From Mytilinidion resinicola (lineage: Eukaryota > Ascomycota > Dothideomycetes > Mytilinidiales > Mytilinidiaceae), in the NCBI RefSeq assembly GCF_010093595.1, contig NW_022985444.1:112721-176720 (forward strand): a DNA stretch of 64,000 bases, in the 5' to 3' direction. The notes below the pieces were generated by a model. The model searched no databases, was not told the origin of the DNA, and saw only the letters and a program-made list of their open reading frames with translations. A program made the position numbers and the translations under genes. Positions 1 through 64,000 of the stretch are shown here, piece by piece; position 1 is the first letter of the stretch; every line of letters begins with the position of its first letter.

Positions 1-747
1 AATCACCATCCATGTTGCACCGGAGACAATCTGGCCACGTTCACGACTTCGAAGGAGTACATCTGCCGCATCTCCAAATTCTTCGTCAATGCGCTTAAGG
101 GAAGCTTCCGAGAAGTTGAAGATCGAGTCGTGCGTCTGCACCATGACGACCCAGCTGCGTTTCGGCTGTGGGTCTTCTACGAGAGAAACGAGGTCAATAC
201 CAAGGGAGAGGTTTTGGAGGCGGAAGTCCCATGTGCAGTTCAAGGAAAACCCGAAGACAACGCAGAGCTGTGCTCCTATATGTGGGATCTCTCTAAGGCG
301 TGGATCTTCGGGGAAAAGTACCAGAACTCAGGTTTCCAGGACTGAATGATGAATGTTCTCCGCGGGCTCAAAGAGGACTGGGAAATTGGCTATCATGTCC
401 CAGTTTCACTTATGGTTCATATCTGCGAGAACACCCACAAGAAATCGCCACTCCAATTCTATGTCATCGAGAACATATGCAAGCAGCTCGACAACAAGAA
501 ATACATCTGGAAAGATATCAGTTGCTTGTATGCATACGATGGGTTCGTTGAAGAGCTTTACCTTGCTCGCAAAACCCCGAACTTCACCTCGAACGAACAC
601 AAGTGCGGCGAGCTTACTTACGTTGGCCCCCGGGATGATGAAGACTACGAGTACGAGAACGGTGGATGGGGCCCATCCAGCTCCGATAGGCCTGATTACA
701 AGAATGAAAAGAATTGGCGATGCAATTGCAATCATCAGGTAGTCTAG
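1..747 (+). pseudogene. BTB/POZ-domain protein, 5'-truncated by the window edge and interrupted by a TGA
   Basis: Frame 1 is open from base 1 and reads as a fungal BTB/POZ protein. It has a 'TFTTSKEYICRISKFF' segment, then DDPAAFRLWV, then 'KAWIFGEKYQNSGFQD', which is the usual fungal BTB order (hydrophobic core, then the A.xFGdKyq..xFq signature). A TGA at 343-345 interrupts the frame. The next codons (MMNVLRGLKEDW...) continue the same homologous helix in the same frame up to a stop at 745-747, ending in an acidic, Tyr/Asp-rich tail. No plausible intron removes the TGA without deleting conserved sequence. A CGA to TGA change would explain it. The start lies outside the window. Fungal BTB proteins are usually adaptors of unknown partner. 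Alternatives are a recent allele-specific nonsense mutation or a sequencing error. Confidence 0.6.
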
Positions 748-1689
748 CAAATGGTATCCGATCTATTCATTGTGAAGGAAAACGAGGCTTAGTTCGCGCA
801 ATCTGGTAGATGGGGCCGAGACGACCTTGATATTGATGGATGGGGAATTGCAGAACCGGCTGGCGGATAGTGGGAAGCAAGAATGAGCAGAGCGAAGGCG
901 ACTACAACGCCGGCGACAAGTAGAACTCGAGATCGGGGCTACATCACTGAGATCTGAACTTGTTGAAGGCAATTTTCCTATACATAAATTAGCAGAACAC
1001 AAATTCTTAAATTTCAGACAAAATAACCAAACTGCCCCAAATACGCGATCTTACTTCGTGACTCACCTCGCAGATTAATCTTCCCCGCTGCTAACCTTTC
1101 TCCTCCACATGTCCAACGCACATTTCCCTCAGAAACGTGCCCAAAGCACCGCCCCGGAGAGGCCATTTTGCGAGAACGTGCGTAGGCCTGAAACGCGATT
1201 CCATAGCGCACCAGCCTGAACATCAGACCCATTTTCGATTGAGGGGGTCTATACTCTTGTTGTGAGCCATCCCTGGAGGCGGTGCAGGGTAAATAGAAGC
1301 GGTAATGGCTCGAAGCTGCATCATACAATGGAAATCTGGGAGCGCAGAATAGAGCCGGGGCCCCAACGTCCGCAATTCGCACTACTCCATTCCTGAGCCA
1401 TTCCTAACATTGGCATCCAGCTGGCAAGAACCGCAATGGAGTTTCAATCTCCACATGGAGACTCATGGCTGAGGAATGAGCCAAATCGTAAACGAAGCGT
1501 GGATAGCATCGTGAACGGTACGCCAGAACAGCCACAGCCATGGCTGACAGATCTGTGGTATAAAGCACCCATCATGGGCCCTCTTCGTGAGCTCTTCACA
1601 ACCACACCTTACTCTCGAACCAGCAAATTCAGAAGCACATTGCAAATAACTCTGAGATCAGACAATCCCCCATCGGCCTCTCAATAGCC
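748..1689. other. Gene-poor stretch
   Basis: Only short, overlapping, non-homologous ORFs on both strands. I recognise no domain, repeat or RNA gene. Confidence 0.5.
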
Positions 1690-2402
1690 ATGTCAAGCTC
1701 AGACATCCCGATCGCTGACTCCACACTCCCGTGGGTTTCCTACAAGGGCGAACGACCCAAAGTCTTGGTGTCAGTATCTCCTCTATTCAACATGCTAGGG
1801 ATCACAACTCACCTTATTGCAAGACCCGTCGGACCAGGCCCGATGCGCACTGTCAAAGCCGGGACTGGCGCAGAACAAATCACCTTCGAAGTCTCCTTAG
1901 AATTCTGCAGAAGCGAGGAAAATAGGAACCTGTTATTCCTAGAAGCCGACCCAGGCGAGAAAAGCTTCCTGGCGTTTGAAGATAGGCATCCAGATTGCAT
2001 ACAGGACGTCCTGGAATTCTACTCCGCAGACAAGGGGCAACCAAATTTGCTGCCCACGCTTACCACAATGAAAGCCGCATGGTTGAACTTGTAGAGCAGC
2101 TAGAGAGAGACGAGGAGTTCTCTTTCAAGTTTATGAATTGTCATAAGCTCCTTCCTAAACGTTGCAGGGGTATAACGAAGTTCTGCAAATATGTTACGGA
2201 CTTGAACAAAGAGTTGCAAGTGTACGGCTTCATGGACGCGATATGCTTTGCGCGAGAGAAAGGAGAAGACCCAACCAAGGATGCAAGCTGCAGAGAGGAG
2301 ATGCAAAAGCTTAAGATGCTTATGCAGAAGCCGGGATTCGAAAACGCAATCAAAGAAATCAGCAGGCCGGTTGAGAAGAAAAAGACTGCTACCTCTTCCT
2401 AG
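1690..2402 (+). CDS. Hypothetical protein, split between two reading frames
   Basis: An ATG at 1690 opens frame 1 to 2094 (134 codons). A second open stretch in another frame (about 1995-2402) continues as a charged, Lys/Glu-rich helical sequence with 'MVELVEQLERDEEFSFKF'. The first part has 'FLAFEDRHPDCIQDVLEFY' and the second a 'KFAAHAYHNESRMVEL' run. Together they faintly resemble the spacing of a BTB core followed by its C-terminal helices, and a BTB gene lies just upstream. I see no convincing GT-AG intron at the junction near 2040-2095, so this may be a frameshifted relic. Function is not recognised. The frame switch and the absence of a clear domain make the gene status uncertain. Confidence 0.3.
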
Positions 2403-3297
2403 AAAAGCATGTGGTTTCAAGTCAGTCGAGTTAAGTCTTTCTCGAAACCCAACCCGCTTCGCGGCCATTTCGGTCTCTTGCAGAATGGGTACTCACTGTT
2501 TGCTATTGCACTCTTTCCTTCTCTCCTTTTCTCCCTTTCTGTATGTTCTGTAGAGTATTTCTCAGACTTGCTTCATTTCCTGCCATGCGGTTTTAGTTTT
2601 TGGTCCTAGCTTAAGCAGAGGACGGTTAACTTTCGAGTCGATCTGGGTTTTGAAATTCCAGTGTTCCTGTATCATATAGATCATCATTCTCATCATATAG
2701 CCTTGTTATAAGCGTGCATACTCGTTTGCCACACAATCTGTATTGGTTCGTGACATTGCCTTCCGTTCAGGTCTTTTCTCATGGATCACCTCAGGCGGTA
2801 CCGTCGACACAGAAAACTCTCCCAAGACGCGCCTCTTGATCTATATTCTCAAGCACTTGGTATTCTGCGGCGTTTTAGGATAGTCTCTTAGAGGACCTCA
2901 CGCAGTAGCGTCGCATGGAAAATGACTAGGGAAGCGGGACGCCCCGATCTGAAAGGCTCAATTGATGACATTGCCCCCTCGTTCAGACTGGGCCGTATGA
3001 GGCATCCCACACAGCGACGTGCAGGGTTGACATGGCGCACTACTTTCGAGAAAGCGTCATTGACTCCAGGAGCTCATGACAGAAATGCGACGAAGAAACG
3101 TATTTTTTGGAGACTGATGAGTGTGTAAGTCGTCCCTCATTGCTTGCGGTGCCCCAACGAGTTCACGGACCGCGCAAGATAATACCCTCTGAACTTTTGA
3201 ACGGGTGTTGAGATACCACATGCAGTGATAAAATAGTGTAGACACTTGTGAGCGAGTCACCTGTTTCATGAAAATCAACATCGACTCAAAAGACATA
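2403..3297. other. Intergenic stretch
   Basis: No supported gene. The right end is the TA target site of the MITE that starts at 3298. Confidence 0.5.
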
Positions 3298-3822
3298 CTC
3301 GGCCCCTCACTGGTTCTTCGAAATTCGCTTCGCGAATGCCCGCCCGTAGGGCGGGCCAACACGCTCAACACAAATACTAGCTCAACACCAATACCTAAAA
3401 TCACCAGAATCGACCCCTTACACAACCACAACGCCTTTATAGTATTAGCTAGAAATCTAATAGAGCGTATAGTGGTGCTAAAGGAACATTATTCTAGCAT
3501 ATAAACTTTAAACCTATGCTGGTTCTTGTGTTACTTAAATTGTAAACTATAAATAGTACCACATCTTTCTAACGCAAGAACTAGAATATGAATTAAGTAG
3601 CGCTCTTATAGGCTTATCTATAGAGGTCTACTATATGCTCTATTAATAATTCAGCTTATTATATTTAGTGGCTGTGGTTGTATATAAATGCGGATTTGGC
3701 TGATTTTGGTGGGGTCTTCGGTCTGCGTTGAGCTAGGAGGTAGTATTTGTGTTGAGCGTGTTGGCCCGCCCTACGGGCGGGCATTCGCGAAGCGAATTTC
3801 GAAGAACCGGTGAGGGGCCGAG
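3298..3822. mobile_element. 525-bp MITE with ~80-bp terminal inverted repeats and TA target duplication
   Basis: The left end (from 3298, starting CTCGGCCCCTCAC) is repeated in inverted orientation at the right end (to 3822, ending GTGAGGGGCCGAG). The match runs roughly 80 bp through a GCCCGCCCGTAGGGCGGGC hairpin and CAACACGCTCAACACAAATACTA, with only a few mismatches (for example CTGGTT versus CCGGTT). TA dinucleotides flank both ends (3296-3297 and 3823-3824), as expected for the Tc1/mariner-pogo superfamily. The interior is AT-rich with no ORF, so the element is non-autonomous. Each terminal repeat itself contains two palindromes (ATTCGCTTCGCGAAT and GCCCGCCCGTAGGGCGGGC), so single-stranded ends could fold locally. 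Confidence 0.85.
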
Positions 3823-4501
3823 TACGAGAGAGATACAATAGAAAGGAGATCTAAGTACGGCCTCGTAGCATATGTGTGCTCTCGCCTGCCACCGCCGGAT
3901 GCGCCCCAGCGAGTCTTTAAATTGTTCAAATCGATCTTGGTTTGGCCATTTGAAGGCATGTTGAGTGACCCCAAGCGGTGGTATAACGGTTAGATACTTA
4001 GGAGCAGCACATTTTAGAAGATTGAAAGTAGACTTGAGAGATTCAAGACGGACGCACTGGCGAATTCACCTTGTGATAGGTGTGCACACTAAATGCCCCC
4101 GCTGCATGTACCCCAGCGAGGTTTCTGATCATCCCGAGTGATCTCGCCCAGCTTTGTCAAAGTATGCCGAAGTATCACATGTGCTGGCAAAGAGGTGTAC
4201 GGACTTACCGTTATTACTGCTTTTATTTTTTGAAGAAAGCCAACATTGACTCAAAAGGTCCAGAACAAATATACTGAGATACACTTATAAACTCGTCTTA
4301 TGACAATCGTGTAAATTCATTGGATCCCACTGGAGGTAGCGGACGAGTTCACAGACATGGAAATTCACTCACATTCAAAAAAATTCAAAAAGTATCCAGA
4401 GACTCTAAAGAGTGGTAAGAGAGAGATTCATTACCTATTTTTGCACCTTTTCGTACCTGTCTGTGCACTTGTTCGAGCATGAGCAAATGCAGAACCTACC
4501 A
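3823..4501. other. Intergenic stretch
   Basis: No supported gene. It lies downstream (3') of the minus-strand gene at 4502-6808. Confidence 0.5.
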
Positions 4502-6808
4502 CTAGTCCTCAAGCTTCACCCCTCCGTCCGCCAGATCATCAGACCACTTCATTTGCCACGTGCCGTCCGCCTTGAAGGGATGCCTCTTTATGAAAGTCGA
4601 AACGTCCATTTGGTAGCGAAGTTCGTCCAAATAGCCCGCCACTTCGCGCAAAACATCTGACTTCATCTGGGCCTTAGTCGCCGCAAATTCCGGTATTTCG
4701 ACCAAATTGTAGGGCTCCGCGGCTGCTTTGAGAACCGTATCATCGAGCAGAATCGTGGAAGCCTGACTGTACATGCACCCGCCGAGCTCCTCGCTGTTCC
4801 AGATGCGCGTCAACTGCTTGTAGACCTGGACGTTCTGGGTGTATTCTTCCTTAGAAAGACCAAAGTTATTGCGGTTCCACGTTGCACGGAGCCGCGGGGT
4901 GTAATTTTCGCCAAGCACCTTTTTGACCATGAGGTCGACATTGACAGGCTGCGCACTTGACCAGACCATTACGTCAAAATTCGCAAAAATGAACTCAAGG
5001 AATGGAGCCAGATAAGGACGTGGTATGATCTTGCCCAAATTGCGGCGGTCTGGACGGTGAACCAATGTCCCGTTGAGATCGAGGATCAGAAGGTGCTGCG
5101 GCCATATAGGTGCAAACCTGCGATGCGGTTCCAGCGCAGCTTGTTCGAGGTACTTTTTTGTTGGCTCGGGAGCTGGGCCTGTATATACCTTCGAATCACG
5201 GTTGAACGGCGACTTGGTAGGTGAGCGTGACCTCCCCTTATGCATTCCTCTGGATGGACTAGATGGGGGAGACGAGAACTCTGGATTCAGGAGCAATGAG
5301 GCAAACCCACCGTGGTGTTCATTGATTGGATTCCACCCTGATGGATGCTTGGCAACGTTTGAGGAGCCTTGAGGGATGTTCAAGGCAGAGATTTGTCCAA
5401 GGGCGGCGCGCTCATCTGTGGGGAGAGCGACGCCACCACCAGGCAAAGCAGCATCGTCAGTAAGCGGGTAGGTGCGAGCTTGATACTCAAGATGATTGTG
5501 CTGGGCGTAGGGACCCTGCACGTCGTACCCTGGCTGCGGTCCTCGCACATACTGGCCATGGACTGGGGGCCACTGAGTGTACTGGTCCTGTCCATTGTAG
5601 CCAGGCCATTGATTCTGAGACTGCTGCTGTTGGTCGTGCGCGTTACCATAGCCTTGTGACTGGCCCCAGAGGTGTGGTCGATATTCTTGCGCATTCGCAG
5701 GGCCCTGCCATTGACCTTGGACCTGTTGTTGATTTGCTTGCGGGTTATCAAAGCCCTGCCACTCACCTTGAGCATAACCTTGCTGCTGTCCATACGCACC
5801 GCCATATACTGGCCATTGAGGCTGTGATTGCTGTATTTGGGCTCGATTATGGAGACTGTGAGAATCTTGGGTGCGTTGGTTGTTGTGTTGACGCCAGGGA
5901 GGTGGGTTCTGTTGCTGCCAGGGAGGTGGGTTCTGCTGCTGCCAAGGAGGTGGGTTCTGTTGCTGCCAAGGAGGTGGGTTCTGTTGCTGCCATGGAGGTG
6001 GGTTCTGTGGCTGCTGCGCAGGCTGGGCCTGTTGCTGGTCTTGGACAGGCTGGGGCCGAGCTACCTCTTCAGTCTGACTGGGTCGTTCCTGAGTCGATTG
6101 AGAAAAGTTGGCTTGCAACACAGCCCGCACTGATGTACCTTGCGACATAGCCTGCACTGCTGTTTCGGCATCCCAATGATCGGCGTAATCAGCCTCCGTA
6201 AACATCACAGGATCTGGGCTTTTCTTCTTGCCCCGACCCCGACCTCGACTAGTAGTACCTCTTCCAGAGCCGTTACCCGGACGATAGCTGTGATAATGAG
6301 GGCGATAGATGTCATAATGGGGCCGATTGTTGTGAGGGCCGTAGCCGTCGTGTTGTGCACGTCTACCCGCCTTCTTCATCCCACGACCTTGAATGCGAGA
6401 ACGCGTTAGCTTTAAGTGTGGGAACGTGCGGTCGAACCAAGGAGCAGTTGGAGGGTTGAACCTGCCTTCGCCACTGGCAGTATCTGATTGACTCGACGTG
6501 TGTCCAGCGGTTGCGACGCGTTGACCGTAATGCGAACTAAGAGAGACCCCCTGGAGATGTGGAGCTAGCAAGTCCATTTCTGTTGTGATGTCGCCTAGAC
6601 ATTTGTGCTCGAGTTTGTGCTCGAGAGAGACTTCTTGGAGACGCGGAGCCAGCAGGTCCATCTCTCTTGCAATGACGTCTGGATCTTTGCGCTGGCCGTC
6701 ATCGCGAGAATTCTTCAGTCCGTCCGTCCCGTCCATCTTTGCAGCATCAGCGTCTGGGTTGCTGTTTGCAGACCGAGTGTGCCGTAGAGAAGTTTGGTCT
6801 GGCGGCAT
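4502..6808 (-). CDS. FCP1/NIF-homology (HAD-type phosphatase domain) protein with long Gln/Pro-rich N-terminus
   Basis: Single-exon gene, about 768 aa from the ATG at 6808 (MPPDQTSL...); a later ATG at 6736 (MDGTDGL) is an alternative. The open frame extends further upstream to 7075 but lacks a better ATG context. The N-terminal two thirds are low-complexity: RG-rich (GRGTTSRGRGRGKKK), then five NPPPWQQQ repeats, then long Gln/Asn/Tyr/Gly-rich sequence of prion-like composition. The C-terminal ~200 residues form an FCP1-homology (NLI-interacting factor-like) HAD domain: LLILDLNGTLVHR, RPYLAPFLEFIF, DVMVWSSA, and ILLDDT near the end. The catalytic DxDx(T/V) motif reads DLNGT, with the second Asp replaced by Asn. 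Family members dephosphorylate phosphoserine, for example on the RNA polymerase II tail, or act as scaffolds. The Asn and the disordered, RG-rich N-terminus hint at RNA-related regulation rather than a standard phosphatase. The family is clear; the role is inferred. Confidence 0.8.
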   Translation of the reverse strand: MPPDQTSLRHTRSANSNPDADAAKMDGTDGLKNSRDDGQRKDPDVIAREMDLLAPRLQEVSLEHKLEHKCLGDITTEMDLLAPHLQGVSLSSHYGQRVATAGHTSSQSDTASGEGRFNPPTAPWFDRTFPHLKLTRSRIQGRGMKKAGRRAQHDGYGPHNNRPHYDIYRPHYHSYRPGNGSGRGTTSRGRGRGKKKSPDPVMFTEADYADHWDAETAVQAMSQGTSVRAVLQANFSQSTQERPSQTEEVARPQPVQDQQQAQPAQQPQNPPPWQQQNPPPWQQQNPPPWQQQNPPPWQQQNPPPWRQHNNQRTQDSHSLHNRAQIQQSQPQWPVYGGAYGQQQGYAQGEWQGFDNPQANQQQVQGQWQGPANAQEYRPHLWGQSQGYGNAHDQQQQSQNQWPGYNGQDQYTQWPPVHGQYVRGPQPGYDVQGPYAQHNHLEYQARTYPLTDDAALPGGGVALPTDERAALGQISALNIPQGSSNVAKHPSGWNPINEHHGGFASLLLNPEFSSPPSSPSRGMHKGRSRSPTKSPFNRDSKVYTGPAPEPTKKYLEQAALEPHRRFAPIWPQHLLILDLNGTLVHRPDRRNLGKIIPRPYLAPFLEFIFANFDVMVWSSAQPVNVDLMVKKVLGENYTPRLRATWNRNNFGLSKEEYTQNVQVYKQLTRIWNSEELGGCMYSQASTILLDDTVLKAAAEPYNLVEIPEFAATKAQMKSDVLREVAGYLDELRYQMDVSTFIKRHPFKADGTWQMKWSDDLADGGVKLED
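5893..6012 (-). repeat. In-frame 24-bp tandem repeat (5 copies) encoding NPPPWQQQ
   Basis: Five near-identical 24-bp units inside the phosphatase-like gene encode NPPPWQQQ / NPPPWRQH on the minus strand. The length is a multiple of three, so copy-number change would alter the linker without breaking the frame. Confidence 0.9.
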
Positions 6809-7303
6809 GAGGAGGGAGGGAAAGGAGTGAAGGTGGTGGTGCGGATGACAAGTGAGAGCTGCACTGGGCTGCTGGGCGTAACTCAGGGCCCCCCTCCAAG
6901 CGCGCCGGGCGGTCATGAACCTCCGCGTGTTGCTGTGTTGGGTGCGTGCTGAGTGTTGTGTTGCCCAGACAGTCAACAAGTTGAAGTTCCGCGGTTTGGC
7001 CGGAGGACGTGTTGTTCCGCGATGACGTTGACGCCCAATCACGTCCTCGTTACAAAGCAGTGCCGCTAGCGCCAAGTGGGCTTAGCAGCTTTTCCGCGCC
7101 CTACTCATCAACGTTGAAATCTCCTGCATGCTAAAAAGCTCCGTCGACAATCCCCGGCCCCCATCCGAGAGGGATGCGTGAAGAGATTCGCTTCGACAGC
7201 TTCGTTATGATAAGCAACTGCGGGGCACGCGTTGTACAGCAACCCCCGCTAGCAGAAAGGGGTTACCCTACACCAACGCCCTGTTCATCAAAGCTTGAGT
7301 CCT

Positions 7304-7366
7304 GCGTATCCAGCGTATCCAGCGTATCCAGCGTATCCAGCGTATCCAGCGTATCCAGCGTATTCG
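7304..7366. repeat. 9-bp minisatellite, GCGTATCCA x 7
   Basis: Seven head-to-tail copies of GCGTATCCA, the last one degenerate (GCGTATTCG). It lies in non-coding DNA between the divergent phosphatase-like gene and the GFA gene (gap 6809-7792). Nothing else is recognised in that gap. Confidence 0.9.
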
Positions 7367-7792
7367 CAGTGTCAACGAGAGGATTCCCGGCCCGCACCCC
7401 AGCAATTTGGGGAGAACTATAGTTAGTAATGTTGTTTGTGATTACGAAATGAGGGGGACATGGTGTACAGCCACGAGTTTCCCTTCCCGACGTCATCGAA
7501 GAGCGTGCAGTAGCAAAACAGCAACCCCAGCGGTACCATGGTAGCATCCTGATAGTGCAGATCGATGTCCTGCTTTGAAATCTTCTACTCAAACCGCAGA
7601 ACTATATGAGGCCGTCTACATCGTAGGTCAATTGAATATCAACCTCAGCTGCATCAAGTCTTCTTCCACATCCCCATCCAACCCAATATCTCTGCGCCTT
7701 CCACCTCCTCATTGCTGGACCCATCCAAACCCCACCAGCAGTCTCACAATAAAACCTGACCTACACCACCTCGACAGCTAGGATCTTCAGAA

Positions 7793-8367
7793 ATGGGTTA
7801 CGATCTCACCAAACAGAACTTCCCCCTGGCCAACCAGACCCACGACGGCTGGTCCACCGAGACAGAAGCAACAGCAACATGCTTCTGCGGTGCCGTACAA
7901 CTCGCCTTCGTAAGCTCTGCTCTCTCCCCAACTCCACCCATCTCCACTCATCTCCTCTCTAACACACTCTGCAGCCCACCCAAGGGGACGGCCTCGTAAC
8001 CACCTTTGTCTGCAACTGCAGCGACTGCCATAAGATTAGCTCTTCCATGTTTTGTTCCAACTTTATCGTCAAGGACTCACACCTCAAGCACCTGCGCGGC
8101 CAGGAGAACCTCACGGCCTTCGCCCAGAAGAAGACACCCGCGTCGCTGAAGCTGATGACGAACTACTTCTGCAAGACCTGTGGGACGCTTTTGTATCGGG
8201 TTGGCGAGTCGTGGCCTGAGCAAAGTATTTTGAGGATTGGCACGGTGGATGATTTCACGCTCATGGAGACGAAGTTGAAGCCGCAGGTGGAGTTTTTCAC
8301 TGAGGGGAGGGCCGGGTGGTTGTGTGCGGTTGATGGGGCGAAGCAATTGAAGGGGATGGGGAATTAG
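7793..8367 (+). CDS. GFA-family (CENP-V/GFA) zinc-binding protein
   Basis: Two exons, 7793-7909 and 7975-8367, joined across a 65-bp intron (GTAAGC...TGCAG), give 169 aa. The protein has the GFA/CENP-V zinc-binding pattern: CFCGAVQ, then CNCSDCHK with a following SSS, then the C-terminal CKTCG motif, and 'GTVDDFT' as in many family members. The family is named after bacterial glutathione-dependent formaldehyde-activating enzyme. Fungal members are soluble zinc proteins often annotated as glutathione-dependent aldehyde-activating proteins, with few tested functions. Without the intron the first exon would run into a stop, so the splice is required. The gene is intact, stands alone and is not obviously linked to the catabolic block. 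Confidence 0.9.
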
Positions 8368-8789
8368 AGACCTGGAATGGGACGAGTCTGGTGTTATAAG
8401 TATTGGGAGTCGTAGGCTCTGCAAGGCTGAGTGTGAAAATGCTTTGAATGCTCTTGTCTCAGATAAAGTCAATACACCCCGTGGAACTACTCAAAATGTC
8501 GCATTGCGTTTCGAAACTTTATCATTGCTGCTAAAAGTCGTTAATGCCTAATGGCTGTTTCGAGATTCCGGTGAGGTTGAGAGTGAGGCGCAGCAGTTGG
8601 AGGGCGGCGGCCTGGAGTCTTGGCCTTGTATCACCGCCAGCCAGCACATAGCCCGTTTCACGCCCGCTTCGCTTTCCCCAGACTTTACAATTCACATCTT
8701 CTCCACCTCTATTCTATCGCTCGTTACTCCGTAAAAGCCTTCTCCCAGTTAGAACACCGTACTCATTCTCATCATTATCGCCGTTCGTC

Positions 8790-10754
8790 ATGTCAACACT
8801 TGTCCGGGAACAAGCGTCAAAAGCTACCCTTCCCTCCCGCTCTAGAAGCACGTCGTCAGACAATGAGCAGCATGTTACCAAACTTCGAAGAGTCAACTCG
8901 GAGCAGCCGAGAGATCTTGTCTGCCAAAGGTGCTGGGACGAGATCTTCACATCCGACGACTTTGCCAAGGCATGTTGGAGCGGCAAAGGTAGCGACGGGG
9001 AAAGTTTCGAGTACGTATATTGCATCCTGCTCAGCGAACTCCAAGAATCTGAAGCAGTTTGCAATTGGTGCAGACTGATTCTTGCCCGTTTTCCTGCTTC
9101 GCTTGAAAAGTCAGAAGATGACGTTGAGCTATCAAGCCTATCACCGTTAAATGAGGTGCAAATTAGGTTCTTGAGGTTGAGGTCGGACACTGAAGACTCT
9201 GAAGACCCTGAAGACCCTGAAGACCCTGAAGACCCTGAAGACCCTGAAGATGAATCGCTTTCCTTCGCCTTGCTTGTGCATAAAGACTCTTGTTCTATGC
9301 ATGCTTGGGCTCATCCAGAGGACATTGCTTTCAATTTCGCTAGAGCCCGCCCGTATGAGCACGAGGTTAACACCGAGGAGATGGCGATGTCAACTATCCG
9401 AGGCTCGTTCTTACTAGAGGGAGAACAGGATGCTACGCAGCGCTTTCTTACTGCTGGGGCTAGAATCCGAGCGGTATCCCTACACATTTGGCCAATCTCG
9501 AGTCTCGACTGAACAGCATCAACGTGGATGAGTCGTCTCAGAGCGTCTAAGACGCAATCTTCTGCACCCAGCAATTAGGACTCAAGTACCTCTGGATCGA
9601 TGCGCTGTGCATTATTCAAGACTCCGAGGACGACAAAGCCCACGAGTTGGCCAACATGCGAAGAATATACCAGCAGGCTCATATCACCATTGTCGCCGCA
9701 AGCGCGAGTGGCGCTAAGGATGGTTTCCTGGAAGACCGATCCGCACCAGAATCTTTCTCCGTCCCTTTCCCATGCCCAAACCACCAGATGGGCACTATAT
9801 CTCTGGCTCTACATGGTAGATATCCCCTGAGCGAGCCCATACATGACCGAGGAAGGACTTTCCAAGTATGGATTTTATCACCTCGACGCCTTGTTTACGG
9901 AAGTCACGAGCTTGTATACGACTGCCGTACATCTGTGCTCGGTCGGAAAAATATGCAGCATCATGGTCGCAGAAACTTCCTGAATGAGTATCTCATTCCT
10001 CCGGAAGAAACTGTACCGCTTACTTCTGATCGCATTCAAGAAGTCTTGAATGATTGGTTCGAAGTCTTGGAGGGCTTTACTACACGACAAGTGACAAGTG
10101 TCTCATTCGGATGATAGATTGGTTGCTATTGCTGGCATTGCCGAAGTCTTCTCCAGCTGGCTTGGCGACACCTATGTGTGTGGTCTTTGGAATGTACAGC
10201 TCTTAAGGCAACTCTTTTGGTTTGTCCCCTCCCCGCAACATTTGCGGCCAGCCAAATACAGGGCACCTAGCTGGTCCTGGCCGGCAGTAGACGAGCCCGC
10301 ACAAACGTTTAGCCTCTCCACTACGTGGCGCGATGTTCTTGACTGCAACGTTACCCTAAAAAAAGCTTCTGTACGTTTTGGACCAGCTTCCAGCGGACGA
10401 CTTACACTTCGAGGTGGATTACGGGAAGCTTTATATAAGCATCCTAGATCGGATTCGGTGAGTGAGCTCGATGAAGATTTTGCAACATTCAAGACGAGGC
10501 CCAATTACTTCCATACTCATATCCAAAAAGACAGATCATGGTTTTGGCTCGATACTATTGACGAGATGGATAAAAACCCCGAATCTGTGTATTTTCTTGC
10601 CCTTGGGAAGTGCAATGAAGCTGCCGGTACCAGAGGCTTACTTCTGCCGCCACTTTCACTTGACAAGATGACCTTTCGCCGCATAGGTACTTTCACCGGT
10701 CGGGAACCATATGTTAGCACTGATTGGCCCCTATCGGAACTCACAATTCTATGA
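8790..10754 (+). pseudogene. HET-domain (heterokaryon incompatibility) protein, broken by frameshifts and stops
   Basis: An ATG at 8790 opens a frame to 9512 containing CxRCWDE and CNWC segments and an acidic EDP repeat. The HET signature YAALSYCWG then appears in a different frame (from 9434) and is cut by TAG at 9461-9463. The next HET block, DAIFCTQQLGLKYLWIDALC, follows a TAA at 9548-9550 and runs through IIQDSEDD and IYQQAHITIVAASASG to 10114. The C-terminal block, 'LVAIAGIAEVFSSWLGDTY' and YRAPSWSW, is in yet another frame (to 10754). So at least two frameshifts and two in-frame stops separate segments that are collinear with intact HET proteins. HET proteins trigger cell death after fusion of incompatible hyphae, and such genes often decay. 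Cryptic introns cannot explain stops inside conserved motifs. Confidence 0.85.
9191..9251 (+). repeat. 9-bp tandem repeat encoding (Glu-Asp-Pro)n
   Basis: About six copies of TGAAGACCC in the 5' part of the HET relic give an EDPEDPEDP run in the first frame. Confidence 0.9.
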
Positions 10755-12139
10755 AGACCTAGAGCAGCTTTCAAGGATCCAATTCATAGGAATGACTTTC
10801 CTCTCGGCATCGTTATTAGCTTGGAAGGGATGCATTTGCTGCTATTTCTCTCAGTTCATATCATCTGAAAAGCTTAACTTTACCTTCTTATTTCAAGCAC
10901 GTTCTCTATAGATTCTGTAGACTTTCAATAACGCATTCTTTGCAAGAATCCAATCAACTTCAAACCAGAACTTGCCATTTCAAAGGACTACGAATCATCA
11001 CCCAATGTAACTTCACCTAGATTCAAATTCGCGCTTAACCCTACATCGACATACCTTCTCATCAAAGTCAACACCTCTCTTATTCAACGTTCCTCCGCCA
11101 GCATCCTCACCCCAGCGTCCAAAATCTTGCACTTGGCCATCCACCCAAACCTCACTACGCCCCTCTTCCCTCTTCCTACTAAACCTTCAAGCCTCAACAT
11201 ACTTTCCTATTCCCTCGCCGCTTCACAGCCCCCTGTGGGCCAGCGTCTTTAATGTAGCTCGTTGCGGGAGTGGCGTTCGAAGTCCGTTGCTCAGGCGTTT
11301 CGCACCGGCGGTCAATCGATAGCGCCATTATCGCTTTACCGGATACACGCCGTAGTTCTTTTCTATTCCCGACCCTAAAGCCTAGATCTACGAGTGGGGT
11401 TGGGAACGATATGGAATAGTCTAGAAGGAGGTCAAAAAATTAACAAGGATGTTGGAATCAAGATCGTGAATATAGAAGTGGAATAAGGAGCAAGTCTAGC
11501 TTGAAGTATCTTGAACTTAGAACTCTAAGATTTCTAGCATATATACGGGGCGGTATAGCACAGTCATTCAGCACAGAAGCGCGCCGCTCTGCCTTGAGCG
11601 AATGCAGGCCATCGAGGCGCGAATCTGGAATTACCAGGTCTATTCAGCTTCAACCAGACAAATACAAAATGAATTCTTCATAGCATGTGGTGATAGTTAA
11701 CGCCTAAGCTAGGCTTCCCACTTGGATTCGTCCCTTTAATGACAAGGTCTGTTCCTATGTAGTGTTAGTACCAGCTCTTTAACGACACCATTAAGTCGAG
11801 TGAGCGCTGTAACTAGATGGTCAGTCCTTCACAGCAGCCAAGGTAGAGCACGAGTCTTCATTATCACCAAGTATGCCCTACACCGTTGAACTTTGATTGA
11901 TTTGATTGGCGATTTAGACTGATCAGACGAGATCATTCTTATCTTACTAAACGCAGGGGTTTGACCTATGCCATGCCCGAGATTTCTTGGGACTTGGTCC
12001 CAAACTACTGGTAATCAATAGGCCAAGTGGCCTGCACGAGAGTACGAAAGAATCATCAATCATCCTTGTGATGTGAGCCTGACCAGAAAAGTCGTAGCGT
12101 GGAGCGATCCACAAACCCAAGTAACACCATTCCGAGATA
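10755..12139. other. Gene-poor stretch
   Basis: No convincing ORF, repeat or RNA gene. It forms the boundary between the decayed left part and the enzyme block. Confidence 0.5.
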
Positions 12140-14155
12140 CTACCACTTAACCTGGGAAAGAATCTCTGCATCACCGGAGTAAGCATCCTCCTTCCCGGTA
12201 GTTCGGATCATTTGTTCGTATCTGGGATCGCGCAGCTTGAAATCCACTTCAAATGGCTGAAGATGGGCCACAATGCCCGGTATGTAGCCAATTTTGGGCT
12301 CGATTGCTTTCCCGTCTGGTCCCACCGGTGAGGTCATGGTGTAAGCAGCGAGAGTTTGTGCCATGGTCACAAACACGGCACTGTCAGCGACAAGGCGTCC
12401 TGGGCAAATGCGTCGTCCCCAACCGAAAATGTTCTCGGTAGGGTCCGCTTCCGGTTGATAGCCGTCGCCTTCGAGAAATCTCTCAGGCCGAAATGTTCTT
12501 GGCTCAGGGTATGTAGTGGGGTCGTTGTTATACAGCCTGCAGGACAAAAGTCAGCCAACAGAAAATGAGACAAGGGCAGCAAACTTCCGAGCTCCTAATA
12601 CGCGGAGCGAGGAAGAGGCTTCGAACGGCAGAGGAGAAGACGTAAACACTTACCAGGCGTTAGGCATTAAAGTAGCACCTTTGGGTATAAGATAGCCCTT
12701 GTATGTGAGGTCTTCATCTGCCCTGTGAGGCAAGGCTATTGGGCCTGCCGTGTGCCAACGCATAGTCTCCTTGACCATCGCGTTTAAGTAGGGAAGTTGA
12801 TCACGATCGGCAAGGATTGGAAGACGGTCACGGCCGACGACACGGTCGATTTCCTCTTGCCCTTTGCGTTGAGCTTCAGGAAAGAGTAACATGGCAAGCA
12901 AAAATCCTTTCAGCGAAGCAACGGTCTGGATTAAGTAGAGTTAGCGGCGAGATCTGCGCAAGGGGTGGGTGAGTCGCGTATGCATACCGTGTCAGTACCA
13001 GCAATATACATCCCCATTGCAGTCCATGCCACATCGCTGTGAGACTCGTTTTCGTCAAGGAGGTCTGACGCGTAGGAAGGTACGTGCTTATTCTGTTTCT
13101 TTTGATGTATTGTGAAGGCCAATGGTTTCTTAATGATTTCCTGTACATGTCCGTCTACCTCCCGTGCGGCTTTCTTGAACCTGCCTCCGGGCAACCATTC
13201 CGGTATGTGACGCACTGTCGGACAGAATGTTTAGCATTCGCATTGCCTCCTCTACACGAGGCAGGGTACTTACTGAATGGAAGCAAATCCACCAGCCACT
13301 TTCCGGGCAGGGTGCTGTATACAAACCATTCGAGAGCAGACTCAGACAAAGAGACAAGTGGGTCGATGTCTTCAGGCAGGACGGAATAACCATAGGTGAC
13401 TTTCAGAATGAAGGCCCCCGCTTCTCTGATATATGTTCCTTCGTTAGTCGTCATCGCTTCAACGAGGATTCAAGACAAGTATGTGCTGGCACCTACCTTC
13501 GAAGATGTTCAGGGAAGTGCTTAGGGTCCTTCAGCAGCCGCAACAAAAACCTTTGGGACTCCAGTTCTTGCAATGGGTGGAATTTTGCGACCGCAGTTTT
13601 CGAACCTAGCACCTTTGCCATAGCTTTGCGATACTGCCGGAACAGCCTTCTGTCCCTTGTCAAGGCAAGTGACTGCTTCCAACCAGCACTGCAGGAGAAG
13701 TTTCATGTCAGCATATAATGGTGCTTTGCCGCCAATATCACAACAAAATGGGGGAAATACAATTCATATGCAAAGACTGATTCCGGCCGAGATGAAGTCT
13801 TTGCAGACTCTTTGTCCAGGATGTCAGTTGCATATTGCTTGTCATTGATGAGGATAAGGGTAGTGCCGAGTACGGTCAAAGAGCTGATAGGACCTTTTCA
13901 TCAAATCCCAAAGTCAGATTCTCCTCAGCCTCCGAATGAAGACACGCTCGACGAACCGTACAGCTCCCTGTGCTTTATCCACTCAAGAAAATCTACAGAT
14001 CCTTCCGGTGGAAGGTCATATAGGTTTCCCACTATCGGGAGCCCTTTTGGGCCTGGCGGTAGAGGGAGAGACTTGGGTTTGGTTTGTGATCTCCATACAA
14101 AATAAAAGCCGACAACTGCCACGGCAAGGATGGTCGTGGGCGAAATTCGATCCAT
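12140..14155 (-). CDS. Cytochrome P450 (first of three)
   Basis: Seven exons on the minus strand: 14155-13957, 13893-13761, 13688-13497, 13425-13274, 13214-12988, 12925-12654 and 12536-12140, giving 523 aa in frame throughout. All introns are 59-117 bp with GT-AG ends. The N-terminus (MDRISPTTILAVAVVGFYFVW) is a membrane anchor for the ER, followed by the proline hinge LPLPPGPKGLP. Other landmarks are AGTDTT on helix I, KETMR (ExxR), PERFLEG, and the haem-binding FGWGRRICPG near residue 429 with Cys as thiolate ligand. The N-terminal style 'PPGPKGLPIVGNL' resembles the fungal O-methylsterigmatocystin-oxidoreductase-like group, whose substrates vary widely. It is divergently transcribed from the FAD enzyme at 14911 across a 755-bp shared promoter containing CGGATAA. 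Likely role: hydroxylation of the pathway substrate; the position attacked is unknown. Confidence 0.93.
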
Positions 14156-14910
14156 GACTACTGAATCTGAGAGTGGATTATGGGTTGCTGACCGAGAAGG
14201 AGTGCTTTCGCAGCCAGATAGCACTTATGTAAATGCGATGTGATATGGACTGTTGACCCGGGGGTAATCTAGGGGAGCGGGGCCTCCGAATTTGTCGGTT
14301 ATCGCTCTGGCTTCAACACCAAATGCTCGCCATCCACGCAGATCCTTCCTTCATACTATTGAAATCCTGGGGTTTCTACGTTCCGAGGTGTCAGATTCAG
14401 GTGGGAGAGTTCGGCAAATCCCAACACCATGGCGCGGAGTTGAATTAATATTACACTTATGCGAACCACCACCGTCTTTGGGCCGGGAGTCCAAAAAGCG
14501 GGAAATTATTTTCAATCAGATTCCAGCTTTGTACCCACGCACAGATCTTCGTAGCTTTCGCCGGCTCGGCAGTCTCTTCTACCCGGACCTCCTAGTACGG
14601 ATAATCACTGTTCACTCATGAACTTTCGCTTATACTCAGATAATGTGATATCTAGGTTTACCAGAGGATGGGTAAATGCGGGGAAAGAGTGGATCATTCT
14701 TCCAACCAAGTCCCACGCGATCTCTATCTACTCGGCATCAACCGCACCACCAGCTCGGGCAGTCTCGCCTCCAGTCTTGCCTAGCCAGACGCTACTACCT
14801 GTCCTTGCAGTAGGTTGCTCTGCTTCTGCTTCCTACGCTGGGCCGAATAACTACGACGAACAGCTTCAATACACATATACAGGAGAGCTACCAGATCTCG
14901 GAGTGGCACC
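14156..14910. promoter_or_regulatory. Bidirectional promoter between P450 and FAD enzyme, with CGGATAA
   Basis: This 755-bp gap separates the divergent genes at 14155 (-) and 14911 (+). CGGATAA lies at 14598-14604 on the plus strand. The role is inferred from recurrence of the motif upstream of other cluster genes. Confidence 0.4.
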
Positions 14911-16353
14911 ATGACTTTGACACCACGACGACGAGTGTTGGTGATTGGTAGTGGCGGCGCTGGCGTGGCAGCATCACTAGAAGCCAGCCGTCAGGGCGCC
15001 GAGGTGATCCTGCTTGAATCAAGAGACCAGCTTGGCGGCGCGACGTCCATGTCAGCGGGGATAATATTTGCAGGGGGAACTGACACGCAGAAGAAGGCAG
15101 GAGTCCAGGACACCAAGGAGGAACTCCTTGCATATTATGCGGCTATCTGCCAATGGACGGTCAGCCCGAAACTTCTGGAGACAATGGTAGACGGCTGCGC
15201 TGATCTTATTCCGTGGCTGGAGGACCTGGGCGTAATATTCAGACCCGAAGATCTCTACATCGCCGGCATGGAGAAGAACCCAAGAGGTCACAAGCCCAGT
15301 GGGGACACGGGTGGGAGAGGTCCGGCTGGAGGTGCCGCGATCATCAACGCCATTGTGACTGCCTTTGATGAACAAAAAGTGCAAGTGCACACAAACACCA
15401 GGATCACCAGCATTACGAGCAGTACTGGTGGTGGAACCAAAGTTACCTCAGAAGACGGGCGGGAATTCCACGGGGACTCAGTTGTCTTTGCATCGGGGGG
15501 TTTTGGCGCGAGCATCGAGAAGCTGGCTCGGTATTATCCAGACGCCGTCAAACATGAGGGCTGGACTTGGTATATCGGACCAGAGTCGAATCAAGGCGAT
15601 GCTATCGACATGGCTCTTTCGGTAGGAGGGACGGTGGTCAACGAAAACAGCGGAGGCCTCAACGTCACACCCAATTTTATCCAGGATATCGACCTGTACA
15701 TGCCTCCGTGGCTGCTATATCTCAACATACATGGGCGACGGTTCATCAACGAGCTGTCTCCTTATACTATTGCTGGGCCCACCCTCGTGGCACAGCCAAA
15801 ATCCAGGTGTTGGGGAATCTTCGATACTCGAGCTCTCACCTATGCCACCGACCACCCTCTCGACCCAGATCCATACGGTCTCGGATTCAAAATGCGTTCG
15901 AATTGGGAAGCGGAGACTCTCCACAAAGAAGTCGCAAGTGGACGCATCATCAAGGCTGATTCCCTGTCTGAATTGGCTCGCCTGACCGGAATGCCTGTCG
16001 AGAGCGTGGAGCATACGATTTGGAAGTGGAACCAGGATGTTGTCCACGGAAAAGATCCCGAGTTTGGGAAGCAGTCGTCCGAAATGATGCCACTCGATCA
16101 AGCGCCCTTCTACGCTGCTGATGTGCGCCCGCACGCGGTGGGAATCACTTACACAGGGCTGGAGGTTGACGAGGAGGCACGCCTGCTTGATCAATTCGGT
16201 CGGCCTATCCCTCACTTCTATGCTGCTGGTGAAGCTGTTGGTGGCCTGGAAAAGTCAATCTACCCTGGAGGGGGCTATTCGATCGGTGCAGCTCTCTTGT
16301 TTGGCAGAATTGCTGGTAAAAACGCAGCATCTGAGGTCAAGGCATCACCTTAA
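14911..16353 (+). CDS. FAD-dependent dehydrogenase, KstD/fumarate-reductase type (480 aa)
   Basis: Single exon from the ATG at 14911. The N-terminal Rossmann segment VLVIGSGGAGVAAS binds FAD, followed by GGATSMSAG. Residue ~450 starts the C-terminal FAD/substrate motif YPGGGYSIGAALLFG, typical of 3-ketosteroid-delta1-dehydrogenases and flavocytochrome-c fumarate reductases. The family removes hydrogens from the ring carbon next to a ketone, or reduces such double bonds. At 480 aa it is shorter than the 550-590 aa members at 18485, 25808 and 46445, and it lacks their long central insertion. There is no signal peptide and no clear peroxisomal tail (ends KASP). It shares a promoter with the P450 on the left and is convergent with the SDR gene at 16778. 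Exact substrate and direction of reaction are unknown. Confidence 0.88.
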   Translation: MTLTPRRRVLVIGSGGAGVAASLEASRQGAEVILLESRDQLGGATSMSAGIIFAGGTDTQKKAGVQDTKEELLAYYAAICQWTVSPKLLETMVDGCADLIPWLEDLGVIFRPEDLYIAGMEKNPRGHKPSGDTGGRGPAGGAAIINAIVTAFDEQKVQVHTNTRITSITSSTGGGTKVTSEDGREFHGDSVVFASGGFGASIEKLARYYPDAVKHEGWTWYIGPESNQGDAIDMALSVGGTVVNENSGGLNVTPNFIQDIDLYMPPWLLYLNIHGRRFINELSPYTIAGPTLVAQPKSRCWGIFDTRALTYATDHPLDPDPYGLGFKMRSNWEAETLHKEVASGRIIKADSLSELARLTGMPVESVEHTIWKWNQDVVHGKDPEFGKQSSEMMPLDQAPFYAADVRPHAVGITYTGLEVDEEARLLDQFGRPIPHFYAAGEAVGGLEKSIYPGGGYSIGAALLFGRIAGKNAASEVKASP

Positions 16354-16777
16354 TGGATAGCAATAAAGAGAGGCTGTAACATATATCGACTAGGTTATCA
16401 AAAGTATCAGTACCGAGAGGATAATTGTATTCAATTCACACTACGATATAGAGATTTCTTTTGCGAGGGATATGCTATTGATACTAATCGTTAGAAGAAG
16501 GGAACTTGGTCTGTCACACAGGAATAAGGGAAGAGGATGCTAAGCTTCTGTCATGACTGTCGCTTAGGTACGCTTAGCACAATGCATTTCTGCAACAATA
16601 CCCAGACGACTGAGTCTGTGTCTATAGTTACTGACTTGTGGGATTGGGGATTGAGACAAGTTTCTTCCTAGGCTTAGCTAAAGCCTTGCTAGAGCTCTAA
16701 TACGTAGTTGTATTGACCGTAAAGCCACTGAAGAGTACCAGTCAGTATGTTTCTCTCAAAGATGGATCGTGTGCATC
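16354..16777. other. Convergent 3' intergenic region
   Basis: AT-rich 3' region between the convergent genes ending at 16353 (+) and 16778 (-). No coding sequence seen. Confidence 0.5.
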
Positions 16778-17927
16778 TCACCCATCCACGACAAGATTTT
16801 GACCATTGACAAGGCTCATTTGGTTCGAGGACAACAACGCAACCGCGTCACCGATCTCCTCTGGTTTCCCTGTTCGACCTTGGCGGGCCTCGAATGACTT
16901 CCATGCCTCGAAAACCTGGGGATCTGATTTGACAATTGGCTCAGCGATCTTGGTCAAGATGAAACCTGGCGACAGCGCATTGACTCTTATTCCGTGCTGT
17001 CGAGCTTCTAACGCCGCCTTCAAGGGTCGGGGTTGGAACGTCAGTACTTTGTTTCCTCCATGAACTGTAACTAGACAAATTTACACGAAAAACAGAGGAA
17101 GTGCACTCACAGCCTTGGTAAGACCAGCAACAGCATGTTTCGATGCTGTATATATACCGGTTCCAGCCATAGCTTGAACCGAATTCACCGAGGCGCAGTT
17201 CACAATTGAACCCCTAATGGCCACGCGTCCAGCCTCCCTAGACCCGAACGATATGTATCAGTATAATGAATAAGAGGATTATCCATGAGGCTATAGATGT
17301 TTCGATCTTACCATTCGATAGGGTCTTGTTTCATCATCTGCAACAGCTGATGTTTTGTGCTAATGAAAACCCCTGTCGTGTTGACTGCCATTACTTTTTC
17401 CCACTCTTCAACAGTGATCTCCGAAACAGGTTTATGTGGGCCACCCACTCCTGCGAAGTTTCTGCGTATCAGTCAGTCACTTATCGCATTAAAACTAGGC
17501 CAGTCCCGTACGCTGTGTAGTCAATGCGTCCAAATTCAGAGACCGTTTTGGCAATGGCGCTCTCGAAGTCCTTCTCGTCTGTGACGTTGGCTCGGATGGG
17601 CAAACACTTCACCTGTTCCAGCGCCCAGTTTCCCGTAAGCAAGCTGAACAGAAGACATAACATGAATTGTATGCCGCAAAAACTTGCCTGGTTTCCATGA
17701 GATTCGACTTCCGCCTTCGCGCTTGCCATGGTTTCATCATCCTGGATATCAACGATCACAACACCTCTTGCCCCCGATTTCGCAAATGACACAGCAATTG
17801 CGAGTCCCAGGCCACGTCCGCCGCCCGTGACAAAGGCAACTCCCGGCAAAAGGGAGGATGATTTGTGTGTCGACGCCTTTGGAAACAGTCAAAACTCGAG
17901 TTGCTGCAAAGCGGAGCCACTTACCAT
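16778..17927 (-). CDS. Short-chain dehydrogenase/reductase (classical SDR)
   Basis: Six exons: 17927-17925 (the ATG alone), 17876-17688, 17612-17512, 17461-17312, 17237-17111 and 17017-16778, giving 269 aa. The first intron (48 bp, GTAAGT...AAAG) directly follows the ATG. This start was chosen because it gives MASTHKSSSLLPG before the nucleotide-binding FVTGGGRGLG. The intron after exon 2 appears to use a GC donor (CAG|GCAAGT); it is 75 bp, so its retention would keep the frame. Catalytic residues are present: NFAG, NCAS (Ser) and YTASK (YxxxK). The family oxidises alcohols or reduces ketones with NAD(P)(H). It is divergent from the FAD enzyme at 18485, which suggests joint expression and an alcohol/ketone step on the same substrate. 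Confidence 0.88.
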
Positions 17928-18484
17928 TCCTGTGTGAGTTCGATTGACAAGACGAGAACTTCAAAAAGATGTTCGACGTTAAGAGTACTTGCCACGTGTA
18001 TATTTAAGACCGTCATGTAACTGTGGTTGGAGAAATTACTCTGAGGACAAAACCGGGTGGTAGGATACTCCGAGTTCCGAAAGGCGGATGATCTACACGG
18101 GAGCTATGGAGACACAACCTTCTCCCCAACAGTTGCAATGTGTCCGCAAGACGGTAGACCTGTTTCGAGTCCAAGCGTACCGGATATTTAGTTGTGCGTC
18201 TGACAAATTGGCAGTCATCCGGGAAGCTGAAAGTAGATGTAGCATTTGTCTGCCCCCGGAGGAGAGGGGATACCCTAAGGTCCATTCCGACTGACTCGGG
18301 TATATTAGCTAGTTACCCTCAGACACATCGCCCGAACTTCGGGAGCGTAACGGTGAAACATGCTGGCCAAGCTAAATGCTCCTCTATTGGCTCCCAAGTT
18401 TTCTCTTCAACTTTTCCCTCTTTGGTCTCCACGGCTGCTTCGCTCGTCCACCACCGTCCGCCAGGCACCGGGCTCTTCAACAGC
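17928..18484. promoter_or_regulatory. Bidirectional promoter between SDR and FAD enzyme
   Basis: This 557-bp gap between divergent genes holds CCGGATATTT at 18180-18189, an exact 10-bp match to a site upstream of the Baeyer-Villiger gene (22873-22882). Confidence 0.35.
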
Positions 18485-20146
18485 ATGAGTTGGGATAGCG
18501 AATATGATATCGTCTGTGTTGGGTCCGGGGTTGGGGGTCTGTCGGCGGCCTTGACAGGCGCACAGGAGGGTGCAAGTGTCCTTGTACTGGATAAGTTTCA
18601 CCTCATTGGCGGGGTGTCGGCGTTGTCTTCGGGGCAGCTTTGGCCAGGCCCAACCCATCTATCCAAGGCAGAGGGCATTGACGACAATGACAGCGACGCA
18701 CAAGCCTACATCAACCATCTGTCACAAGGCTTTGCTGATCCCGACTTACGGAAGTCCTATCTCGCCCAAAGTCGCGGGGCGATCCAGTACTTCACCGACA
18801 CCATTGGCTTGCAGCTGCAAGTGATCAAAGACCTGCCCGATTACTACTACCCAGCGGTGAAAGGCTCTGCTCCTCAGGGGCGTTTTCTTGAAATCAAACC
18901 CTTCCCGGCGAGAAGACTTCTCGGTGACTGGGCCGGCAAGATTTTGACATCTCCATATGGCGACGGTTTCAGCTACGTGACCGCAAACGAATTTGTGTCA
19001 ATGCAGTTGAAAGGCGGAGAACATGTCGGCACATGCCTCCAGCGCCATGTTGAAGCGGACGAACGGACCTCCGGCGCAGGCCTGGCAGCTGCACAGGTAT
19101 ATGCCGCTCTACAGCGTGGAGTCAAAATCCAACCATCAACCGAAGTTGTTGACCTTGTTGTCGACGAGGGGAGGATTACAGGAGTGATCGCACGCGACTC
19201 CTCCTCCTCCTCCTCCTCCTCCACACAACGCATTCGGGCCCGACGCGGTGTCCTCCTCGCGACTGGGGGCTACGATCTCCAGCCCGACATGGTACGCAGC
19301 TTCGACAGCCTCATCAACGCCGGCAACATGACAATACCTACCATCACAGGAGATCATCTTACCTTGGCAGCCAAAGTAGGCGCCGTTCCATATTCGGCTC
19401 ATCCTTCAGCCTTGACTGCTATCTTTGTCGGATACCAAATTCCTGGTGAGCTTATCTACGGCAAGCCAACCTGGCGATTGCTTCTCCCTGGAGCGCCACA
19501 CTCTATCATTGTTAACTCGCGGGGCCATCGCTTTGCCAATGATTCCTTTTACCCCGATGTCTCGGCCAAGGCCGGACGCTACGATGGACAGGAACAGGGC
19601 TTAGTGAACTGGCCGGCATGGCTTGTCTTCGACCAAGACTTTGTGGAAAAGTACAACCTGCTACCAGCCTACCCGGGCCAACCCTTACCCCAGGGGATTG
19701 CTGTGAGCTCAGATACGCTGCGCGGTCTGGCCGAAGTGACCGGGATTGATGCCGACGGGCTCGCGAGTACAGCAGAACGATTCAACGGCTTTTGCAAGAC
19801 CGGCGTGGATGAAGATTTTGGACGTGGATCTCTACCATGGGGCACGATCCTGACTGGCGATTACAGCCTCCCCCATCCTAGTTTCGCCAAGATTGTGAAG
19901 GCGCCATTCTATGCAATCAAGCTTCATCGTGTTACTGTGGGTGTCCCAACCGCGGGTTTGCCCATCAACGGCGACGGGAGTGTCATCAGTGCGGCTGGTC
20001 ATGTTGTCCCCGGCCTTTACGCAACCGGTAATTCTGCAGCATATCGCGACTGGGGAGCTGGATATAATAGTGGGGTTGCGAATATGCGCGGCATGCTTTA
20101 CGGTTACAAAGCCTCTCTGCATATGGTAAGAGGAGCAGGTCCGTAG
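18485..20146 (+). CDS. FAD-dependent dehydrogenase, KstD-like superfamily, DWG-type (553 aa)
   Basis: The ATG at 18485 (MSWDSEYDIVCVGSG) places the FAD-binding GSGVGG right at the N-terminus, as in the family. The longer open frame upstream (from 18194) has no family similarity. The protein has VLVLDKFHLIGGVSALSSG, a tract of about ten Ser near residue 240 encoded by a TCC microsatellite, and RGHRFANDSF. The C-terminus reads DWGAGYNSGVANMRGMLYG where canonical 3-ketosteroid dehydrogenases have YPGGG. It is clearly paralogous to the gene at 46445 (shared GRFLE.KPFP, LTSPYG..FSYVT and LQRHV..DER blocks) and more distant from those at 14911 and 25808. Likely an FAD-linked desaturase or enone reductase on a cyclic ketone. 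The altered C-terminal motif means KstD activity should not be assumed. Confidence 0.88.
   Translation: MSWDSEYDIVCVGSGVGGLSAALTGAQEGASVLVLDKFHLIGGVSALSSGQLWPGPTHLSKAEGIDDNDSDAQAYINHLSQGFADPDLRKSYLAQSRGAIQYFTDTIGLQLQVIKDLPDYYYPAVKGSAPQGRFLEIKPFPARRLLGDWAGKILTSPYGDGFSYVTANEFVSMQLKGGEHVGTCLQRHVEADERTSGAGLAAAQVYAALQRGVKIQPSTEVVDLVVDEGRITGVIARDSSSSSSSSTQRIRARRGVLLATGGYDLQPDMVRSFDSLINAGNMTIPTITGDHLTLAAKVGAVPYSAHPSALTAIFVGYQIPGELIYGKPTWRLLLPGAPHSIIVNSRGHRFANDSFYPDVSAKAGRYDGQEQGLVNWPAWLVFDQDFVEKYNLLPAYPGQPLPQGIAVSSDTLRGLAEVTGIDADGLASTAERFNGFCKTGVDEDFGRGSLPWGTILTGDYSLPHPSFAKIVKAPFYAIKLHRVTVGVPTAGLPINGDGSVISAAGHVVPGLYATGNSAAYRDWGAGYNSGVANMRGMLYGYKASLHMVRGAGP
19199..19223 (+). repeat. TCC trinucleotide microsatellite encoding poly-Ser
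   Basis: An uninterrupted run of TCC codons in the FAD enzyme gene encodes the Ser tract at about residues 240-249. The paralogue at 46445 has a Thr/Asn/Gly-rich insert at the same point, so this is a variable surface loop. Confidence 0.85.
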
Positions 20147-20951
20147 CTAAAGTTTGCGAGTAGTGGTAACGGCCAGCATTTTCTTCCAGTCCTATGTGGA
20201 GTAAACCTCTTAGCTAAGCTATTTTTAATGTCAAGGAGCGAGTACATAGCCCTCAAACCTCCCCAGAGAACCAACCTAGGAAATACATGGCCTTGCCAGA
20301 TCCTACGTGCGTGAGGTTTTATGAGTGGTTGAGTTTATCCGCGCCAGGTCGGAAGTGGAAATAATATATTGTACCTTCACTTAGCATTTCCTCGACAGGC
20401 GATTTTGTCCAGCCTAGAGCTAGCCAAGTGAGTGGTGTGGCATGATTTGGCGTCCATGCTAGCCAGCATAACTTCGCCCTAGAAATTGCGAGTTAGGCCT
20501 ACATAAATCTTCGTGCAGGATATCGATACTTTATCCTGAGAATTCTCCCCTCTCGCGGCACTCTGCAAAAGAGTTTGCTGTTTGTGGCTTAGGGTTTTGA
20601 TCACTATCCTCTTACCACCACAACTAATTGCGACTATTAAACGTGTCCACCCTAGATAATTTTTAGCTCTTAATCGTAACAACCTCTTCAACTTGATCAT
20701 TTCTACTCCAACTATATGGTAAGCGATCGCTATTTCTACCTTTGGGCCGTACTCGAAGTAGAACTCGAAAACGAGGTTCGGGTTGTTGGATGCACAGATG
20801 AAAGGGAGGAAGCTGTTTTGCCGGTGCCCAGGAAATTCAAGGGGGACTAAAGCCGCCCATGCCCCCCTCGAGTGGGGTACAAATACCTTTACCTAGTCAG
20901 GTACAGTACGTAGGTGCAGTGTAGGAGAAAGACTTTCAGCATTGACTGACC
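20147..20951. promoter_or_regulatory. Intergenic region upstream of epoxide hydrolase 1
   Basis: No gene supported. CGGATAA lies on the minus strand at 20335-20341, about 610 bp before the epoxide hydrolase ATG and 3' of the FAD gene. Confidence 0.3.
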
Positions 20952-22291
20952 ATGCCGACTCCTGTGCCATTCAAAATCGCAGTATCCGAAGAAAAGCTTC
21001 GTATATTGCATCAGAAACTTTCCCTGACTGAATGGCCGGATGAAGTACCACTCAAGGAACCTCGGAGTCGCGGCGCGCCTCTCCAGGAGGTCAAAACTCT
21101 CGTTGATTACTGGTTGCATTCCTTCGATTGGCGGGCACAAGAGAGCAAACTCAACCAGTTCCCTCAATTCACCACCGACATCGACGTGGATGGATTCGGC
21201 ACATATAACGTCCATTTCATCCATCAAAGAAGCGACGTCCCGAATGCGATTCCATTGATCTTCCTTCATGGCTGGCCTGGCAGTTTTATCGAAGTCACCA
21301 AAATTCTGCCCGAGTTGGTCCAAGGGGGTCAGAATTTCCCAGCCTTTCACGTCGTGGCCCCCAGCCTCATTGACTATGGTTTCTCCCAGGGGAATACAAA
21401 GGTGAGTAGCTTTTACGTCTGGCATCCTTTTCAAGGATTGCAATCTAAGATCACTCAAGGAAGGATTCAACCTCGATCAACACGCAGAAGCGTACCACAA
21501 GCTGATGCAAAGTCTTGGATACTCTGAATATGGTAAGAGACAGTCTAGCCTGTCAAGTCTCCTTGCGCTCTGCTAACGAAGAGTACGCAACAGTGGCTCA
21601 AGGCGGCGACATTGGCAATTTCTTGACGAGGTTTCTCGCTCTAAAATATCCCGAATCATGCAAAGCTCATCATACAAACATGCCGACGCCGAATCCACCG
21701 GATCCATCCAAGCACACAGACCTCATTGCCAAGATAGAGGCTGAAGGCGGCCTGAGCGAGGAAGACCAATATCGGTTGGCATCCACCCAGGCACATCATG
21801 CCAGTGGAATGGCGTACGCGATGGAGCACATGACAAGGCCACAAACCATCGGATACAGTCTGGCTGACAGCCCGGTAGGCTTGCTCTCATGGATCTACGA
21901 GAAACTGGTGGACTGGACAGCAGGGTATCCGTGGACCGCCGATGAAGTCTTGACCTGGGTCTCGATCTATCGATTCTCACGGCCAGGGTCTGCTGCGCCT
22001 CAACGCATCTACTATGAAATGATGCATCGGGAGTCAATGACAGTCGTCGACGTGACGGCACAGTATATTGATGTGCCTTTGGGGACCTCGCACTTCAAGA
22101 AAGACCTGTTGCGCTTCCCAACACGCTGGGATGCTACTCTTGGTCCAATTGCTTTTCAGGCGGAGCATGACAAGGGTGGTCATTTTGCAGCATGGGAGTG
22201 CCCGCAAGACCTGGTCAAGGATCTGCGTGACATGTTTGGCAAAGAGAGTCCGATTCACGGCTGCGTGGCTGGGCAGAGTGGCTTCACATAA
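20952..22291 (+). CDS. Epoxide hydrolase, EHN-domain alpha/beta-hydrolase type (1)
   Basis: Three exons: 20952-21401, 21460-21532 and 21594-22291, giving 406 aa. The N-terminal EHN region (MPTPVPFKIAVSEEKLRIL... to DWRAQE and INQFPQF-like sequence) precedes an alpha/beta-hydrolase core. HGWPGS near residue 106 is the oxyanion-hole motif, QGGDIG carries the nucleophilic Asp (~179), and KGGHFAAWE carries the catalytic His (~370). Family members hydrolyse epoxides through an aspartyl-ester intermediate, and relatives of this fold also open lactones. It is homologous over its full length to the gene at 54976-56433. In the cluster it could open an epoxide made by a P450. Cytosolic or microsomal; there is no transmembrane segment. 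Confidence 0.9.
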
Positions 22292-23073
22292 ATCTACCGG
22301 TGGACGGGCAAGTGCTACGTACGAATCCTATTGAAAACAATGGGCTGGAGCTCGACAGGATTAGTTTTATCACCAGATTAGAACTGCTCAAAGGTGTTCA
22401 CCGCTATGTCAGCTCAATTATCATACCGTAATGTTAGTTCAGCATAATGCGTCAGCAACCGTTTCAGATATTCTGCCTCAGTGGTTTTACTGTTTATGCT
22501 TCAAAAGGCAACCAGGCCCAAACCGATTTCTCACCAGCAACGGATAAACACAGATCTCGACACACCGATGCTCAGAGGAGAAGGAGAAGGAAGAGGAAGA
22601 GGAAGAGGTGAGCCTCTTCGCTGGTGAGGAGTTTGTTGGTTGCGAAGAATCAAGTAGGATATTGTCAAATACCCGAAAGCCAGTTTGCACACTACTAGGC
22701 GGACCCTTCTGCTTTGACGGGAGGCTTAATTTACCCGAGTTTTACAGCGGATTACGAAGTTCACGTCCATTGTTCTTCCGCCGAGAGAATCCGGGTCAGA
22801 AATCGTATTTGCACAAGGACAGAACATAAGAAATGATGGCATGATTTGACTTCATATTATGTTACGTTGACTCCGGATATTTTAGATGAAAACCTTTGGT
22901 AAGGTGTATTCTTAACCCTTCCCCCCTCAGTGATCTAAGAGCCATGTGAGTGTACAAAGAGCCTGTCGCCCTCTCCCCACAAAAACTAGACGCGATTCTC
23001 AAGGCTCGTATCTGCTGCTATACTTGATAACGGCCTCACTGACCAGACAGCAGAGTTAGGAGACAGTGTTACA
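22292..23073. promoter_or_regulatory. Intergenic region upstream of Baeyer-Villiger gene 1
   Basis: CGGATAA lies at 22541-22547 and CCGGATATTT at 22873-22882, both upstream of the ATG at 23074. A purine-rich GGA/GAA microsatellite spans about 22573-22610. No gene supported. Confidence 0.4.
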
Positions 23074-25056
23074 ATGACCACCGACACAGCACCGTTAGCA
23101 GCAGGGGAACCTGACGTGAAGGTCCTTGCGCGCAAGTACGCCGAAGAGCGCGACAAACGCTATGCAGCACGTGCAGAACACCAATATCTTTCTCTGCGAG
23201 AGATTCGGGATGCAGAATTTGCGCAAGACCCCTTCGTGGACTATGAGCACGCCCGAGCCAACGAGACCGAGATCCACGACGGAGAATTTCGGCAGTGTGT
23301 CATCATCGGCGCCGGTCACAACGGGCTTCTCTTCGCAGTTCGCCTGATTGAAGCTGGAATCAGCGTGGACAATATTCTCCTGATCGACAATGCCAGCGGG
23401 TATGGAGGAGTGTGGTATTGGAATCGCTATCCCGGCCTGATGTGCGATGTGGAAAGCTACATCTATCTACCGCTTCTCGAGGAGACCGGCTTTGTTCCCA
23501 AACACAGATACTCGTACGGAGAAGAGATCCGGACCAATACTGAATCGATTGCCAAAAAGTATAACCTCAAGGCTCTTTTCACCACGACTGCTACACGAAT
23601 GGACTGGGACGATGACCGTGTCGAATGGACGACCCAGGTGACACGTGATCTCGGCCAGGAGGGCAAGGTCGACATCAAGATCAGGTCTCAGTTCCTGTTC
23701 ATCGCAGCTGGTCCCTTGACCGTACCAAAAATGCCCGACGTGCCCGGCATGGACGAGTACCTGGAGGCTGGCAAGCACATCTTCCACAGCGCTCGCTGGG
23801 ATTTTGAGCTGACGGGGGGCACGCAACAGAATCCTGAAATGACCAAGTTGAGAGATAAAAAGGTCGCCATTGTTGGCACTGGTGCAACCGGTGTCCAAGT
23901 GATTCCTGAAGTGGCCAAGTACGCCGAGAAGCTTTACGTGTGTCAACGGACGCCGTCTTACGTCGGAACCAGAGGCCAAAAAGAGACTGATCCAGACGAC
24001 TGGAAGCGTGTGGCACGGGGTAAAGGATGGCAAGCAGCTCGAGCTGACAACTTCAATCTGCTGATTTCGAATGATCCGGAGCCCGAAAACCTTGTCGGCG
24101 ATGGTTGGACGGAAACTGGAGCAAATGCCGCTTTTCAGGGCGGCAAAGGGAAATATCCCATCGTCACGCCAGAGGTGGTAGCGGATCATGTCGCGTATTT
24201 TATGGAGATGGATGTCGAACAAGCGAACAACAAGCGAGCCCTAATCGACAAAGTAGTTGCGAACAAAACCGTGGCCGAGCAGCTGAAACCCTGGTATGCT
24301 GGGTGGTGTAAGCGGCCCATCTTCAACGACGACTATCTTCCTACGTTTACAAGGCCCAACGTCCAGCTCGTGGACCTTGACGGCAAGAGCATCGAAAAAT
24401 TCACGAGCAAAGGAATCGTCGCAAATGGAATCGAATACGACGTTGACATCATCGTTCTTGCCACGGGCTTCGAGCTTCTGCCCAACGCCAGCGCATCTAC
24501 ACGGGCAAACGCTCCGATTCGAGGTCGGAATGGCAGACTTCTAGATGACAAGTGGAATTCGTACGAATATGACACTCTACACGGCTGCATGAGCCACGAC
24601 TTCCCCAACCTGTTTTTCCAGGGCGTCTTTGGGCAAGCAACATCTTCAAACTTGACCAGGCTGTACAGCTTTCAGGCGGAGCATTGTGCGTTTGTGGTGC
24701 AGAAGGCCCTTTCATCCGCACCAAAAGGCGAAATGGCCATTGTCGAAACGCCCATAGCCGCCGAAGAGGAATGGGGCCAGGAGACCTCCAAGCGGGCACT
24801 GTTCTTCAGCACATTGCCGCTCTGTACCCCGGGGTACTTTACGGGAGACGCACAGGTAAGGACTCCGGGAACCCCGGAGGAAATCGCGTTCATGGCGAAA
24901 CGGATTCCATGGCCCGGCGGTGTTACCGATTATGGCAGAATCCTCGGTCGATGGAGGGACGCTGGAGAGTGGAAAACGGTGGTTTCGGCCAAGTCGGTCG
25001 CGCAGACGAACGGCGTCGATAAGCTCACGTCTGCTGTTCTTGCCGAGAACTTGTGA
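23074..25056 (+). CDS. Baeyer-Villiger monooxygenase 1 (660 aa)
   Basis: Single-exon flavoprotein monooxygenase. The first Rossmann motif is GAGHNG (~residue 79), followed by the family's GGVWYWNRYPG and the CDVESYIYLPLL block. The second (NADPH) Rossmann motif is GTGATG (~267), and there is a C-terminal ATGFE. The Baeyer-Villiger fingerprint (FxGxxxHxxxW[P/D]) is recognisable as AGKHIFHSARWD, with the Gly one residue further from the first His than usual. The ~75-residue N-terminal extension before the FAD motif is typical of the large BVMO group that includes CPDMO/steroid monooxygenase-type enzymes. The reaction is insertion of oxygen next to a ketone to give an ester or lactone, using FAD, NADPH and O2. 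A lactone product would suit the neighbouring hydrolases. Confidence 0.92.
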   Translation: MTTDTAPLAAGEPDVKVLARKYAEERDKRYAARAEHQYLSLREIRDAEFAQDPFVDYEHARANETEIHDGEFRQCVIIGAGHNGLLFAVRLIEAGISVDNILLIDNASGYGGVWYWNRYPGLMCDVESYIYLPLLEETGFVPKHRYSYGEEIRTNTESIAKKYNLKALFTTTATRMDWDDDRVEWTTQVTRDLGQEGKVDIKIRSQFLFIAAGPLTVPKMPDVPGMDEYLEAGKHIFHSARWDFELTGGTQQNPEMTKLRDKKVAIVGTGATGVQVIPEVAKYAEKLYVCQRTPSYVGTRGQKETDPDDWKRVARGKGWQAARADNFNLLISNDPEPENLVGDGWTETGANAAFQGGKGKYPIVTPEVVADHVAYFMEMDVEQANNKRALIDKVVANKTVAEQLKPWYAGWCKRPIFNDDYLPTFTRPNVQLVDLDGKSIEKFTSKGIVANGIEYDVDIIVLATGFELLPNASASTRANAPIRGRNGRLLDDKWNSYEYDTLHGCMSHDFPNLFFQGVFGQATSSNLTRLYSFQAEHCAFVVQKALSSAPKGEMAIVETPIAAEEEWGQETSKRALFFSTLPLCTPGYFTGDAQVRTPGTPEEIAFMAKRIPWPGGVTDYGRILGRWRDAGEWKTVVSAKSVAQTNGVDKLTSAVLAENL

Positions 25057-25807
25057 TTGAAACGGCCGAGTCGGGCGGCGTGCAAAGGGGAAACACAGAT
25101 ATCTCGATAGCATTGTTCATCTGAAGATGCGTTGGCATCGTTTCTGCCAAGTTGATAGACTCCCATCCCACCTCAATTCCCCGCGACAGATCGTTGTGTT
25201 AACCATTTCGAGCTTGGGGCCGCCGCATGTTCTGCAACATCAAAGAGCTGCTGCGACAGAATTGACCATGTCACAAACGCCAGCGGTCAGTGCAGGTGTT
25301 TTCCTCTTTGGGTTGCTATGGCTCGTGCTTTCGGATGGCCTGCCAGACCATCCACATAGTAACCGGGCCATAGGCTCCCTGGTAGATAGAGTAGTGTAGA
25401 GCATTAGATCATGTCGGAGCTGAGCAGTCGTGAGTTTAGGGTTAGGGTTAGGCCAATCACGGACCGTCTCCTTCGGCTCTCTTTTTATCCGTGGTGGAGA
25501 ATACCCCTGACAACAGCCAGCCCGCCCCTGCCGCCCGGGTGGCGGGTCTTACAAGTACCCACCTACGGGGCCCCGCAAAGCAGACGCGCTTGCATCGTAA
25601 CGAGGCTACACGTAGGTAGAGTTATGCAAGACATGTCCATGGTCTTCAGGGAACGTGTCCAGCCAAGAAGCAGCTGCGACTTGTCGACCAGACAGGCCCG
25701 CGGCTGAAGATTCCTTCGCACACCTGGCTTGATTCTTCTCTCCTCCTCTTGGGACTTCACCATCAATCACTCCGTACGGTCCTGGGCCTGCGGTGAATCA
25801 CTCGAGT
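25057..25807. promoter_or_regulatory. Intergenic region upstream of KstD-like gene, with telomere-like repeat
   Basis: Contains about three TTAGGG units at 25436-25452 and CGGATAA (minus strand) at 25485-25491. No gene supported. Confidence 0.4.
25436..25452 (+). repeat. Short interstitial telomeric repeat (TTAGGG)~3
   Basis: The sequence TTAGGGTTAGGGTTAGG matches the filamentous-fungus telomere unit and lies inside unique DNA between two cluster genes. Confidence 0.8.
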
Positions 25808-27662
25808 ATGTCCTTGACCAGGCTGCGGCCTCCCCAACCGTCGCTCCTTTTTACGCGTGTACGGGCACCTGTTACATTCTGCAAGCAGACACGGAGCGCG
25901 TCCGCACAACCCGTAGGCAATCCCTTCCCATCGCTGCACTGCTCATTGTGGATCACGTCTGACATGCCTATCTTACCCGTCTCAGCATCACAGAAGCTAT
26001 GATGTCGTCGTCGTGGGTTCCGGCTGTGCTGGACTCAGCGCCGCCATTGTGGCAGCGAAGCATGGGTTGAAGGTTCTTGTTGCGGAAAAGAGCAACTATT
26101 TTGGAGGCACCACTGCGTTCTCGTTTGGCGGAGCATGGATCCCCGTGAACAAATACCAGAAGGCGCTCGGAATCGAAGACAATGCCCAAAAGGCCGATGG
26201 GTACATTCGGCTGGTTCTGGGAGACCTGTACAACGAGAAGAAAATTAAGGCGTTCTTGTCCAGCGCTCCGGAAATGGTGGAGTGGATGGAGGCCAATTCT
26301 GCCATGCAGTTTGCGCCCATGCCTATCCCCGATTATCATGTTGCGAAAGAAGGAGCTTCTGTTGGCCGAACAGTCTCGGTCGAGGCCTTTGACGGACGAC
26401 TCCTAGGTCGGCAAACCCTCAGGGACGTGAGGTATACTCTCCAGGGCTTTCATGCCTTTGGCTCCATGCAAGCCAGACCATGGGACATTCCGGCCTTGAC
26501 CCACCCCTTTGGCAGTTGGAACAACTTTCGTTTTGCGACAAGCAAAGTCGTCAGATATGTGTTTGACGTGCTGCGGTATGGCAAAGGGTCCGAGTTATGC
26601 AATGGCAACGCAATGGTCGGTCGTTTACTGTACGCCTGCAAACAAGAGGGTGTCGACCTGCGCACGAACTCCCCGGTCCTGAAAACAGTGCTCGACGACA
26701 AAAGGAGAGTCAGCGGCGTTGTCATCGGACTGGGCGATAGCGGCGCTACGGAGCAAATAAACGTCAAGAGGGGCGTGGTGCTCGCTAGCGGAGGATTCGG
26801 CCGGTCCAAAGACGCCAGGAAATATCTACCTCATGACTGGTCAGCCTGTCCCAAGCACAACGTGGGCGACGGAAACCGCATCGGCGTTGAAAGCGGCGCA
26901 GTGATGCCTCCGCCAAATCCAGACAACGGAATCTACGCGCCACTCTCTCTCATGCGCAAGAAGACGAAAAACGGCATTCAGATCCGGCGATATCCACACT
27001 TTTCCCAAGACAGAACCAAACCAGGGGCCATCATCGTTGGACAAGATGGAAGGCGTTTTGCCAATGAATCGGGGCCATATCAAGAGTTTGTCAAGGAGAT
27101 GCACGCGAAGGGCATCGACAAGGCATATTTGATCGCCGATCGGACGTTTTTGCGCAAGTACGGCATAGGCATGGGCTTACCGGCACCATATCCCGTTCGA
27201 CACTTGATTCGAAACGATTATATCATCGAGGCTCCTGATCTTCAGACGCTTGCCGCCAAGATTGGTGTACCTATCGACGCCCTGTCTCAGACAGTCTCGA
27301 ACTGCAACAAATATGCCACCGAAGGGAAAGACCCCGAATTTCACCGCGGAGAGAACGCTTATGATCTGATGCTTGGAGATCCCTCCATAGGGCTGCCAAA
27401 TCCTACTCTGGGGTTTTGTAAGAAAGCACCTTTCTATGCGCTGGCACTTTACCCGGGCAATGTCAGCACGGTATATGGCCTTTCCACGGATGAAAATGCC
27501 CAGTGCCTTGATAAAGAGGGCAAGCCGGTCCCAGGTCTCTACGCCGTGGGCCTCGACCAGAACTCGGTCATGCGTGGCACCTATCCTGGGGGAGGGTCCA
27601 GCATTGGGCCAGCGTTGACCTTTGGATATCGCGCGGGAATGCACATAGCCGAGAAGATATAA
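25808..27662 (+). CDS. 3-ketosteroid-delta1-dehydrogenase-like FAD enzyme with putative mitochondrial presequence (593 aa)
   Basis: The main frame opens at the family's N-terminus (SYDVVVVGSGCAGLSAA) but has no in-frame ATG. A 73-bp intron (25913-25985; GTAGGC donor, CTGAC branch site, CTCAG acceptor) joins an upstream exon starting at the ATG at 25808. That exon gives MSLTRLRPPQPSLLFTRVRA and then a further stretch rich in Arg/Ser/Thr with no acidic residue, typical of a mitochondrial targeting sequence. The core has FGGTTAFSFGGAWIP and a C-terminal YPGGGSSIGPALTFGYRAG, the canonical KstD form, so this is the member closest to true 3-ketosteroid-delta1-dehydrogenases. Expected reaction: FAD-dependent 1,2-desaturation next to a ring ketone. 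The start is inferred; another upstream exon is possible. Confidence 0.82.
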
Positions 27663-27919
27663 TATTACTGTCTGGGATGCTGCAGTGGCCCAGTGGGTGG
27701 GTACACAATGAGTTTCAGCTCACACCGATACCGATGCATCATAGGAAAGAGTCTCATGAAAACTACATACAAAAAGATAATTAGCAATCTAACATCTAGA
27801 GTCTTTCCTTATGCGATTTACCACTCAGACCGCGGTTTCGAAATGACGATTTGAAATAACGCAAGGTTGCCACACGTAAAGATCCTTGGTCAATAATGAC
27901 GAGAATACGGTAAAAACAA

Positions 27920-28608
27920 GGGGACAGATAATCGTACACCCCCTAATGAGTAATCGTACACTCCCTTTCGAGTAATCATACACTCCCTCCACCCCTGTTG
28001 TTTCACCGCCTTCTAATTGGCTCGGAGGGTTGCTCCAGAGCTTCCGATTGGCTCGCTTCACTTGCTCACTAATTCCGAATGCTGTCTCCAAATGCGGCCA
28101 CGTAGCCTCCAACGCAGCCTATCTGATTTGTGTAGCTGTATATACGGCCGTACGTGAGCTCGTACATAAGCTCGTACGCGAGGCTATACAAATCAGCATA
28201 GCTATACAGCCTTCCATTTTACAGTGCATCCTGCCCGATTTGTGCAACTGTATATACAGCTCGTACGTGAGGCTGTACGTAAGGCTATACAAATTGGAAA
28301 GGCTATATAACCGTACGTAAGGCCGTACGTGAGGCTATACAAATCGGAAAGGATGCGCCGTAAAACGGAGAGGCTGTATAGCCATGTCGATTCGTATAGC
28401 CTCACGTATAGTCTCACGTACGAGCTCACATACGGCCTCGCGTATAGCATCACGTGTATAGAGACGTAAAGGTGAATGCCCGGAGGAAACTCCGCGCTTG
28501 CTCCGAGCCAATTAGAAGGCGGTGAAACGACAGGGGTGGAGGGGGTGTATGATTACTCGAAAGGGGGTGTACGATTACTTGTTAGGGGGTGTACGATTAT
28601 CTGTCCCC
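27920..28608. mobile_element. 689-bp hAT-like MITE with ~100-bp inverted repeats and 8-bp target duplication
   Basis: The ends are GGGGACAGATAATCGTACAC and its reverse complement. Inverted identity continues about 100 bp through CCACCCCTGT, TTTCACCGCCTTC and TAATTGGCTCGGAG with few mismatches. The 8-bp sequence AAAAACAA directly flanks both sides (27912-27919 and 28609-28616), as expected for hAT transposition. Each terminal region holds three phased copies of a TCGTACACCCCCT-type subrepeat. The interior is made of many inverted short units around GTACGTGAGGCTATACAAATC. No transposase is encoded. Confidence 0.88.
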
Positions 28609-29069
28609 AAAAACAAGGCGAAGCTCACGTGACACGGTATTCTCCATAACAGGTAGAGGAAATGGTGCCCGGCGCCTCAATTTTCTGGCCCGCCACGCGC
28701 CCGAAAATCTGAGCTGCATGTAGCTGTTGCTTCTCTGGGTAATTATCGGGTTTCCTTTGTTTCCATAGGAAAGCCGGAGGGTCGAAATTCTCCGGGTAAT
28801 TATCCGGTTTCCTGTTCCGAACAGCAATGGAGATCGACATTTTAATTTTGTGAGGCAGGGTGTACGGGGCCCACGGCAAGTAGGTGCGAACAAATGATTG
28901 ATTTGATACCGGGCGTGGCATTTCAGGTCCGACAAGTCCAGTTTGCAGCTTAAACATCGTTGTACTTTGCACTATCACATCCTGTGTGAAAACATCAGCT
29001 TGGTCTGCCCCTAAATTCAATCAGTTTCCTTTACCCACAATTGCACAAGCCGTTCTAGTGTCAAACCAA
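28609..29069. promoter_or_regulatory. Promoter region of SDR 2
   Basis: CGGATAA (minus strand) lies at 28800-28806 within a pair of similar segments (GGGTAATTATC.GGTTTCC at about 28738 and 28795). It sits between the MITE and the ATG at 29070. Confidence 0.35.
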
Positions 29070-30002
29070 ATGTCTGCTCTTCGTTACGCGGCAAAAGGTG
29101 CCTTCAAGGGTCGCACAGTCCTCATCACCGGCGGTGGTGGTGCTATTGGTAGAGCCGCTTCGCTAGCTTTTGCCGACGCGGGGGCGAATGTGGTGGTGAA
29201 TGATCTTCCAGGAGACCCCAAGGCTCCAGGAGAGGGCCCAGCGGAACGTACGGTCAAGGAGATCAAGTCGCGTGAGGGGTCAGCTATCGCGGTACCTGGA
29301 AGCGCCTCTGAAGGCCAAAAGCTCATTGACGCCGCGATCAAGGAGTTCGGTCGCATCGATGTGATCGTGGCCCTTGCAGGCACGCACGCCGCCACGCTGT
29401 TCGAAAATCACACCATGGACGACTTCCATCGGGTCCTTGGGGTCAACACTCTTGGGATGGTCTCTCCCGTTCTAGCAGCATGGCCGCACTTCAAGAAGCA
29501 GAAATACGGGCGTGTCATCATCACCACGTCCGACACAATCTTTGGCACCACTAGAATCAGCTCGTATATCTTCTCCAGAGGCGCCAACTTCGTCGGGGCT
29601 CGAGGACTTGCGATAGAGGGCGCAGAGGACAACATACTGGTCAACTCGATCGCGCCCGTCGCTGCCTCCGCCTTGTCTTTCGATTATATCAAGGACATGG
29701 AACCTGAAGTGAGGACACAATACGAGGATCAGTTGCGCAGCAAGTTCCCACCAGAAGGGAATGTACCCGTGATTCTCGCTCTAGCTCACGAATCGAGCAC
29801 AATCACGGGGGAGTCTTTCAGTCTTGGGGCATATTGTGCCTCAAGGATCGTACTCGGCTTTCAGGACGGTGTAACCAATGTGCGTACGATGGAGGAGATT
29901 TTGGAACGGAAAGACGAAATACTGGGATCTCCAGACAAACAGGTCAAAATCCCGACGAGCAGTGATGAGGAGATGCAGATGCTTCAGCGGAGCAAGATTT
30001 AA
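29070..30002 (+). CDS. SDR of the peroxisomal multifunctional-enzyme (hydroxyacyl-CoA dehydrogenase) type, YxxxR variant
   Basis: Single exon, 310 aa, ATG at 29070 (MSALRYAAKGAFKGRTVLITG). The extra open frame upstream starts only at a GTG. TVLITGGGGAIGRAAS binds the dinucleotide, and NDLPGD after the second strand is typical of the (3R)-hydroxyacyl-CoA dehydrogenase domain of peroxisomal MFE-2/HSD17B4. The catalytic Ser lies in ITTSDT, but the Tyr motif reads YIFSR, so the usual YxxxK lysine is replaced by Arg. The C-terminus RSKI resembles a weak PTS1 peroxisomal signal. Likely role: oxidation of a hydroxyl in a side-chain or ring-opened CoA ester, possibly in peroxisomes. Activity is uncertain because of the Lys to Arg change. 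Confidence 0.85.
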   Translation: MSALRYAAKGAFKGRTVLITGGGGAIGRAASLAFADAGANVVVNDLPGDPKAPGEGPAERTVKEIKSREGSAIAVPGSASEGQKLIDAAIKEFGRIDVIVALAGTHAATLFENHTMDDFHRVLGVNTLGMVSPVLAAWPHFKKQKYGRVIITTSDTIFGTTRISSYIFSRGANFVGARGLAIEGAEDNILVNSIAPVAASALSFDYIKDMEPEVRTQYEDQLRSKFPPEGNVPVILALAHESSTITGESFSLGAYCASRIVLGFQDGVTNVRTMEEILERKDEILGSPDKQVKIPTSSDEEMQMLQRSKI

Positions 30003-30116
30003 TATTGGGCACATAGAGAAATATCGTTGAACCAAATATTATGCCTATCACATTATCCTATTGTATTGTTACGCATGGACCTTTGCATGGTCGTGTAGTA
30101 GCCGATGCTTTATCTT

Positions 30117-30969
30117 TTAAGGGTAGCCCAGTCCGACAGGGAGATTGACACCAGTTACATCGAGAGAGTCTTCGCTCAGAAGCCAAGCTATTACCCTGGC
30201 GATGGAGGATGGATGCATGGGTTCCATCCTAGCGGCTCTAATGAGTTGGCGACGCTCTTCAGGTGATGTCGAGGGCAGGACATCATTCATCATGGGAGTT
30301 TCAACGTTGCCTGTTGGCGTGTGAGCAAGCAGGAATTGATTGAATGCCTTTTTGATTTTTATTCATCAGATCCCTCCTAGACTTACCCGGAGACACCGAA
30401 TTCACACGGATCCCAAAAGGGTATACGTCCTTAGACACACTGGTGGAAAAGTAGGCGCAAGCTGCTTTTGAAGTGCCATAGCCATAAGTGTCACCCACGT
30501 GGAAGAGCGCGATCATGCTGGCTACATTCACAATGGAACAGTGCGAGTCTGTTGGCATGGTTTTCATCGCTCGAATCTGTGCTCTCGTGCAGTAGAAGAC
30601 GCCGTCGATATTGACACCCATCACTCTCCTCCATGACTCATTTGTCTCTTCGAGAATATTGGGAGCATCTCTCGCACTTGTTGCCTGAGCAAGTCCCGCC
30701 ACATTCGCGGATCCGTGTAGAGGACCGTCCTTGATGATCTTGTCAATCCATTCATCAACTTCCTGCGCCATCGACACATCCACCTGATGTGTGTGTACTT
30801 GGGCGGTCGGATTACAGGATCGGATTTCATCTGTGATTGCCTGGAAATTCACTGGGTTCCTGTCTGCTATCCAGAGCGCTGAGGCTCCCCGTTGGGCCAA
30901 TAGACGTGCAGTGGCTGCACCGATACCGGATGCTCCTCCGGTAATGGAGAAGACTCTTGACTCGGCCAT
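30117..30969 (-). CDS. Short-chain dehydrogenase/reductase 3
   Basis: Two exons, 30969-30387 and 30310-30117 (77-bp intron GTAAGT...ACAG), giving 258 aa. MAESRVFSITGGASGIG carries the dinucleotide-binding TGxxxGIG, with D at the end of the second strand (IADRN) suggesting NAD. NVAG, the catalytic Ser in NVAS and YGTSK (YxxxK) are intact. The C-terminus VTGVNLPVGLGYP is the usual classical-SDR ending with the Gly-rich 'V.G' strand. It is convergent with the SDR at 29070 (115-bp gap) and divergent from the crotonase at 31420. Likely an alcohol dehydrogenase or ketoreductase in the pathway; substrate unknown. Confidence 0.9.
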
Positions 30970-31419
30970 TGTCAAGTTTTTCTTCCCTTCCCAGTTTCTG
31001 TCTCTTCTTTTTCCCTTTTCGAGAAGGCAGTCTTTGTTGAAACTTTGTGTCATAGGAACAGATGGACTTGGTCGAGGAGAGTTCCCGCTAGGAAATTGCA
31101 CGTTATTTGCTACCTCTTGTCAGTTCTGTTGAACCAAGTTACACCGTTCTCTTTACTTGGACATGAGACAGAAAAAGCCGATAAGGCCCGGAATCCCAGA
31201 GATTTATCCGGAAGCCTCGCGGCGTCCTCTCCGACTTCTCATAGTGACGGATAAATTTCTATGTAGCAAGGTGGTCCCGGCCGAAGGAAAACCACTGCAA
31301 TATTCTGTAAAGTACAAAACCTGTCCATCGCAGGAACTAGGGAAACCATCTTTTCAAGTCAAAAACTCTAAAACGCATCATCATCGAATCCTTCAATTTC
31401 GCAACCCAGTCGGTCCGTC
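30970..31419. promoter_or_regulatory. Bidirectional promoter between SDR 3 and crotonase, two CGGATAA sites
   Basis: CGGATAA occurs twice, on the minus strand at 31204-31210 and on the plus strand at 31248-31254. The two are 44 bp apart and inverted (TTATCCG...CGGATAA). Confidence 0.45.
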
Positions 31420-32250
31420 ATGCTGCATTACTTGAAGTTCGAAGAATACAAAGATGCCTTTCGCTTTCTCACTCTCCGACGAGAAAATGGTATCCTCGAG
31501 GTTAGAATGCATTATAACGACGGTCCAGCCAAGTGGTCGGGATATGATGAGTCTCTGCACTCAGAACTTCCGGAGTTGTTTCAATGTGTCACCAAGGACC
31601 CTGAAAACAAGATCATGATCTTTACCGGAACCGGACACGAATTCCTCGCTGAATGGGACCGAACCGATGAGAGCGAGGTCTTCGTTTCACCCCAACAATG
31701 GCATCGACTTTACAAGGATGGGAAAGAGCTCATTCAATGGTTCTTGGATGTCGAAATCCCCGTCATTGCCGCGGTGAACGGAAAGTGTTTCATTCATCCT
31801 GAGCTACCAACTCTCTGTGACGTTGTCATTGCCTCAGAGACGGCGGTTTTTGCGGACAAGGCACACTTGACGGATACCAGGGCCGTTCCTGGGGATGGAT
31901 CACACGTCTGGTGGCCGATGCTGCTTGGCCCTAATCGCGGCCGTTCATTTCTCATTCTCGGAGAAGAAATCCCGGCAGCAGAAGCAAAGACACTTGGGTT
32001 TGTGGCTGAAGTGGTTCCTCAGGACGCTGTGTTGGATCGTGCTTGGGAAATTGCTCGCACACTCATCACCCATGACCCTCTGGTGCTGAAGTACACCCGG
32101 GTCTCCCTCACTCAGCATATGAAACGGCGGTTCCTCGACGATCTAGGCTACGGTTTAGCACTTGAAGGACTGGGTATTTTGTCTTTGGCACAAAACGCGT
32201 CGGGGAGTAAAGGATGGAGCTTTACCTTACCAGATACGAGACACGAGTGA
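31420..32250 (+). CDS. Crotonase-family C-C hydrolase resembling 6-oxocamphor (beta-diketone) hydrolase
   Basis: Single exon, 276 aa. The crotonase fold is recognisable (IMIFTGTGHEF, PVIAAVNGKCFIHPELPTLCD, AEAKTLGFVAEVV). The active-site stretch ADKAHLTDTRAVPGDGSHVWW, followed by LLGPNRGRSFLILGEEI, is the pattern I associate with the 6-oxocamphor hydrolase subgroup, where a His and the Asp of GDG attack a cyclic beta-diketone by a retro-Claisen route. Ordinary enoyl-CoA hydratases carry Glu residues there instead. The likely reaction is therefore hydrolytic opening of a 1,3-diketone ring, not hydration of an enoyl-CoA. It is the most informative gene for reading the block as degradative. Family is certain; the subgroup is judged from memory of its motif. 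Confidence 0.82.
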   Translation: MLHYLKFEEYKDAFRFLTLRRENGILEVRMHYNDGPAKWSGYDESLHSELPELFQCVTKDPENKIMIFTGTGHEFLAEWDRTDESEVFVSPQQWHRLYKDGKELIQWFLDVEIPVIAAVNGKCFIHPELPTLCDVVIASETAVFADKAHLTDTRAVPGDGSHVWWPMLLGPNRGRSFLILGEEIPAAEAKTLGFVAEVVPQDAVLDRAWEIARTLITHDPLVLKYTRVSLTQHMKRRFLDDLGYGLALEGLGILSLAQNASGSKGWSFTLPDTRHE

Positions 32251-32548
32251 ATACCACTTTGACAGAGCCATTTACATCAGACAGCTATGGATCTACCGTT
32301 GCTCCTTGATCTCTGCTTACTTGATGTCCTGCCATGATGGGAATAACTGACCTTGGGCATCTGTTTAGGTATTTGGGGCTGTGGATACTGTCAACTGACT
32401 TCTTTCTTCGCAGATGCCACGGCAGCAATCAAAACTGTATAGAATGACCGAAGCTTCTATTTCCCGACGAACTATCATATTCTAGACACCGTGAAGCCAC
32501 TTGACGAATGCACCATCTCCTTTGCAGACTGCTCTCATATTTGATCAT
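32251..32548. other. Convergent 3' region
   Basis: Short gap between convergent genes. No gene seen. Confidence 0.5.
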
Positions 32549-33626
32549 TCACCCAGCGAGCGTGGGTAGATCCTCTAGCCTGGTATTTTGGAGGAACTTC
32601 TCATATGTCACAGGTTTCACCTGCGGGTACTTGGCATTGTCCAATGCATCTGGTAGTTTGCATTGCCGGTTAAGCATGCAATACATGCCAGCCCTAAACC
32701 CAGGTCGAGTTCGCCAATACCAGCCTGCGAAGAAAGAAAGTGGGTAATTTGCGCATTGAGGCTGAACTGGACGTACAATACAGGGTGATAGTTTTGAGCT
32801 TTCATCTGGTCGGACAGTTCAGCTAGACTTCCTTGTCTCTTTGTCTTGATCTTGATCTTGTAAACATCTTCCATGGTGGCGACTATGTCGCGGAAGCTCT
32901 TGCGGTCTCCTAGAACTGCGATGGCACATGTTCCGTTAGTAAAATAGCACCAAGTCAAGTCGACAGCCACGAGACTATGAGAGTGCTTTTCTTCGCCTCT
33001 GAATCGGTTGAATACTGACAGGATTGGAAACCAACAGCCTCACGGTCCAGCGCGACGGTTGCGGTGTAATCTGTAATGTTGAGGAGTGTTGTGGCCTCCC
33101 AAACCTCATCACCATCTCCCCAGTAGTTGGCGGTCCTTGTGTCGTGGTCCCACAAAAACGCGTGCCTCGACCACACCAGTTCCATAAACCAGCTGTTGAG
33201 GATGTGTACGCCTTGGACTGTTTCCTTGGACTTGAGATACGCACATATCTTTATCTGTGCGTCCTTCAATGGAAACTTGCCCAGTGTTAGCGCTTGATGG
33301 TTCAAGGTAAAGTCGCTTGCAATATATCGTGGCACTTTCTCCTCCTCGCAAAGGTCGACTAGTCGCTTTTGGCCGTTGATCATCAAGTCATGGTCACCCC
33401 AATAGGTGCAGACAATCACGTCGCATCCCCGTACAAAGGCGCGGAGGGCTGCCCTCTCATCAGCCTGGCCAGTGGTGAACTGAACCTTGCCCTGGAGATC
33501 ACTGTGCAGCCTCTTTTCATCGCGGCCATAGCCTCGGACCTTGACTTCGGGGTTCGTAGCCAAGGATGCGCCGATGAGATGGCCAATACGGTCAGTAATA
33601 CCTGCAATTCCAACAATCGTCGTCAT
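32549..33626 (-). CDS. NmrA-like/isoflavone-reductase-type NAD(P)-binding protein 1
   Basis: Three exons: 33626-33020, 32915-32721 and 32649-32549, giving 300 aa in frame. MTTIVGIAGITDRIGHLIG is the atypical-SDR dinucleotide site (GxxGxxG), followed by VRGYGRDEKRL, VIVCTYWGD and RYIASDFTLN, then 'ITDYTATVALD'. The C-terminus (LDNAKYPQVKPVTYEKFL) matches the usual NmrA-like ending and is reached only by removing the intron at 32720-32650 (GTATTG...CCAG). Fungal relatives are reductases of aromatic or isoflavone-like compounds, or NADP-sensing regulators. Next to a catabolic block an enzyme is more likely. A second, distant relative lies at 34700-35843. Confidence 0.82.
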
Positions 33627-34699
33627 TTTCCAGGGTAGAGGAGACGGTTCAAATCAATCAAAGGAGCCTGTGATTTGTAGCGGAGAATACAAGCCTTGTG
33701 AACACAACGAAGAATATATCAATGCGTTGATCCCTTTAAGAGTCCGGTAACGTCGTTAGGCCGGCACGAGAAGGACAAGATTACATGGAGACTATTCCAG
33801 ATTGAGAGAGAGCTTCAAGCACGGCTGAGAAGAGAATTTGTCAGCGTGATCTGGAATATTTCCGACGAGGTATATTCGTCCAATCATGACACTGCTTGCT
33901 CTGGCTCAATTCCTTTGAACCGCGAATATCACCTTTACCCGTACTCGTGTTTGGGGACGGGTAAACAATTCGTACCAATCACAATCAAAGAAGCTAAAAA
34001 CTCCATCATTTATCAGCCGGCTCATAATAGGTAGCAACGCTCCGAGGTAAGGCTTGACAATGCTCGCCGCAGTACGCTCTCACACCCTCTCGGAATTTTC
34101 ATTACTGGATTCTGTCAGGCTTGATTCAGCCACACACTTGACGCAGAAGACGCTGCAAGGCCCATCTGTTGGTCAAAAATCTTTCATACATCGAAACCTG
34201 AGTTCTGTACTGTATCAAATTCTTTCCCTTGACTCTATGGACCAACATTCCGCTCATGCAGTCAGGAGAACGCTTCTTACACTCCTCACACTCACATACT
34301 TTGAACGTTGCTCATTCTGAAGATATACCTAACCAAGTAGGGAGGGATTGTTGCGGACCTAGCTACCTATGTGCAGAATGACGCGATGTTTCGCGAGGCT
34401 GCAGGTGGCGAGCACACGGAGAGTCTCTCTCACCGCACCATAGACAGTAGAGTGATTGCAGATCCCTACAAACCCAGTATAATGCTCAGAACTCTGAAGA
34501 ACTCAGTACTGCAATGTTGTTCGTAAAGATGAACCTTTGCAGGATAAAGTTCTTCCGAAATTTACTCCAAACCCCCTCCCCTTCCTTTTCTTGCTTTGGC
34601 ACACCATCGGCCATCTCTGCCATGCGAATTGACAATCTTCTATGAACCGGATGCTGTACCTCTGGTCCTCTTCGCAGCAAATACTGCTCGGCGGCACAG
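33627..34699. other. Intergenic stretch between NmrA-like genes
   Basis: Only short unsupported ORFs. No CGGATAA was noticed here. Confidence 0.45.
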
Positions 34700-35843
34700 C
34701 TAAGAGCTTGAGTACAGTGTTTGGAGCACATCCTTCACCGTCAACGGCTTGATCTCCGGGAATTCTGCGTTCAGATCCAGACTACCTTGTCCTGGATGCA
34801 AATTAAACGCTCCTCCCTCAAACCATAAGCCGAACACCGAAAAAACGAATTGGAGCTGCTCCTTGGGGAAATATGGGTAGACTGGGACATGTGCAGGAAG
34901 CTCCGTAATTTGTCCCTTCTGAAGTGTCTCAATAGAGTCGTGCTGGACGTTGAACTTGACCCCTAGATTATGGCAATAGTTGTCAATAGGGTCATCCTCC
35001 CGGATCTGGAATATGTTCTCCAAGGGCTCTTTTTGGCTTACCTTTGGTCTTCTCCGCCAGCTCGACGAAATCATTCCAGGTGATTTTGTCACCGATCGTG
35101 TAGCTATCAGGCTTCCACTTGGGAAGGTCCAGGGCTTTGGAGACATAGCGAGCGACGTCTGTCGTGTGGGTGAACGTAACAGGAGTGTTTCCCTCACCTG
35201 GGATACCGGCGGTGTTATTGTTGAGATCGACCACTATTGTAGTGGGCTGAAGAAATGACTGAATCTTTGGCATTCCAAAGTAATCCAAGAAAAAGCCACA
35301 GTTGACCCGAGTGTATTCAAGATTGGACTTCTTGAGCTTGGACAGTACATCGAGCTTCAAGCCGGCAGGTGGAAACAATTTTCCCTCTCTGGCAGCAAAG
35401 AATGTATGAGCACAGGTAGCATTATTGCCGCAGGGAGGACAAAAGTGGTAAAAGGGAACTCACTCTTCAGTATACGCTATTCCCCAGGAGCTTGGTATGA
35501 ATCTTTTTGTGCACGAAGAGGCCTCAGCGGCCGAGACCAAGTTGATCTCAGCTTCGTTGGAAGTAAGCACGGCCAGAGTCGAGACAACAGTCCCGATTTG
35601 ATGGGATTTGAGTGCATCTTCCAACAAAGCTGTATCCGTATAGTCGACCTGTACGACGGGAGCGCCTTGTTCGCTTCCCGCCGACGACTGTGCATTCTGT
35701 CAGTGCCCCGAACTATGTGCTATCAGAGTGGCATTCTTTACCTTTCTGCTCAAGACCACAACCTTCCTCCCATCTGCAACGCAAGCCCGGACAATCGCCC
35801 GTCCAATCCCACCAGTGCCACCAGCCACAGCAATTGCCGCCAT
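34700..35843 (-). CDS. NmrA-like/isoflavone-reductase-type NAD(P)-binding protein 2
   Basis: Four exons: 35843-35742, 35696-35464, 35388-35042 and 34962-34700, giving 314 aa. Introns are 45-79 bp. MAAIAVAGGTGGIGRAIV is the GxxGxxG site, followed by KVVVLSRK, VVSTLAVL, RFIPSSWGIAY and FTHTTDVARYVSKALDLP, the standard landmarks of NmrA-like reductases. The C-terminus has 'LWFEGGAFNLHPGQGSLDLN' and 'EIKPLTVKDVL', again family-typical. It is a tandem, same-strand neighbour of the gene at 32549-33626 but too different to be a recent duplicate. Likely an NAD(P)H reductase; substrate unknown. Confidence 0.85.
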
Positions 35844-37806
35844 ATCAGCTTTGTTTTCTGATCGATCGAGGATGAAATATCTGTATTTCTTGCTTTTGCG
35901 GTTACCGTGGTGATCTTAGGTAAGGAGCCTTCAAAGAGAGGGAGATTAAAGCTGCAATATATAGTATGTACTTGCCGGCAAGCCTGCGAACAAAGTAGTT
36001 GGCCTATGATTGTTAGTGATCTGCATCGCACTCTGTGCCGTACCCTTTTTGTCCCCAGGATTGCCGGGAGAAGCGTGGTACGTGAAGCAACCGCGCGCCC
36101 ATGTCAGGGTTTCGGGTCGGAAGATACTGTAAAAACCCGTTTGGTGGAACATTTGGCCGAGAATGGCGGACGATCATCGTATCACGTGAGCATGACTCCG
36201 GTCGCCTCAAGAGAGCTTTAGAAACAGGTTGCACATGCTAGATTTGCTGACCCAAACTTTTCTTAAAGGTAATCTAAGCGAAGCACGTCAACATTGAAAG
36301 AAAAGACGACTCTGTAACCTCTGCAAGAAGGGAGACCCAATGGAAAGACGTTGGAAAGCAGGATATCTTCTCAATACGTCCAGCATCAAGGCGGATCTTT
36401 CTGGCTTGCCACCGTCCGTCGTCCTCCCTCTATACCTCGGAGCGGCATGCTATACAAGGAAACCTTGCCAATCCTCCCAAGCAACATCAAGGACCGCAGA
36501 TCCAGGTTTACTGATCTTGTGTAGGCCGCCGCTCACCTACTTCCCGTTTCTTCATCCAACACAGGCCTGCAATAGTTAATTCCATTGCACGGACACTGGT
36601 CTGCAAATGGAAGTCTGCTAGATCAAGTCTCGGAACAGCAAGCTGGCCATCGTTGTTCTCCAGGTTGCCATCCCTCGTGCATGTAGGCACGGCCTTGCCA
36701 ATCATCTCGCCACAAGTCTTCACACGGCACCCTCAGAAACAAGGGAAGTACTAAACCAAAACCGATTCGCAGAGGAATCGGGCCCCTTTTCCATAATACC
36801 ATTGTCCCTTATCTCCAACTTTTACCCTAAGCACATTATGCCTGCGTTCGTGATGAACGTGCAGTCTCAGCGGTCGGTACCACTCTTCAATAGAACATGT
36901 AAAGTGAATAGCTGTACCATATCGTTGAACTTTAGGATTGAAAAGTTTGCATTGTCGTCCAGGTTCCCAATCACCATCATGTTCTTTAAGCACACTTCTC
37001 CGTCCATCATATCCTCCAGACGCACTCAAGACTATCAGCCCACTACGCAGAAGTCACCGCGCGTCCCCAAGTACGAGGAAGCTCACTGCTGCAAAGATAC
37101 CATTCCAAACATGCCTCCATCCGCCTTCTCCAATTGAGCCTAATTTACCGGTCGTTCACGCTATTACACTTGACTTCGACTCTCACATTTGAAAGTGTAC
37201 AGATTCTTCAACATGCGAACCGCCTGACTTCCAGCCTTGCTCCACGAGACCTTTACACAAAGCTCTACCAGCATCGTCTCACGAACACAAATGCTGCTCT
37301 ATATCTTGTCATGACGATCAGAGATTTCCCCTGCATAGCCTTTGAATCGTGTTGAGAGCACATTCGCTGCCCTTGATCACACGTTGACAGGATATCCGTG
37401 CCTGCACTGATCCCAACACTCTCCACGGCAGATAAAAGAACTTCTTTGGAAGGACGACTGATTCAGACCTGTTCCTACCTCGGACGGCCCAGAGAGGTTG
37501 TTGCGTACCACCTCCAAAGTGCCCAAAGTGCCGTGTCTATGATGGAAAACCTACAGACATTCATTTCCTTAAGACGCCAATCATTCGCTCACCCTTAAAA
37601 CCTACTACCTCCTCGTCTTCCCTCTGATCAGAGAAATCTGTATCGAGAGAGACTGACTGCAAGATAGAACGACGTATATTTGGGACAAGACACACTTTCA
37701 TTAAGGCTCATGCTACCTTATATAATCCCGTTTATTTGCTCCTGACGCTCTCCTACACCACAACGGTTGACGCCCAGGTATACATCTTGATACGATAATT
37801 TATTCA
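35844..37806. other. Long gene-poor stretch
   Basis: Nearly 2 kb with one doubtful minus-strand ORF (36751-37029, listed separately). No repeat, RNA gene or decayed enzyme recognised. Confidence 0.45.
36751..37029 (-). CDS. Possible small protein, unrecognised
   Basis: Minus-strand open frame ending at 36751, about 92 codons, without an in-frame ATG. A TGA lies a few codons before 37029, so a 5' exon would be needed. A candidate splice (GTACTT...GATAG) would join an ATG near 37115 to this frame, but the intron would be only about 43 bp. The sequence (SIEEWYRPLRLHVHHERRHN, GDKGQWYYGKGARFLCESV) is not low-complexity and has two Cys, a little like small secreted fungal proteins. I do not recognise it and it could be chance. 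Confidence 0.2.
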   Translation of the reverse strand: MSASGGYDGRRSVLKEHDGDWEPGRQCKLFNPKVQRYGTAIHFTCSIEEWYRPLRLHVHHERRHNVLRVKVGDKGQWYYGKGARFLCESVLV

Positions 37807-39961
37807 TCAATCCAACGCATCAAAATGCGTGACATATTCCTCTTGGCGGATGACAGTTCCCTCACCCGTGTCAAGCTTGGCATTGAAATGGAGACCCTCA
37901 AGCAGTTCAGTATCCACCACCGGCGTCAGCTCGGACCCGTAGCTTCTAGTCAGTGCCGCCACAACGGTCCCGCATACTCCCCACGCTAAAGTCGAAAAGA
38001 AGATGAGGCGGAATGTATGTACATAAGCCCATTTGATTCCCTCACCGGCCGTCAGAAGTGCCAGTAGCGGCACTTGCCCAAGAACGGGATTTTTCGTGTC
38101 GCCAGAAGTAAGGGCCTCGATTAGTTGCGGGATGAGGAGCGGGCTTACTCCAGCCTTTGCCAATGGAATGGCAACATCGCGAGCAATGTACTTGGGAAGG
38201 TTGTTCTTCAGGGTAGTGGGAAATATCATGGCTCCGGCGGCATTGACGCAGGTTCGAAGCCAGAGATAGATCGCGGTTGATGTTCCCAGGTTACGATGAG
38301 GCACAAGTTGGAAGATGGCACCGAATCCTACCACCAGGCCCGTCCATGCCACATTGGCCAAACATGCCAGCGAGGTCGAAGCTGCCTTTGAACTGGGAGC
38401 TGGAAGGTGGTTGGAACGTCAGCTTAGCCAATGTGACTTTGGAGGATAGGGTGACACGAGAGATAGACTTACTAACTACCGCTTGAACGCCGGTCAACAA
38501 AGTGAGGGATGCTGCTAGGCACGTTACAGTCCAGTGGGACTGATAGCCAAACTTCTGAAATATCCACCCAAAGACTGGAGCCAAAAACACCCCCGTGATC
38601 AGGGGTGCAGAGCTCAACCAGCCCGCCTTGATGGGGTCTTGTTCGAACAGCACCTGCACCATCAGGGGCCACAAGAAGACGGCCGTCGAGGCTATCAATG
38701 CAAGAAACCCGAGTGGGACCATGTTGAGCGAGTAGCGCCGATAATGACTCCAAACGGCCCTCGGGAGCATTGGGTAAGGAAGACGTTTGCGCATGAAAAA
38801 TCCCCATGGCACAACACAGCCGAGGAGCAGAAACAGCCCAGCCACCACACAGCCGAGTGACCTTGAATCACGCCTGCATGCACACATTAGTTAGCAACAG
38901 TCCAGCTTCTCGGCAGCAGAAGGGCTCAAAGGGCAGAAGAGGCCCATATACGTACCATCCCAAGTTGAATTCTCCCAGCTCCACACCTATGAGCGCCAAT
39001 GCTGTCCCGAACCCTATCAAGCCCCCGGAGACATGGTCTAGAGAAGCCAGCAGTTGCCATCGTGTTTTATCGACCACTTTGATGCGTTGATTCAAAGGGT
39101 GGTAAAAGAGATAGACGAGGAAGAGCGCCAGGGTGTTCAGTGCAAATGGAATCCAGTAGACCACCTTCCAAGACCGGTAGGCGAGGATGCTAGCACCTAA
39201 AAGTCCACATTGTCAGATCTGGGTAACAGGAACGGGGCCGAAAAAACACAATATCGAATAAATGACAAGTCACTCACCTACTATAGGTGCAAATCCTTCT
39301 GCAGGGGCCAGAGCTGCCCAAAAGCAGCCAAACACGAAAGGTCGCCAGGACCTAGGGAAGATTTCGGCGACTGCGGCAACTGACACTTGTTTATTCAATA
39401 TTCCAAATCCCACGATGATTCCTGTTCCATAGACTTTGGGAACCGAGTCTGAGCAAGCCGATCCGAGATTGCCTAGGGCCCCGAACGTTGCTCCGACCAA
39501 GAGGAAGATGCGCCGACCGTAGATGTCGCTGAGATATCCAACAAAGGGGCCAAAGGCAGACCCGATCAAAGGCAGCATACCACCAATCCAGACATCAAAG
39601 GGGTCGGGTCCTACATCTTTGGTTAGCGTGATGAAAGGCAGTAATGGAATTCACGGCTTTGCGAACCTATCTTTGCATTGATGCCACTGTAGGTAGACCC
39701 TGTGAGTTGAGTGTTGAAGGCGTCTGCCATGTATCCCACAATGATCCCCTAGGTTTGAATTTGGTGAGTGATCATCCGAGAAGGATTCTCATAGTCTCAT
39801 GGTGGTAAACATACCGAGAGGGCCATGAATTTGAAGAAAGTAAAATGATACGGCGCTGCCTCCCCATGTTGGAGGTGCTGGGTATTTTCAATATGTTCGA
39901 CAGCTTCTGTCGAGGCCTCGAGTTGCCCGCGAGAACCCTTTTCATTCATCGTGCCCGACAT
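37807..39961 (-). CDS. MFS transporter, TRI12-like (600 aa)
   Basis: Six exons: 39961-39815, 39748-39667, 39616-39278, 39196-38956, 38873-38473 and 38399-37807, in frame throughout. The cytosolic N-terminus (MSGTMNEKGSRGQ...) leads into about 14 hydrophobic segments. The signature loop GYLSDIYGRRIFLL follows the first helices (MFS motif A), with FPRSWRPFVFG and 'RSWKVVYWIPFALN' after it. The second half has MIFPTTLKNNLPKYIA, typical of the fungal TRI12/siderophore-type efflux group. Proton-driven plasma-membrane transport of a small hydrophobic molecule is likely, either substrate uptake or export of intermediates. It is the only transporter in the block. Direction and substrate cannot be read from sequence. 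Confidence 0.9.
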
Positions 39962-40484
39962 TTTGTGTCTTCGTTCAGCTCGCTCTATGTAACGAAATGG
40001 AAGCCTGATTGATTTTGGCCAGTTGATGAGATCCTGAAGTGAAGGGATTGGGGAGTTATGTTTACTTCTATCGCATCCGGATCAACTTTGAAATTGACCG
40101 ACCATCGGCCCTCGGGAAATTACCAATGGCTGTAAAAAGGTAGGCTACTCCAGCAGGAGTGCCCTGTAATGCTCCCTGCCGTCCTCTTCGAGTGGGAACT
40201 CTACGGTCTAAGTTTTGGAGATCTACATAGCACCCCACGTAGATCCCCCAGGATCGAGCTAGAATCAAGCGGGAGCAGTCGGGGCCCCGTGGGGAACACC
40301 ATGACCCAGGTCCGCGCTTCACCCGGGAAAACGGTATCAGATTAGCCGACAAGACACCTTTCGTTGCTGTAAGCGAGAAGCAGTGAAGCAGTGGACGCAA
40401 TCGCCGGCCATACTCATCCCTTCACTAGAGCAGTAAGTGCAGGGGCGCCCACGCAGTCTCTAAACAGCAACAAGCGAGAAGCTG
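39962..40484. other. Upstream region of the MFS gene
   Basis: No gene. A CCGGATC at 40076-40082 is only partly like the shared CGGATAA motif. Confidence 0.4.
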
Positions 40485-41782
40485 TGGCCGATGCCCATAG
40501 CTACGAAGCAGGATGTGGAAGAGGCTGTCGATGTCGCACTTGATGCCTTCAAAGCCTAAAACCAGATTCCACTCAGAAAAAGAGCGGAAAAGCAATTGGG
40601 ATGATGCTCATCCTTGGATAGTTTGTACACGCGATTTGCCTACAACTCAGTCAAGACTGGCCTTGGAGAAGCATTTTACCTCTTTCGTAAGGCTCCCGGA
40701 GACAGAAAGTTTCTCGGGATTTGTTGATCGTGGAATCAATTGTGAGTTTGAAGCCACCCAACGAGCAAGTCAAAATGCATGAAATAGAGACCAGCTGCAC
40801 TGAAGCCAACACGATCAGTCCCACTTTCCCAAGTCTCCCTGAAAGCTCTCCTGGCTTGTTCGCTGGTAAATGTATCATTGCCAAACCGTCACCTTTCGCT
40901 CTCCATTCAACCCTCAAAATGGTGGATATTTCCTAACAAGATCTCCCGCCTAGAGTTTTTCAGGTTTTGGGTGGCAACGAGAAGCTAGCCCGTAGCTCAC
41001 CGAGCACGCTGGAATTGCCAAAATTGCCTTCGCAGGGTTTCGTGCAAAGACTACAAGGAAAGTGACCATGGAATTGGAAGAGGCCAATGTATCTCTGAGC
41101 AATTGGCAGCAGCACTTTATCCTAACCCAGATTTCGAGACAACGGAATTATTGCGCGCAGAGAGTATCTGTGCCGAGCACGATATTCACACCAGGGCTGA
41201 CCCTACGATTAATTGCGAGCACGTGGATGCGCTGAAAACTACACAGCCTTTGAAAATGGGAGTTTCATTGAACGCTGGGCAGGTATGTACATTGGAATTT
41301 CTATCCGTGAAACACTAATGAAAGACAGATTTGCGCCGCCACCAAGCGGGTCTATATTCATCACAAGATCTACAAAGAGATTAAGACGATGAACGAAGCT
41401 GCAAAAAGGTCAACACAGGGGATCCGAGCGATGCAAATACCTACTTGGGTCCTCTGCAGAACAAAATGCAATACGGCAAAGCCAACAGATTCATCGATGA
41501 AGCGCAGTAATATGTCTACAGCACTACCGAGTCCCTGAATCACGCTCAGTAGGGCTCTTTGCTACCCGTACAACCGTAGACAGATGAGAAGAGGTCATCT
41601 AGCGTGCTAATGCCTCCTTGATGGGGCTTCGTGCGAGTATCTGGGATAAGGACATACAACGCGCGAATGGGAAGGCCAGTCAGTTGATGGAAGGAAATAT
41701 TTTCCTTGATCGCCCAGAGACCCTGAACATACGAATTCCTTTTGGCGTGTTCAAAGAAATTGAAATTGTTGGAAGCAAATAA
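40485..41782 (+). pseudogene. Aldehyde dehydrogenase relic
   Basis: Reading frames on the plus strand give the aldehyde-dehydrogenase blocks in the right order but in broken frames. First comes ATKQDVEEAVDVALDAFKA then a stop (~40500-40560). Next is LFAGKCIIAKPSPFALHSTLK (~40855), then LTEHAGIAKIAFAG and RKVTMELE (~40998-41080). After that comes NAGQ, a 50-bp intron, and ICAATKRVYIHHKIYKEI (~41270-41390), with GPLQNKMQYGKANRFIDEA (~41450-41510). Last is the C-terminal ASLMGLRASIWDKDIQRAN to IPFGVFKEIEIVGSK (~41610-41780). The catalytic Cys block (GQ.C) survives. The Glu block ELGG has become ELEE, and stops and insertions interrupt the rest. No single protein longer than about 90 aa can be made. 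It is probably a former cluster member that has been lost. Confidence 0.85.
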
Positions 41783-42445
41783 CCAAAGTCTTGAGAAAAC
41801 AGAGTAGATTGCGAAGATCGATATTGAGCTTACCTGCCATCTACGTCGTTAGTATGGTAGCAAATACGCTTCACATATACAGTAACACCACTTTTTTCTC
41901 CATATTCGCTACAAATGATGATACGAGCTGGAGGCCCCCCTCGAAGGATGCGCGGAATCAATACTCACATGTTAGATTCTTCCAAGTAGGACGGCAAAAA
42001 GTCTACAGTGAACATTCTCATGCTCCTAGCCGGCCCTGTGAGTGCTTGATTGGGAATCGCGTAGCTGTACCAATTGGTTCCCGAATGATCCGGTTATGTT
42101 TGTCTATCCGGCTCGATAGGTACAATGCCGTGCCGAGAAATTTGACCCTTGTCCACCACTAGGAACTTCTTTTCAACAGCTCATCCGGCTTAGGCACATA
42201 GTCCGGTAACTTGCGTTACATCTTTCTGGCAAGTGAATGACGAGATGTCACGCAGATCTGGTCCCACCAAGCGCCCCATATGCATTTCGGTCTTACAGTG
42301 AATAGTAGTCCGAGGAAGTTGCATGTAGCACAAATACAACCTCTCAGGACGACACTACTACCAATCTTGAGCGCTGCCACTGGTCTGCTTTTCGGTATTG
42401 TTTGATTGAATCTAGTCGGTATCCGTCTTTCTTCTGTAAAGAAAA
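41783..42445. other. Upstream region of Baeyer-Villiger gene 2
   Basis: No gene supported. CCGG-containing sites (ATCCGGTTAT near 42090, ATCCGGCTTA near 42184) are not exact matches to the cluster motif. Confidence 0.4.
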
Positions 42446-44725
42446 ATGGGCTCCATCTCTCCTCATGAACTGCGAGTGCCATCCGATCCGGGGGAGCGGG
42501 CTATCGATGACTATCGCCCGATCAAGGTCATATGCATTGGTGCTGGCATGAGTGGTATAACTGCGGGCTGCATGCTTCCACAGAAAATCCCCAACTTGGA
42601 CCTCGTCATATACGAAAAGAACGACGATGTTGGCGGAGGGTGGTACGAAAACCAGTGAGTCAAGAGCAAAATATGGTCATGGTTATTCTTGACTGACTAA
42701 AACACTCAGTTATCCTGGAGTGCAGCCCGGTAAGAGCATTTTCGTCCCTCACACGTTCGGTTCGCATATCGATCATCGACTAATGCGAGCAAGATCTAAC
42801 ACCGCATACGTATCAATACACCTTTGCCAGCAACCCTCGCTGGAGCCGTTTCTTCCCTCCCGGACGCGAATTCGAGCATTATCTGAAGGTGGTAGCGAAG
42901 AGATTTGGGGTTTATGATCGGACCAAGTTCCGCCACAAGTTTTTGACTGCGAGATGGATCGAGGACGATGGGCAATGGGAGGTGGAGGTTCTCCGTCTCG
43001 ACGACAACGTCGTAAGTCCAATCAACTTCCACTCTCAACACTTGTCCAAAGCAGCACCGCAACGAAGCAGCAAAGCAGCAATTCTGGACTGATTGTTTTC
43101 TCCCGATCTAGGTGGTCAGAGACAGGGCAGAGGTTATGATCAGGTGTATGGGTCTGGTGAATGACTGGAGATTTCCCGACATCCCAGGGCGACAAGACTA
43201 CCAGGGCAAAATGATGCACACGGCCAGGTGGGACGATTCGTATGATGTCACTGGAAAGCGTGTGGCAGTCATCGGCTATGGTGCCACTGGCGTTCAGGTC
43301 ATGCCGGCAATCCAGCCTTTGGTGAAATCTGTCGACCATTACGTGCGCGGTCCGCTCTGGGTGGCGCCGGCCGGCGGAACGGCGATGGAAGAAATCCTCG
43401 AACGCGGAGAGAGGTTGAACTGTAAGTGTTTCCGTCTCTCTAGGGGGTCTAGCGTTCGATTAACCGAGGGTGAAAAGTCGATCATCCAGTCGAGGAGGTC
43501 AAGAAATTCTCCAGGGAACCACTCACGTACTTGAGCTATCGCAAAAAGATCGAACATCTGTGTAACGGGTATCAAGCCGGGTTGATGAAGGACACCGAAG
43601 CCAACGCGCAGCTCCACGCCCTGGTTGAGGCCAACATGAAAGCGACGCTGGCGCCAAAACAGGGGTATTTTGAACTCCTAAAACCTGACTACCCGGCCGG
43701 CTGTCGCCGGTTGGTCATGGGTCAACGATGGATGGAAGCGCTGGTTCAGCCCAATGCCACTCTCATCAAATGCGACATCGCTCGCTTTACCAAAGAGGGA
43801 ATCCAGCACCCCGATGGAACCATCCGAGAATATGATGCCATCATATGTGCGACCGGCTTTGACACGTAAGCAAAACCTCCAAAGATTGGCAAGCAAGCCT
43901 TTCATTTCATTTCATTCATGGGCACTGCTGACAGCCAGTTGCAAAGTAAACTGGACAATGCGACAACTCCGATTCTTGGACAAGGTGGCCTCCCGCTCGC
44001 CGAACAATGGGATCCCGAACCCGTCGCGTATCTCTCTCTTGCGGTGCCGAAATTCCCAAATATGTTTCAGTTGTTCGGTCCCAATTCGGCCCCAGTGGCT
44101 GGTTCCATCTGCCATACAATGGAGGGCGCTTGTGGCTTCGTCATAAAGTGCATCACAAAGCTCCAGCAAGAATACCTCAAGTCCATTACCCCCAGGTTAG
44201 TTGATCGGGGCCTTTTCATTTTCCCTCTCCACTATCTTCTTCAATACTACCTTGTGGACCTGTTTCTAATGAGAGTTCAAAAACAGCACAAGAGCAACAC
44301 AAGACTGGATGAATCAGGTCGACTACTGGACCAGTAAAACTGTCATTTCAGGAACGGTGAGTAACGCAATGCAATGCGTGTTCTATTATTTTCTGTTTAG
44401 CACCTGAAATGATGCCCGCTTCTAACACAAAGAAATTTGCCAGTGTCGTACATGGTTCAAGCGAAACATTGAGAACGGTCGATCCATTATCAATTGGCCA
44501 GGCTCGGCCATGAATGCCTACCATGCATGGCGCAACCCTCGATGGGAAGATTTTGACTACGAGTCATGGCTGCCAGAAGGCCAGTCCCTTCGTTGGATAG
44601 GGAACGGCATGACCTACTCTGAGCAGCACGGAACCGATACCACCGACTACATGTCGTTCACCGATGCAACTACTGTTCTTACAGAAGAAGATTTCAAGGC
44701 TGTTGAGGACAAGCTCACCAAGTGA
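42446..44725 (+). CDS. Baeyer-Villiger monooxygenase 2 (585 aa, eight exons)
   Basis: Exons: 42446-42654, 42710-42729 (20 nt), 42794-43011, 43112-43421, 43478-43865, 43935-44195, 44287-44356 and 44444-44725. These give 1758 nt, in frame. The first Rossmann motif is GAGMSG (~residue 32), then 'DDVGGGWYEN' and HYPGVQPD across the microexon. The BVMO fingerprint is YQGKMMHTARWD, nearly canonical. The second Rossmann motif is GYGATG, and ATGFDT precedes the C-terminal domain (FPNMFQLFGPNS). The enzyme inserts oxygen beside a ketone using FAD and NADPH. It is intron-rich, unlike the intronless BVMO at 23074, and only distantly related to it, so the two genes have separate origins rather than being a local duplication. 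Confidence 0.92.
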
Positions 44726-45269
44726 GTGAGTGCAAAAAGAAGGTCACGTCTTTGGAACCCATGGGACATTGTTGCTGCGCATGATCGGTCATTCATTCGC
44801 TCTGCGTATTGAGGGAGGAAATCACAATAAGAAGGTAGATAGAGGGGGAATTTATCGAATGATTCCTACTGCCAGAATTCTTTTTCTAGATATTTTCTTT
44901 TGCTACGTACTATCCGTCATTCTGGTTATTCATTTTTCTATTAATTTGATGTCGAAGAAACATAACTAGTCGAGTTGAGACACAATAGTGTTGTCTCAAA
45001 ATGATCTGTCATAGCAAGCAACTACAAGACTGTGGTATGGAAGAGGGTAGTTGTTTTGGCAGTTATCTATCTACATAACTCTGGATTTATTTTTCGAGGG
45101 TCATGTCAACTAACGCAATGCTGAGAGATTGATGTATGTACATATACGTTATAGCTCTAAAGTTGAACTCGAACTTCACATAGAAAACGAACGAGGACAA
45201 CTTCCGTAGCTTTGAAGTTAGGCATTGTGGTAGATTGTATTATCATTCATTTTGCGCAATAGATTACTC
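44726..45269. other. Convergent 3' region
   Basis: AT-rich 3' sequence between convergent genes. No gene seen. Confidence 0.5.
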
Positions 45270-45916
45270 TTACTCTTCCTGCAGTGCTTTGATGAGTGGG
45301 CCAGAGTCCTAGTCATTGTTGCGATTGATTAGCTACCGGGCCACATTTGAAAGGGAAAGGAAAGGGAATAATAGAGTCCTGAACATACCCCCCAGACCTG
45401 AAACAACTTCATTTTGAGATTGGGTGATTTAATATCCTCAAATACGATTCGACTGAGAAAGTTCCCTTCCAGATGTTTGCCGTTGACGAGGCCCATTTTG
45501 GCGAGACCAATGTTCAAAAGATCAGAAGCATCGTCTGTACAGGTGTACGACTTGAGGATCTTATGCTGTCTCGACGTCACCACTTTCCAGGCCGCGATGC
45601 GCGAGCCCTTTATTTCTGTGAGCCGTACAGATTTAGCACTGCTGAATAAAATTCAAGTTTCTTTGGAAGAAGAGATACAGATCCAAGGAAAATTGAGACA
45701 CAGGTAAATTTGCCCACCTTCCGATCCCACATATGTTCCTCCTGTTATCGTGAAGGTTGCCGTGGGCGTGAAGAAGTCGGCTGCCAGCTTCTCCCCAGCA
45801 TCAGGGGTATTGTTGTCCATGACCACGAAGAAGTCGTCGAGGAACTTCTTGACAGCCGCGGGCACGGGAGTCGACGTGGGCCACTCCGTCTCTGTGGTGG
45901 CAAGATTGGCCGTCAT
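45270..45916 (-). CDS. SnoaL/NTF2-like small protein
   Basis: Three exons: 45916-45718, 45615-45389 and 45308-45270, giving 154 aa. The fold is suggested by 'VKKFLDDFFVVMDNN', FFTPTATFTITGGTYVGSE, then 'IKGSRIAAWKVVTSRQHKI', as in fungal SnoaL-like/NTF2-like proteins of about 140-160 aa. Family members form a cone-shaped pocket and act as cyclases, isomerases (as in ketosteroid isomerase, same fold) or hydratases, or have no enzyme activity. In a pathway full of ring ketones a double-bond isomerase or cyclase role is possible but is inference. It is divergent from the FAD enzyme at 46445. Confidence 0.75.
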
Positions 45917-46444
45917 GCTGGCAGCAGTCGCTCTGTAAGTAGAACCTAGTAGGTGCGAGACACAGAGACAAGTAAGCTTTCTTCCAGAGAAAGTAGCCCT
46001 TTTGCAGAGTTCTAGGCAGTCTATTTATCGCTGAAAATGACACCAGAAGCTCTCTGGGAGCGTTTCCGGAGTGGCGCCCGGCGTGAATAGGGTGATGGCG
46101 ACGGGCTCCTAGGAAAGTAGTGATCCTCACTGATGTCTCTGCATCCCCGTCACCTTCCTTGGAGGGTACCGGAACGGAACTCTACTTTGTCATGTGAGAA
46201 AGATGAAAGGGCAAACTACAATAATCCGGATAAACCGACGTCCCGTAGATCCCAACGAGGCAGAAAGCCTGAAGTTGCCGATCTCAGTCCACGCTGTCAC
46301 GGGATGGATGCCCCGGGTAGGTTCGTTCGTTTGTTTGTTTGTAGGTCAGACTCCTTCCAATCGCCGTCTCAATCTGAATAATAAGACCCAGGACTGTCCA
46401 TACCGAGATTTGATCCCCTTTTCGCACTCAACAGAGATTGTGAC
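45917..46444. promoter_or_regulatory. Bidirectional promoter between SnoaL-like gene and FAD enzyme 4
   Basis: CCGGATAAAC lies at 46226-46235 and contains CGGATAA at 46227-46233. The same 10-mer recurs at 50571-50580. Confidence 0.45.
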
Positions 46445-48157
46445 ATGGCCACCCAATACAGCGATACCTATGATGTTGTCGTCGCCGGATCTGGAGTCGG
46501 TGGTCTCTCGGCCGCCATCACCGCCGCTGAGCGAGGTGCACGTGTTCTCGTGCTAGAGAAGCTTGATAAACTGGGCGGCGTCACGGCTTTGTCGTCTGGA
46601 GTACTATGGCCAGGACCCAATCCGCTTTCAGAGAGCTTGGGTTTTGAAGACACAGTTGAAGAAGCCCAAGCATATATGAACACGATTTCGCGCGGCTTGG
46701 CCAAGGAAAACTTGAAGCTGGGCTATCTCGCTACAAGTCGTGAAGCCATTCATTACTTTACCGAAAAGATCGGGGTCGAATTACAGGTCATTCGAGGCGT
46801 GCCAGACTACTACTACCCGTCCGTCCAAGGTTCCAAGGTCGAGGGGCGCTTTCTGGAAAGCAAGCCTTTTCCTGGCAAGCGCTTGGGAAAGTGGGCGGAC
46901 AAGGTACTCACCTCACCATACGGTCCCTCCTTCAGCTATGTCACTGGCACCGAATGGGCTGCGTCGCAGACCGGCCAGGGAAACATCGTCGAGTGCCTTC
47001 AACGGCACGTCCAGGAAGATGAACGCTGTGGAGGCGCTGGATTGTCGGCCGCCCTCGTCTACGCCGCGCTCCAGCGCAACGTCGAGTTTCGGACTTCAAC
47101 CGCGCTCGCGGATTTGATCGTGGAAGGCGGAAGAGTTGCAGGGGTGCTTGTTGAACCAGTCACGTCGTCGTCAGGAGGGACTGCGACTACGAATGGGACT
47201 GCGAATGGAAATGGGAATCATGAAAAAGCAGTTCGGTTGCAAGCACGGCAAGGGGTGATTATGGCCATGGGGGGGTACGATTGGCGGAAAGATCTGATGC
47301 AGGCATTTGACGGACTGAAGGACTCTTCAACCATGGTGCCACCCACAATCACCGGCGACCACATCGTCATGGCATCCAAGGTCGGTGCTATTCCGATCCC
47401 AGCACGTCTTCCAGGCCAATCTCCTATCTTTGTCGGGTATCGCGTTCCAGGAGAGGTCATCTTCGGGCATCCGTCCTCACGTCTACTGCTGGCAGGCGCA
47501 CCTCACAGTATCATCGTGAATCGGCAGGGCCGCAGATTTGCAAATGATGGCTTCTATCCCCATGTGGTCGAACAGGTGACCCGATATGGCAGCCAGATGA
47601 CACACATGCCCCATTGGCCCGCCTGGCTGGTTTTTGACCAAAGCATGCTCGACAAGTATGGTCTGGCGCCGACCTATCCTGGGCAGCCACTTCCCGAAGG
47701 CCTTGCCATCCAGGCCGACAGCATCAAAGAGCTTGCTGAGCGCACTGGCATTGACCCGGCCGGTCTGAGCGAGACTGTGGAACGATACAACGGCTTCTGT
47801 GAGACGGCCACTGACCCTGATTTTGGCCGCGGCACGTTTCCCTGGTCTGCACTCATGGTGGGCGACTACCGATTGAAGAACCCCAACATGGCAGAGCTTA
47901 CTCGAGCCCCATTCTACGCAATTCAGTTGGTTCACGTGTCGCTCGGGGCGGGCACTGCAGGTCTGCAGACCGATGAACATGGCCGGGTCCTGACCGTGCT
48001 GGGAACACCTATCCCTGGCCTCTTTGCAGCTGGAAACTCCACGGCCTGGCAGGACTGGGGTGGAGGTTATTCGAGTGGCGTGGCTGGCATGCGTGGGATG
48101 ATGTATGGGTATCGTGCGGCATTGCACATGACTGCAGATGGCTCACCCAAGCTGTAG
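46445..48157 (+). CDS. FAD-dependent dehydrogenase, KstD-like superfamily, DWG-type paralogue (570 aa)
   Basis: Single exon from the ATG at 46445. GSGVGG in YDVVVAGSGVGGLSAA binds FAD, then VLVLEKLDKLGGVTALSSG. The protein is homologous along its whole length to that at 18485: PDYYYP, GRFLE.KPFP, LTSPYG, LQRHV..DER, the GAPHSIIVN-type block and the C-terminal DWGGGYSSGVAGMRGMMYG. A Thr/Asn/Gly-rich insert near residue 245 replaces the Ser tract of the paralogue. Canonical YPGGG is absent. Two copies of this subgroup in one cluster suggest two different ring positions or substrates. The C-terminal SPKL is at best a weak peroxisomal signal. Likely reaction: FAD-linked desaturation or enone reduction. 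Confidence 0.9.
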   Translation: MATQYSDTYDVVVAGSGVGGLSAAITAAERGARVLVLEKLDKLGGVTALSSGVLWPGPNPLSESLGFEDTVEEAQAYMNTISRGLAKENLKLGYLATSREAIHYFTEKIGVELQVIRGVPDYYYPSVQGSKVEGRFLESKPFPGKRLGKWADKVLTSPYGPSFSYVTGTEWAASQTGQGNIVECLQRHVQEDERCGGAGLSAALVYAALQRNVEFRTSTALADLIVEGGRVAGVLVEPVTSSSGGTATTNGTANGNGNHEKAVRLQARQGVIMAMGGYDWRKDLMQAFDGLKDSSTMVPPTITGDHIVMASKVGAIPIPARLPGQSPIFVGYRVPGEVIFGHPSSRLLLAGAPHSIIVNRQGRRFANDGFYPHVVEQVTRYGSQMTHMPHWPAWLVFDQSMLDKYGLAPTYPGQPLPEGLAIQADSIKELAERTGIDPAGLSETVERYNGFCETATDPDFGRGTFPWSALMVGDYRLKNPNMAELTRAPFYAIQLVHVSLGAGTAGLQTDEHGRVLTVLGTPIPGLFAAGNSTAWQDWGGGYSSGVAGMRGMMYGYRAALHMTADGSPKL

Positions 48158-48585
48158 TTGGGGTAAAGCTTTACCATATTTGACAGCTAGATGTGAGTAG
48201 GTGTGTGACGGAAAATATATCAACAAGCAAGGGAGGAAAGGGAGAGGGTGAACTAGCCATGCCAGGCAAAGCAAAGAATGCCTTTGTCCCAGTCACAAAA
48301 TGACCCAAGGCTTCTGCGGGATTCATTGGCTTACGTAGGTCGAGGCCCGTCGGGAGCTCTACTTCATCATGAGCTTGACACGGCTTCTTGTCATTCATTC
48401 TTAAGGTTGTTATAATCGACATAGCTATCTGGAAATTATTTCCGAGGTTTGATACCTATTTATGATTTTTACGTAAGAAATATGTATGCCGAACATCACC
48501 TTCCTGACATATACTGGGCCCAATGTTGAATAATGTTGATGCATTGCGCTTTAGATAAGCGTAAGTCATCTGCATGCGTGGCTCA
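48158..48585. other. Convergent 3' region
   Basis: No gene seen. Confidence 0.5.
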
Positions 48586-50381
48586 TCAAACCAAATTATC
48601 AATGTCGACCTCCGCCTCCCGTCTGCGAATCTCCAGCTTCGTTTTGTGGTCAACGGCAAGATGGAAGCCGTGAATGAAAGGTTTCGGAGTTTCTCCCGCA
48701 GGAAGTCTCCAATCATACTTCAACAGAATGTGACACATGATTATCTTGATCTCATTTGACGCAAAGAACCGGCCGGGGCACGCGTGGCTCCCATGCCCGA
48801 AACCAAGGTGGTTTGGATTGGTGGTGACAAATTGACCGATATTTTCCTTGCCTGGCTGGGCTCGCATCTTCAGAAATCGGTCTGCCACAAATTTTTCGGG
48901 ATCAGGGTAGATCTCGGGATCCCAGTGTTGCGTCGAAGTAGCTGCGAATACTTGATTTGGGCGAAGAACGGTTCCGTCCGACAACACGATCTTCTTGAGA
49001 ACAAGGCGTCGCATAGCGGCTAACGTTAAGCTTAGCGTTAGCTTGGTGAAGACCAAAAGAAATGGCTGGTCAAAGAAAGCCCGGGCTGACTTACTATCAT
49101 TGATGGGCCGAAGTCTCTGGCTCTCTTTCATGGCGCTATCAAGTAGTTTGAGGTTGTACAACGAGGTCTTCTTCCAACCATCCTTTCCCAGAACAGCAAT
49201 CACTTCTTCGCGAAGTGGTTGAATGTACTCTGGGCTCTGGGCGAGGTCAAACATCAATTGCGTGATCATATCGGCGGTGGTATGGATTGCAACAAAGGAC
49301 AAGGTCAGTTGCACGTATACCGGGTCGTAGTGGCGCCCCTGAGCAATGTCTTTGAACCATTCAATAGCGTCCACATACTCGGGCTTCTCTCCCTTGGCCT
49401 CTAAGCTTGCACGCTCATCAAGGACCTTACCAATGAGACCGCGAGCCTCGCGTACCTGTGCGCGCAGCGCCTGAACCCGTGTCAAGTATGGAGCAACGAT
49501 TCGTCGGAAAATGGCTGGGTATGAATTCAGCTGGAAAATCGTCGCGGCCACGTGGTTCGTATATGTCGTGGTTATCTTCAGCCACGCTGGATCTCTGCAC
49601 AATCGATCACCAAGGAACAGACGGGACGAGACACGGGCAACAGCGTTGAGGAGAACTGGCTGTGGACTAATACTATGCCACTCTGGGAAACCGTCAGGAA
49701 CAGACTGCTGATTCATGGTCCTTGCTACCTACCTTTGTTGTCTGTGAAAGCTCCTTGGAGCATTAGGGCAGTCTCATCAGAGAGCGGCTGCGTCAGACCT
49801 CCTGGTAAAGAATGTTAGCTGTCGAAAGCGATGTTACACGGTTGCGTTTCGTGTGTCACTTTCACCCACCGAGTGCCTGGGTGAGTTTCAACTTGACGGC
49901 GTCCTGAATGATGCCTTCACCGTAGCCGAATTCGTGGAAAGCTTCCAAGCCTGGATAATGAGCATTCACCATCTAGAATCCACCGAAATCAGCATATGTA
50001 GGTGTTTGGAAGATCTAATTCACCGTGAGAGATATGATATACCTTGGCGATTGCTCTGGCATGACTGACGCCCTCCAGGTTACGTAGTTCGTCTATGTAT
50101 TGAGGCCCAAAGATTGTTTCGTACCCATGGTCAGTCATCATATTGAACGGTTTGCCGCCAAACTTTTGTAAACCCTCCCGTAGCAGTTGACGTCCCCGAA
50201 TCGTGTATTCTCGCTTCATTCGTTTGTCGGAAAACTCGAACAGTCTTGGTCCATTGATCACTGGCAAATTGTGGGTTTCATAATGGCGGTAGACTGCGAA
50301 CAGCAGGAGACTGGGGACAAGGCCAACCAAGATCTGCAGGTGCCACTGCTGGAGGAGAAGCGCAAGGTCGTTGAGCAGCAT
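48586..50381 (-). CDS. Cytochrome P450 (second), ent-kaurene-oxidase-like group
   Basis: Five exons: 50381-50043, 49972-49870, 49801-49733, 49682-49095 and 49019-48586, giving 510 aa. The N-terminus (MLLNDLALLLQQWHLQILVGL) is a membrane anchor. Landmarks include ALMLQGAF, 'ARVSSRLFLGDRLCRDPAW', FVAIHTTADM on helix I, KESQR (ExxR), ADRFLKMR, and FGHGSHACPGRFFASNEIK carrying the haem Cys. The combination VSSRxFLG and HACPGRFFAxNEIK is typical of the fungal ent-kaurene-oxidase/CYP68-CYP503-like P450s, many of which oxidise terpenoids. All introns are canonical. The promoter carries CCGGATAAAC about 190 bp upstream. A terpenoid-like substrate is therefore a reasonable but unproven idea. Confidence 0.93.
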
Positions 50382-51295
50382 TGTGGTCGTGGACTCAAAG
50401 ATTGTGCTATCACTGGAGGAGTTGTCGTGATTGTATGAGAAGACTAGGTAGTGCGCACATGAAAACCAGTTGCAGTAGATTTTAAAAACAAGAACCAGTC
50501 CAACGAAGCTCAATTGGCAGTTCACAGCTTTGATTACCGAATCCCACTCATGGTGTAAGATTTGCGAAACCCGGATAAACGCCACCCGTTGGACCCGAGC
50601 ATTCAAATCTACAAGGGGGGGACCTCGGAGATTTTCCCCGCATTAATCTCGAGGCTGATTCCTGCTTTTGGTTCCGCGGCGCTTCAGCCGTCAGCAGGAG
50701 ATGAGAGTGATTGGACCATCTCCTCCGCGCTTGTGCCCAATTTATGAACCTGCATTGACTCGTCATAAAAACTGCCTGTGCAGCCGGTTGCCGAAATGTC
50801 AAGCTCCGAGCTCGAATTTCCCATAGCCGATTGTCACGGACCAAGGAGCTGTATGCCGTGTACGTGATGTATTGGATGATGATTATAGAGAAGAGAGAGG
50901 TCTAGAGAAAGTTGAGGCTATATACAAGAGGTAACACGTGCCTGCCCTAGCTCTCACCGCTGCTCCCTGACACCGATGATTACAACCTTTAAAACGACCA
51001 ATTGTCTTCCGAAAGACTGCGAGGCGAATGCACTAACTGGAGAGTCAGTGGGAGACATTGTAACGTACCGTTGACTCCAATTCTTCGACAATAATCGGCC
51101 CTTGTGCGTATGGGAAGCAGTAGTGAGCTGAGTTGATAAGGGAACGAGTTCTTGATTTCACCATCTACTCCTAACTAATTTCCGAAAGCATTCGAAGATT
51201 CTTTCAAAGGCTGATCAATAGCATTTCCAACATGCACGAGCATGTCTCTACACTAAAGACCAGCATACGACTGGAGTGGCTAGACTGCACTGCGT
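50382..51295. promoter_or_regulatory. Promoter of P450 2 and gene-free stretch
   Basis: CCGGATAAAC lies at 50571-50580, identical to that before the FAD gene at 46445. The rest (to 51295) shows no gene; it is also the 3' flank of the FAH gene. Confidence 0.4.
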
Positions 51296-52293
51296 TTATA
51301 GGAAGTGTGCAATGTTTGAAATCTTGCCAATCTTCTCGAACTGAACCTCGACCAACGAGCCATCGGGAACGCCATGGGTCTTGCCTTTGTCAGTGAACCA
51401 TTGGCCACCTCCACAAGTACCTGTGAAAACGACGGTGCCTGGTTGAACAGTGGTCCCTTGAATGAGAGACGATTGTTAGTCTCTACGGTAGCTCGTAGGA
51501 TCAAGGGAACAATGAGAGTCACATACCTGTAGCCATGGCGGCAACCACCTCGGCAACATTGAATGTCATATTCTTGGTATTGTCCTGCTGAACGACCTTG
51601 CCATCCACGATGGTTTTCAATTCGATGGCGGGTGGAACTCCAAGAACGTCAGAATTCACCAAAACCGGTCCGATTGGCGTGAACTCGTCGAACCCTTTGG
51701 ACCAGATGTAGTTCATGGCACCGAGTTTGGGCCCTGGACGAGGAGACAGATCGTTTCCTACGCTATATCCGATGATCTGCTTCCCTGCTTCCTCAACCGT
51801 GACATCTTTGAAAGGCTCGTATCCCACCAGAATGATCAGTTCGCCCTCATAGTCGAGCGAGTCTTGCTGGACTGGGTGTACGTTGATTTTCGCGTATGGA
51901 CCAGCGAGACAGGTTGGTGGCCGCCAGAAGAGATATGGGCGGGGAGGTGGGAGATTCTGCAAGCACACGCATCAACAACAACAAATATTTCAATTGCAAA
52001 GACACGAGGAAACAACGGACCTGATATCCAACTTCTGTGGCCTCTTTGACGTGGTCATTATAGTTCAGCCCGGTTTGTACCACGATCGGAACATCTGCCG
52101 CGGGTGGTAATAAGTCCTTCTTGTCCACGGTTACAGTCTCTCCGGTCAACTTGATGTTGCGTTTGACAGGATTTCCAGTGGCGATCTTCACTTTGATCTT
52201 GTCATCTAATTCACCATTCTCTTTTGGGTCGACAAGTTGTGCGAAAGTAGGGGAACCTTTGTGGTTGAATCGTACGAGATGAGTCCACGACAT
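51296..52293 (-). CDS. Fumarylacetoacetate-hydrolase (FAH) family protein
   Basis: Three exons: 52293-52021, 51956-51527 and 51456-51296, giving 287 aa. The N-terminal domain starts MSWTHLVRFNHKGSPTF. The catalytic half has NYNDHVKEA, 'YLFWRPPTCLAGPYAKI', DYEGELIILVGYE (metal-binding Glu residues), GYSVGNDLSPRPG, WSKGFDEFTPIGPVL, and a C-terminal GTVVFTGTCGG. Family members use Mg or Ca to hydrolyse C-C bonds, decarboxylate or tautomerise 3-oxo/2-hydroxy-dienoate acids from aromatic meta-cleavage. Here the extradiol dioxygenase gene lies immediately upstream on the same strand (gap ~685 bp). The pair looks like a ring-cleavage and product-hydrolysis module. Confidence 0.9.
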
Positions 52294-52977
52294 TTTTGGT
52301 TGCTAGTGAGGGAATAATTGATTTAAGACTTCTGCTTCTTGGATTGAAATAGTTCAGGTAGGCACACCCACGACTCGCAGACAAGATGATTATATTGCTC
52401 CAGATATTGATATGCCTTAAGGACTCGTTTGAACACTTTATCAGTTCGTAACAATCGCACCGGGTCCTTTGCACCCGAACCTTCGTCACACCCGGGAGTG
52501 TTTGCTCTATCTGTCCGATTTCTCGACATTTTCGGATGGTCTAATCATGTCTATCGCCGAACAGTAGCGGTCCGGCCCGGCACCCCGCAGTCTGATGTTG
52601 TAGATCTCGGGCGACGGAAAAGCGGCAAAACTATGTAACATCTTCCAGAGTGGAGATTTTATTGCTAAATGATTTGCTGAATGATTCCTGCAGAAGCTCT
52701 AGGGCAGTAAACGGGGAAAGCCAGGCGTTCCTTGCTGCCAAGGCCTCGTTCACACGCCGCACCTTCTCATGAACGGGGATGGGGGCTACATTGGGGGAAG
52801 GATATGCTTAGCATCTACCAGGGCGAGAGCAAACACGGTTGAAATGACCTTCCTTCAAGGTGATATTGCATTACAATGAGAGGATGCTATACATTGTCGA
52901 AACTAAACTCCAGCGGTGAAAAGTCCGCTCAATCCATCAGTCCTGGAAAGCCAAAGCCATCCCACCATAATCTCGTG
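52294..52977. other. Region between FAH and dioxygenase genes
   Basis: No gene supported; upstream region of FAH. No exact CGGATAA. Confidence 0.45.
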
Positions 52978-53832
52978 TCAAGCCCAGAGATACGAGGAGC
53001 TGACGGTATTGAACATTTCCCACTCTCCCAGTCTCTTGCCGGGATCAGAGCCGCCGGCTGCAGCAGTAACCAAAAATGGCGTGAAATGTTCATCATTACC
53101 AGGAGGTTGCACCTCGTCAGCCTCTGGAAAAGACTTCCACTTGCTCATCCCGTCCAACCGCTTCTTGAGATCCTTCACCGTTGCCACCTCCTCCAGTTTG
53201 TCTTCAAATGCTCGATTGACACCGACTGGTGGGACCTTTGCGTCAGGGACGCCCATGATAGGCTCAATGATCTTTTTGAAGTTGTGGTACGTGTGCCCAC
53301 TTCCGAGAATCGCCCAGCCTTCGTCTCGGAAGGGCTCCAACGCCTTGCCCAGGGCGAAAGACTGCTCGATGACCTTGTCTCCCTCTGGAATTGAGACCTG
53401 AACGACTGGAAGGTCGGCCTGTGGGCGAAGGAGCATTAGTGGTGTCCATACACCGTGATCCCAACCCCGTACGTCGTCCAGCTCAGCTTCCAAGCCTTGT
53501 CGCTCCGCGCTCTCCTTGATCCGACGCGCAAGTTCCGGGTCTCCAGGCGCATCGTAGACAATTTCCCAAGCTTCCTTTGGCAGTGGGTTTCCGGGTACAG
53601 GGAAATAATCACAGTAAATTGGCGGCTTTGCGGCCGATGAGATGTATGTCTTGTCGGCCGTCCAGTGTGCGGTCACAACAATCACCCCTTTGGACCCATC
53701 CAGCACCCAAGCAGTCTCCTTGCAGAGATCAATCAAAGGCTGCTGGGAAGGTGCCCGCAGAATTGCCAATGGACCTGCTCCATGGGAGACAAAGAAGCAA
53801 GGAGCACGTTTCGGTCCCTCTTTGATGGCCAT
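52978..53832 (-). CDS. LigB-type extradiol ring-cleavage dioxygenase (4,5-DOPA-dioxygenase-like)
   Basis: Single exon, 284 aa. Motifs in order: FFVSHGAG (first metal His), VVTAHWTA, GWDHGVWTPL, VQVSIPEG and GSGHTYHNF, matching the LigB-superfamily DODA-like proteins that bind non-haem Fe(II) or Zn through conserved His residues. The usual length is 260-290 aa. The family opens catechol-type rings beside the two hydroxyls, or related non-aromatic diols. It forms a same-strand pair with the FAH-family gene downstream, suggesting that the pathway produces a catechol-like or enolised diol intermediate. The protein is cytosolic. No defect is seen. Confidence 0.9.
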   Translation of the reverse strand: MAIKEGPKRAPCFFVSHGAGPLAILRAPSQQPLIDLCKETAWVLDGSKGVIVVTAHWTADKTYISSAAKPPIYCDYFPVPGNPLPKEAWEIVYDAPGDPELARRIKESAERQGLEAELDDVRGWDHGVWTPLMLLRPQADLPVVQVSIPEGDKVIEQSFALGKALEPFRDEGWAILGSGHTYHNFKKIIEPIMGVPDAKVPPVGVNRAFEDKLEEVATVKDLKKRLDGMSKWKSFPEADEVQPPGNDEHFTPFLVTAAAGGSDPGKRLGEWEMFNTVSSSYLWA

Positions 53833-54975
53833 ATTCGATAGGTATGATGGATGATGATGTTGAAGAATGGGAGAGCAACAGCAATTGCTTGAAAGACTTC
53901 CACTAGTTTTGTGGATCTCTGTCGGTAATTATATAAGATGATCTAGATTGCCGTATTATATCGGTTAAATGCCTTCCGATAACGCTGCAGTAGTGGTGGT
54001 GTGACTCCCGGGTCACTGTGTTGTTTGACTTGATTTTAACCGATGATCGTTCCGAATTCAACGCAGTTGAGTCCTCGATAGAAGAAAGTTTTCGGCAGGT
54101 CACCCCACCCTCCAATACTGCCCGCCCGAGAGGCGGACAACCATGGGAGGAGAGTGGGCATTGGACCTTTTGGAATTGTTTAGGCAATCACGCTCGGGGG
54201 CCAAGAGTATCAAGTCGATATTATTATCGACGCCACGGCAACGGGCTTTAATATATCTTATATTCCAAGATTTTCCAATCACCGCTAATGGCGAAAGACT
54301 TGCAAGACCTTGGGGAAGAATGACGCTGCCTCCTATCCATCCGCGGTTGTGCCCAATTTTCCCAACCTATCTCATATCGCTAGGACTATCTAGCGCTTTC
54401 GTTACTATCTCCTACTGAGCAGGGGTTCAAGTGCTTTTTTGAGCCATGAAGATGTCGACTTGCTGATGTCGACTTGCTCTTGCAGAAAACGGTGTGAGCT
54501 CTACGAGAGCCATATCTTAATTGGTTCCAGGGTGGTATCAGTGATGGAACTGGACTGAAGCCATTTTGGACTGGACTGGATGGAGGCCCCTTGAAAGCTC
54601 TGGAGCTCCAAATGGTTTTCGAGAAACTGCAGTGAATTTGCGAAATGGAAACCATATCTCTTGATAAATTCCACTTACTAAGAGGCGCTGTACCTGAAAT
54701 GAACGTCACGTGATATCTTGAGCTTCGCCTTTGTTCCTGGCGGACTACGTGAATTCCAGGCCAAACCCAGTCCATTCCAGTCCAGTGCCATCACTGGGTG
54801 ATATGGTGGACGGTCTTTCTCGCGTTCACTCTAGTTCGCGAGCTCAAAAGAAGGACAGGAATGAGGATGCTAGATAGAGCTATTCCAAGGCATCGAATTA
54901 TCGACTCTAGTCTGATGATCCATCATGCAATTTATTACACCATCCGCTGAAGCTTATTCAAATACAATGAGACAG
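53833..54975. other. Gene-free stretch upstream of dioxygenase
   Basis: No gene supported. There is a small tandem duplication of GATGTCGACTTGCT near 54451-54480, and several TGGACTGGA/CCAGTCCA words at 54540-54785. Confidence 0.45.
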
Positions 54976-56433
54976 TCATGGTGCCCAGACACTTGCTACA
55001 AAATCTTCAATGTCCCGAAGAAAGGCATCAGGCGTTTCTAATGCGGCGAAGTGGCCTCCTTCACTATGCGTCCTGCTCCATGCCAGATTCCCAGTCGATC
55101 GAACCCACGAAATCGGGGTGGGTGTGATCTCGTAAGGGAAGGATGAGAAGCCCAGGGGCTTATGGATGAAGTACTCGGGCAAGTCATGGTATGGAGACCG
55201 CAACACGTCGCGGTATGGGTATAGACAGCGGGCGATGGTCTTGGTAAACCAGTAGACTGAGGCCGCATCGAGTATCACGGAGAGTGGGGGATTCTGGTGT
55301 GACCAAGCCAAGTACTTCTCGCCTATCCTGTTGTCGGGAAAGCGATCAGTAGCTTGCTATAAAGATGGTTGTTGAATCAGACTTACCAACTCAGCAATGC
55401 AACGGGATTTGACGATAGTACGAAGCCAATTGTGGCCGGCCTGGTGGCGTGCTCGAGGGCGTAGGCGAATTCAGTCATGGAGGACAGCCTGGATTGTTCG
55501 AGTGCGGCCTCTTCGATCTTACTCAGTGCTTCGCTCGTGGCATCGGCATTCTGTGGCTTTTGCATGCCACAGAAGTTCACTAGTGTTTCCAAAGTGCTGA
55601 TTCAGGGATGGTAAATCTATGCGAAACGTCTCGAAACTTACAGTGGACTGCCTTGCATTCTTCAAACTTTGATCCGAGGATCCTCGCCAGGTAACTCCCA
55701 ATATCACCGCCTTGGGCAATGTAACCGTCTTGAAAGCCCAGACCAACCATCATAGAGTTGATGACCCAAGCAACGTCAGCAACCGTTGTATTTGACTTGG
55801 TCGAAGGCCCTGTCGAAAAACAGTAGCCAACTATGCTGGGAACAATTATGTGGTAAGGCAGAGTCGATGGGGTGTAGCGGTTCCTGACAATGTCGAGACA
55901 CGGCAGGAATTCCATGAAACTCCCTAACAAGCAGTCAGCGTCTCGTTTGATGGGTATTTGTCAGAATCAGTATCGGGCGTAGTAATACCAGGCCAACCAT
56001 GTAGCATCACGATCGGGATGGCGTCTGGCTTCTCTGAGAAAAGTGCAACAATGTGAATGCTATAATCCGTTCCCACCTCATCGGTCACCGAAACCTGGTA
56101 ATTGGGGAACGAGTTTATGCGTTTCTCGGTCTGACGCCTACACAGAATTTTTTTTAGAGGTTTGGGCCTTTTTTGCTTTTGCAGTTTTCATTAATCTCAC
56201 CAGTCGTATTGAGTTTTCCATGAGTGGAGAGCATTGGAAAGCCATGCATGAGAAATCCCTACACTTTCATCTTCTTTCAGATTCTCATACGTCTCGGGCG
56301 CGAGTTCAGCGAGGTCCAGGTGTCGATGGAGACGTGCAACCTGCGAATCAGGGATCGACACTTGAAACGGTGTTGGCTTTGACGAAGATCGTGGGGGGAT
56401 CTTGGCGTATTCCATGGTGTAGCGATGGATCAT
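54976..56433 (-). CDS. Epoxide hydrolase, EHN-domain alpha/beta-hydrolase type (2)
   Basis: Five exons: 56433-56201, 56137-55989, 55923-55642, 55579-55387 and 55327-54976, giving 402 aa. An ATG six codons later (56415) is an alternative start. The EHN region (KPTPFQVSIPDSQVARLHRHLDL) precedes MLHGWPGS (oxyanion hole), AQGGDIGSYLAR (nucleophile Asp) and SEGGHFAALE (catalytic His). It is homologous to the gene at 20952 but divergent, with more introns, so not a recent copy. Likely substrates are epoxides or lactones formed by the oxygenases of the block. It is divergent from the P450 at 56707 across only 273 bp, which implies co-expression and possibly consecutive epoxidation and hydrolysis. 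Confidence 0.9.
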
Positions 56434-56706
56434 CAACTCGGCAGCAAAAGTACCTCAGTTCGAATTCATATAATGGCTGTTCTGAGAACTTCGGTTTGTG
56501 AGCCTCGGCCGCATGGTTGATGTGAACGGCTATTCCCATCTGCCAACTCCCGCGGTCGGGACGAACCTGCGGGAAAACCAAAGACGCATTCCGTAACACG
56601 AATTTTGTCACCTTCAGTGACACTTCCTACAATTCTGTCATCTACTCTTATATTCACGCCTCCCAGAATAGCGTCTACTGGTGTGGTTTCTTCTATCGAC
56701 AGCAAA
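56434..56706. promoter_or_regulatory. Compact bidirectional promoter, epoxide hydrolase 2 / P450 3
   Basis: 273 bp separate the two divergent ATGs. No exact CGGATAA was found. Confidence 0.35.
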
Positions 56707-58397
56707 ATGGCAGATTTGCCAGCAGTGTTCACTATTTCGAATATAGCCTTTGGGGTAAATGGTCGGGTCACTCAGTGTCACATACCCAAACTGAGATATC
56801 TAAATAGGTCCTGTTGTACTACTTCGCAAGGACAGTGCACCGACTCTTCTTGCATCCACTATCCAAAGCACCTGGACCTTGGTACCTGGCCATTTCAACG
56901 ATACCCGGTACATACTACATATGTATCAGCGGGCGCTGGAACCTGGTGAATCGCGAACTGCATGAGCGTTATGGACCAGTTGTCCGAGTTGGGCCACACA
57001 AGCTTAGTGTAAGGGGAGAGATTGGTTGGAAGGCAATCTACGGTCATAAATCGCGCGATGCGGAAGAATGGTCAAAGTGGCCAGACTTCTTTCCGAATGT
57101 CCCCAAGGATATCGTCACTGCACCCACGGCTGAACATCGCCGGCTGAGGAAGGAAATCATTCGCGCGTTCTCAGACAAGGCGATCCAGGAGCAGCAGTCG
57201 ATATTCCATGACTACGCAAAGATTCTGATCCTGCAATGGAAGAAGCGAGATCAGACCGTCATTGACGTTGCCAAGTGGTTCAATTTCTACACATTCGACA
57301 CATTTGGCGATCTCGCCTTTGGAGAGTCATTTGGGTCGCTTGAGGGGGGCGAGTCTCATCCGTGGGTCAATTTGATCTTTGACAGTATCAAGATCAACAA
57401 AATGTCGGGCTTCCTGGAGGAGTTTCCATTGATCAAACAACTTGCCATTCTGCTTACACCCGCGGAGATCAAGCGACGCGCCACCGAGCACTTTGAGCTC
57501 AGTGAGCAGAAAATCAGACAGAGGCTAGCACGGGGTGCAAACGACCGAAAAGACTTCATATCTTACATTTGGAAATCCGATGGAACAGGTTTGACCCAGC
57601 AGGAACTTGAGCGAAATGCTTCCACATTAATTGTCGCCGGCAGTGAGACCACGGCGACGACTTTATCTGGTCTGATAGACTATCTCCTCAAGAATCCTGA
57701 GAAGTATGCTCGACTCACGCACGAGGTTCGCTCAACCTTCAAAGCGGGCGACGACGAAGTGACCCTGCTGGACACTGCGAATGTTCCCTACGTCCACGCA
57801 TGCATCGAGGAGACTTTGCGACTATTTCCAGCTGTGCCAGTTGGAGCCCCTCGGCAGGTGGGCGCAAGCGGAGGATCCATTGAGAATTACTATCTGCCTC
57901 CGCAGGTAAGTGTCCCTCAAGCTGAGGCTATCGCATGGTGTACGTCCGGTAGCACAATCACAAGAGTTAACACCGCACGCGTTGCTTTGCCAGACCCTAC
58001 TTGAAGTTCCCCAGTGGGCCACGCACAGAGCCAGCGTCAATTTCTGCGATCCCGACGACTTCGTTCCAGAACGATGGCTGCCGACCGACCATCCTTGGTA
58101 CGATCCTAGATATGCCAACGATAACAAAGGAGTCGTTCAGACTTTCTCATACGGACCACGTGCCTGCGTGGGAAAGACGTAGGCTCTCCACCTAATGGGC
58201 CCAGATGGATTTTGCCATGCTAACCAAGGAACAGCCTTGCTTATCACGAGATGAGATTCATCACGTCGCTCATTTTCAAAAACTTCGATTTCGAGCCCAC
58301 ACCGGAAGGGGCTGGCTGGGTAGAGAGGTGTGAGCACTATTTCTTTTGGCATAAACCACCCTTGCCAGTTAAGTTGAAGGCCGTGGCTCTGAAGTGA
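56707..58397 (+). CDS. Cytochrome P450 (third), isotrichodermin-C15-hydroxylase-like group
   Basis: Four exons: 56707-56754, 56808-57905, 57994-58178 and 58235-58397, giving 497 aa. The first exon (MADLPAVFTISNIAFG) was chosen because it splices in frame to VLLYYFARTVHRLFLHPLSKAPGPW, giving the short anchor and the HPLSKAPGP hinge typical of this P450 group. Landmarks are IVAGSETTATT (helix I), EETLR (ExxR), PERWLP and FSYGPRACVGKTLAYHEMR (haem Cys). The fungal group is often annotated as isotrichodermin C-15 hydroxylase/CYP65-like, which oxidises terpenoids and polyketides. Without intron 3 the protein would stop right after the haem motif. It pairs with the divergent epoxide hydrolase. Confidence 0.92.
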
Positions 58398-58953
58398 TAT
58401 TCAGAATTTCCTTCGAATTGATGTCCAGTAAAGGGATAATTTAAGTACTATCCATCGCCAGCAGTAGTACGGATATATATAGTAGGTATTTCCAGCCTCG
58501 TACCATAGGTACCTGGCCACGTGCTGGCCAAGCGTTTATGTCCTCGATGCCATTCGCAGTAAGGAACTCTGCCATGGCTTGAAAATCTTGGCTTTGGTTC
58601 AGCCCCAAGCCGCCGATCACAATTTGTATTCTACTACTTGCTTCCTCTAAACACTATACGTGGAAGGCCTTGAATAAGAATGAGTGCAAAGGTGAATAAA
58701 GATCGAAAACGAATTAGCGAAAAGGGGTTGGCCGAGTAATATCACCGATAATAACAGTCTGGCATAGACATGCCCAGCGAACACAGCGATAGAGTGACTC
58801 TTTGGTTGTTAGATTACTAGAAATGTTCGGAGATTTGAATTGACCCAATAACTTTGACAGCGCAAAGATCAACGTGGAGAAAGCCCGCGTTCTCCTACGT
58901 AGTCCACGCGCCGGATCCTGGAGTAGCACTTGAAGAAACGCGCTCACTGGAAT
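58398..58953. other. Intergenic stretch
   Basis: AT-rich, no gene supported. Confidence 0.45.
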
Positions 58954-59538
58954 AAACAACATACATGAGGCCGGGCAATTCGAGCGCTTCGGACGGACTG
59001 ACTTCCCGTTGGCCGAGGTGGAGCGTGTGTATGGTCTCGCAAAGGACGCAGCATATATCCTGCCCGCCGTCTACCAGGGCTGTTACAGCTACGTGATAAG
59101 GAAACCGGAGACAGTTCTGATTCCGATCTTGAGAAGATTAGGCATCAGTTCTGCTCATACAGCCTGCTGGCCGGCGGGCTACTAGCAAAGATAAAGGAAC
59201 AGATCCTCAGTGGGATCAGGAAGTTCGACCCAAGCGAGAAGTATGGCCAGGTATATCAGCAGATATTTTGGGAGCCGAATTACCTGGGAGGCACTAGCAG
59301 AAGAGGCATCCAATGCCCGCGAAGAGGGTGTGTCGACGGCAGAACTAGTCTACCGGTGGGTGTTATGGAATGGAATCCTAGAGCCACAATATGGAAGATG
59401 ACTTGCTTCTCGCTGCCCGAACTTTCGAGCACACAAAACAAGCGGTCCAGGACGTTGACCCTGGTTCGCTATGAGAGAAAGCCCGAAATGCCATTGACGC
59501 TCTCCGGCGCAAGGTTAAGCATGAGGCTCTGCGGGATA
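58954..59538 (+). pseudogene. Aldo-keto reductase relic (AKR7/aflatoxin-aldehyde-reductase-like)
   Basis: Plus-strand frames give the AKR blocks in order. These are FERFGRTDFPLAEVERVYGLA, then 'AAYILPAVYQGCYSYVIRKPE', TVLIPILRRLGI, GGLLAKIKEQILSGIRKFD, YGQVYQQIF, TAELVYRWVLWNGIL, and DDLLLAARTFEHTKQAVQDVDPG. They lie in at least three frames with stops between, and the N-terminal half with the catalytic Asp-Tyr-Lys-His tetrad is missing. The family reduces aldehydes and dialdehydes with NADPH. It is a remnant of an enzyme that may once have belonged to the cluster; it sits between P450 3 and the regulator. Confidence 0.8.
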
Positions 59539-59782
59539 AACTGGGGGCCGTACACATTGGTACATGGTAGACGCTATCACCAAAACAAAAAGCACGGCTT
59601 CTCGAGCTTCTTTTTACGATATCTGCCTATCATACATATGCTATATGTTTCACATTCCGTATAGCAAAGCATATGTAATTGGAGGATCTCATGACGACCC
59701 TAACTCTCCCCTCTTCGGAATGCCTACTGTCCCAAACAGAGAGCTAGTTCCCTTACACTCACTTGGACTCATCTTCGCCAAA

Positions 59783-62376
59783 TTAATTGTAGCTGTGCAT
59801 TGGCATGTCCATCGGAAAATCATCAGTGATCTGAAATGCCTCGGAATTCCACATGGGCAGGCAATTTGGAAAGTCAACCTGTGAATCCAGGAACGTGGCC
59901 GGCATGGAACTCCCGAAGCCTGGTCCGAAGCCGGAAAATGAAACAGGAAAAGTGGAACCACCGGATATACCATCCTGGTTTCGTGTCAGATCAGACCATA
60001 ATAGAGGCTCCATAGCATGGCAAAGAGCAAAGAGCGTGACAGTACGTACCGGCACACCATCGTGCTGCATTCCGGACCCAATGCTTGACGGGTCCTCTGA
60101 ATCCTTTCCGGGACCTATATATGTGAGTCAGTCAATGTCCAAATCAGCCTATGCCCCAGAGGGCGTGTTAAATACCTGTCCATTTGTTTCCCTTTGAAAC
60201 AATCTGCGCTTTAGTGACAATTTCGCGGCTCAATCGCCCAAGCTCCGAAAATAGTCGACGAATTTGGCCAACGCTCCCAATATCGGGATCCTTCATCTTC
60301 GAAAAGAGACTCGCCAATGAATCAAGGAGCGCGACATCCGTCAAAGCCCGGGGAGCATTTGGGTCGTCTCGAATGCCAACGAACAAGGCCATCGACGCCA
60401 GAACAGGATAACACAATGTGCGCCTTCAGGTGAGTCAGGATGAATCGCTCACATCGGGTTATGTGGCAGATGAATGGAGAAAAACGTACCATACAAATGC
60501 CGGCATGTCCACCGCAATACCTCGACTCATACGAAGGATGGCTCGAAGGCACGAGAAGTATGTGGCCCGAGATGAAATGATCTGACTCTGAAAAGAACTG
60601 TCACTTGTCGACCGCCTCAGGGTCAGGGCAGCGAAATGAATGTTGCTCAAGCATGTGTAATACTGGAAGTGCAGAACCAGGATGTAGTGACGAAGGTAAG
60701 GGTCCGAAGTGTTGATCTCGTACTCTGGTTGGAAGTCGATATCGATGCTACCTTTCCATTCCTCAAGCTGCTGTTCCAAATCCACCATGGTCTTCACTAC
60801 CTCGTGTTCAGGTCGCTTGCGCCCGTTAGAAGTGTAGAGTTCTTGGAAGACCTTTGCTGCGATGACGGAAAGCTCCGACATGACTCGAAATAAGTTGAAC
60901 GTGCTGTGGCCGTCTTCAAGGGGGATGATTCCCAAGCCGTCCGGTGGCTCTTCGGCGGGAAGCTCGATATTCAGATTACCAGGAGTCTGGATCAAAGGTA
61001 GAGTCGAAATCATGGAATTTTCGGTGTCCAGCATGTAAGCAAACCAGAGAGCCCGATTGATCTGACGTGTGTTGACTGCGTCACATTCCGTCGTGGCTTT
61101 GCCTTGTCTGACCCCCAGAATTTGCAGAAGTCGAACGGCGCAGGAGACTAACATTGCACTGGCCTGAGGCTCCCCATTGCCTCGGGTAAAGACCGCCATA
61201 CACAACATGGCTTGTGCGCTCAGAAGATCGTTACTCCTCATCATCAACTCGGTCAACACACTGAGTGCATTGTGCATATAGCGCCATGCTTGTGCAGTTG
61301 ACTCCTGAGTCGTATCTGCCGGGTTCTGCAAGCGTATCCCGACAGCAATGACACTATGCAAGCTGGCCCACCACCCAACCCGCTTGTCTGGCTGACCAGA
61401 AAACTCCTGTTGTGCCAGACTCATGAATGATGCATAGTCGTAGAGAGGAAAGAATCTATTGTGGCAGCAGAAGAAGACCTCCACCAGCCGCAACGCCTCA
61501 TCTTTTGGCGGCAGTGACGCATGTACCGGCCCCTTCAGTCCGACAGATAAGAAGTCCAACCACTTGGGCGTGGATGGGTTCGACAGAACCTGTGCAGTGA
61601 AACCGCCCTGGAAGGCCCGTTTCTCCTCGGCCTTGTCCATGATCCATTGTACCGGTGGCGCAAATTCGGGGTCGATAGAGTCTGGCACAGAGGCGATAGT
61701 GCTTTGCGTGTCAGAGCCTGGTATATCGGGTAGATATTGGCTCGATTTGAATGGAGGTTCAGCGTCTGGGGATGGATGAGGTAGCTGAAGATCTTCTGGC
61801 ACTCCTGGGTGGCTTCCAGTGTTGTTATTTGCACCGGGGACTCCATCCGCAGATGGCGCAACTCTGATCGTAGCAGTGACTGAGTCGTTTGCCCCGTCCG
61901 CAGTGGCAGGGTCGGAACCAGCTGGCGACAGGCCCGGCGAGGGGCTTGTCCTATAGTCATCACCGTCCAACAGGCTCTCCATGCGAAGTAGTCGCTGCTC
62001 CAACCTGCTGAGATGATTCGAAATGGCGGGTATTCTAGATCGCCGTCAGACGCCGACCGAAGTAGGCTGTCATCCTCACCTTCTGGGGGGGCCTCTTTTC
62101 TTCTGTGACTCGACATAAGTACATTCGACGGTGCGATCGCTGCAGTTGCTACAGGCAGGTTGTTTGCCGTCGCATTTGATCTTCTTCGCCTGACAGGTAC
62201 AACACGCCTGTGCCTTTGTTGATTAATTGGGCTCCTTTAGGGACATGCCAATTTACCTTGGCCACTCGCTTCCGCTTGGCTCGTTGCTCCATGATCTTTG
62301 AGGGCGGAACAGGACGATGAGCTGGGACAGGCTGGGGACCAGATGGGCTATCAAAGGTCGACATGAACTGCCGCAT
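59783..62376 (-). CDS. Zn2Cys6 fungal transcription factor with fungal-specific domain
   Basis: Exons: 62376-62257, 62207-62080, 62034-60490, 60423-60176, 60114-60050 and 59974-59783 (765 aa). The last intron (75 bp, GTACGT...CCAG with CTGAC) could be retained in frame. The basic lead KIMEQRAKRKRVAK splices into the binuclear cluster, which starts ACCTCQAKKIKCDGKQPAC and continues SNCSDRTVEC (six Cys). A linker QKKRGPPRR and coiled-coil SRLEQRLLRMESLL follow. The middle holds the fungal-specific transcription-factor domain ('FFCCHNRFFPLYDY', 'MRSNDLLSAQAMLCMAVF', 'RALWFAYMLDTENSMI'). Such proteins usually activate neighbouring clusters by binding CGG-containing sites in the nucleus. CGGATAA lies about 320 bp upstream of its own ATG, which suggests autoregulation. 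Confidence 0.92.
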
Positions 62377-64000
62377 CGATATCACACACTAGGCAACGGG
62401 GATGGCGAGTTGCTAGGAAGATGCTTTTGAAGAACAGGATGGCCGGTGGTTTAGTGGTTTATCGGAGGACTCACATGCAACATTGCAGCACCCCGGGCAA
62501 GCGGGGAGCACCTTCCAAGGAAGTACCCCGGAATCCGTGTTTAAAGACACCATGCGTCGACGACACGATTGGGTCCTTGGACGTCGTTTTGGTGGACCCA
62601 GGGTGCACTCTAGCTCCTTCCCCAGATTCCCCCCGCATTTGTGGAGAATCCCCCGCATTCTTGGGGGCCGGCTCGCTGCCTAGTTGCCGTATTTATCCGT
62701 TCCTGAGCCCGTAAAGGTGCACAAACTGGACGTGATCTCCTATGTGTGCATGATAAAGCTGACCAGCTCCAAAGGCTGACCACTAATTGGCCAATCAAAA
62801 TAAGGTTAAAGAAAGTGGGACGGAGATCGGAGCAAAAATAGGGTCCGCGACGCCTCCCACTACCGAGTTGCTGGGCCTGGATAAATATCGTCCCGTTTAA
62901 CCGAGCAATTGTGAAGTCTGCAGGTGATGCGATCGAATCCTTTCCCAGTTGTTCAGAGACACTATTCCTAAATAAACGACAGTCTGCCTTTGCTGGGGCG
63001 TACTGAGCTGGTAACGTAGGAGCTGAGTATCCCCGGAGCCCGATCCTGCTGGTGCGTCTAGCGTAGAGCGGCTGGGCCAACAAGAGGCTGAGAAAAGTTG
63101 CAGGGCTTTGGCCAATGGTAGTGCCAATGGCAGCGGTACCTCGCAAGCTCATACTAGATTAGGCTTCGAAGACCACCTCCCCCTGAAACAAGCGCTCGTG
63201 CAGCAGAGCCTGAATTAGGAGAGCCTGACCTCAGATACCTGATGAGCTACCAGGGTCGAACTCATTCCCATCCTTTCTATGGCAATAGCACGAGTCTTGA
63301 GGTGGAAATGACGCGCGCTTGCGTGTGCTGTGATAAGCATCTCACCTTTACCACTTTGCGTGCCTTCTTCGTCCTCACCATCCCCATTCTCGTTGTGAGC
63401 GTCATGTGCATCACTGTAATCGTGTCTAACAGCAGCCGTTAGTTGGTGTTAAGGAGCGAGTGGTTTTCCGTAGAGACCTGCTGAGTACAGTAACGGTCTG
63501 CGCCAACAACTTCGCGGTCGATTTGTAAGCCGAAAGCACTTTTCCATACAAAATCAGGTTCGGTTAGTATGATATTGTACGAGAGGGGCTTAGTGATACT
63601 ACTAAGCAGGGAGCTAGTGGTATTACAGGCAAATCTAACAATCAGGCGACTCGTATTACTGTATAGAAATTATTACTAAACACTAGTATTACTAACTAAC
63701 GTGTTCTGCGGGCATCCTGCCCACCCTGACGGAGTACGTGTTCCTAGCCAGCTAGCCTACGGAGTGTGGTACGGCTAGCGTCGGCTACCTTAATATGGAA
63801 CACGGTTCCTATATTTAGCCCTCACAGTTCTACGGTACGGCTACGTAAGCCTCCACACACAGGAGTATATATACGGCGTACGTAGCCTAGATAGATGCTC
63901 ATCCAATACATCACTTACCTCGTTCAATGCATTGTTTCACCTCCATCCTCACACCCCATCAAAAATCGCAGAAACGCGACGCGTTACTCAACTACTGCCT
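62377..64000. other. Right-end region, regulator promoter and non-coding DNA
   Basis: Contains CGGATAA (minus strand) at 62693-62699 upstream of the regulator. A short ORF at 63242-63442 (about 66 aa, with one hydrophobic stretch FFVLTIPILVVSVMCITVIV) is not supported by homology. The last 500 bp are AT-rich with TATATATA near 63866 and could be the edge of a repeat, but no structure can be confirmed within the window. Confidence 0.35.

Follow-up and report, generated by a model that had tools for sequence, protein, structure and literature searches.

What function does a 50-kb block of oxidative and ring-opening enzymes serve in a fungal genome when no backbone synthase accompanies it? The block occupies positions 12140-62376 of the window, the 64,000-nucleotide stretch of the Mytilinidion resinicola genome analysed here. 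Fungi modify steroids and terpenoids, and to our knowledge gene sets that break the ring systems of these compounds are well described only in bacteria. The preliminary description had read the block as a single catabolic or detoxifying pathway for a cyclic ketone. The basis of that reading in enzyme families stands, and catabolism is likelier than biosynthesis; the one-pathway view gives way, since two modules are a better reading. We consider it fairly probable that the block is a fungal gene cluster for catabolism, composite in make-up, with two ring-opening modules.

Gene content of the block

A home-made gene finder trained on the M. resinicola genome, a lower-threshold pass over the gaps, frame reading and Pfam scans of the proteins yielded 22 genes: three P450s, four FAD_binding_2 (KstD-superfamily) flavoenzymes, two BVMO-type enzymes, two epoxide hydrolases, three SDRs, one crotonase, one LigB protein, one FAA_hydrolase protein, two NmrA proteins, one MFS transporter, one Zn2Cys6 protein and one small NTF2/SnoaL-like protein. 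The families of the approximately 22 genes described earlier were thus recovered. Their intactness is less well shown, as 16 of the 22 models came whole from the gene finder; the remaining six are partial or hand-joined (P450a at its 5′ end, P450c at its 3′ end, the second NmrA protein, the small protein, SDR3 and EH2).

P450a (12140..14120, minus strand; Pfam p450, 8.7e-54), in module A, carries the heme motif FGWGRRICPG, its 5′ exons being approximate, while P450b lies at 48586..50381 (minus; 8.3e-38) and P450c at 56707..58300 (plus; 2.8e-56; 3′ end approximate). SDR3 (16778..17927, minus; adh_short_C2, 1.4e-54; hand-joined exons) and SDR28 (30117..30969, minus; Pfam 9.6e-39) are classical SDRs, and in SDR27 (29070..30002, plus; adh_short, 1.7e-25) YIFSR replaces YxxxK. 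EH1 (20952..22291, plus; EHN, 1.3e-38) is a microsomal-type epoxide hydrolase that matches epoxide hydrolases of the PDB and has a GGD motif; EH2 (54976..56433, minus; EHN, 1.3e-17; hand-joined exons) is assigned to module B by position only. The NmrA-like reductases lie at 32617..33626 (minus; NAD_binding_10 and NmrA) and 34700..35950 (minus; NmrA, 9.1e-24; 5′ exons hand-joined), the MFS transporter of module B at 37807..39730 (minus; MFS_1 and TRI12) and the Zn2Cys6 transcription factor at 59783..62376 (minus; Fungal_trans and Zn_clus). The small protein (45300..45916, minus) is present as described before, its SnoaL-like assignment being weak (Pfam E 0.04 for NTF2 and 0.11 for SnoaL_4). Outside the pathway, a MITE-like element (27920..28608, unstranded), whose terminal inverted repeats measure 108 nt, gave 184 match rows across the genome, several per copy. 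A 1,070-base N run begins one base past the window's end.

KstD-superfamily flavoenzymes

The 47.1-Mb genome has at least 11 PF00890 genes, and four of them fall inside 33 kb of the block; 11 is a lower bound because 14 of the 65 first-look candidates were scored, in a census of 14 match rows. Under independent placement the chance of such a grouping is about 4e-6 with 11 genes, rising to 7e-3 if every one of the 65 candidates is a gene; the clustering is not chance. Duplication accounts for part of it, FAD23 and FAD35 being 54% identical.

All four enzymes belong to the superfamily, as had been claimed, but only KstD26 (25808..27662, plus; Pfam 4.8e-75; PDB 7p18, 270 bits) has a canonical active site. 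In alignments to 7p18 and 4c3x, this protein, which resembles a canonical 3-ketosteroid Δ1-dehydrogenase, keeps the equivalents of Tyr119, Tyr318, Tyr487 and Gly491, which we take to be the active-site positions of KSTD1. FAD22 (14911..16353, plus; FAD_binding_2) best matches fumarate and urocanate reductases in the PDB, followed by Δ4-(5α)-KSTD, and aligns a Leu with Tyr119. The divergent KstD-like proteins FAD23 (18485..20146, plus; FAD_binding_2) and FAD35 (46445..48157, plus), the latter recognized by sequence matches and by a predicted fold nearest to KSTD and then to cyclohexanone dehydrogenase, retain Tyr119 and Gly491, while Tyr318 is shifted or replaced and the Tyr487 loop is deleted. 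As FAD22, FAD23 and FAD35 do not keep all four residues, they were rejected as canonical 3-ketosteroid Δ1-dehydrogenases. Since two canonical KSTD residues are absent, ketone desaturation by FAD23 and FAD35 is a guess.

Baeyer–Villiger and ring-opening enzymes

In Pfam and PDB searches, the solved structure nearest to BVMO1 (23074..25056, plus) was 5mq6, which we take to be PockeMO (507 bits, with the runner-up at 177). PockeMO is reported to oxidize steroids in both the A and the D ring (PMC7570940). BVMO1 has both Rossmann motifs, and its fingerprint, AGKHIFHSARWD, departs at two positions, without the Phe and Gly, from the type I BVMO fingerprint FxGxxxHxxxW(P/D) as given in PMC9836352. BVMO2 (42446..44725, plus; Pfam and PDB matches) fits a type I BVMO, with two Rossmann motifs and the fingerprint YQGKMMHTARWD, in which Tyr stands in place of Phe. 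A BVMO1 paralogue lies on contig C7, about 8 kb from ketoacyl-synthase matches.

The catalytic residues of β-diketone and 6-oxocamphor hydrolases are two His, one Asp and one Glu. In agreement with the earlier call, the crotonase of the block (31420..32250, plus; Pfam and PDB searches) is of this type: it scored 215.6 bits against β-diketone hydrolase and 183.5 against 6-oxocamphor hydrolase, as compared to at most 68.2 for other crotonases, so that 6-oxocamphor hydrolase and the β-diketone hydrolase ALR4455 are by a wide margin its nearest solved relatives. Its putative catalytic residues, H126, H149, D159 and E249, are invariant across 21 aligned sequences. In the LigB/DODA-type extradiol dioxygenase (52978..53832, minus; Pfam 1.7e-22, with a PDB match), His 17, 56 and 126 are found in all 16 aligned sequences and His 183 and 249 in 15 of the 16. 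The FAH-family enzyme (51296..52293, minus; Pfam 3.4e-46) has meta-cleavage isomerases/decarboxylases as its best PDB matches. A decayed aldehyde dehydrogenase, absent from the gene list of the preliminary description, lies at about 40467..41758 (plus) in three frames with stops, two of which match Pfam Aldedh; five pieces over the three frames match an aldehyde dehydrogenase on contig C12.

Search for a backbone synthase

The absence of a backbone synthase had been claimed for the block, with a co-regulated synthase just outside the window as the case that would speak against a catabolic role. We searched for six families: ketoacyl synthase, condensation, class I terpene synthase, squalene/oxidosqualene cyclase C-terminal, Trp_DMAT and UbiA. 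As far as searches of this sensitivity can tell, none lies within 1.4 Mb on the block's contig, C8; the nearest ketoacyl-synthase match there lies at 1.59 Mb, and the contig has zero matches to the other five families. In the whole genome, the squalene/oxidosqualene-type cyclase and the class I terpene synthase each gave one match region, on contigs C2 and C3, respectively.

A second cluster and recurrence in other genomes

A second cluster in the same genome, at 4-44 kb of C12, repeats the core of module B at 49-57% identity (BVMO2, 57%; FAH-family enzyme, 56%; LigB, 54%; small NTF2-like protein, 55% over 62 aa), its KstD-like protein being 49% identical to FAD35 and 58% to FAD23. It also holds a predicted 466-aa aldehyde dehydrogenase and more distant MFS and P450 genes (33-34%), including two relatives of P450c (33-34%). 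KstD26, BVMO1 and the crotonase are without a close homologue there. The gene order is unlike that of the block, and C12 has no match to any of the six synthase and prenyltransferase families.

The preliminary description had called for a synteny search in other fungi; outside M. resinicola, recurrence was followed for the KstD–LigB pair only, and this pair recurs. Among the matches listed (43 of 79 non-self LigB matches examined, 14 of the 43 on contigs of at least 5 kb), six of the 14 contigs equal in size the contig of a listed KstD match. Two of the six are from Capronia epimyces, where locus tags also pair the genes (KstD A1O3_06673 with LigB A1O3_06675 and, on another contig, A1O3_04159 with A1O3_04161); for the other four the pairing is by equal contig size. 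The FAD23 homologue of C. epimyces (82%) sits on a third contig. In Lophium mytilinum, a FAD23 homologue (92%) and the nearest named relative of the crotonase (96%) are on contigs of equal size (2,850,822). Within the bacterial DNA examined, one of six crotonase loci, in a Novosphingobium sp. Chol11 MAG, has a related crotonase (50%) followed by a BVMO1-like BVMO.

A proposed two-module catabolic scheme

KstD26, BVMO1 and the crotonase are the signatures of module A (12.1-35.9 kb), whereas module B (37.8-56.4 kb) has BVMO2, FAD35, LigB, the FAH-family enzyme and P450b. We infer the module borders, the reaction order, the regulation and the growth benefit. To judge from the sequences of BVMO1 and KstD26, the substrate would be a polycyclic terpenoid or steroid-type ketone. 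In module A, P450s and SDRs may put in and oxidize oxygen functions, KstD26 would desaturate the cyclic ketone, the 5mq6-like BVMO1 would insert oxygen to give a lactone, and the ring would be opened through hydrolysis of a β-diketone by the crotonase (retro-Claisen). In module B, BVMO2 and P450b may oxidize a ring, the KstD-like FAD35 could take a cyclohexanone ring towards a phenol by desaturation, the catechol that results would be cleaved by LigB, and an aldehyde dehydrogenase and the FAH-family enzyme would handle the product of ring fission, as they do in homoprotocatechuate meta-cleavage. Given that the local gene is decayed, the aldehyde dehydrogenase would have to be provided in trans, the C12 cluster being one candidate source. 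The module split is not clean, because FAD23 of module A resembles the KstD-like protein of C12 more than FAD35 does. By Pfam, none of the 22 genes encodes an acyl-CoA ligase, a thiolase or an evident lactone hydrolase, so a full pathway would need enzymes from elsewhere. The motif CGGRTAA occurs 14 times in the 10,977 bp upstream of cluster genes, as compared to 3 times in 22-24 kb of control DNA, but this enrichment fails a family-wise permutation test, in which 45 of 500 and 59 of 300 permutations did equally well (p about 0.09-0.2), and co-regulation is therefore unproven.

Bacterial homoprotocatechuate meta-cleavage (hpa/hpc) employs an extradiol dioxygenase, an aldehyde dehydrogenase and an FAH-family decarboxylase/isomerase in succession. 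The same three kinds are represented in module B, although its dioxygenase is a DODA-like LigB of another subfamily and its aldehyde dehydrogenase is decayed; an intact trio is not in the window, while all three are predicted in C12. Bacterial aerobic steroid degradation proceeds through KstD, KshAB and HsaC. The block resembles it in KstD Δ1-dehydrogenation, extradiol cleavage and crotonase-type ring opening, but has a LigB-type rather than an HsaC-type dioxygenase, and BVMOs and P450s instead. No Rieske 9α-hydroxylase (KshA) was matched by Pfam among the scanned window proteins, and the block was rejected as a bacterial 9,10-seco steroid pathway on this ground.

Among fungal degradative gene clusters, the aromatic ring-opening dioxygenase (ARD) class of Gluck-Thaler and Slot 2018, as described in PMC10735191, comprises catabolic genes grouped round a ring-opening dioxygenase and recurring in several fungi. 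If ARD means a LigB protein, as we suppose, the block resembles this class, having LigB beside FAH, P450 and KstD-like genes; it differs in adding four KstD-superfamily enzymes, two BVMOs, the β-diketone-hydrolase-like crotonase and two epoxide hydrolases. No fungal cluster with these enzymes was found in the literature searched, which was covered at the level of titles and abstract openings, with most subscription journals outside.

Alternative functions

A biosynthetic role, in which the block would tailor a terpenoid or steroid metabolite on a skeleton made by a remote synthase, as for demethoxyviridin (vid) in Nodulisporium sp., is distinctly unlikely. Lanosterol-derived pathways need not adjoin their cyclase, and since no clustered cyclase was expected for vid, that cluster was located through its P450s; in it, a BVMO acts with an esterase and a dehydrogenase to cleave the side chain (PMC5943271). 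The vid cluster has P450s, a BVMO, a dehydrogenase and an MFS transporter in common with the block, but is biosynthetic and has six P450s as compared to three, and its table, for vidB to vidL and the ends of vidA and vidM, contains two Bet v1-like proteins and names no KstD, LigB or crotonase (PMC5943271). With three P450s, and no Bet v1 match when the window's proteins were scanned with Pfam, the block was rejected as a vid-type furanosteroid cluster. The single match regions on C2 and C3 do make a remote skeleton source possible, the BVMO1 paralogue has ketoacyl-synthase matches nearby, and three P450s, a TRI12-like MFS transporter and a Zn2Cys6 gene are generally common in biosynthetic clusters. 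Extradiol cleavage, FAH-type reactions and β-diketone hydrolysis, however, break skeletons down; moreover, the module B core is repeated in C12 without the six families, and the KstD–LigB pair is found again on other contigs.

Ring cleavage and the FAH step exceed what disarming a compound requires, and we hold it unlikely that the block serves detoxification, whereby toxic bark or resin compounds would be modified and opened just enough to disarm them and the MFS transporter would export the products with no carbon gain. The TRI12 match of the transporter fits this role, as do reports that putative fungal detoxification genes are often clustered and that two BVMOs are implicated in limonene detoxification in Grosmannia clavigera (PMC8120277); furthermore, the nearest named relative of the crotonase is that of L. 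mytilinum, and mytilinidioid fungi are described as growing on bark (PMC11514609). It is similarly improbable that the compound broken down is aromatic or quinone-like (polyketide, anthraquinone or xanthone) and not a terpenoid or steroid. LigB and FAH are families of aromatic pathways, and in Sphingobium sp. AntQ-1, BVMO cleavage of the central ring of 9,10-anthraquinone, followed by hydrolysis, has been proposed (PMC9836352); a KstD-like protein of that strain shares 52% identity with FAD35 and 60% with FAD23. However, the top-expressed AntQ-1 BVMO is of type II, although upregulation is also seen for another BVMO, of type I, the term '3-oxosteroid' is absent from the main text of that article (PMC9836352), and KstD26 and BVMO1 indicate alicyclic ketones.

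Within the favoured reading, a two-module catabolic cluster, a bolder proposal is doubtful but conceivable: a polycyclic steroid or terpenoid nucleus would be dismantled ring by ring, with a β-diketone-cleaving module containing a sphingomonad-like crotonase joined to an aromatise-and-meta-cleave module, and FAD23 and FAD35 would represent a distinct ring desaturase family with a changed KstD active site. If the two-module reading is right, the two clusters would provide a short gene list for directly testing the opening of such rings by fungi, and FAD23 and FAD35 would constitute a protein family with assayable chemistry.

Gene content of the region

The window derives from contig C8 (C8:112721–176720) of a fungal assembly of 47.1 Mb in 44 contigs. 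Genes were called with a finder trained on the same genome, followed by a second pass over the gaps, frames read by hand and Pfam scans; the initial finder settings were discarded because they produced fused models as long as 3,987 aa. The preliminary description had reported about 22 intact genes of named enzyme families with no backbone synthase nearby, and this observation as a whole was confirmed. All 22 genes are present at 12140–62376, but "intact" applies to the 16 models that came whole from the gene finder, whereas six are partial or joined by hand: two cytochromes P450 (P450a and P450c), the second NmrA-like reductase, the small SnoaL-like protein, the short-chain dehydrogenase SDR3 and the epoxide hydrolase EH2. 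The small protein is present but is the least certain of the 22, its NTF2/SnoaL assignment by Pfam being weak.

An aldehyde dehydrogenase remnant at about 40467–41758, previously overlooked, was matched piecewise in three frames. RIP was not supported as the cause of its decay, since the dinucleotide indices are near those of the intact neighbours. No Rfam family matched anywhere in the window at gathering thresholds. A MITE-like element at 27920–28608 has 108-nt terminal inverted repeats that are 95% complementary; it accounts for 184 match rows across the genome, each copy giving several, and one copy, on contig C2 (C2:661629–662285), is 98% identical. A run of 1,070 N (64001–65070) lies directly right of the window's last base.

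A second cluster suggests two modules

The same genome carries a second cluster near the start of contig C12 (C12:4153–44220), which contains homologues of the Baeyer-Villiger monooxygenase BVMO2 (57% identity), the FAH-family protein (56%) and the LigB dioxygenase (54%). Its small NTF2-like protein is 55% identical over 62 aa, or 41% over 175 columns by tblastn, and it also encodes a predicted aldehyde dehydrogenase of 466 aa. The MFS transporter (33%), P450b (one relative, 34%) and P450c (two, 33–34%) have more distant relatives there. On the other hand, the flavoenzyme KstD26, BVMO1 and the crotonase found just weak superfamily matches in this cluster, whose outer 20 kb was covered by predicted proteins only. 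The gene content of the C12 cluster thus defines module B (37.8–56.4 kb), with module A at 12.1–35.9 kb. EH2 was placed in module B on position alone, and P450c (56707–58300, forward strand), to its right, could also be a member.

In Capronia epimyces, homologues of the flavoenzyme FAD35 (73%, tag 06673) and LigB (84%, tag 06675) share a contig; a second pair (tags 04159 and 04161) on another contig matches C12 better, and the homologue of FAD23 (82%, tag 00984) is on a third contig. In light of the C12 cluster and these Capronia contigs, we abandoned the reading of the whole block as one pathway. A clean division is opposed by the C12 KstD-like protein, which is nearer to FAD23 of module A (58%) than to FAD35 of module B (49%). 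This proposed make-up of two modules is what chiefly goes beyond the preliminary description.

Of 79 non-self LigB matches, we examined 43 (at least 53% identity), 14 of them on contigs of at least 5 kb. At least six of these 14 contigs equal in size one with a listed KstD match (two Capronia, one Talaromyces proteolyticus and three others), a lower bound because 120 of 431 KstD matches were listed. In Lophium mytilinum, homologues of the crotonase (96%) and FAD23 (92%) lie on equally long contigs, presumably one and the same. An initial reading of FAD35 and LigB as absent from this species was withdrawn, as their Lophium homologues may sit inside the 90%-identity clusters to which the window's proteins themselves belong (6 and 14 members), and the C12 LigB was likewise not returned by that search.

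Active-site comparisons

The crotonase scored 216 bits against the β-diketone hydrolase ALR4455 and 184 against 6-oxocamphor hydrolase; the next-best crotonase reached 68. H126, H149, D159 and E249 do not vary across 21 sequences, and we take His, His, Asp and Glu to be the catalytic set of this type of crotonase. A partial relative (C18:439944–440423, 53% identity, residues 3–163) has two stops within the matched stretch.

BVMO1 scored 507 bits against 5mq6, presumably PockeMO, with the runner-up at 177. Its fingerprint deviates at two positions and is intact in both Novosphingobium relatives. PockeMO is reported to oxidise steroids on their A and D rings (PMC7570940) and to accept small cyclic ketones too (PMC6315744).

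The assignment of four enzymes to the KstD superfamily (PF00890) held, but their active sites differ. KstD26 keeps all four active-site residues of the reference enzyme KSTD1, FAD22 lacks one, and FAD23 and FAD35 are patterned differently. These two, together with the KstD-like protein of C12 and ten relatives, show an altered pattern that keeps PDYYYP, carries Pro or Ala after FY where Tyr318 would stand, and has a shorter GGGY, GAGY or GGGF loop instead of the Tyr487 loop. The closest folds to the FAD35 model (mean pLDDT 78.7) are KSTDs, followed by cyclohexanone dehydrogenase; at an rmsd of 6.6–7.8 Å, the model supports fold kinship with KSTDs but not active-site detail.

The LigB protein is DODA-like, with His 17, 56 and 126 in 16/16 aligned sequences and His 183 and 249 in 15/16. 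The nearest relatives of the FAH-family enzyme are meta-cleavage isomerases and decarboxylases. In SDR27 (29070–30002), YIFSR replaces the YxxxK of short-chain dehydrogenases, and catalysis may be altered.

A candidate promoter motif

The word CGGRTAA occurs 18 times in 12140–62900, with 14 occurrences within 10,977 bp of upstream DNA (11 in module A, two in module B and one at the Zn2Cys6 gene, 59783–62376, reverse strand), as compared to three in 22–24 kb of control upstream DNA. In C12, just three sites occur in 8,026 bp. The upstream sites span 14598–62693, and a palindrome built from the word, CGGGTAATTATCCG, has one exact site in the window, at 28793. The motif was discovered in the same data used for testing; strong by simple tests, it was not significant family-wise, since presence-based permutation yielded a word as good in 45 of 500 runs and occurrence-based permutation did so in 59 of 300. 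Among CGG-type spaced motifs, 125 tests gave nothing convincing (best p 0.006). CGGRTAA is suggestive only as a regulatory signal of the cluster.

Catabolic or biosynthetic function

The genome contains at least 11 PF00890 genes (14 rows; 14 of 65 candidates scored), four of them within 33 kb here. If genes were placed independently, such a grouping would arise with a probability of about 4e-6, rising to 7e-3 were all 65 candidates genes; the clustering is not due to chance. Five LigB-family genes were found in the genome (six rows; all seven candidates scored), of which the window holds one and the C12 cluster another.

On C8, the nearest match to a ketoacyl synthase stands at 1.59 Mb, and no condensation, terpene synthase, squalene-cyclase, Trp_DMAT or UbiA family matched on this contig. 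A remote source of a skeleton is possible, since the genome has a single match to a squalene/oxidosqualene-type cyclase, on C2, and a single one to a class I terpene synthase, on C3. Moreover, a BVMO1 paralogue (C7:37340–39187, 40% identity) lies about 8 kb from ketoacyl-synthase matches (C7:46911–47697), so this type of BVMO is found near a polyketide synthase too. A match to the demethoxyviridin (vid) type of cluster was ruled out on gene content.

Scanned with a crotonase pattern, the bacterial and archaeal genomes gave six loci, all in Sphingomonadales, compared over flanks of unequal extent. At one of the six, in a Novosphingobium sp. Chol11 MAG, a BVMO1-like BVMO (35%) and then a Rieske oxygenase come after the crotonase (50%), with another of each further along. 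P450s, an SDR and SnoaL-like genes lie near the crotonase relative at another locus (L029), and a FAD_binding_2 gene at a third (L025). These neighbourhoods lend weak support to a catabolic setting.

Within the window, the cluster is not of the bacterial seco-steroid type, and no fungal cluster with this enzyme combination appeared in a search of mostly open-access literature. Degradative gene clusters have already been described in fungi, and one class of them is recognised by its aromatic ring-opening dioxygenase (PMC10735191). The present cluster fits among these and adds alicyclic-ring chemistry. A catabolic function of the cluster is likely, and a steroid or terpenoid substrate is plausible.
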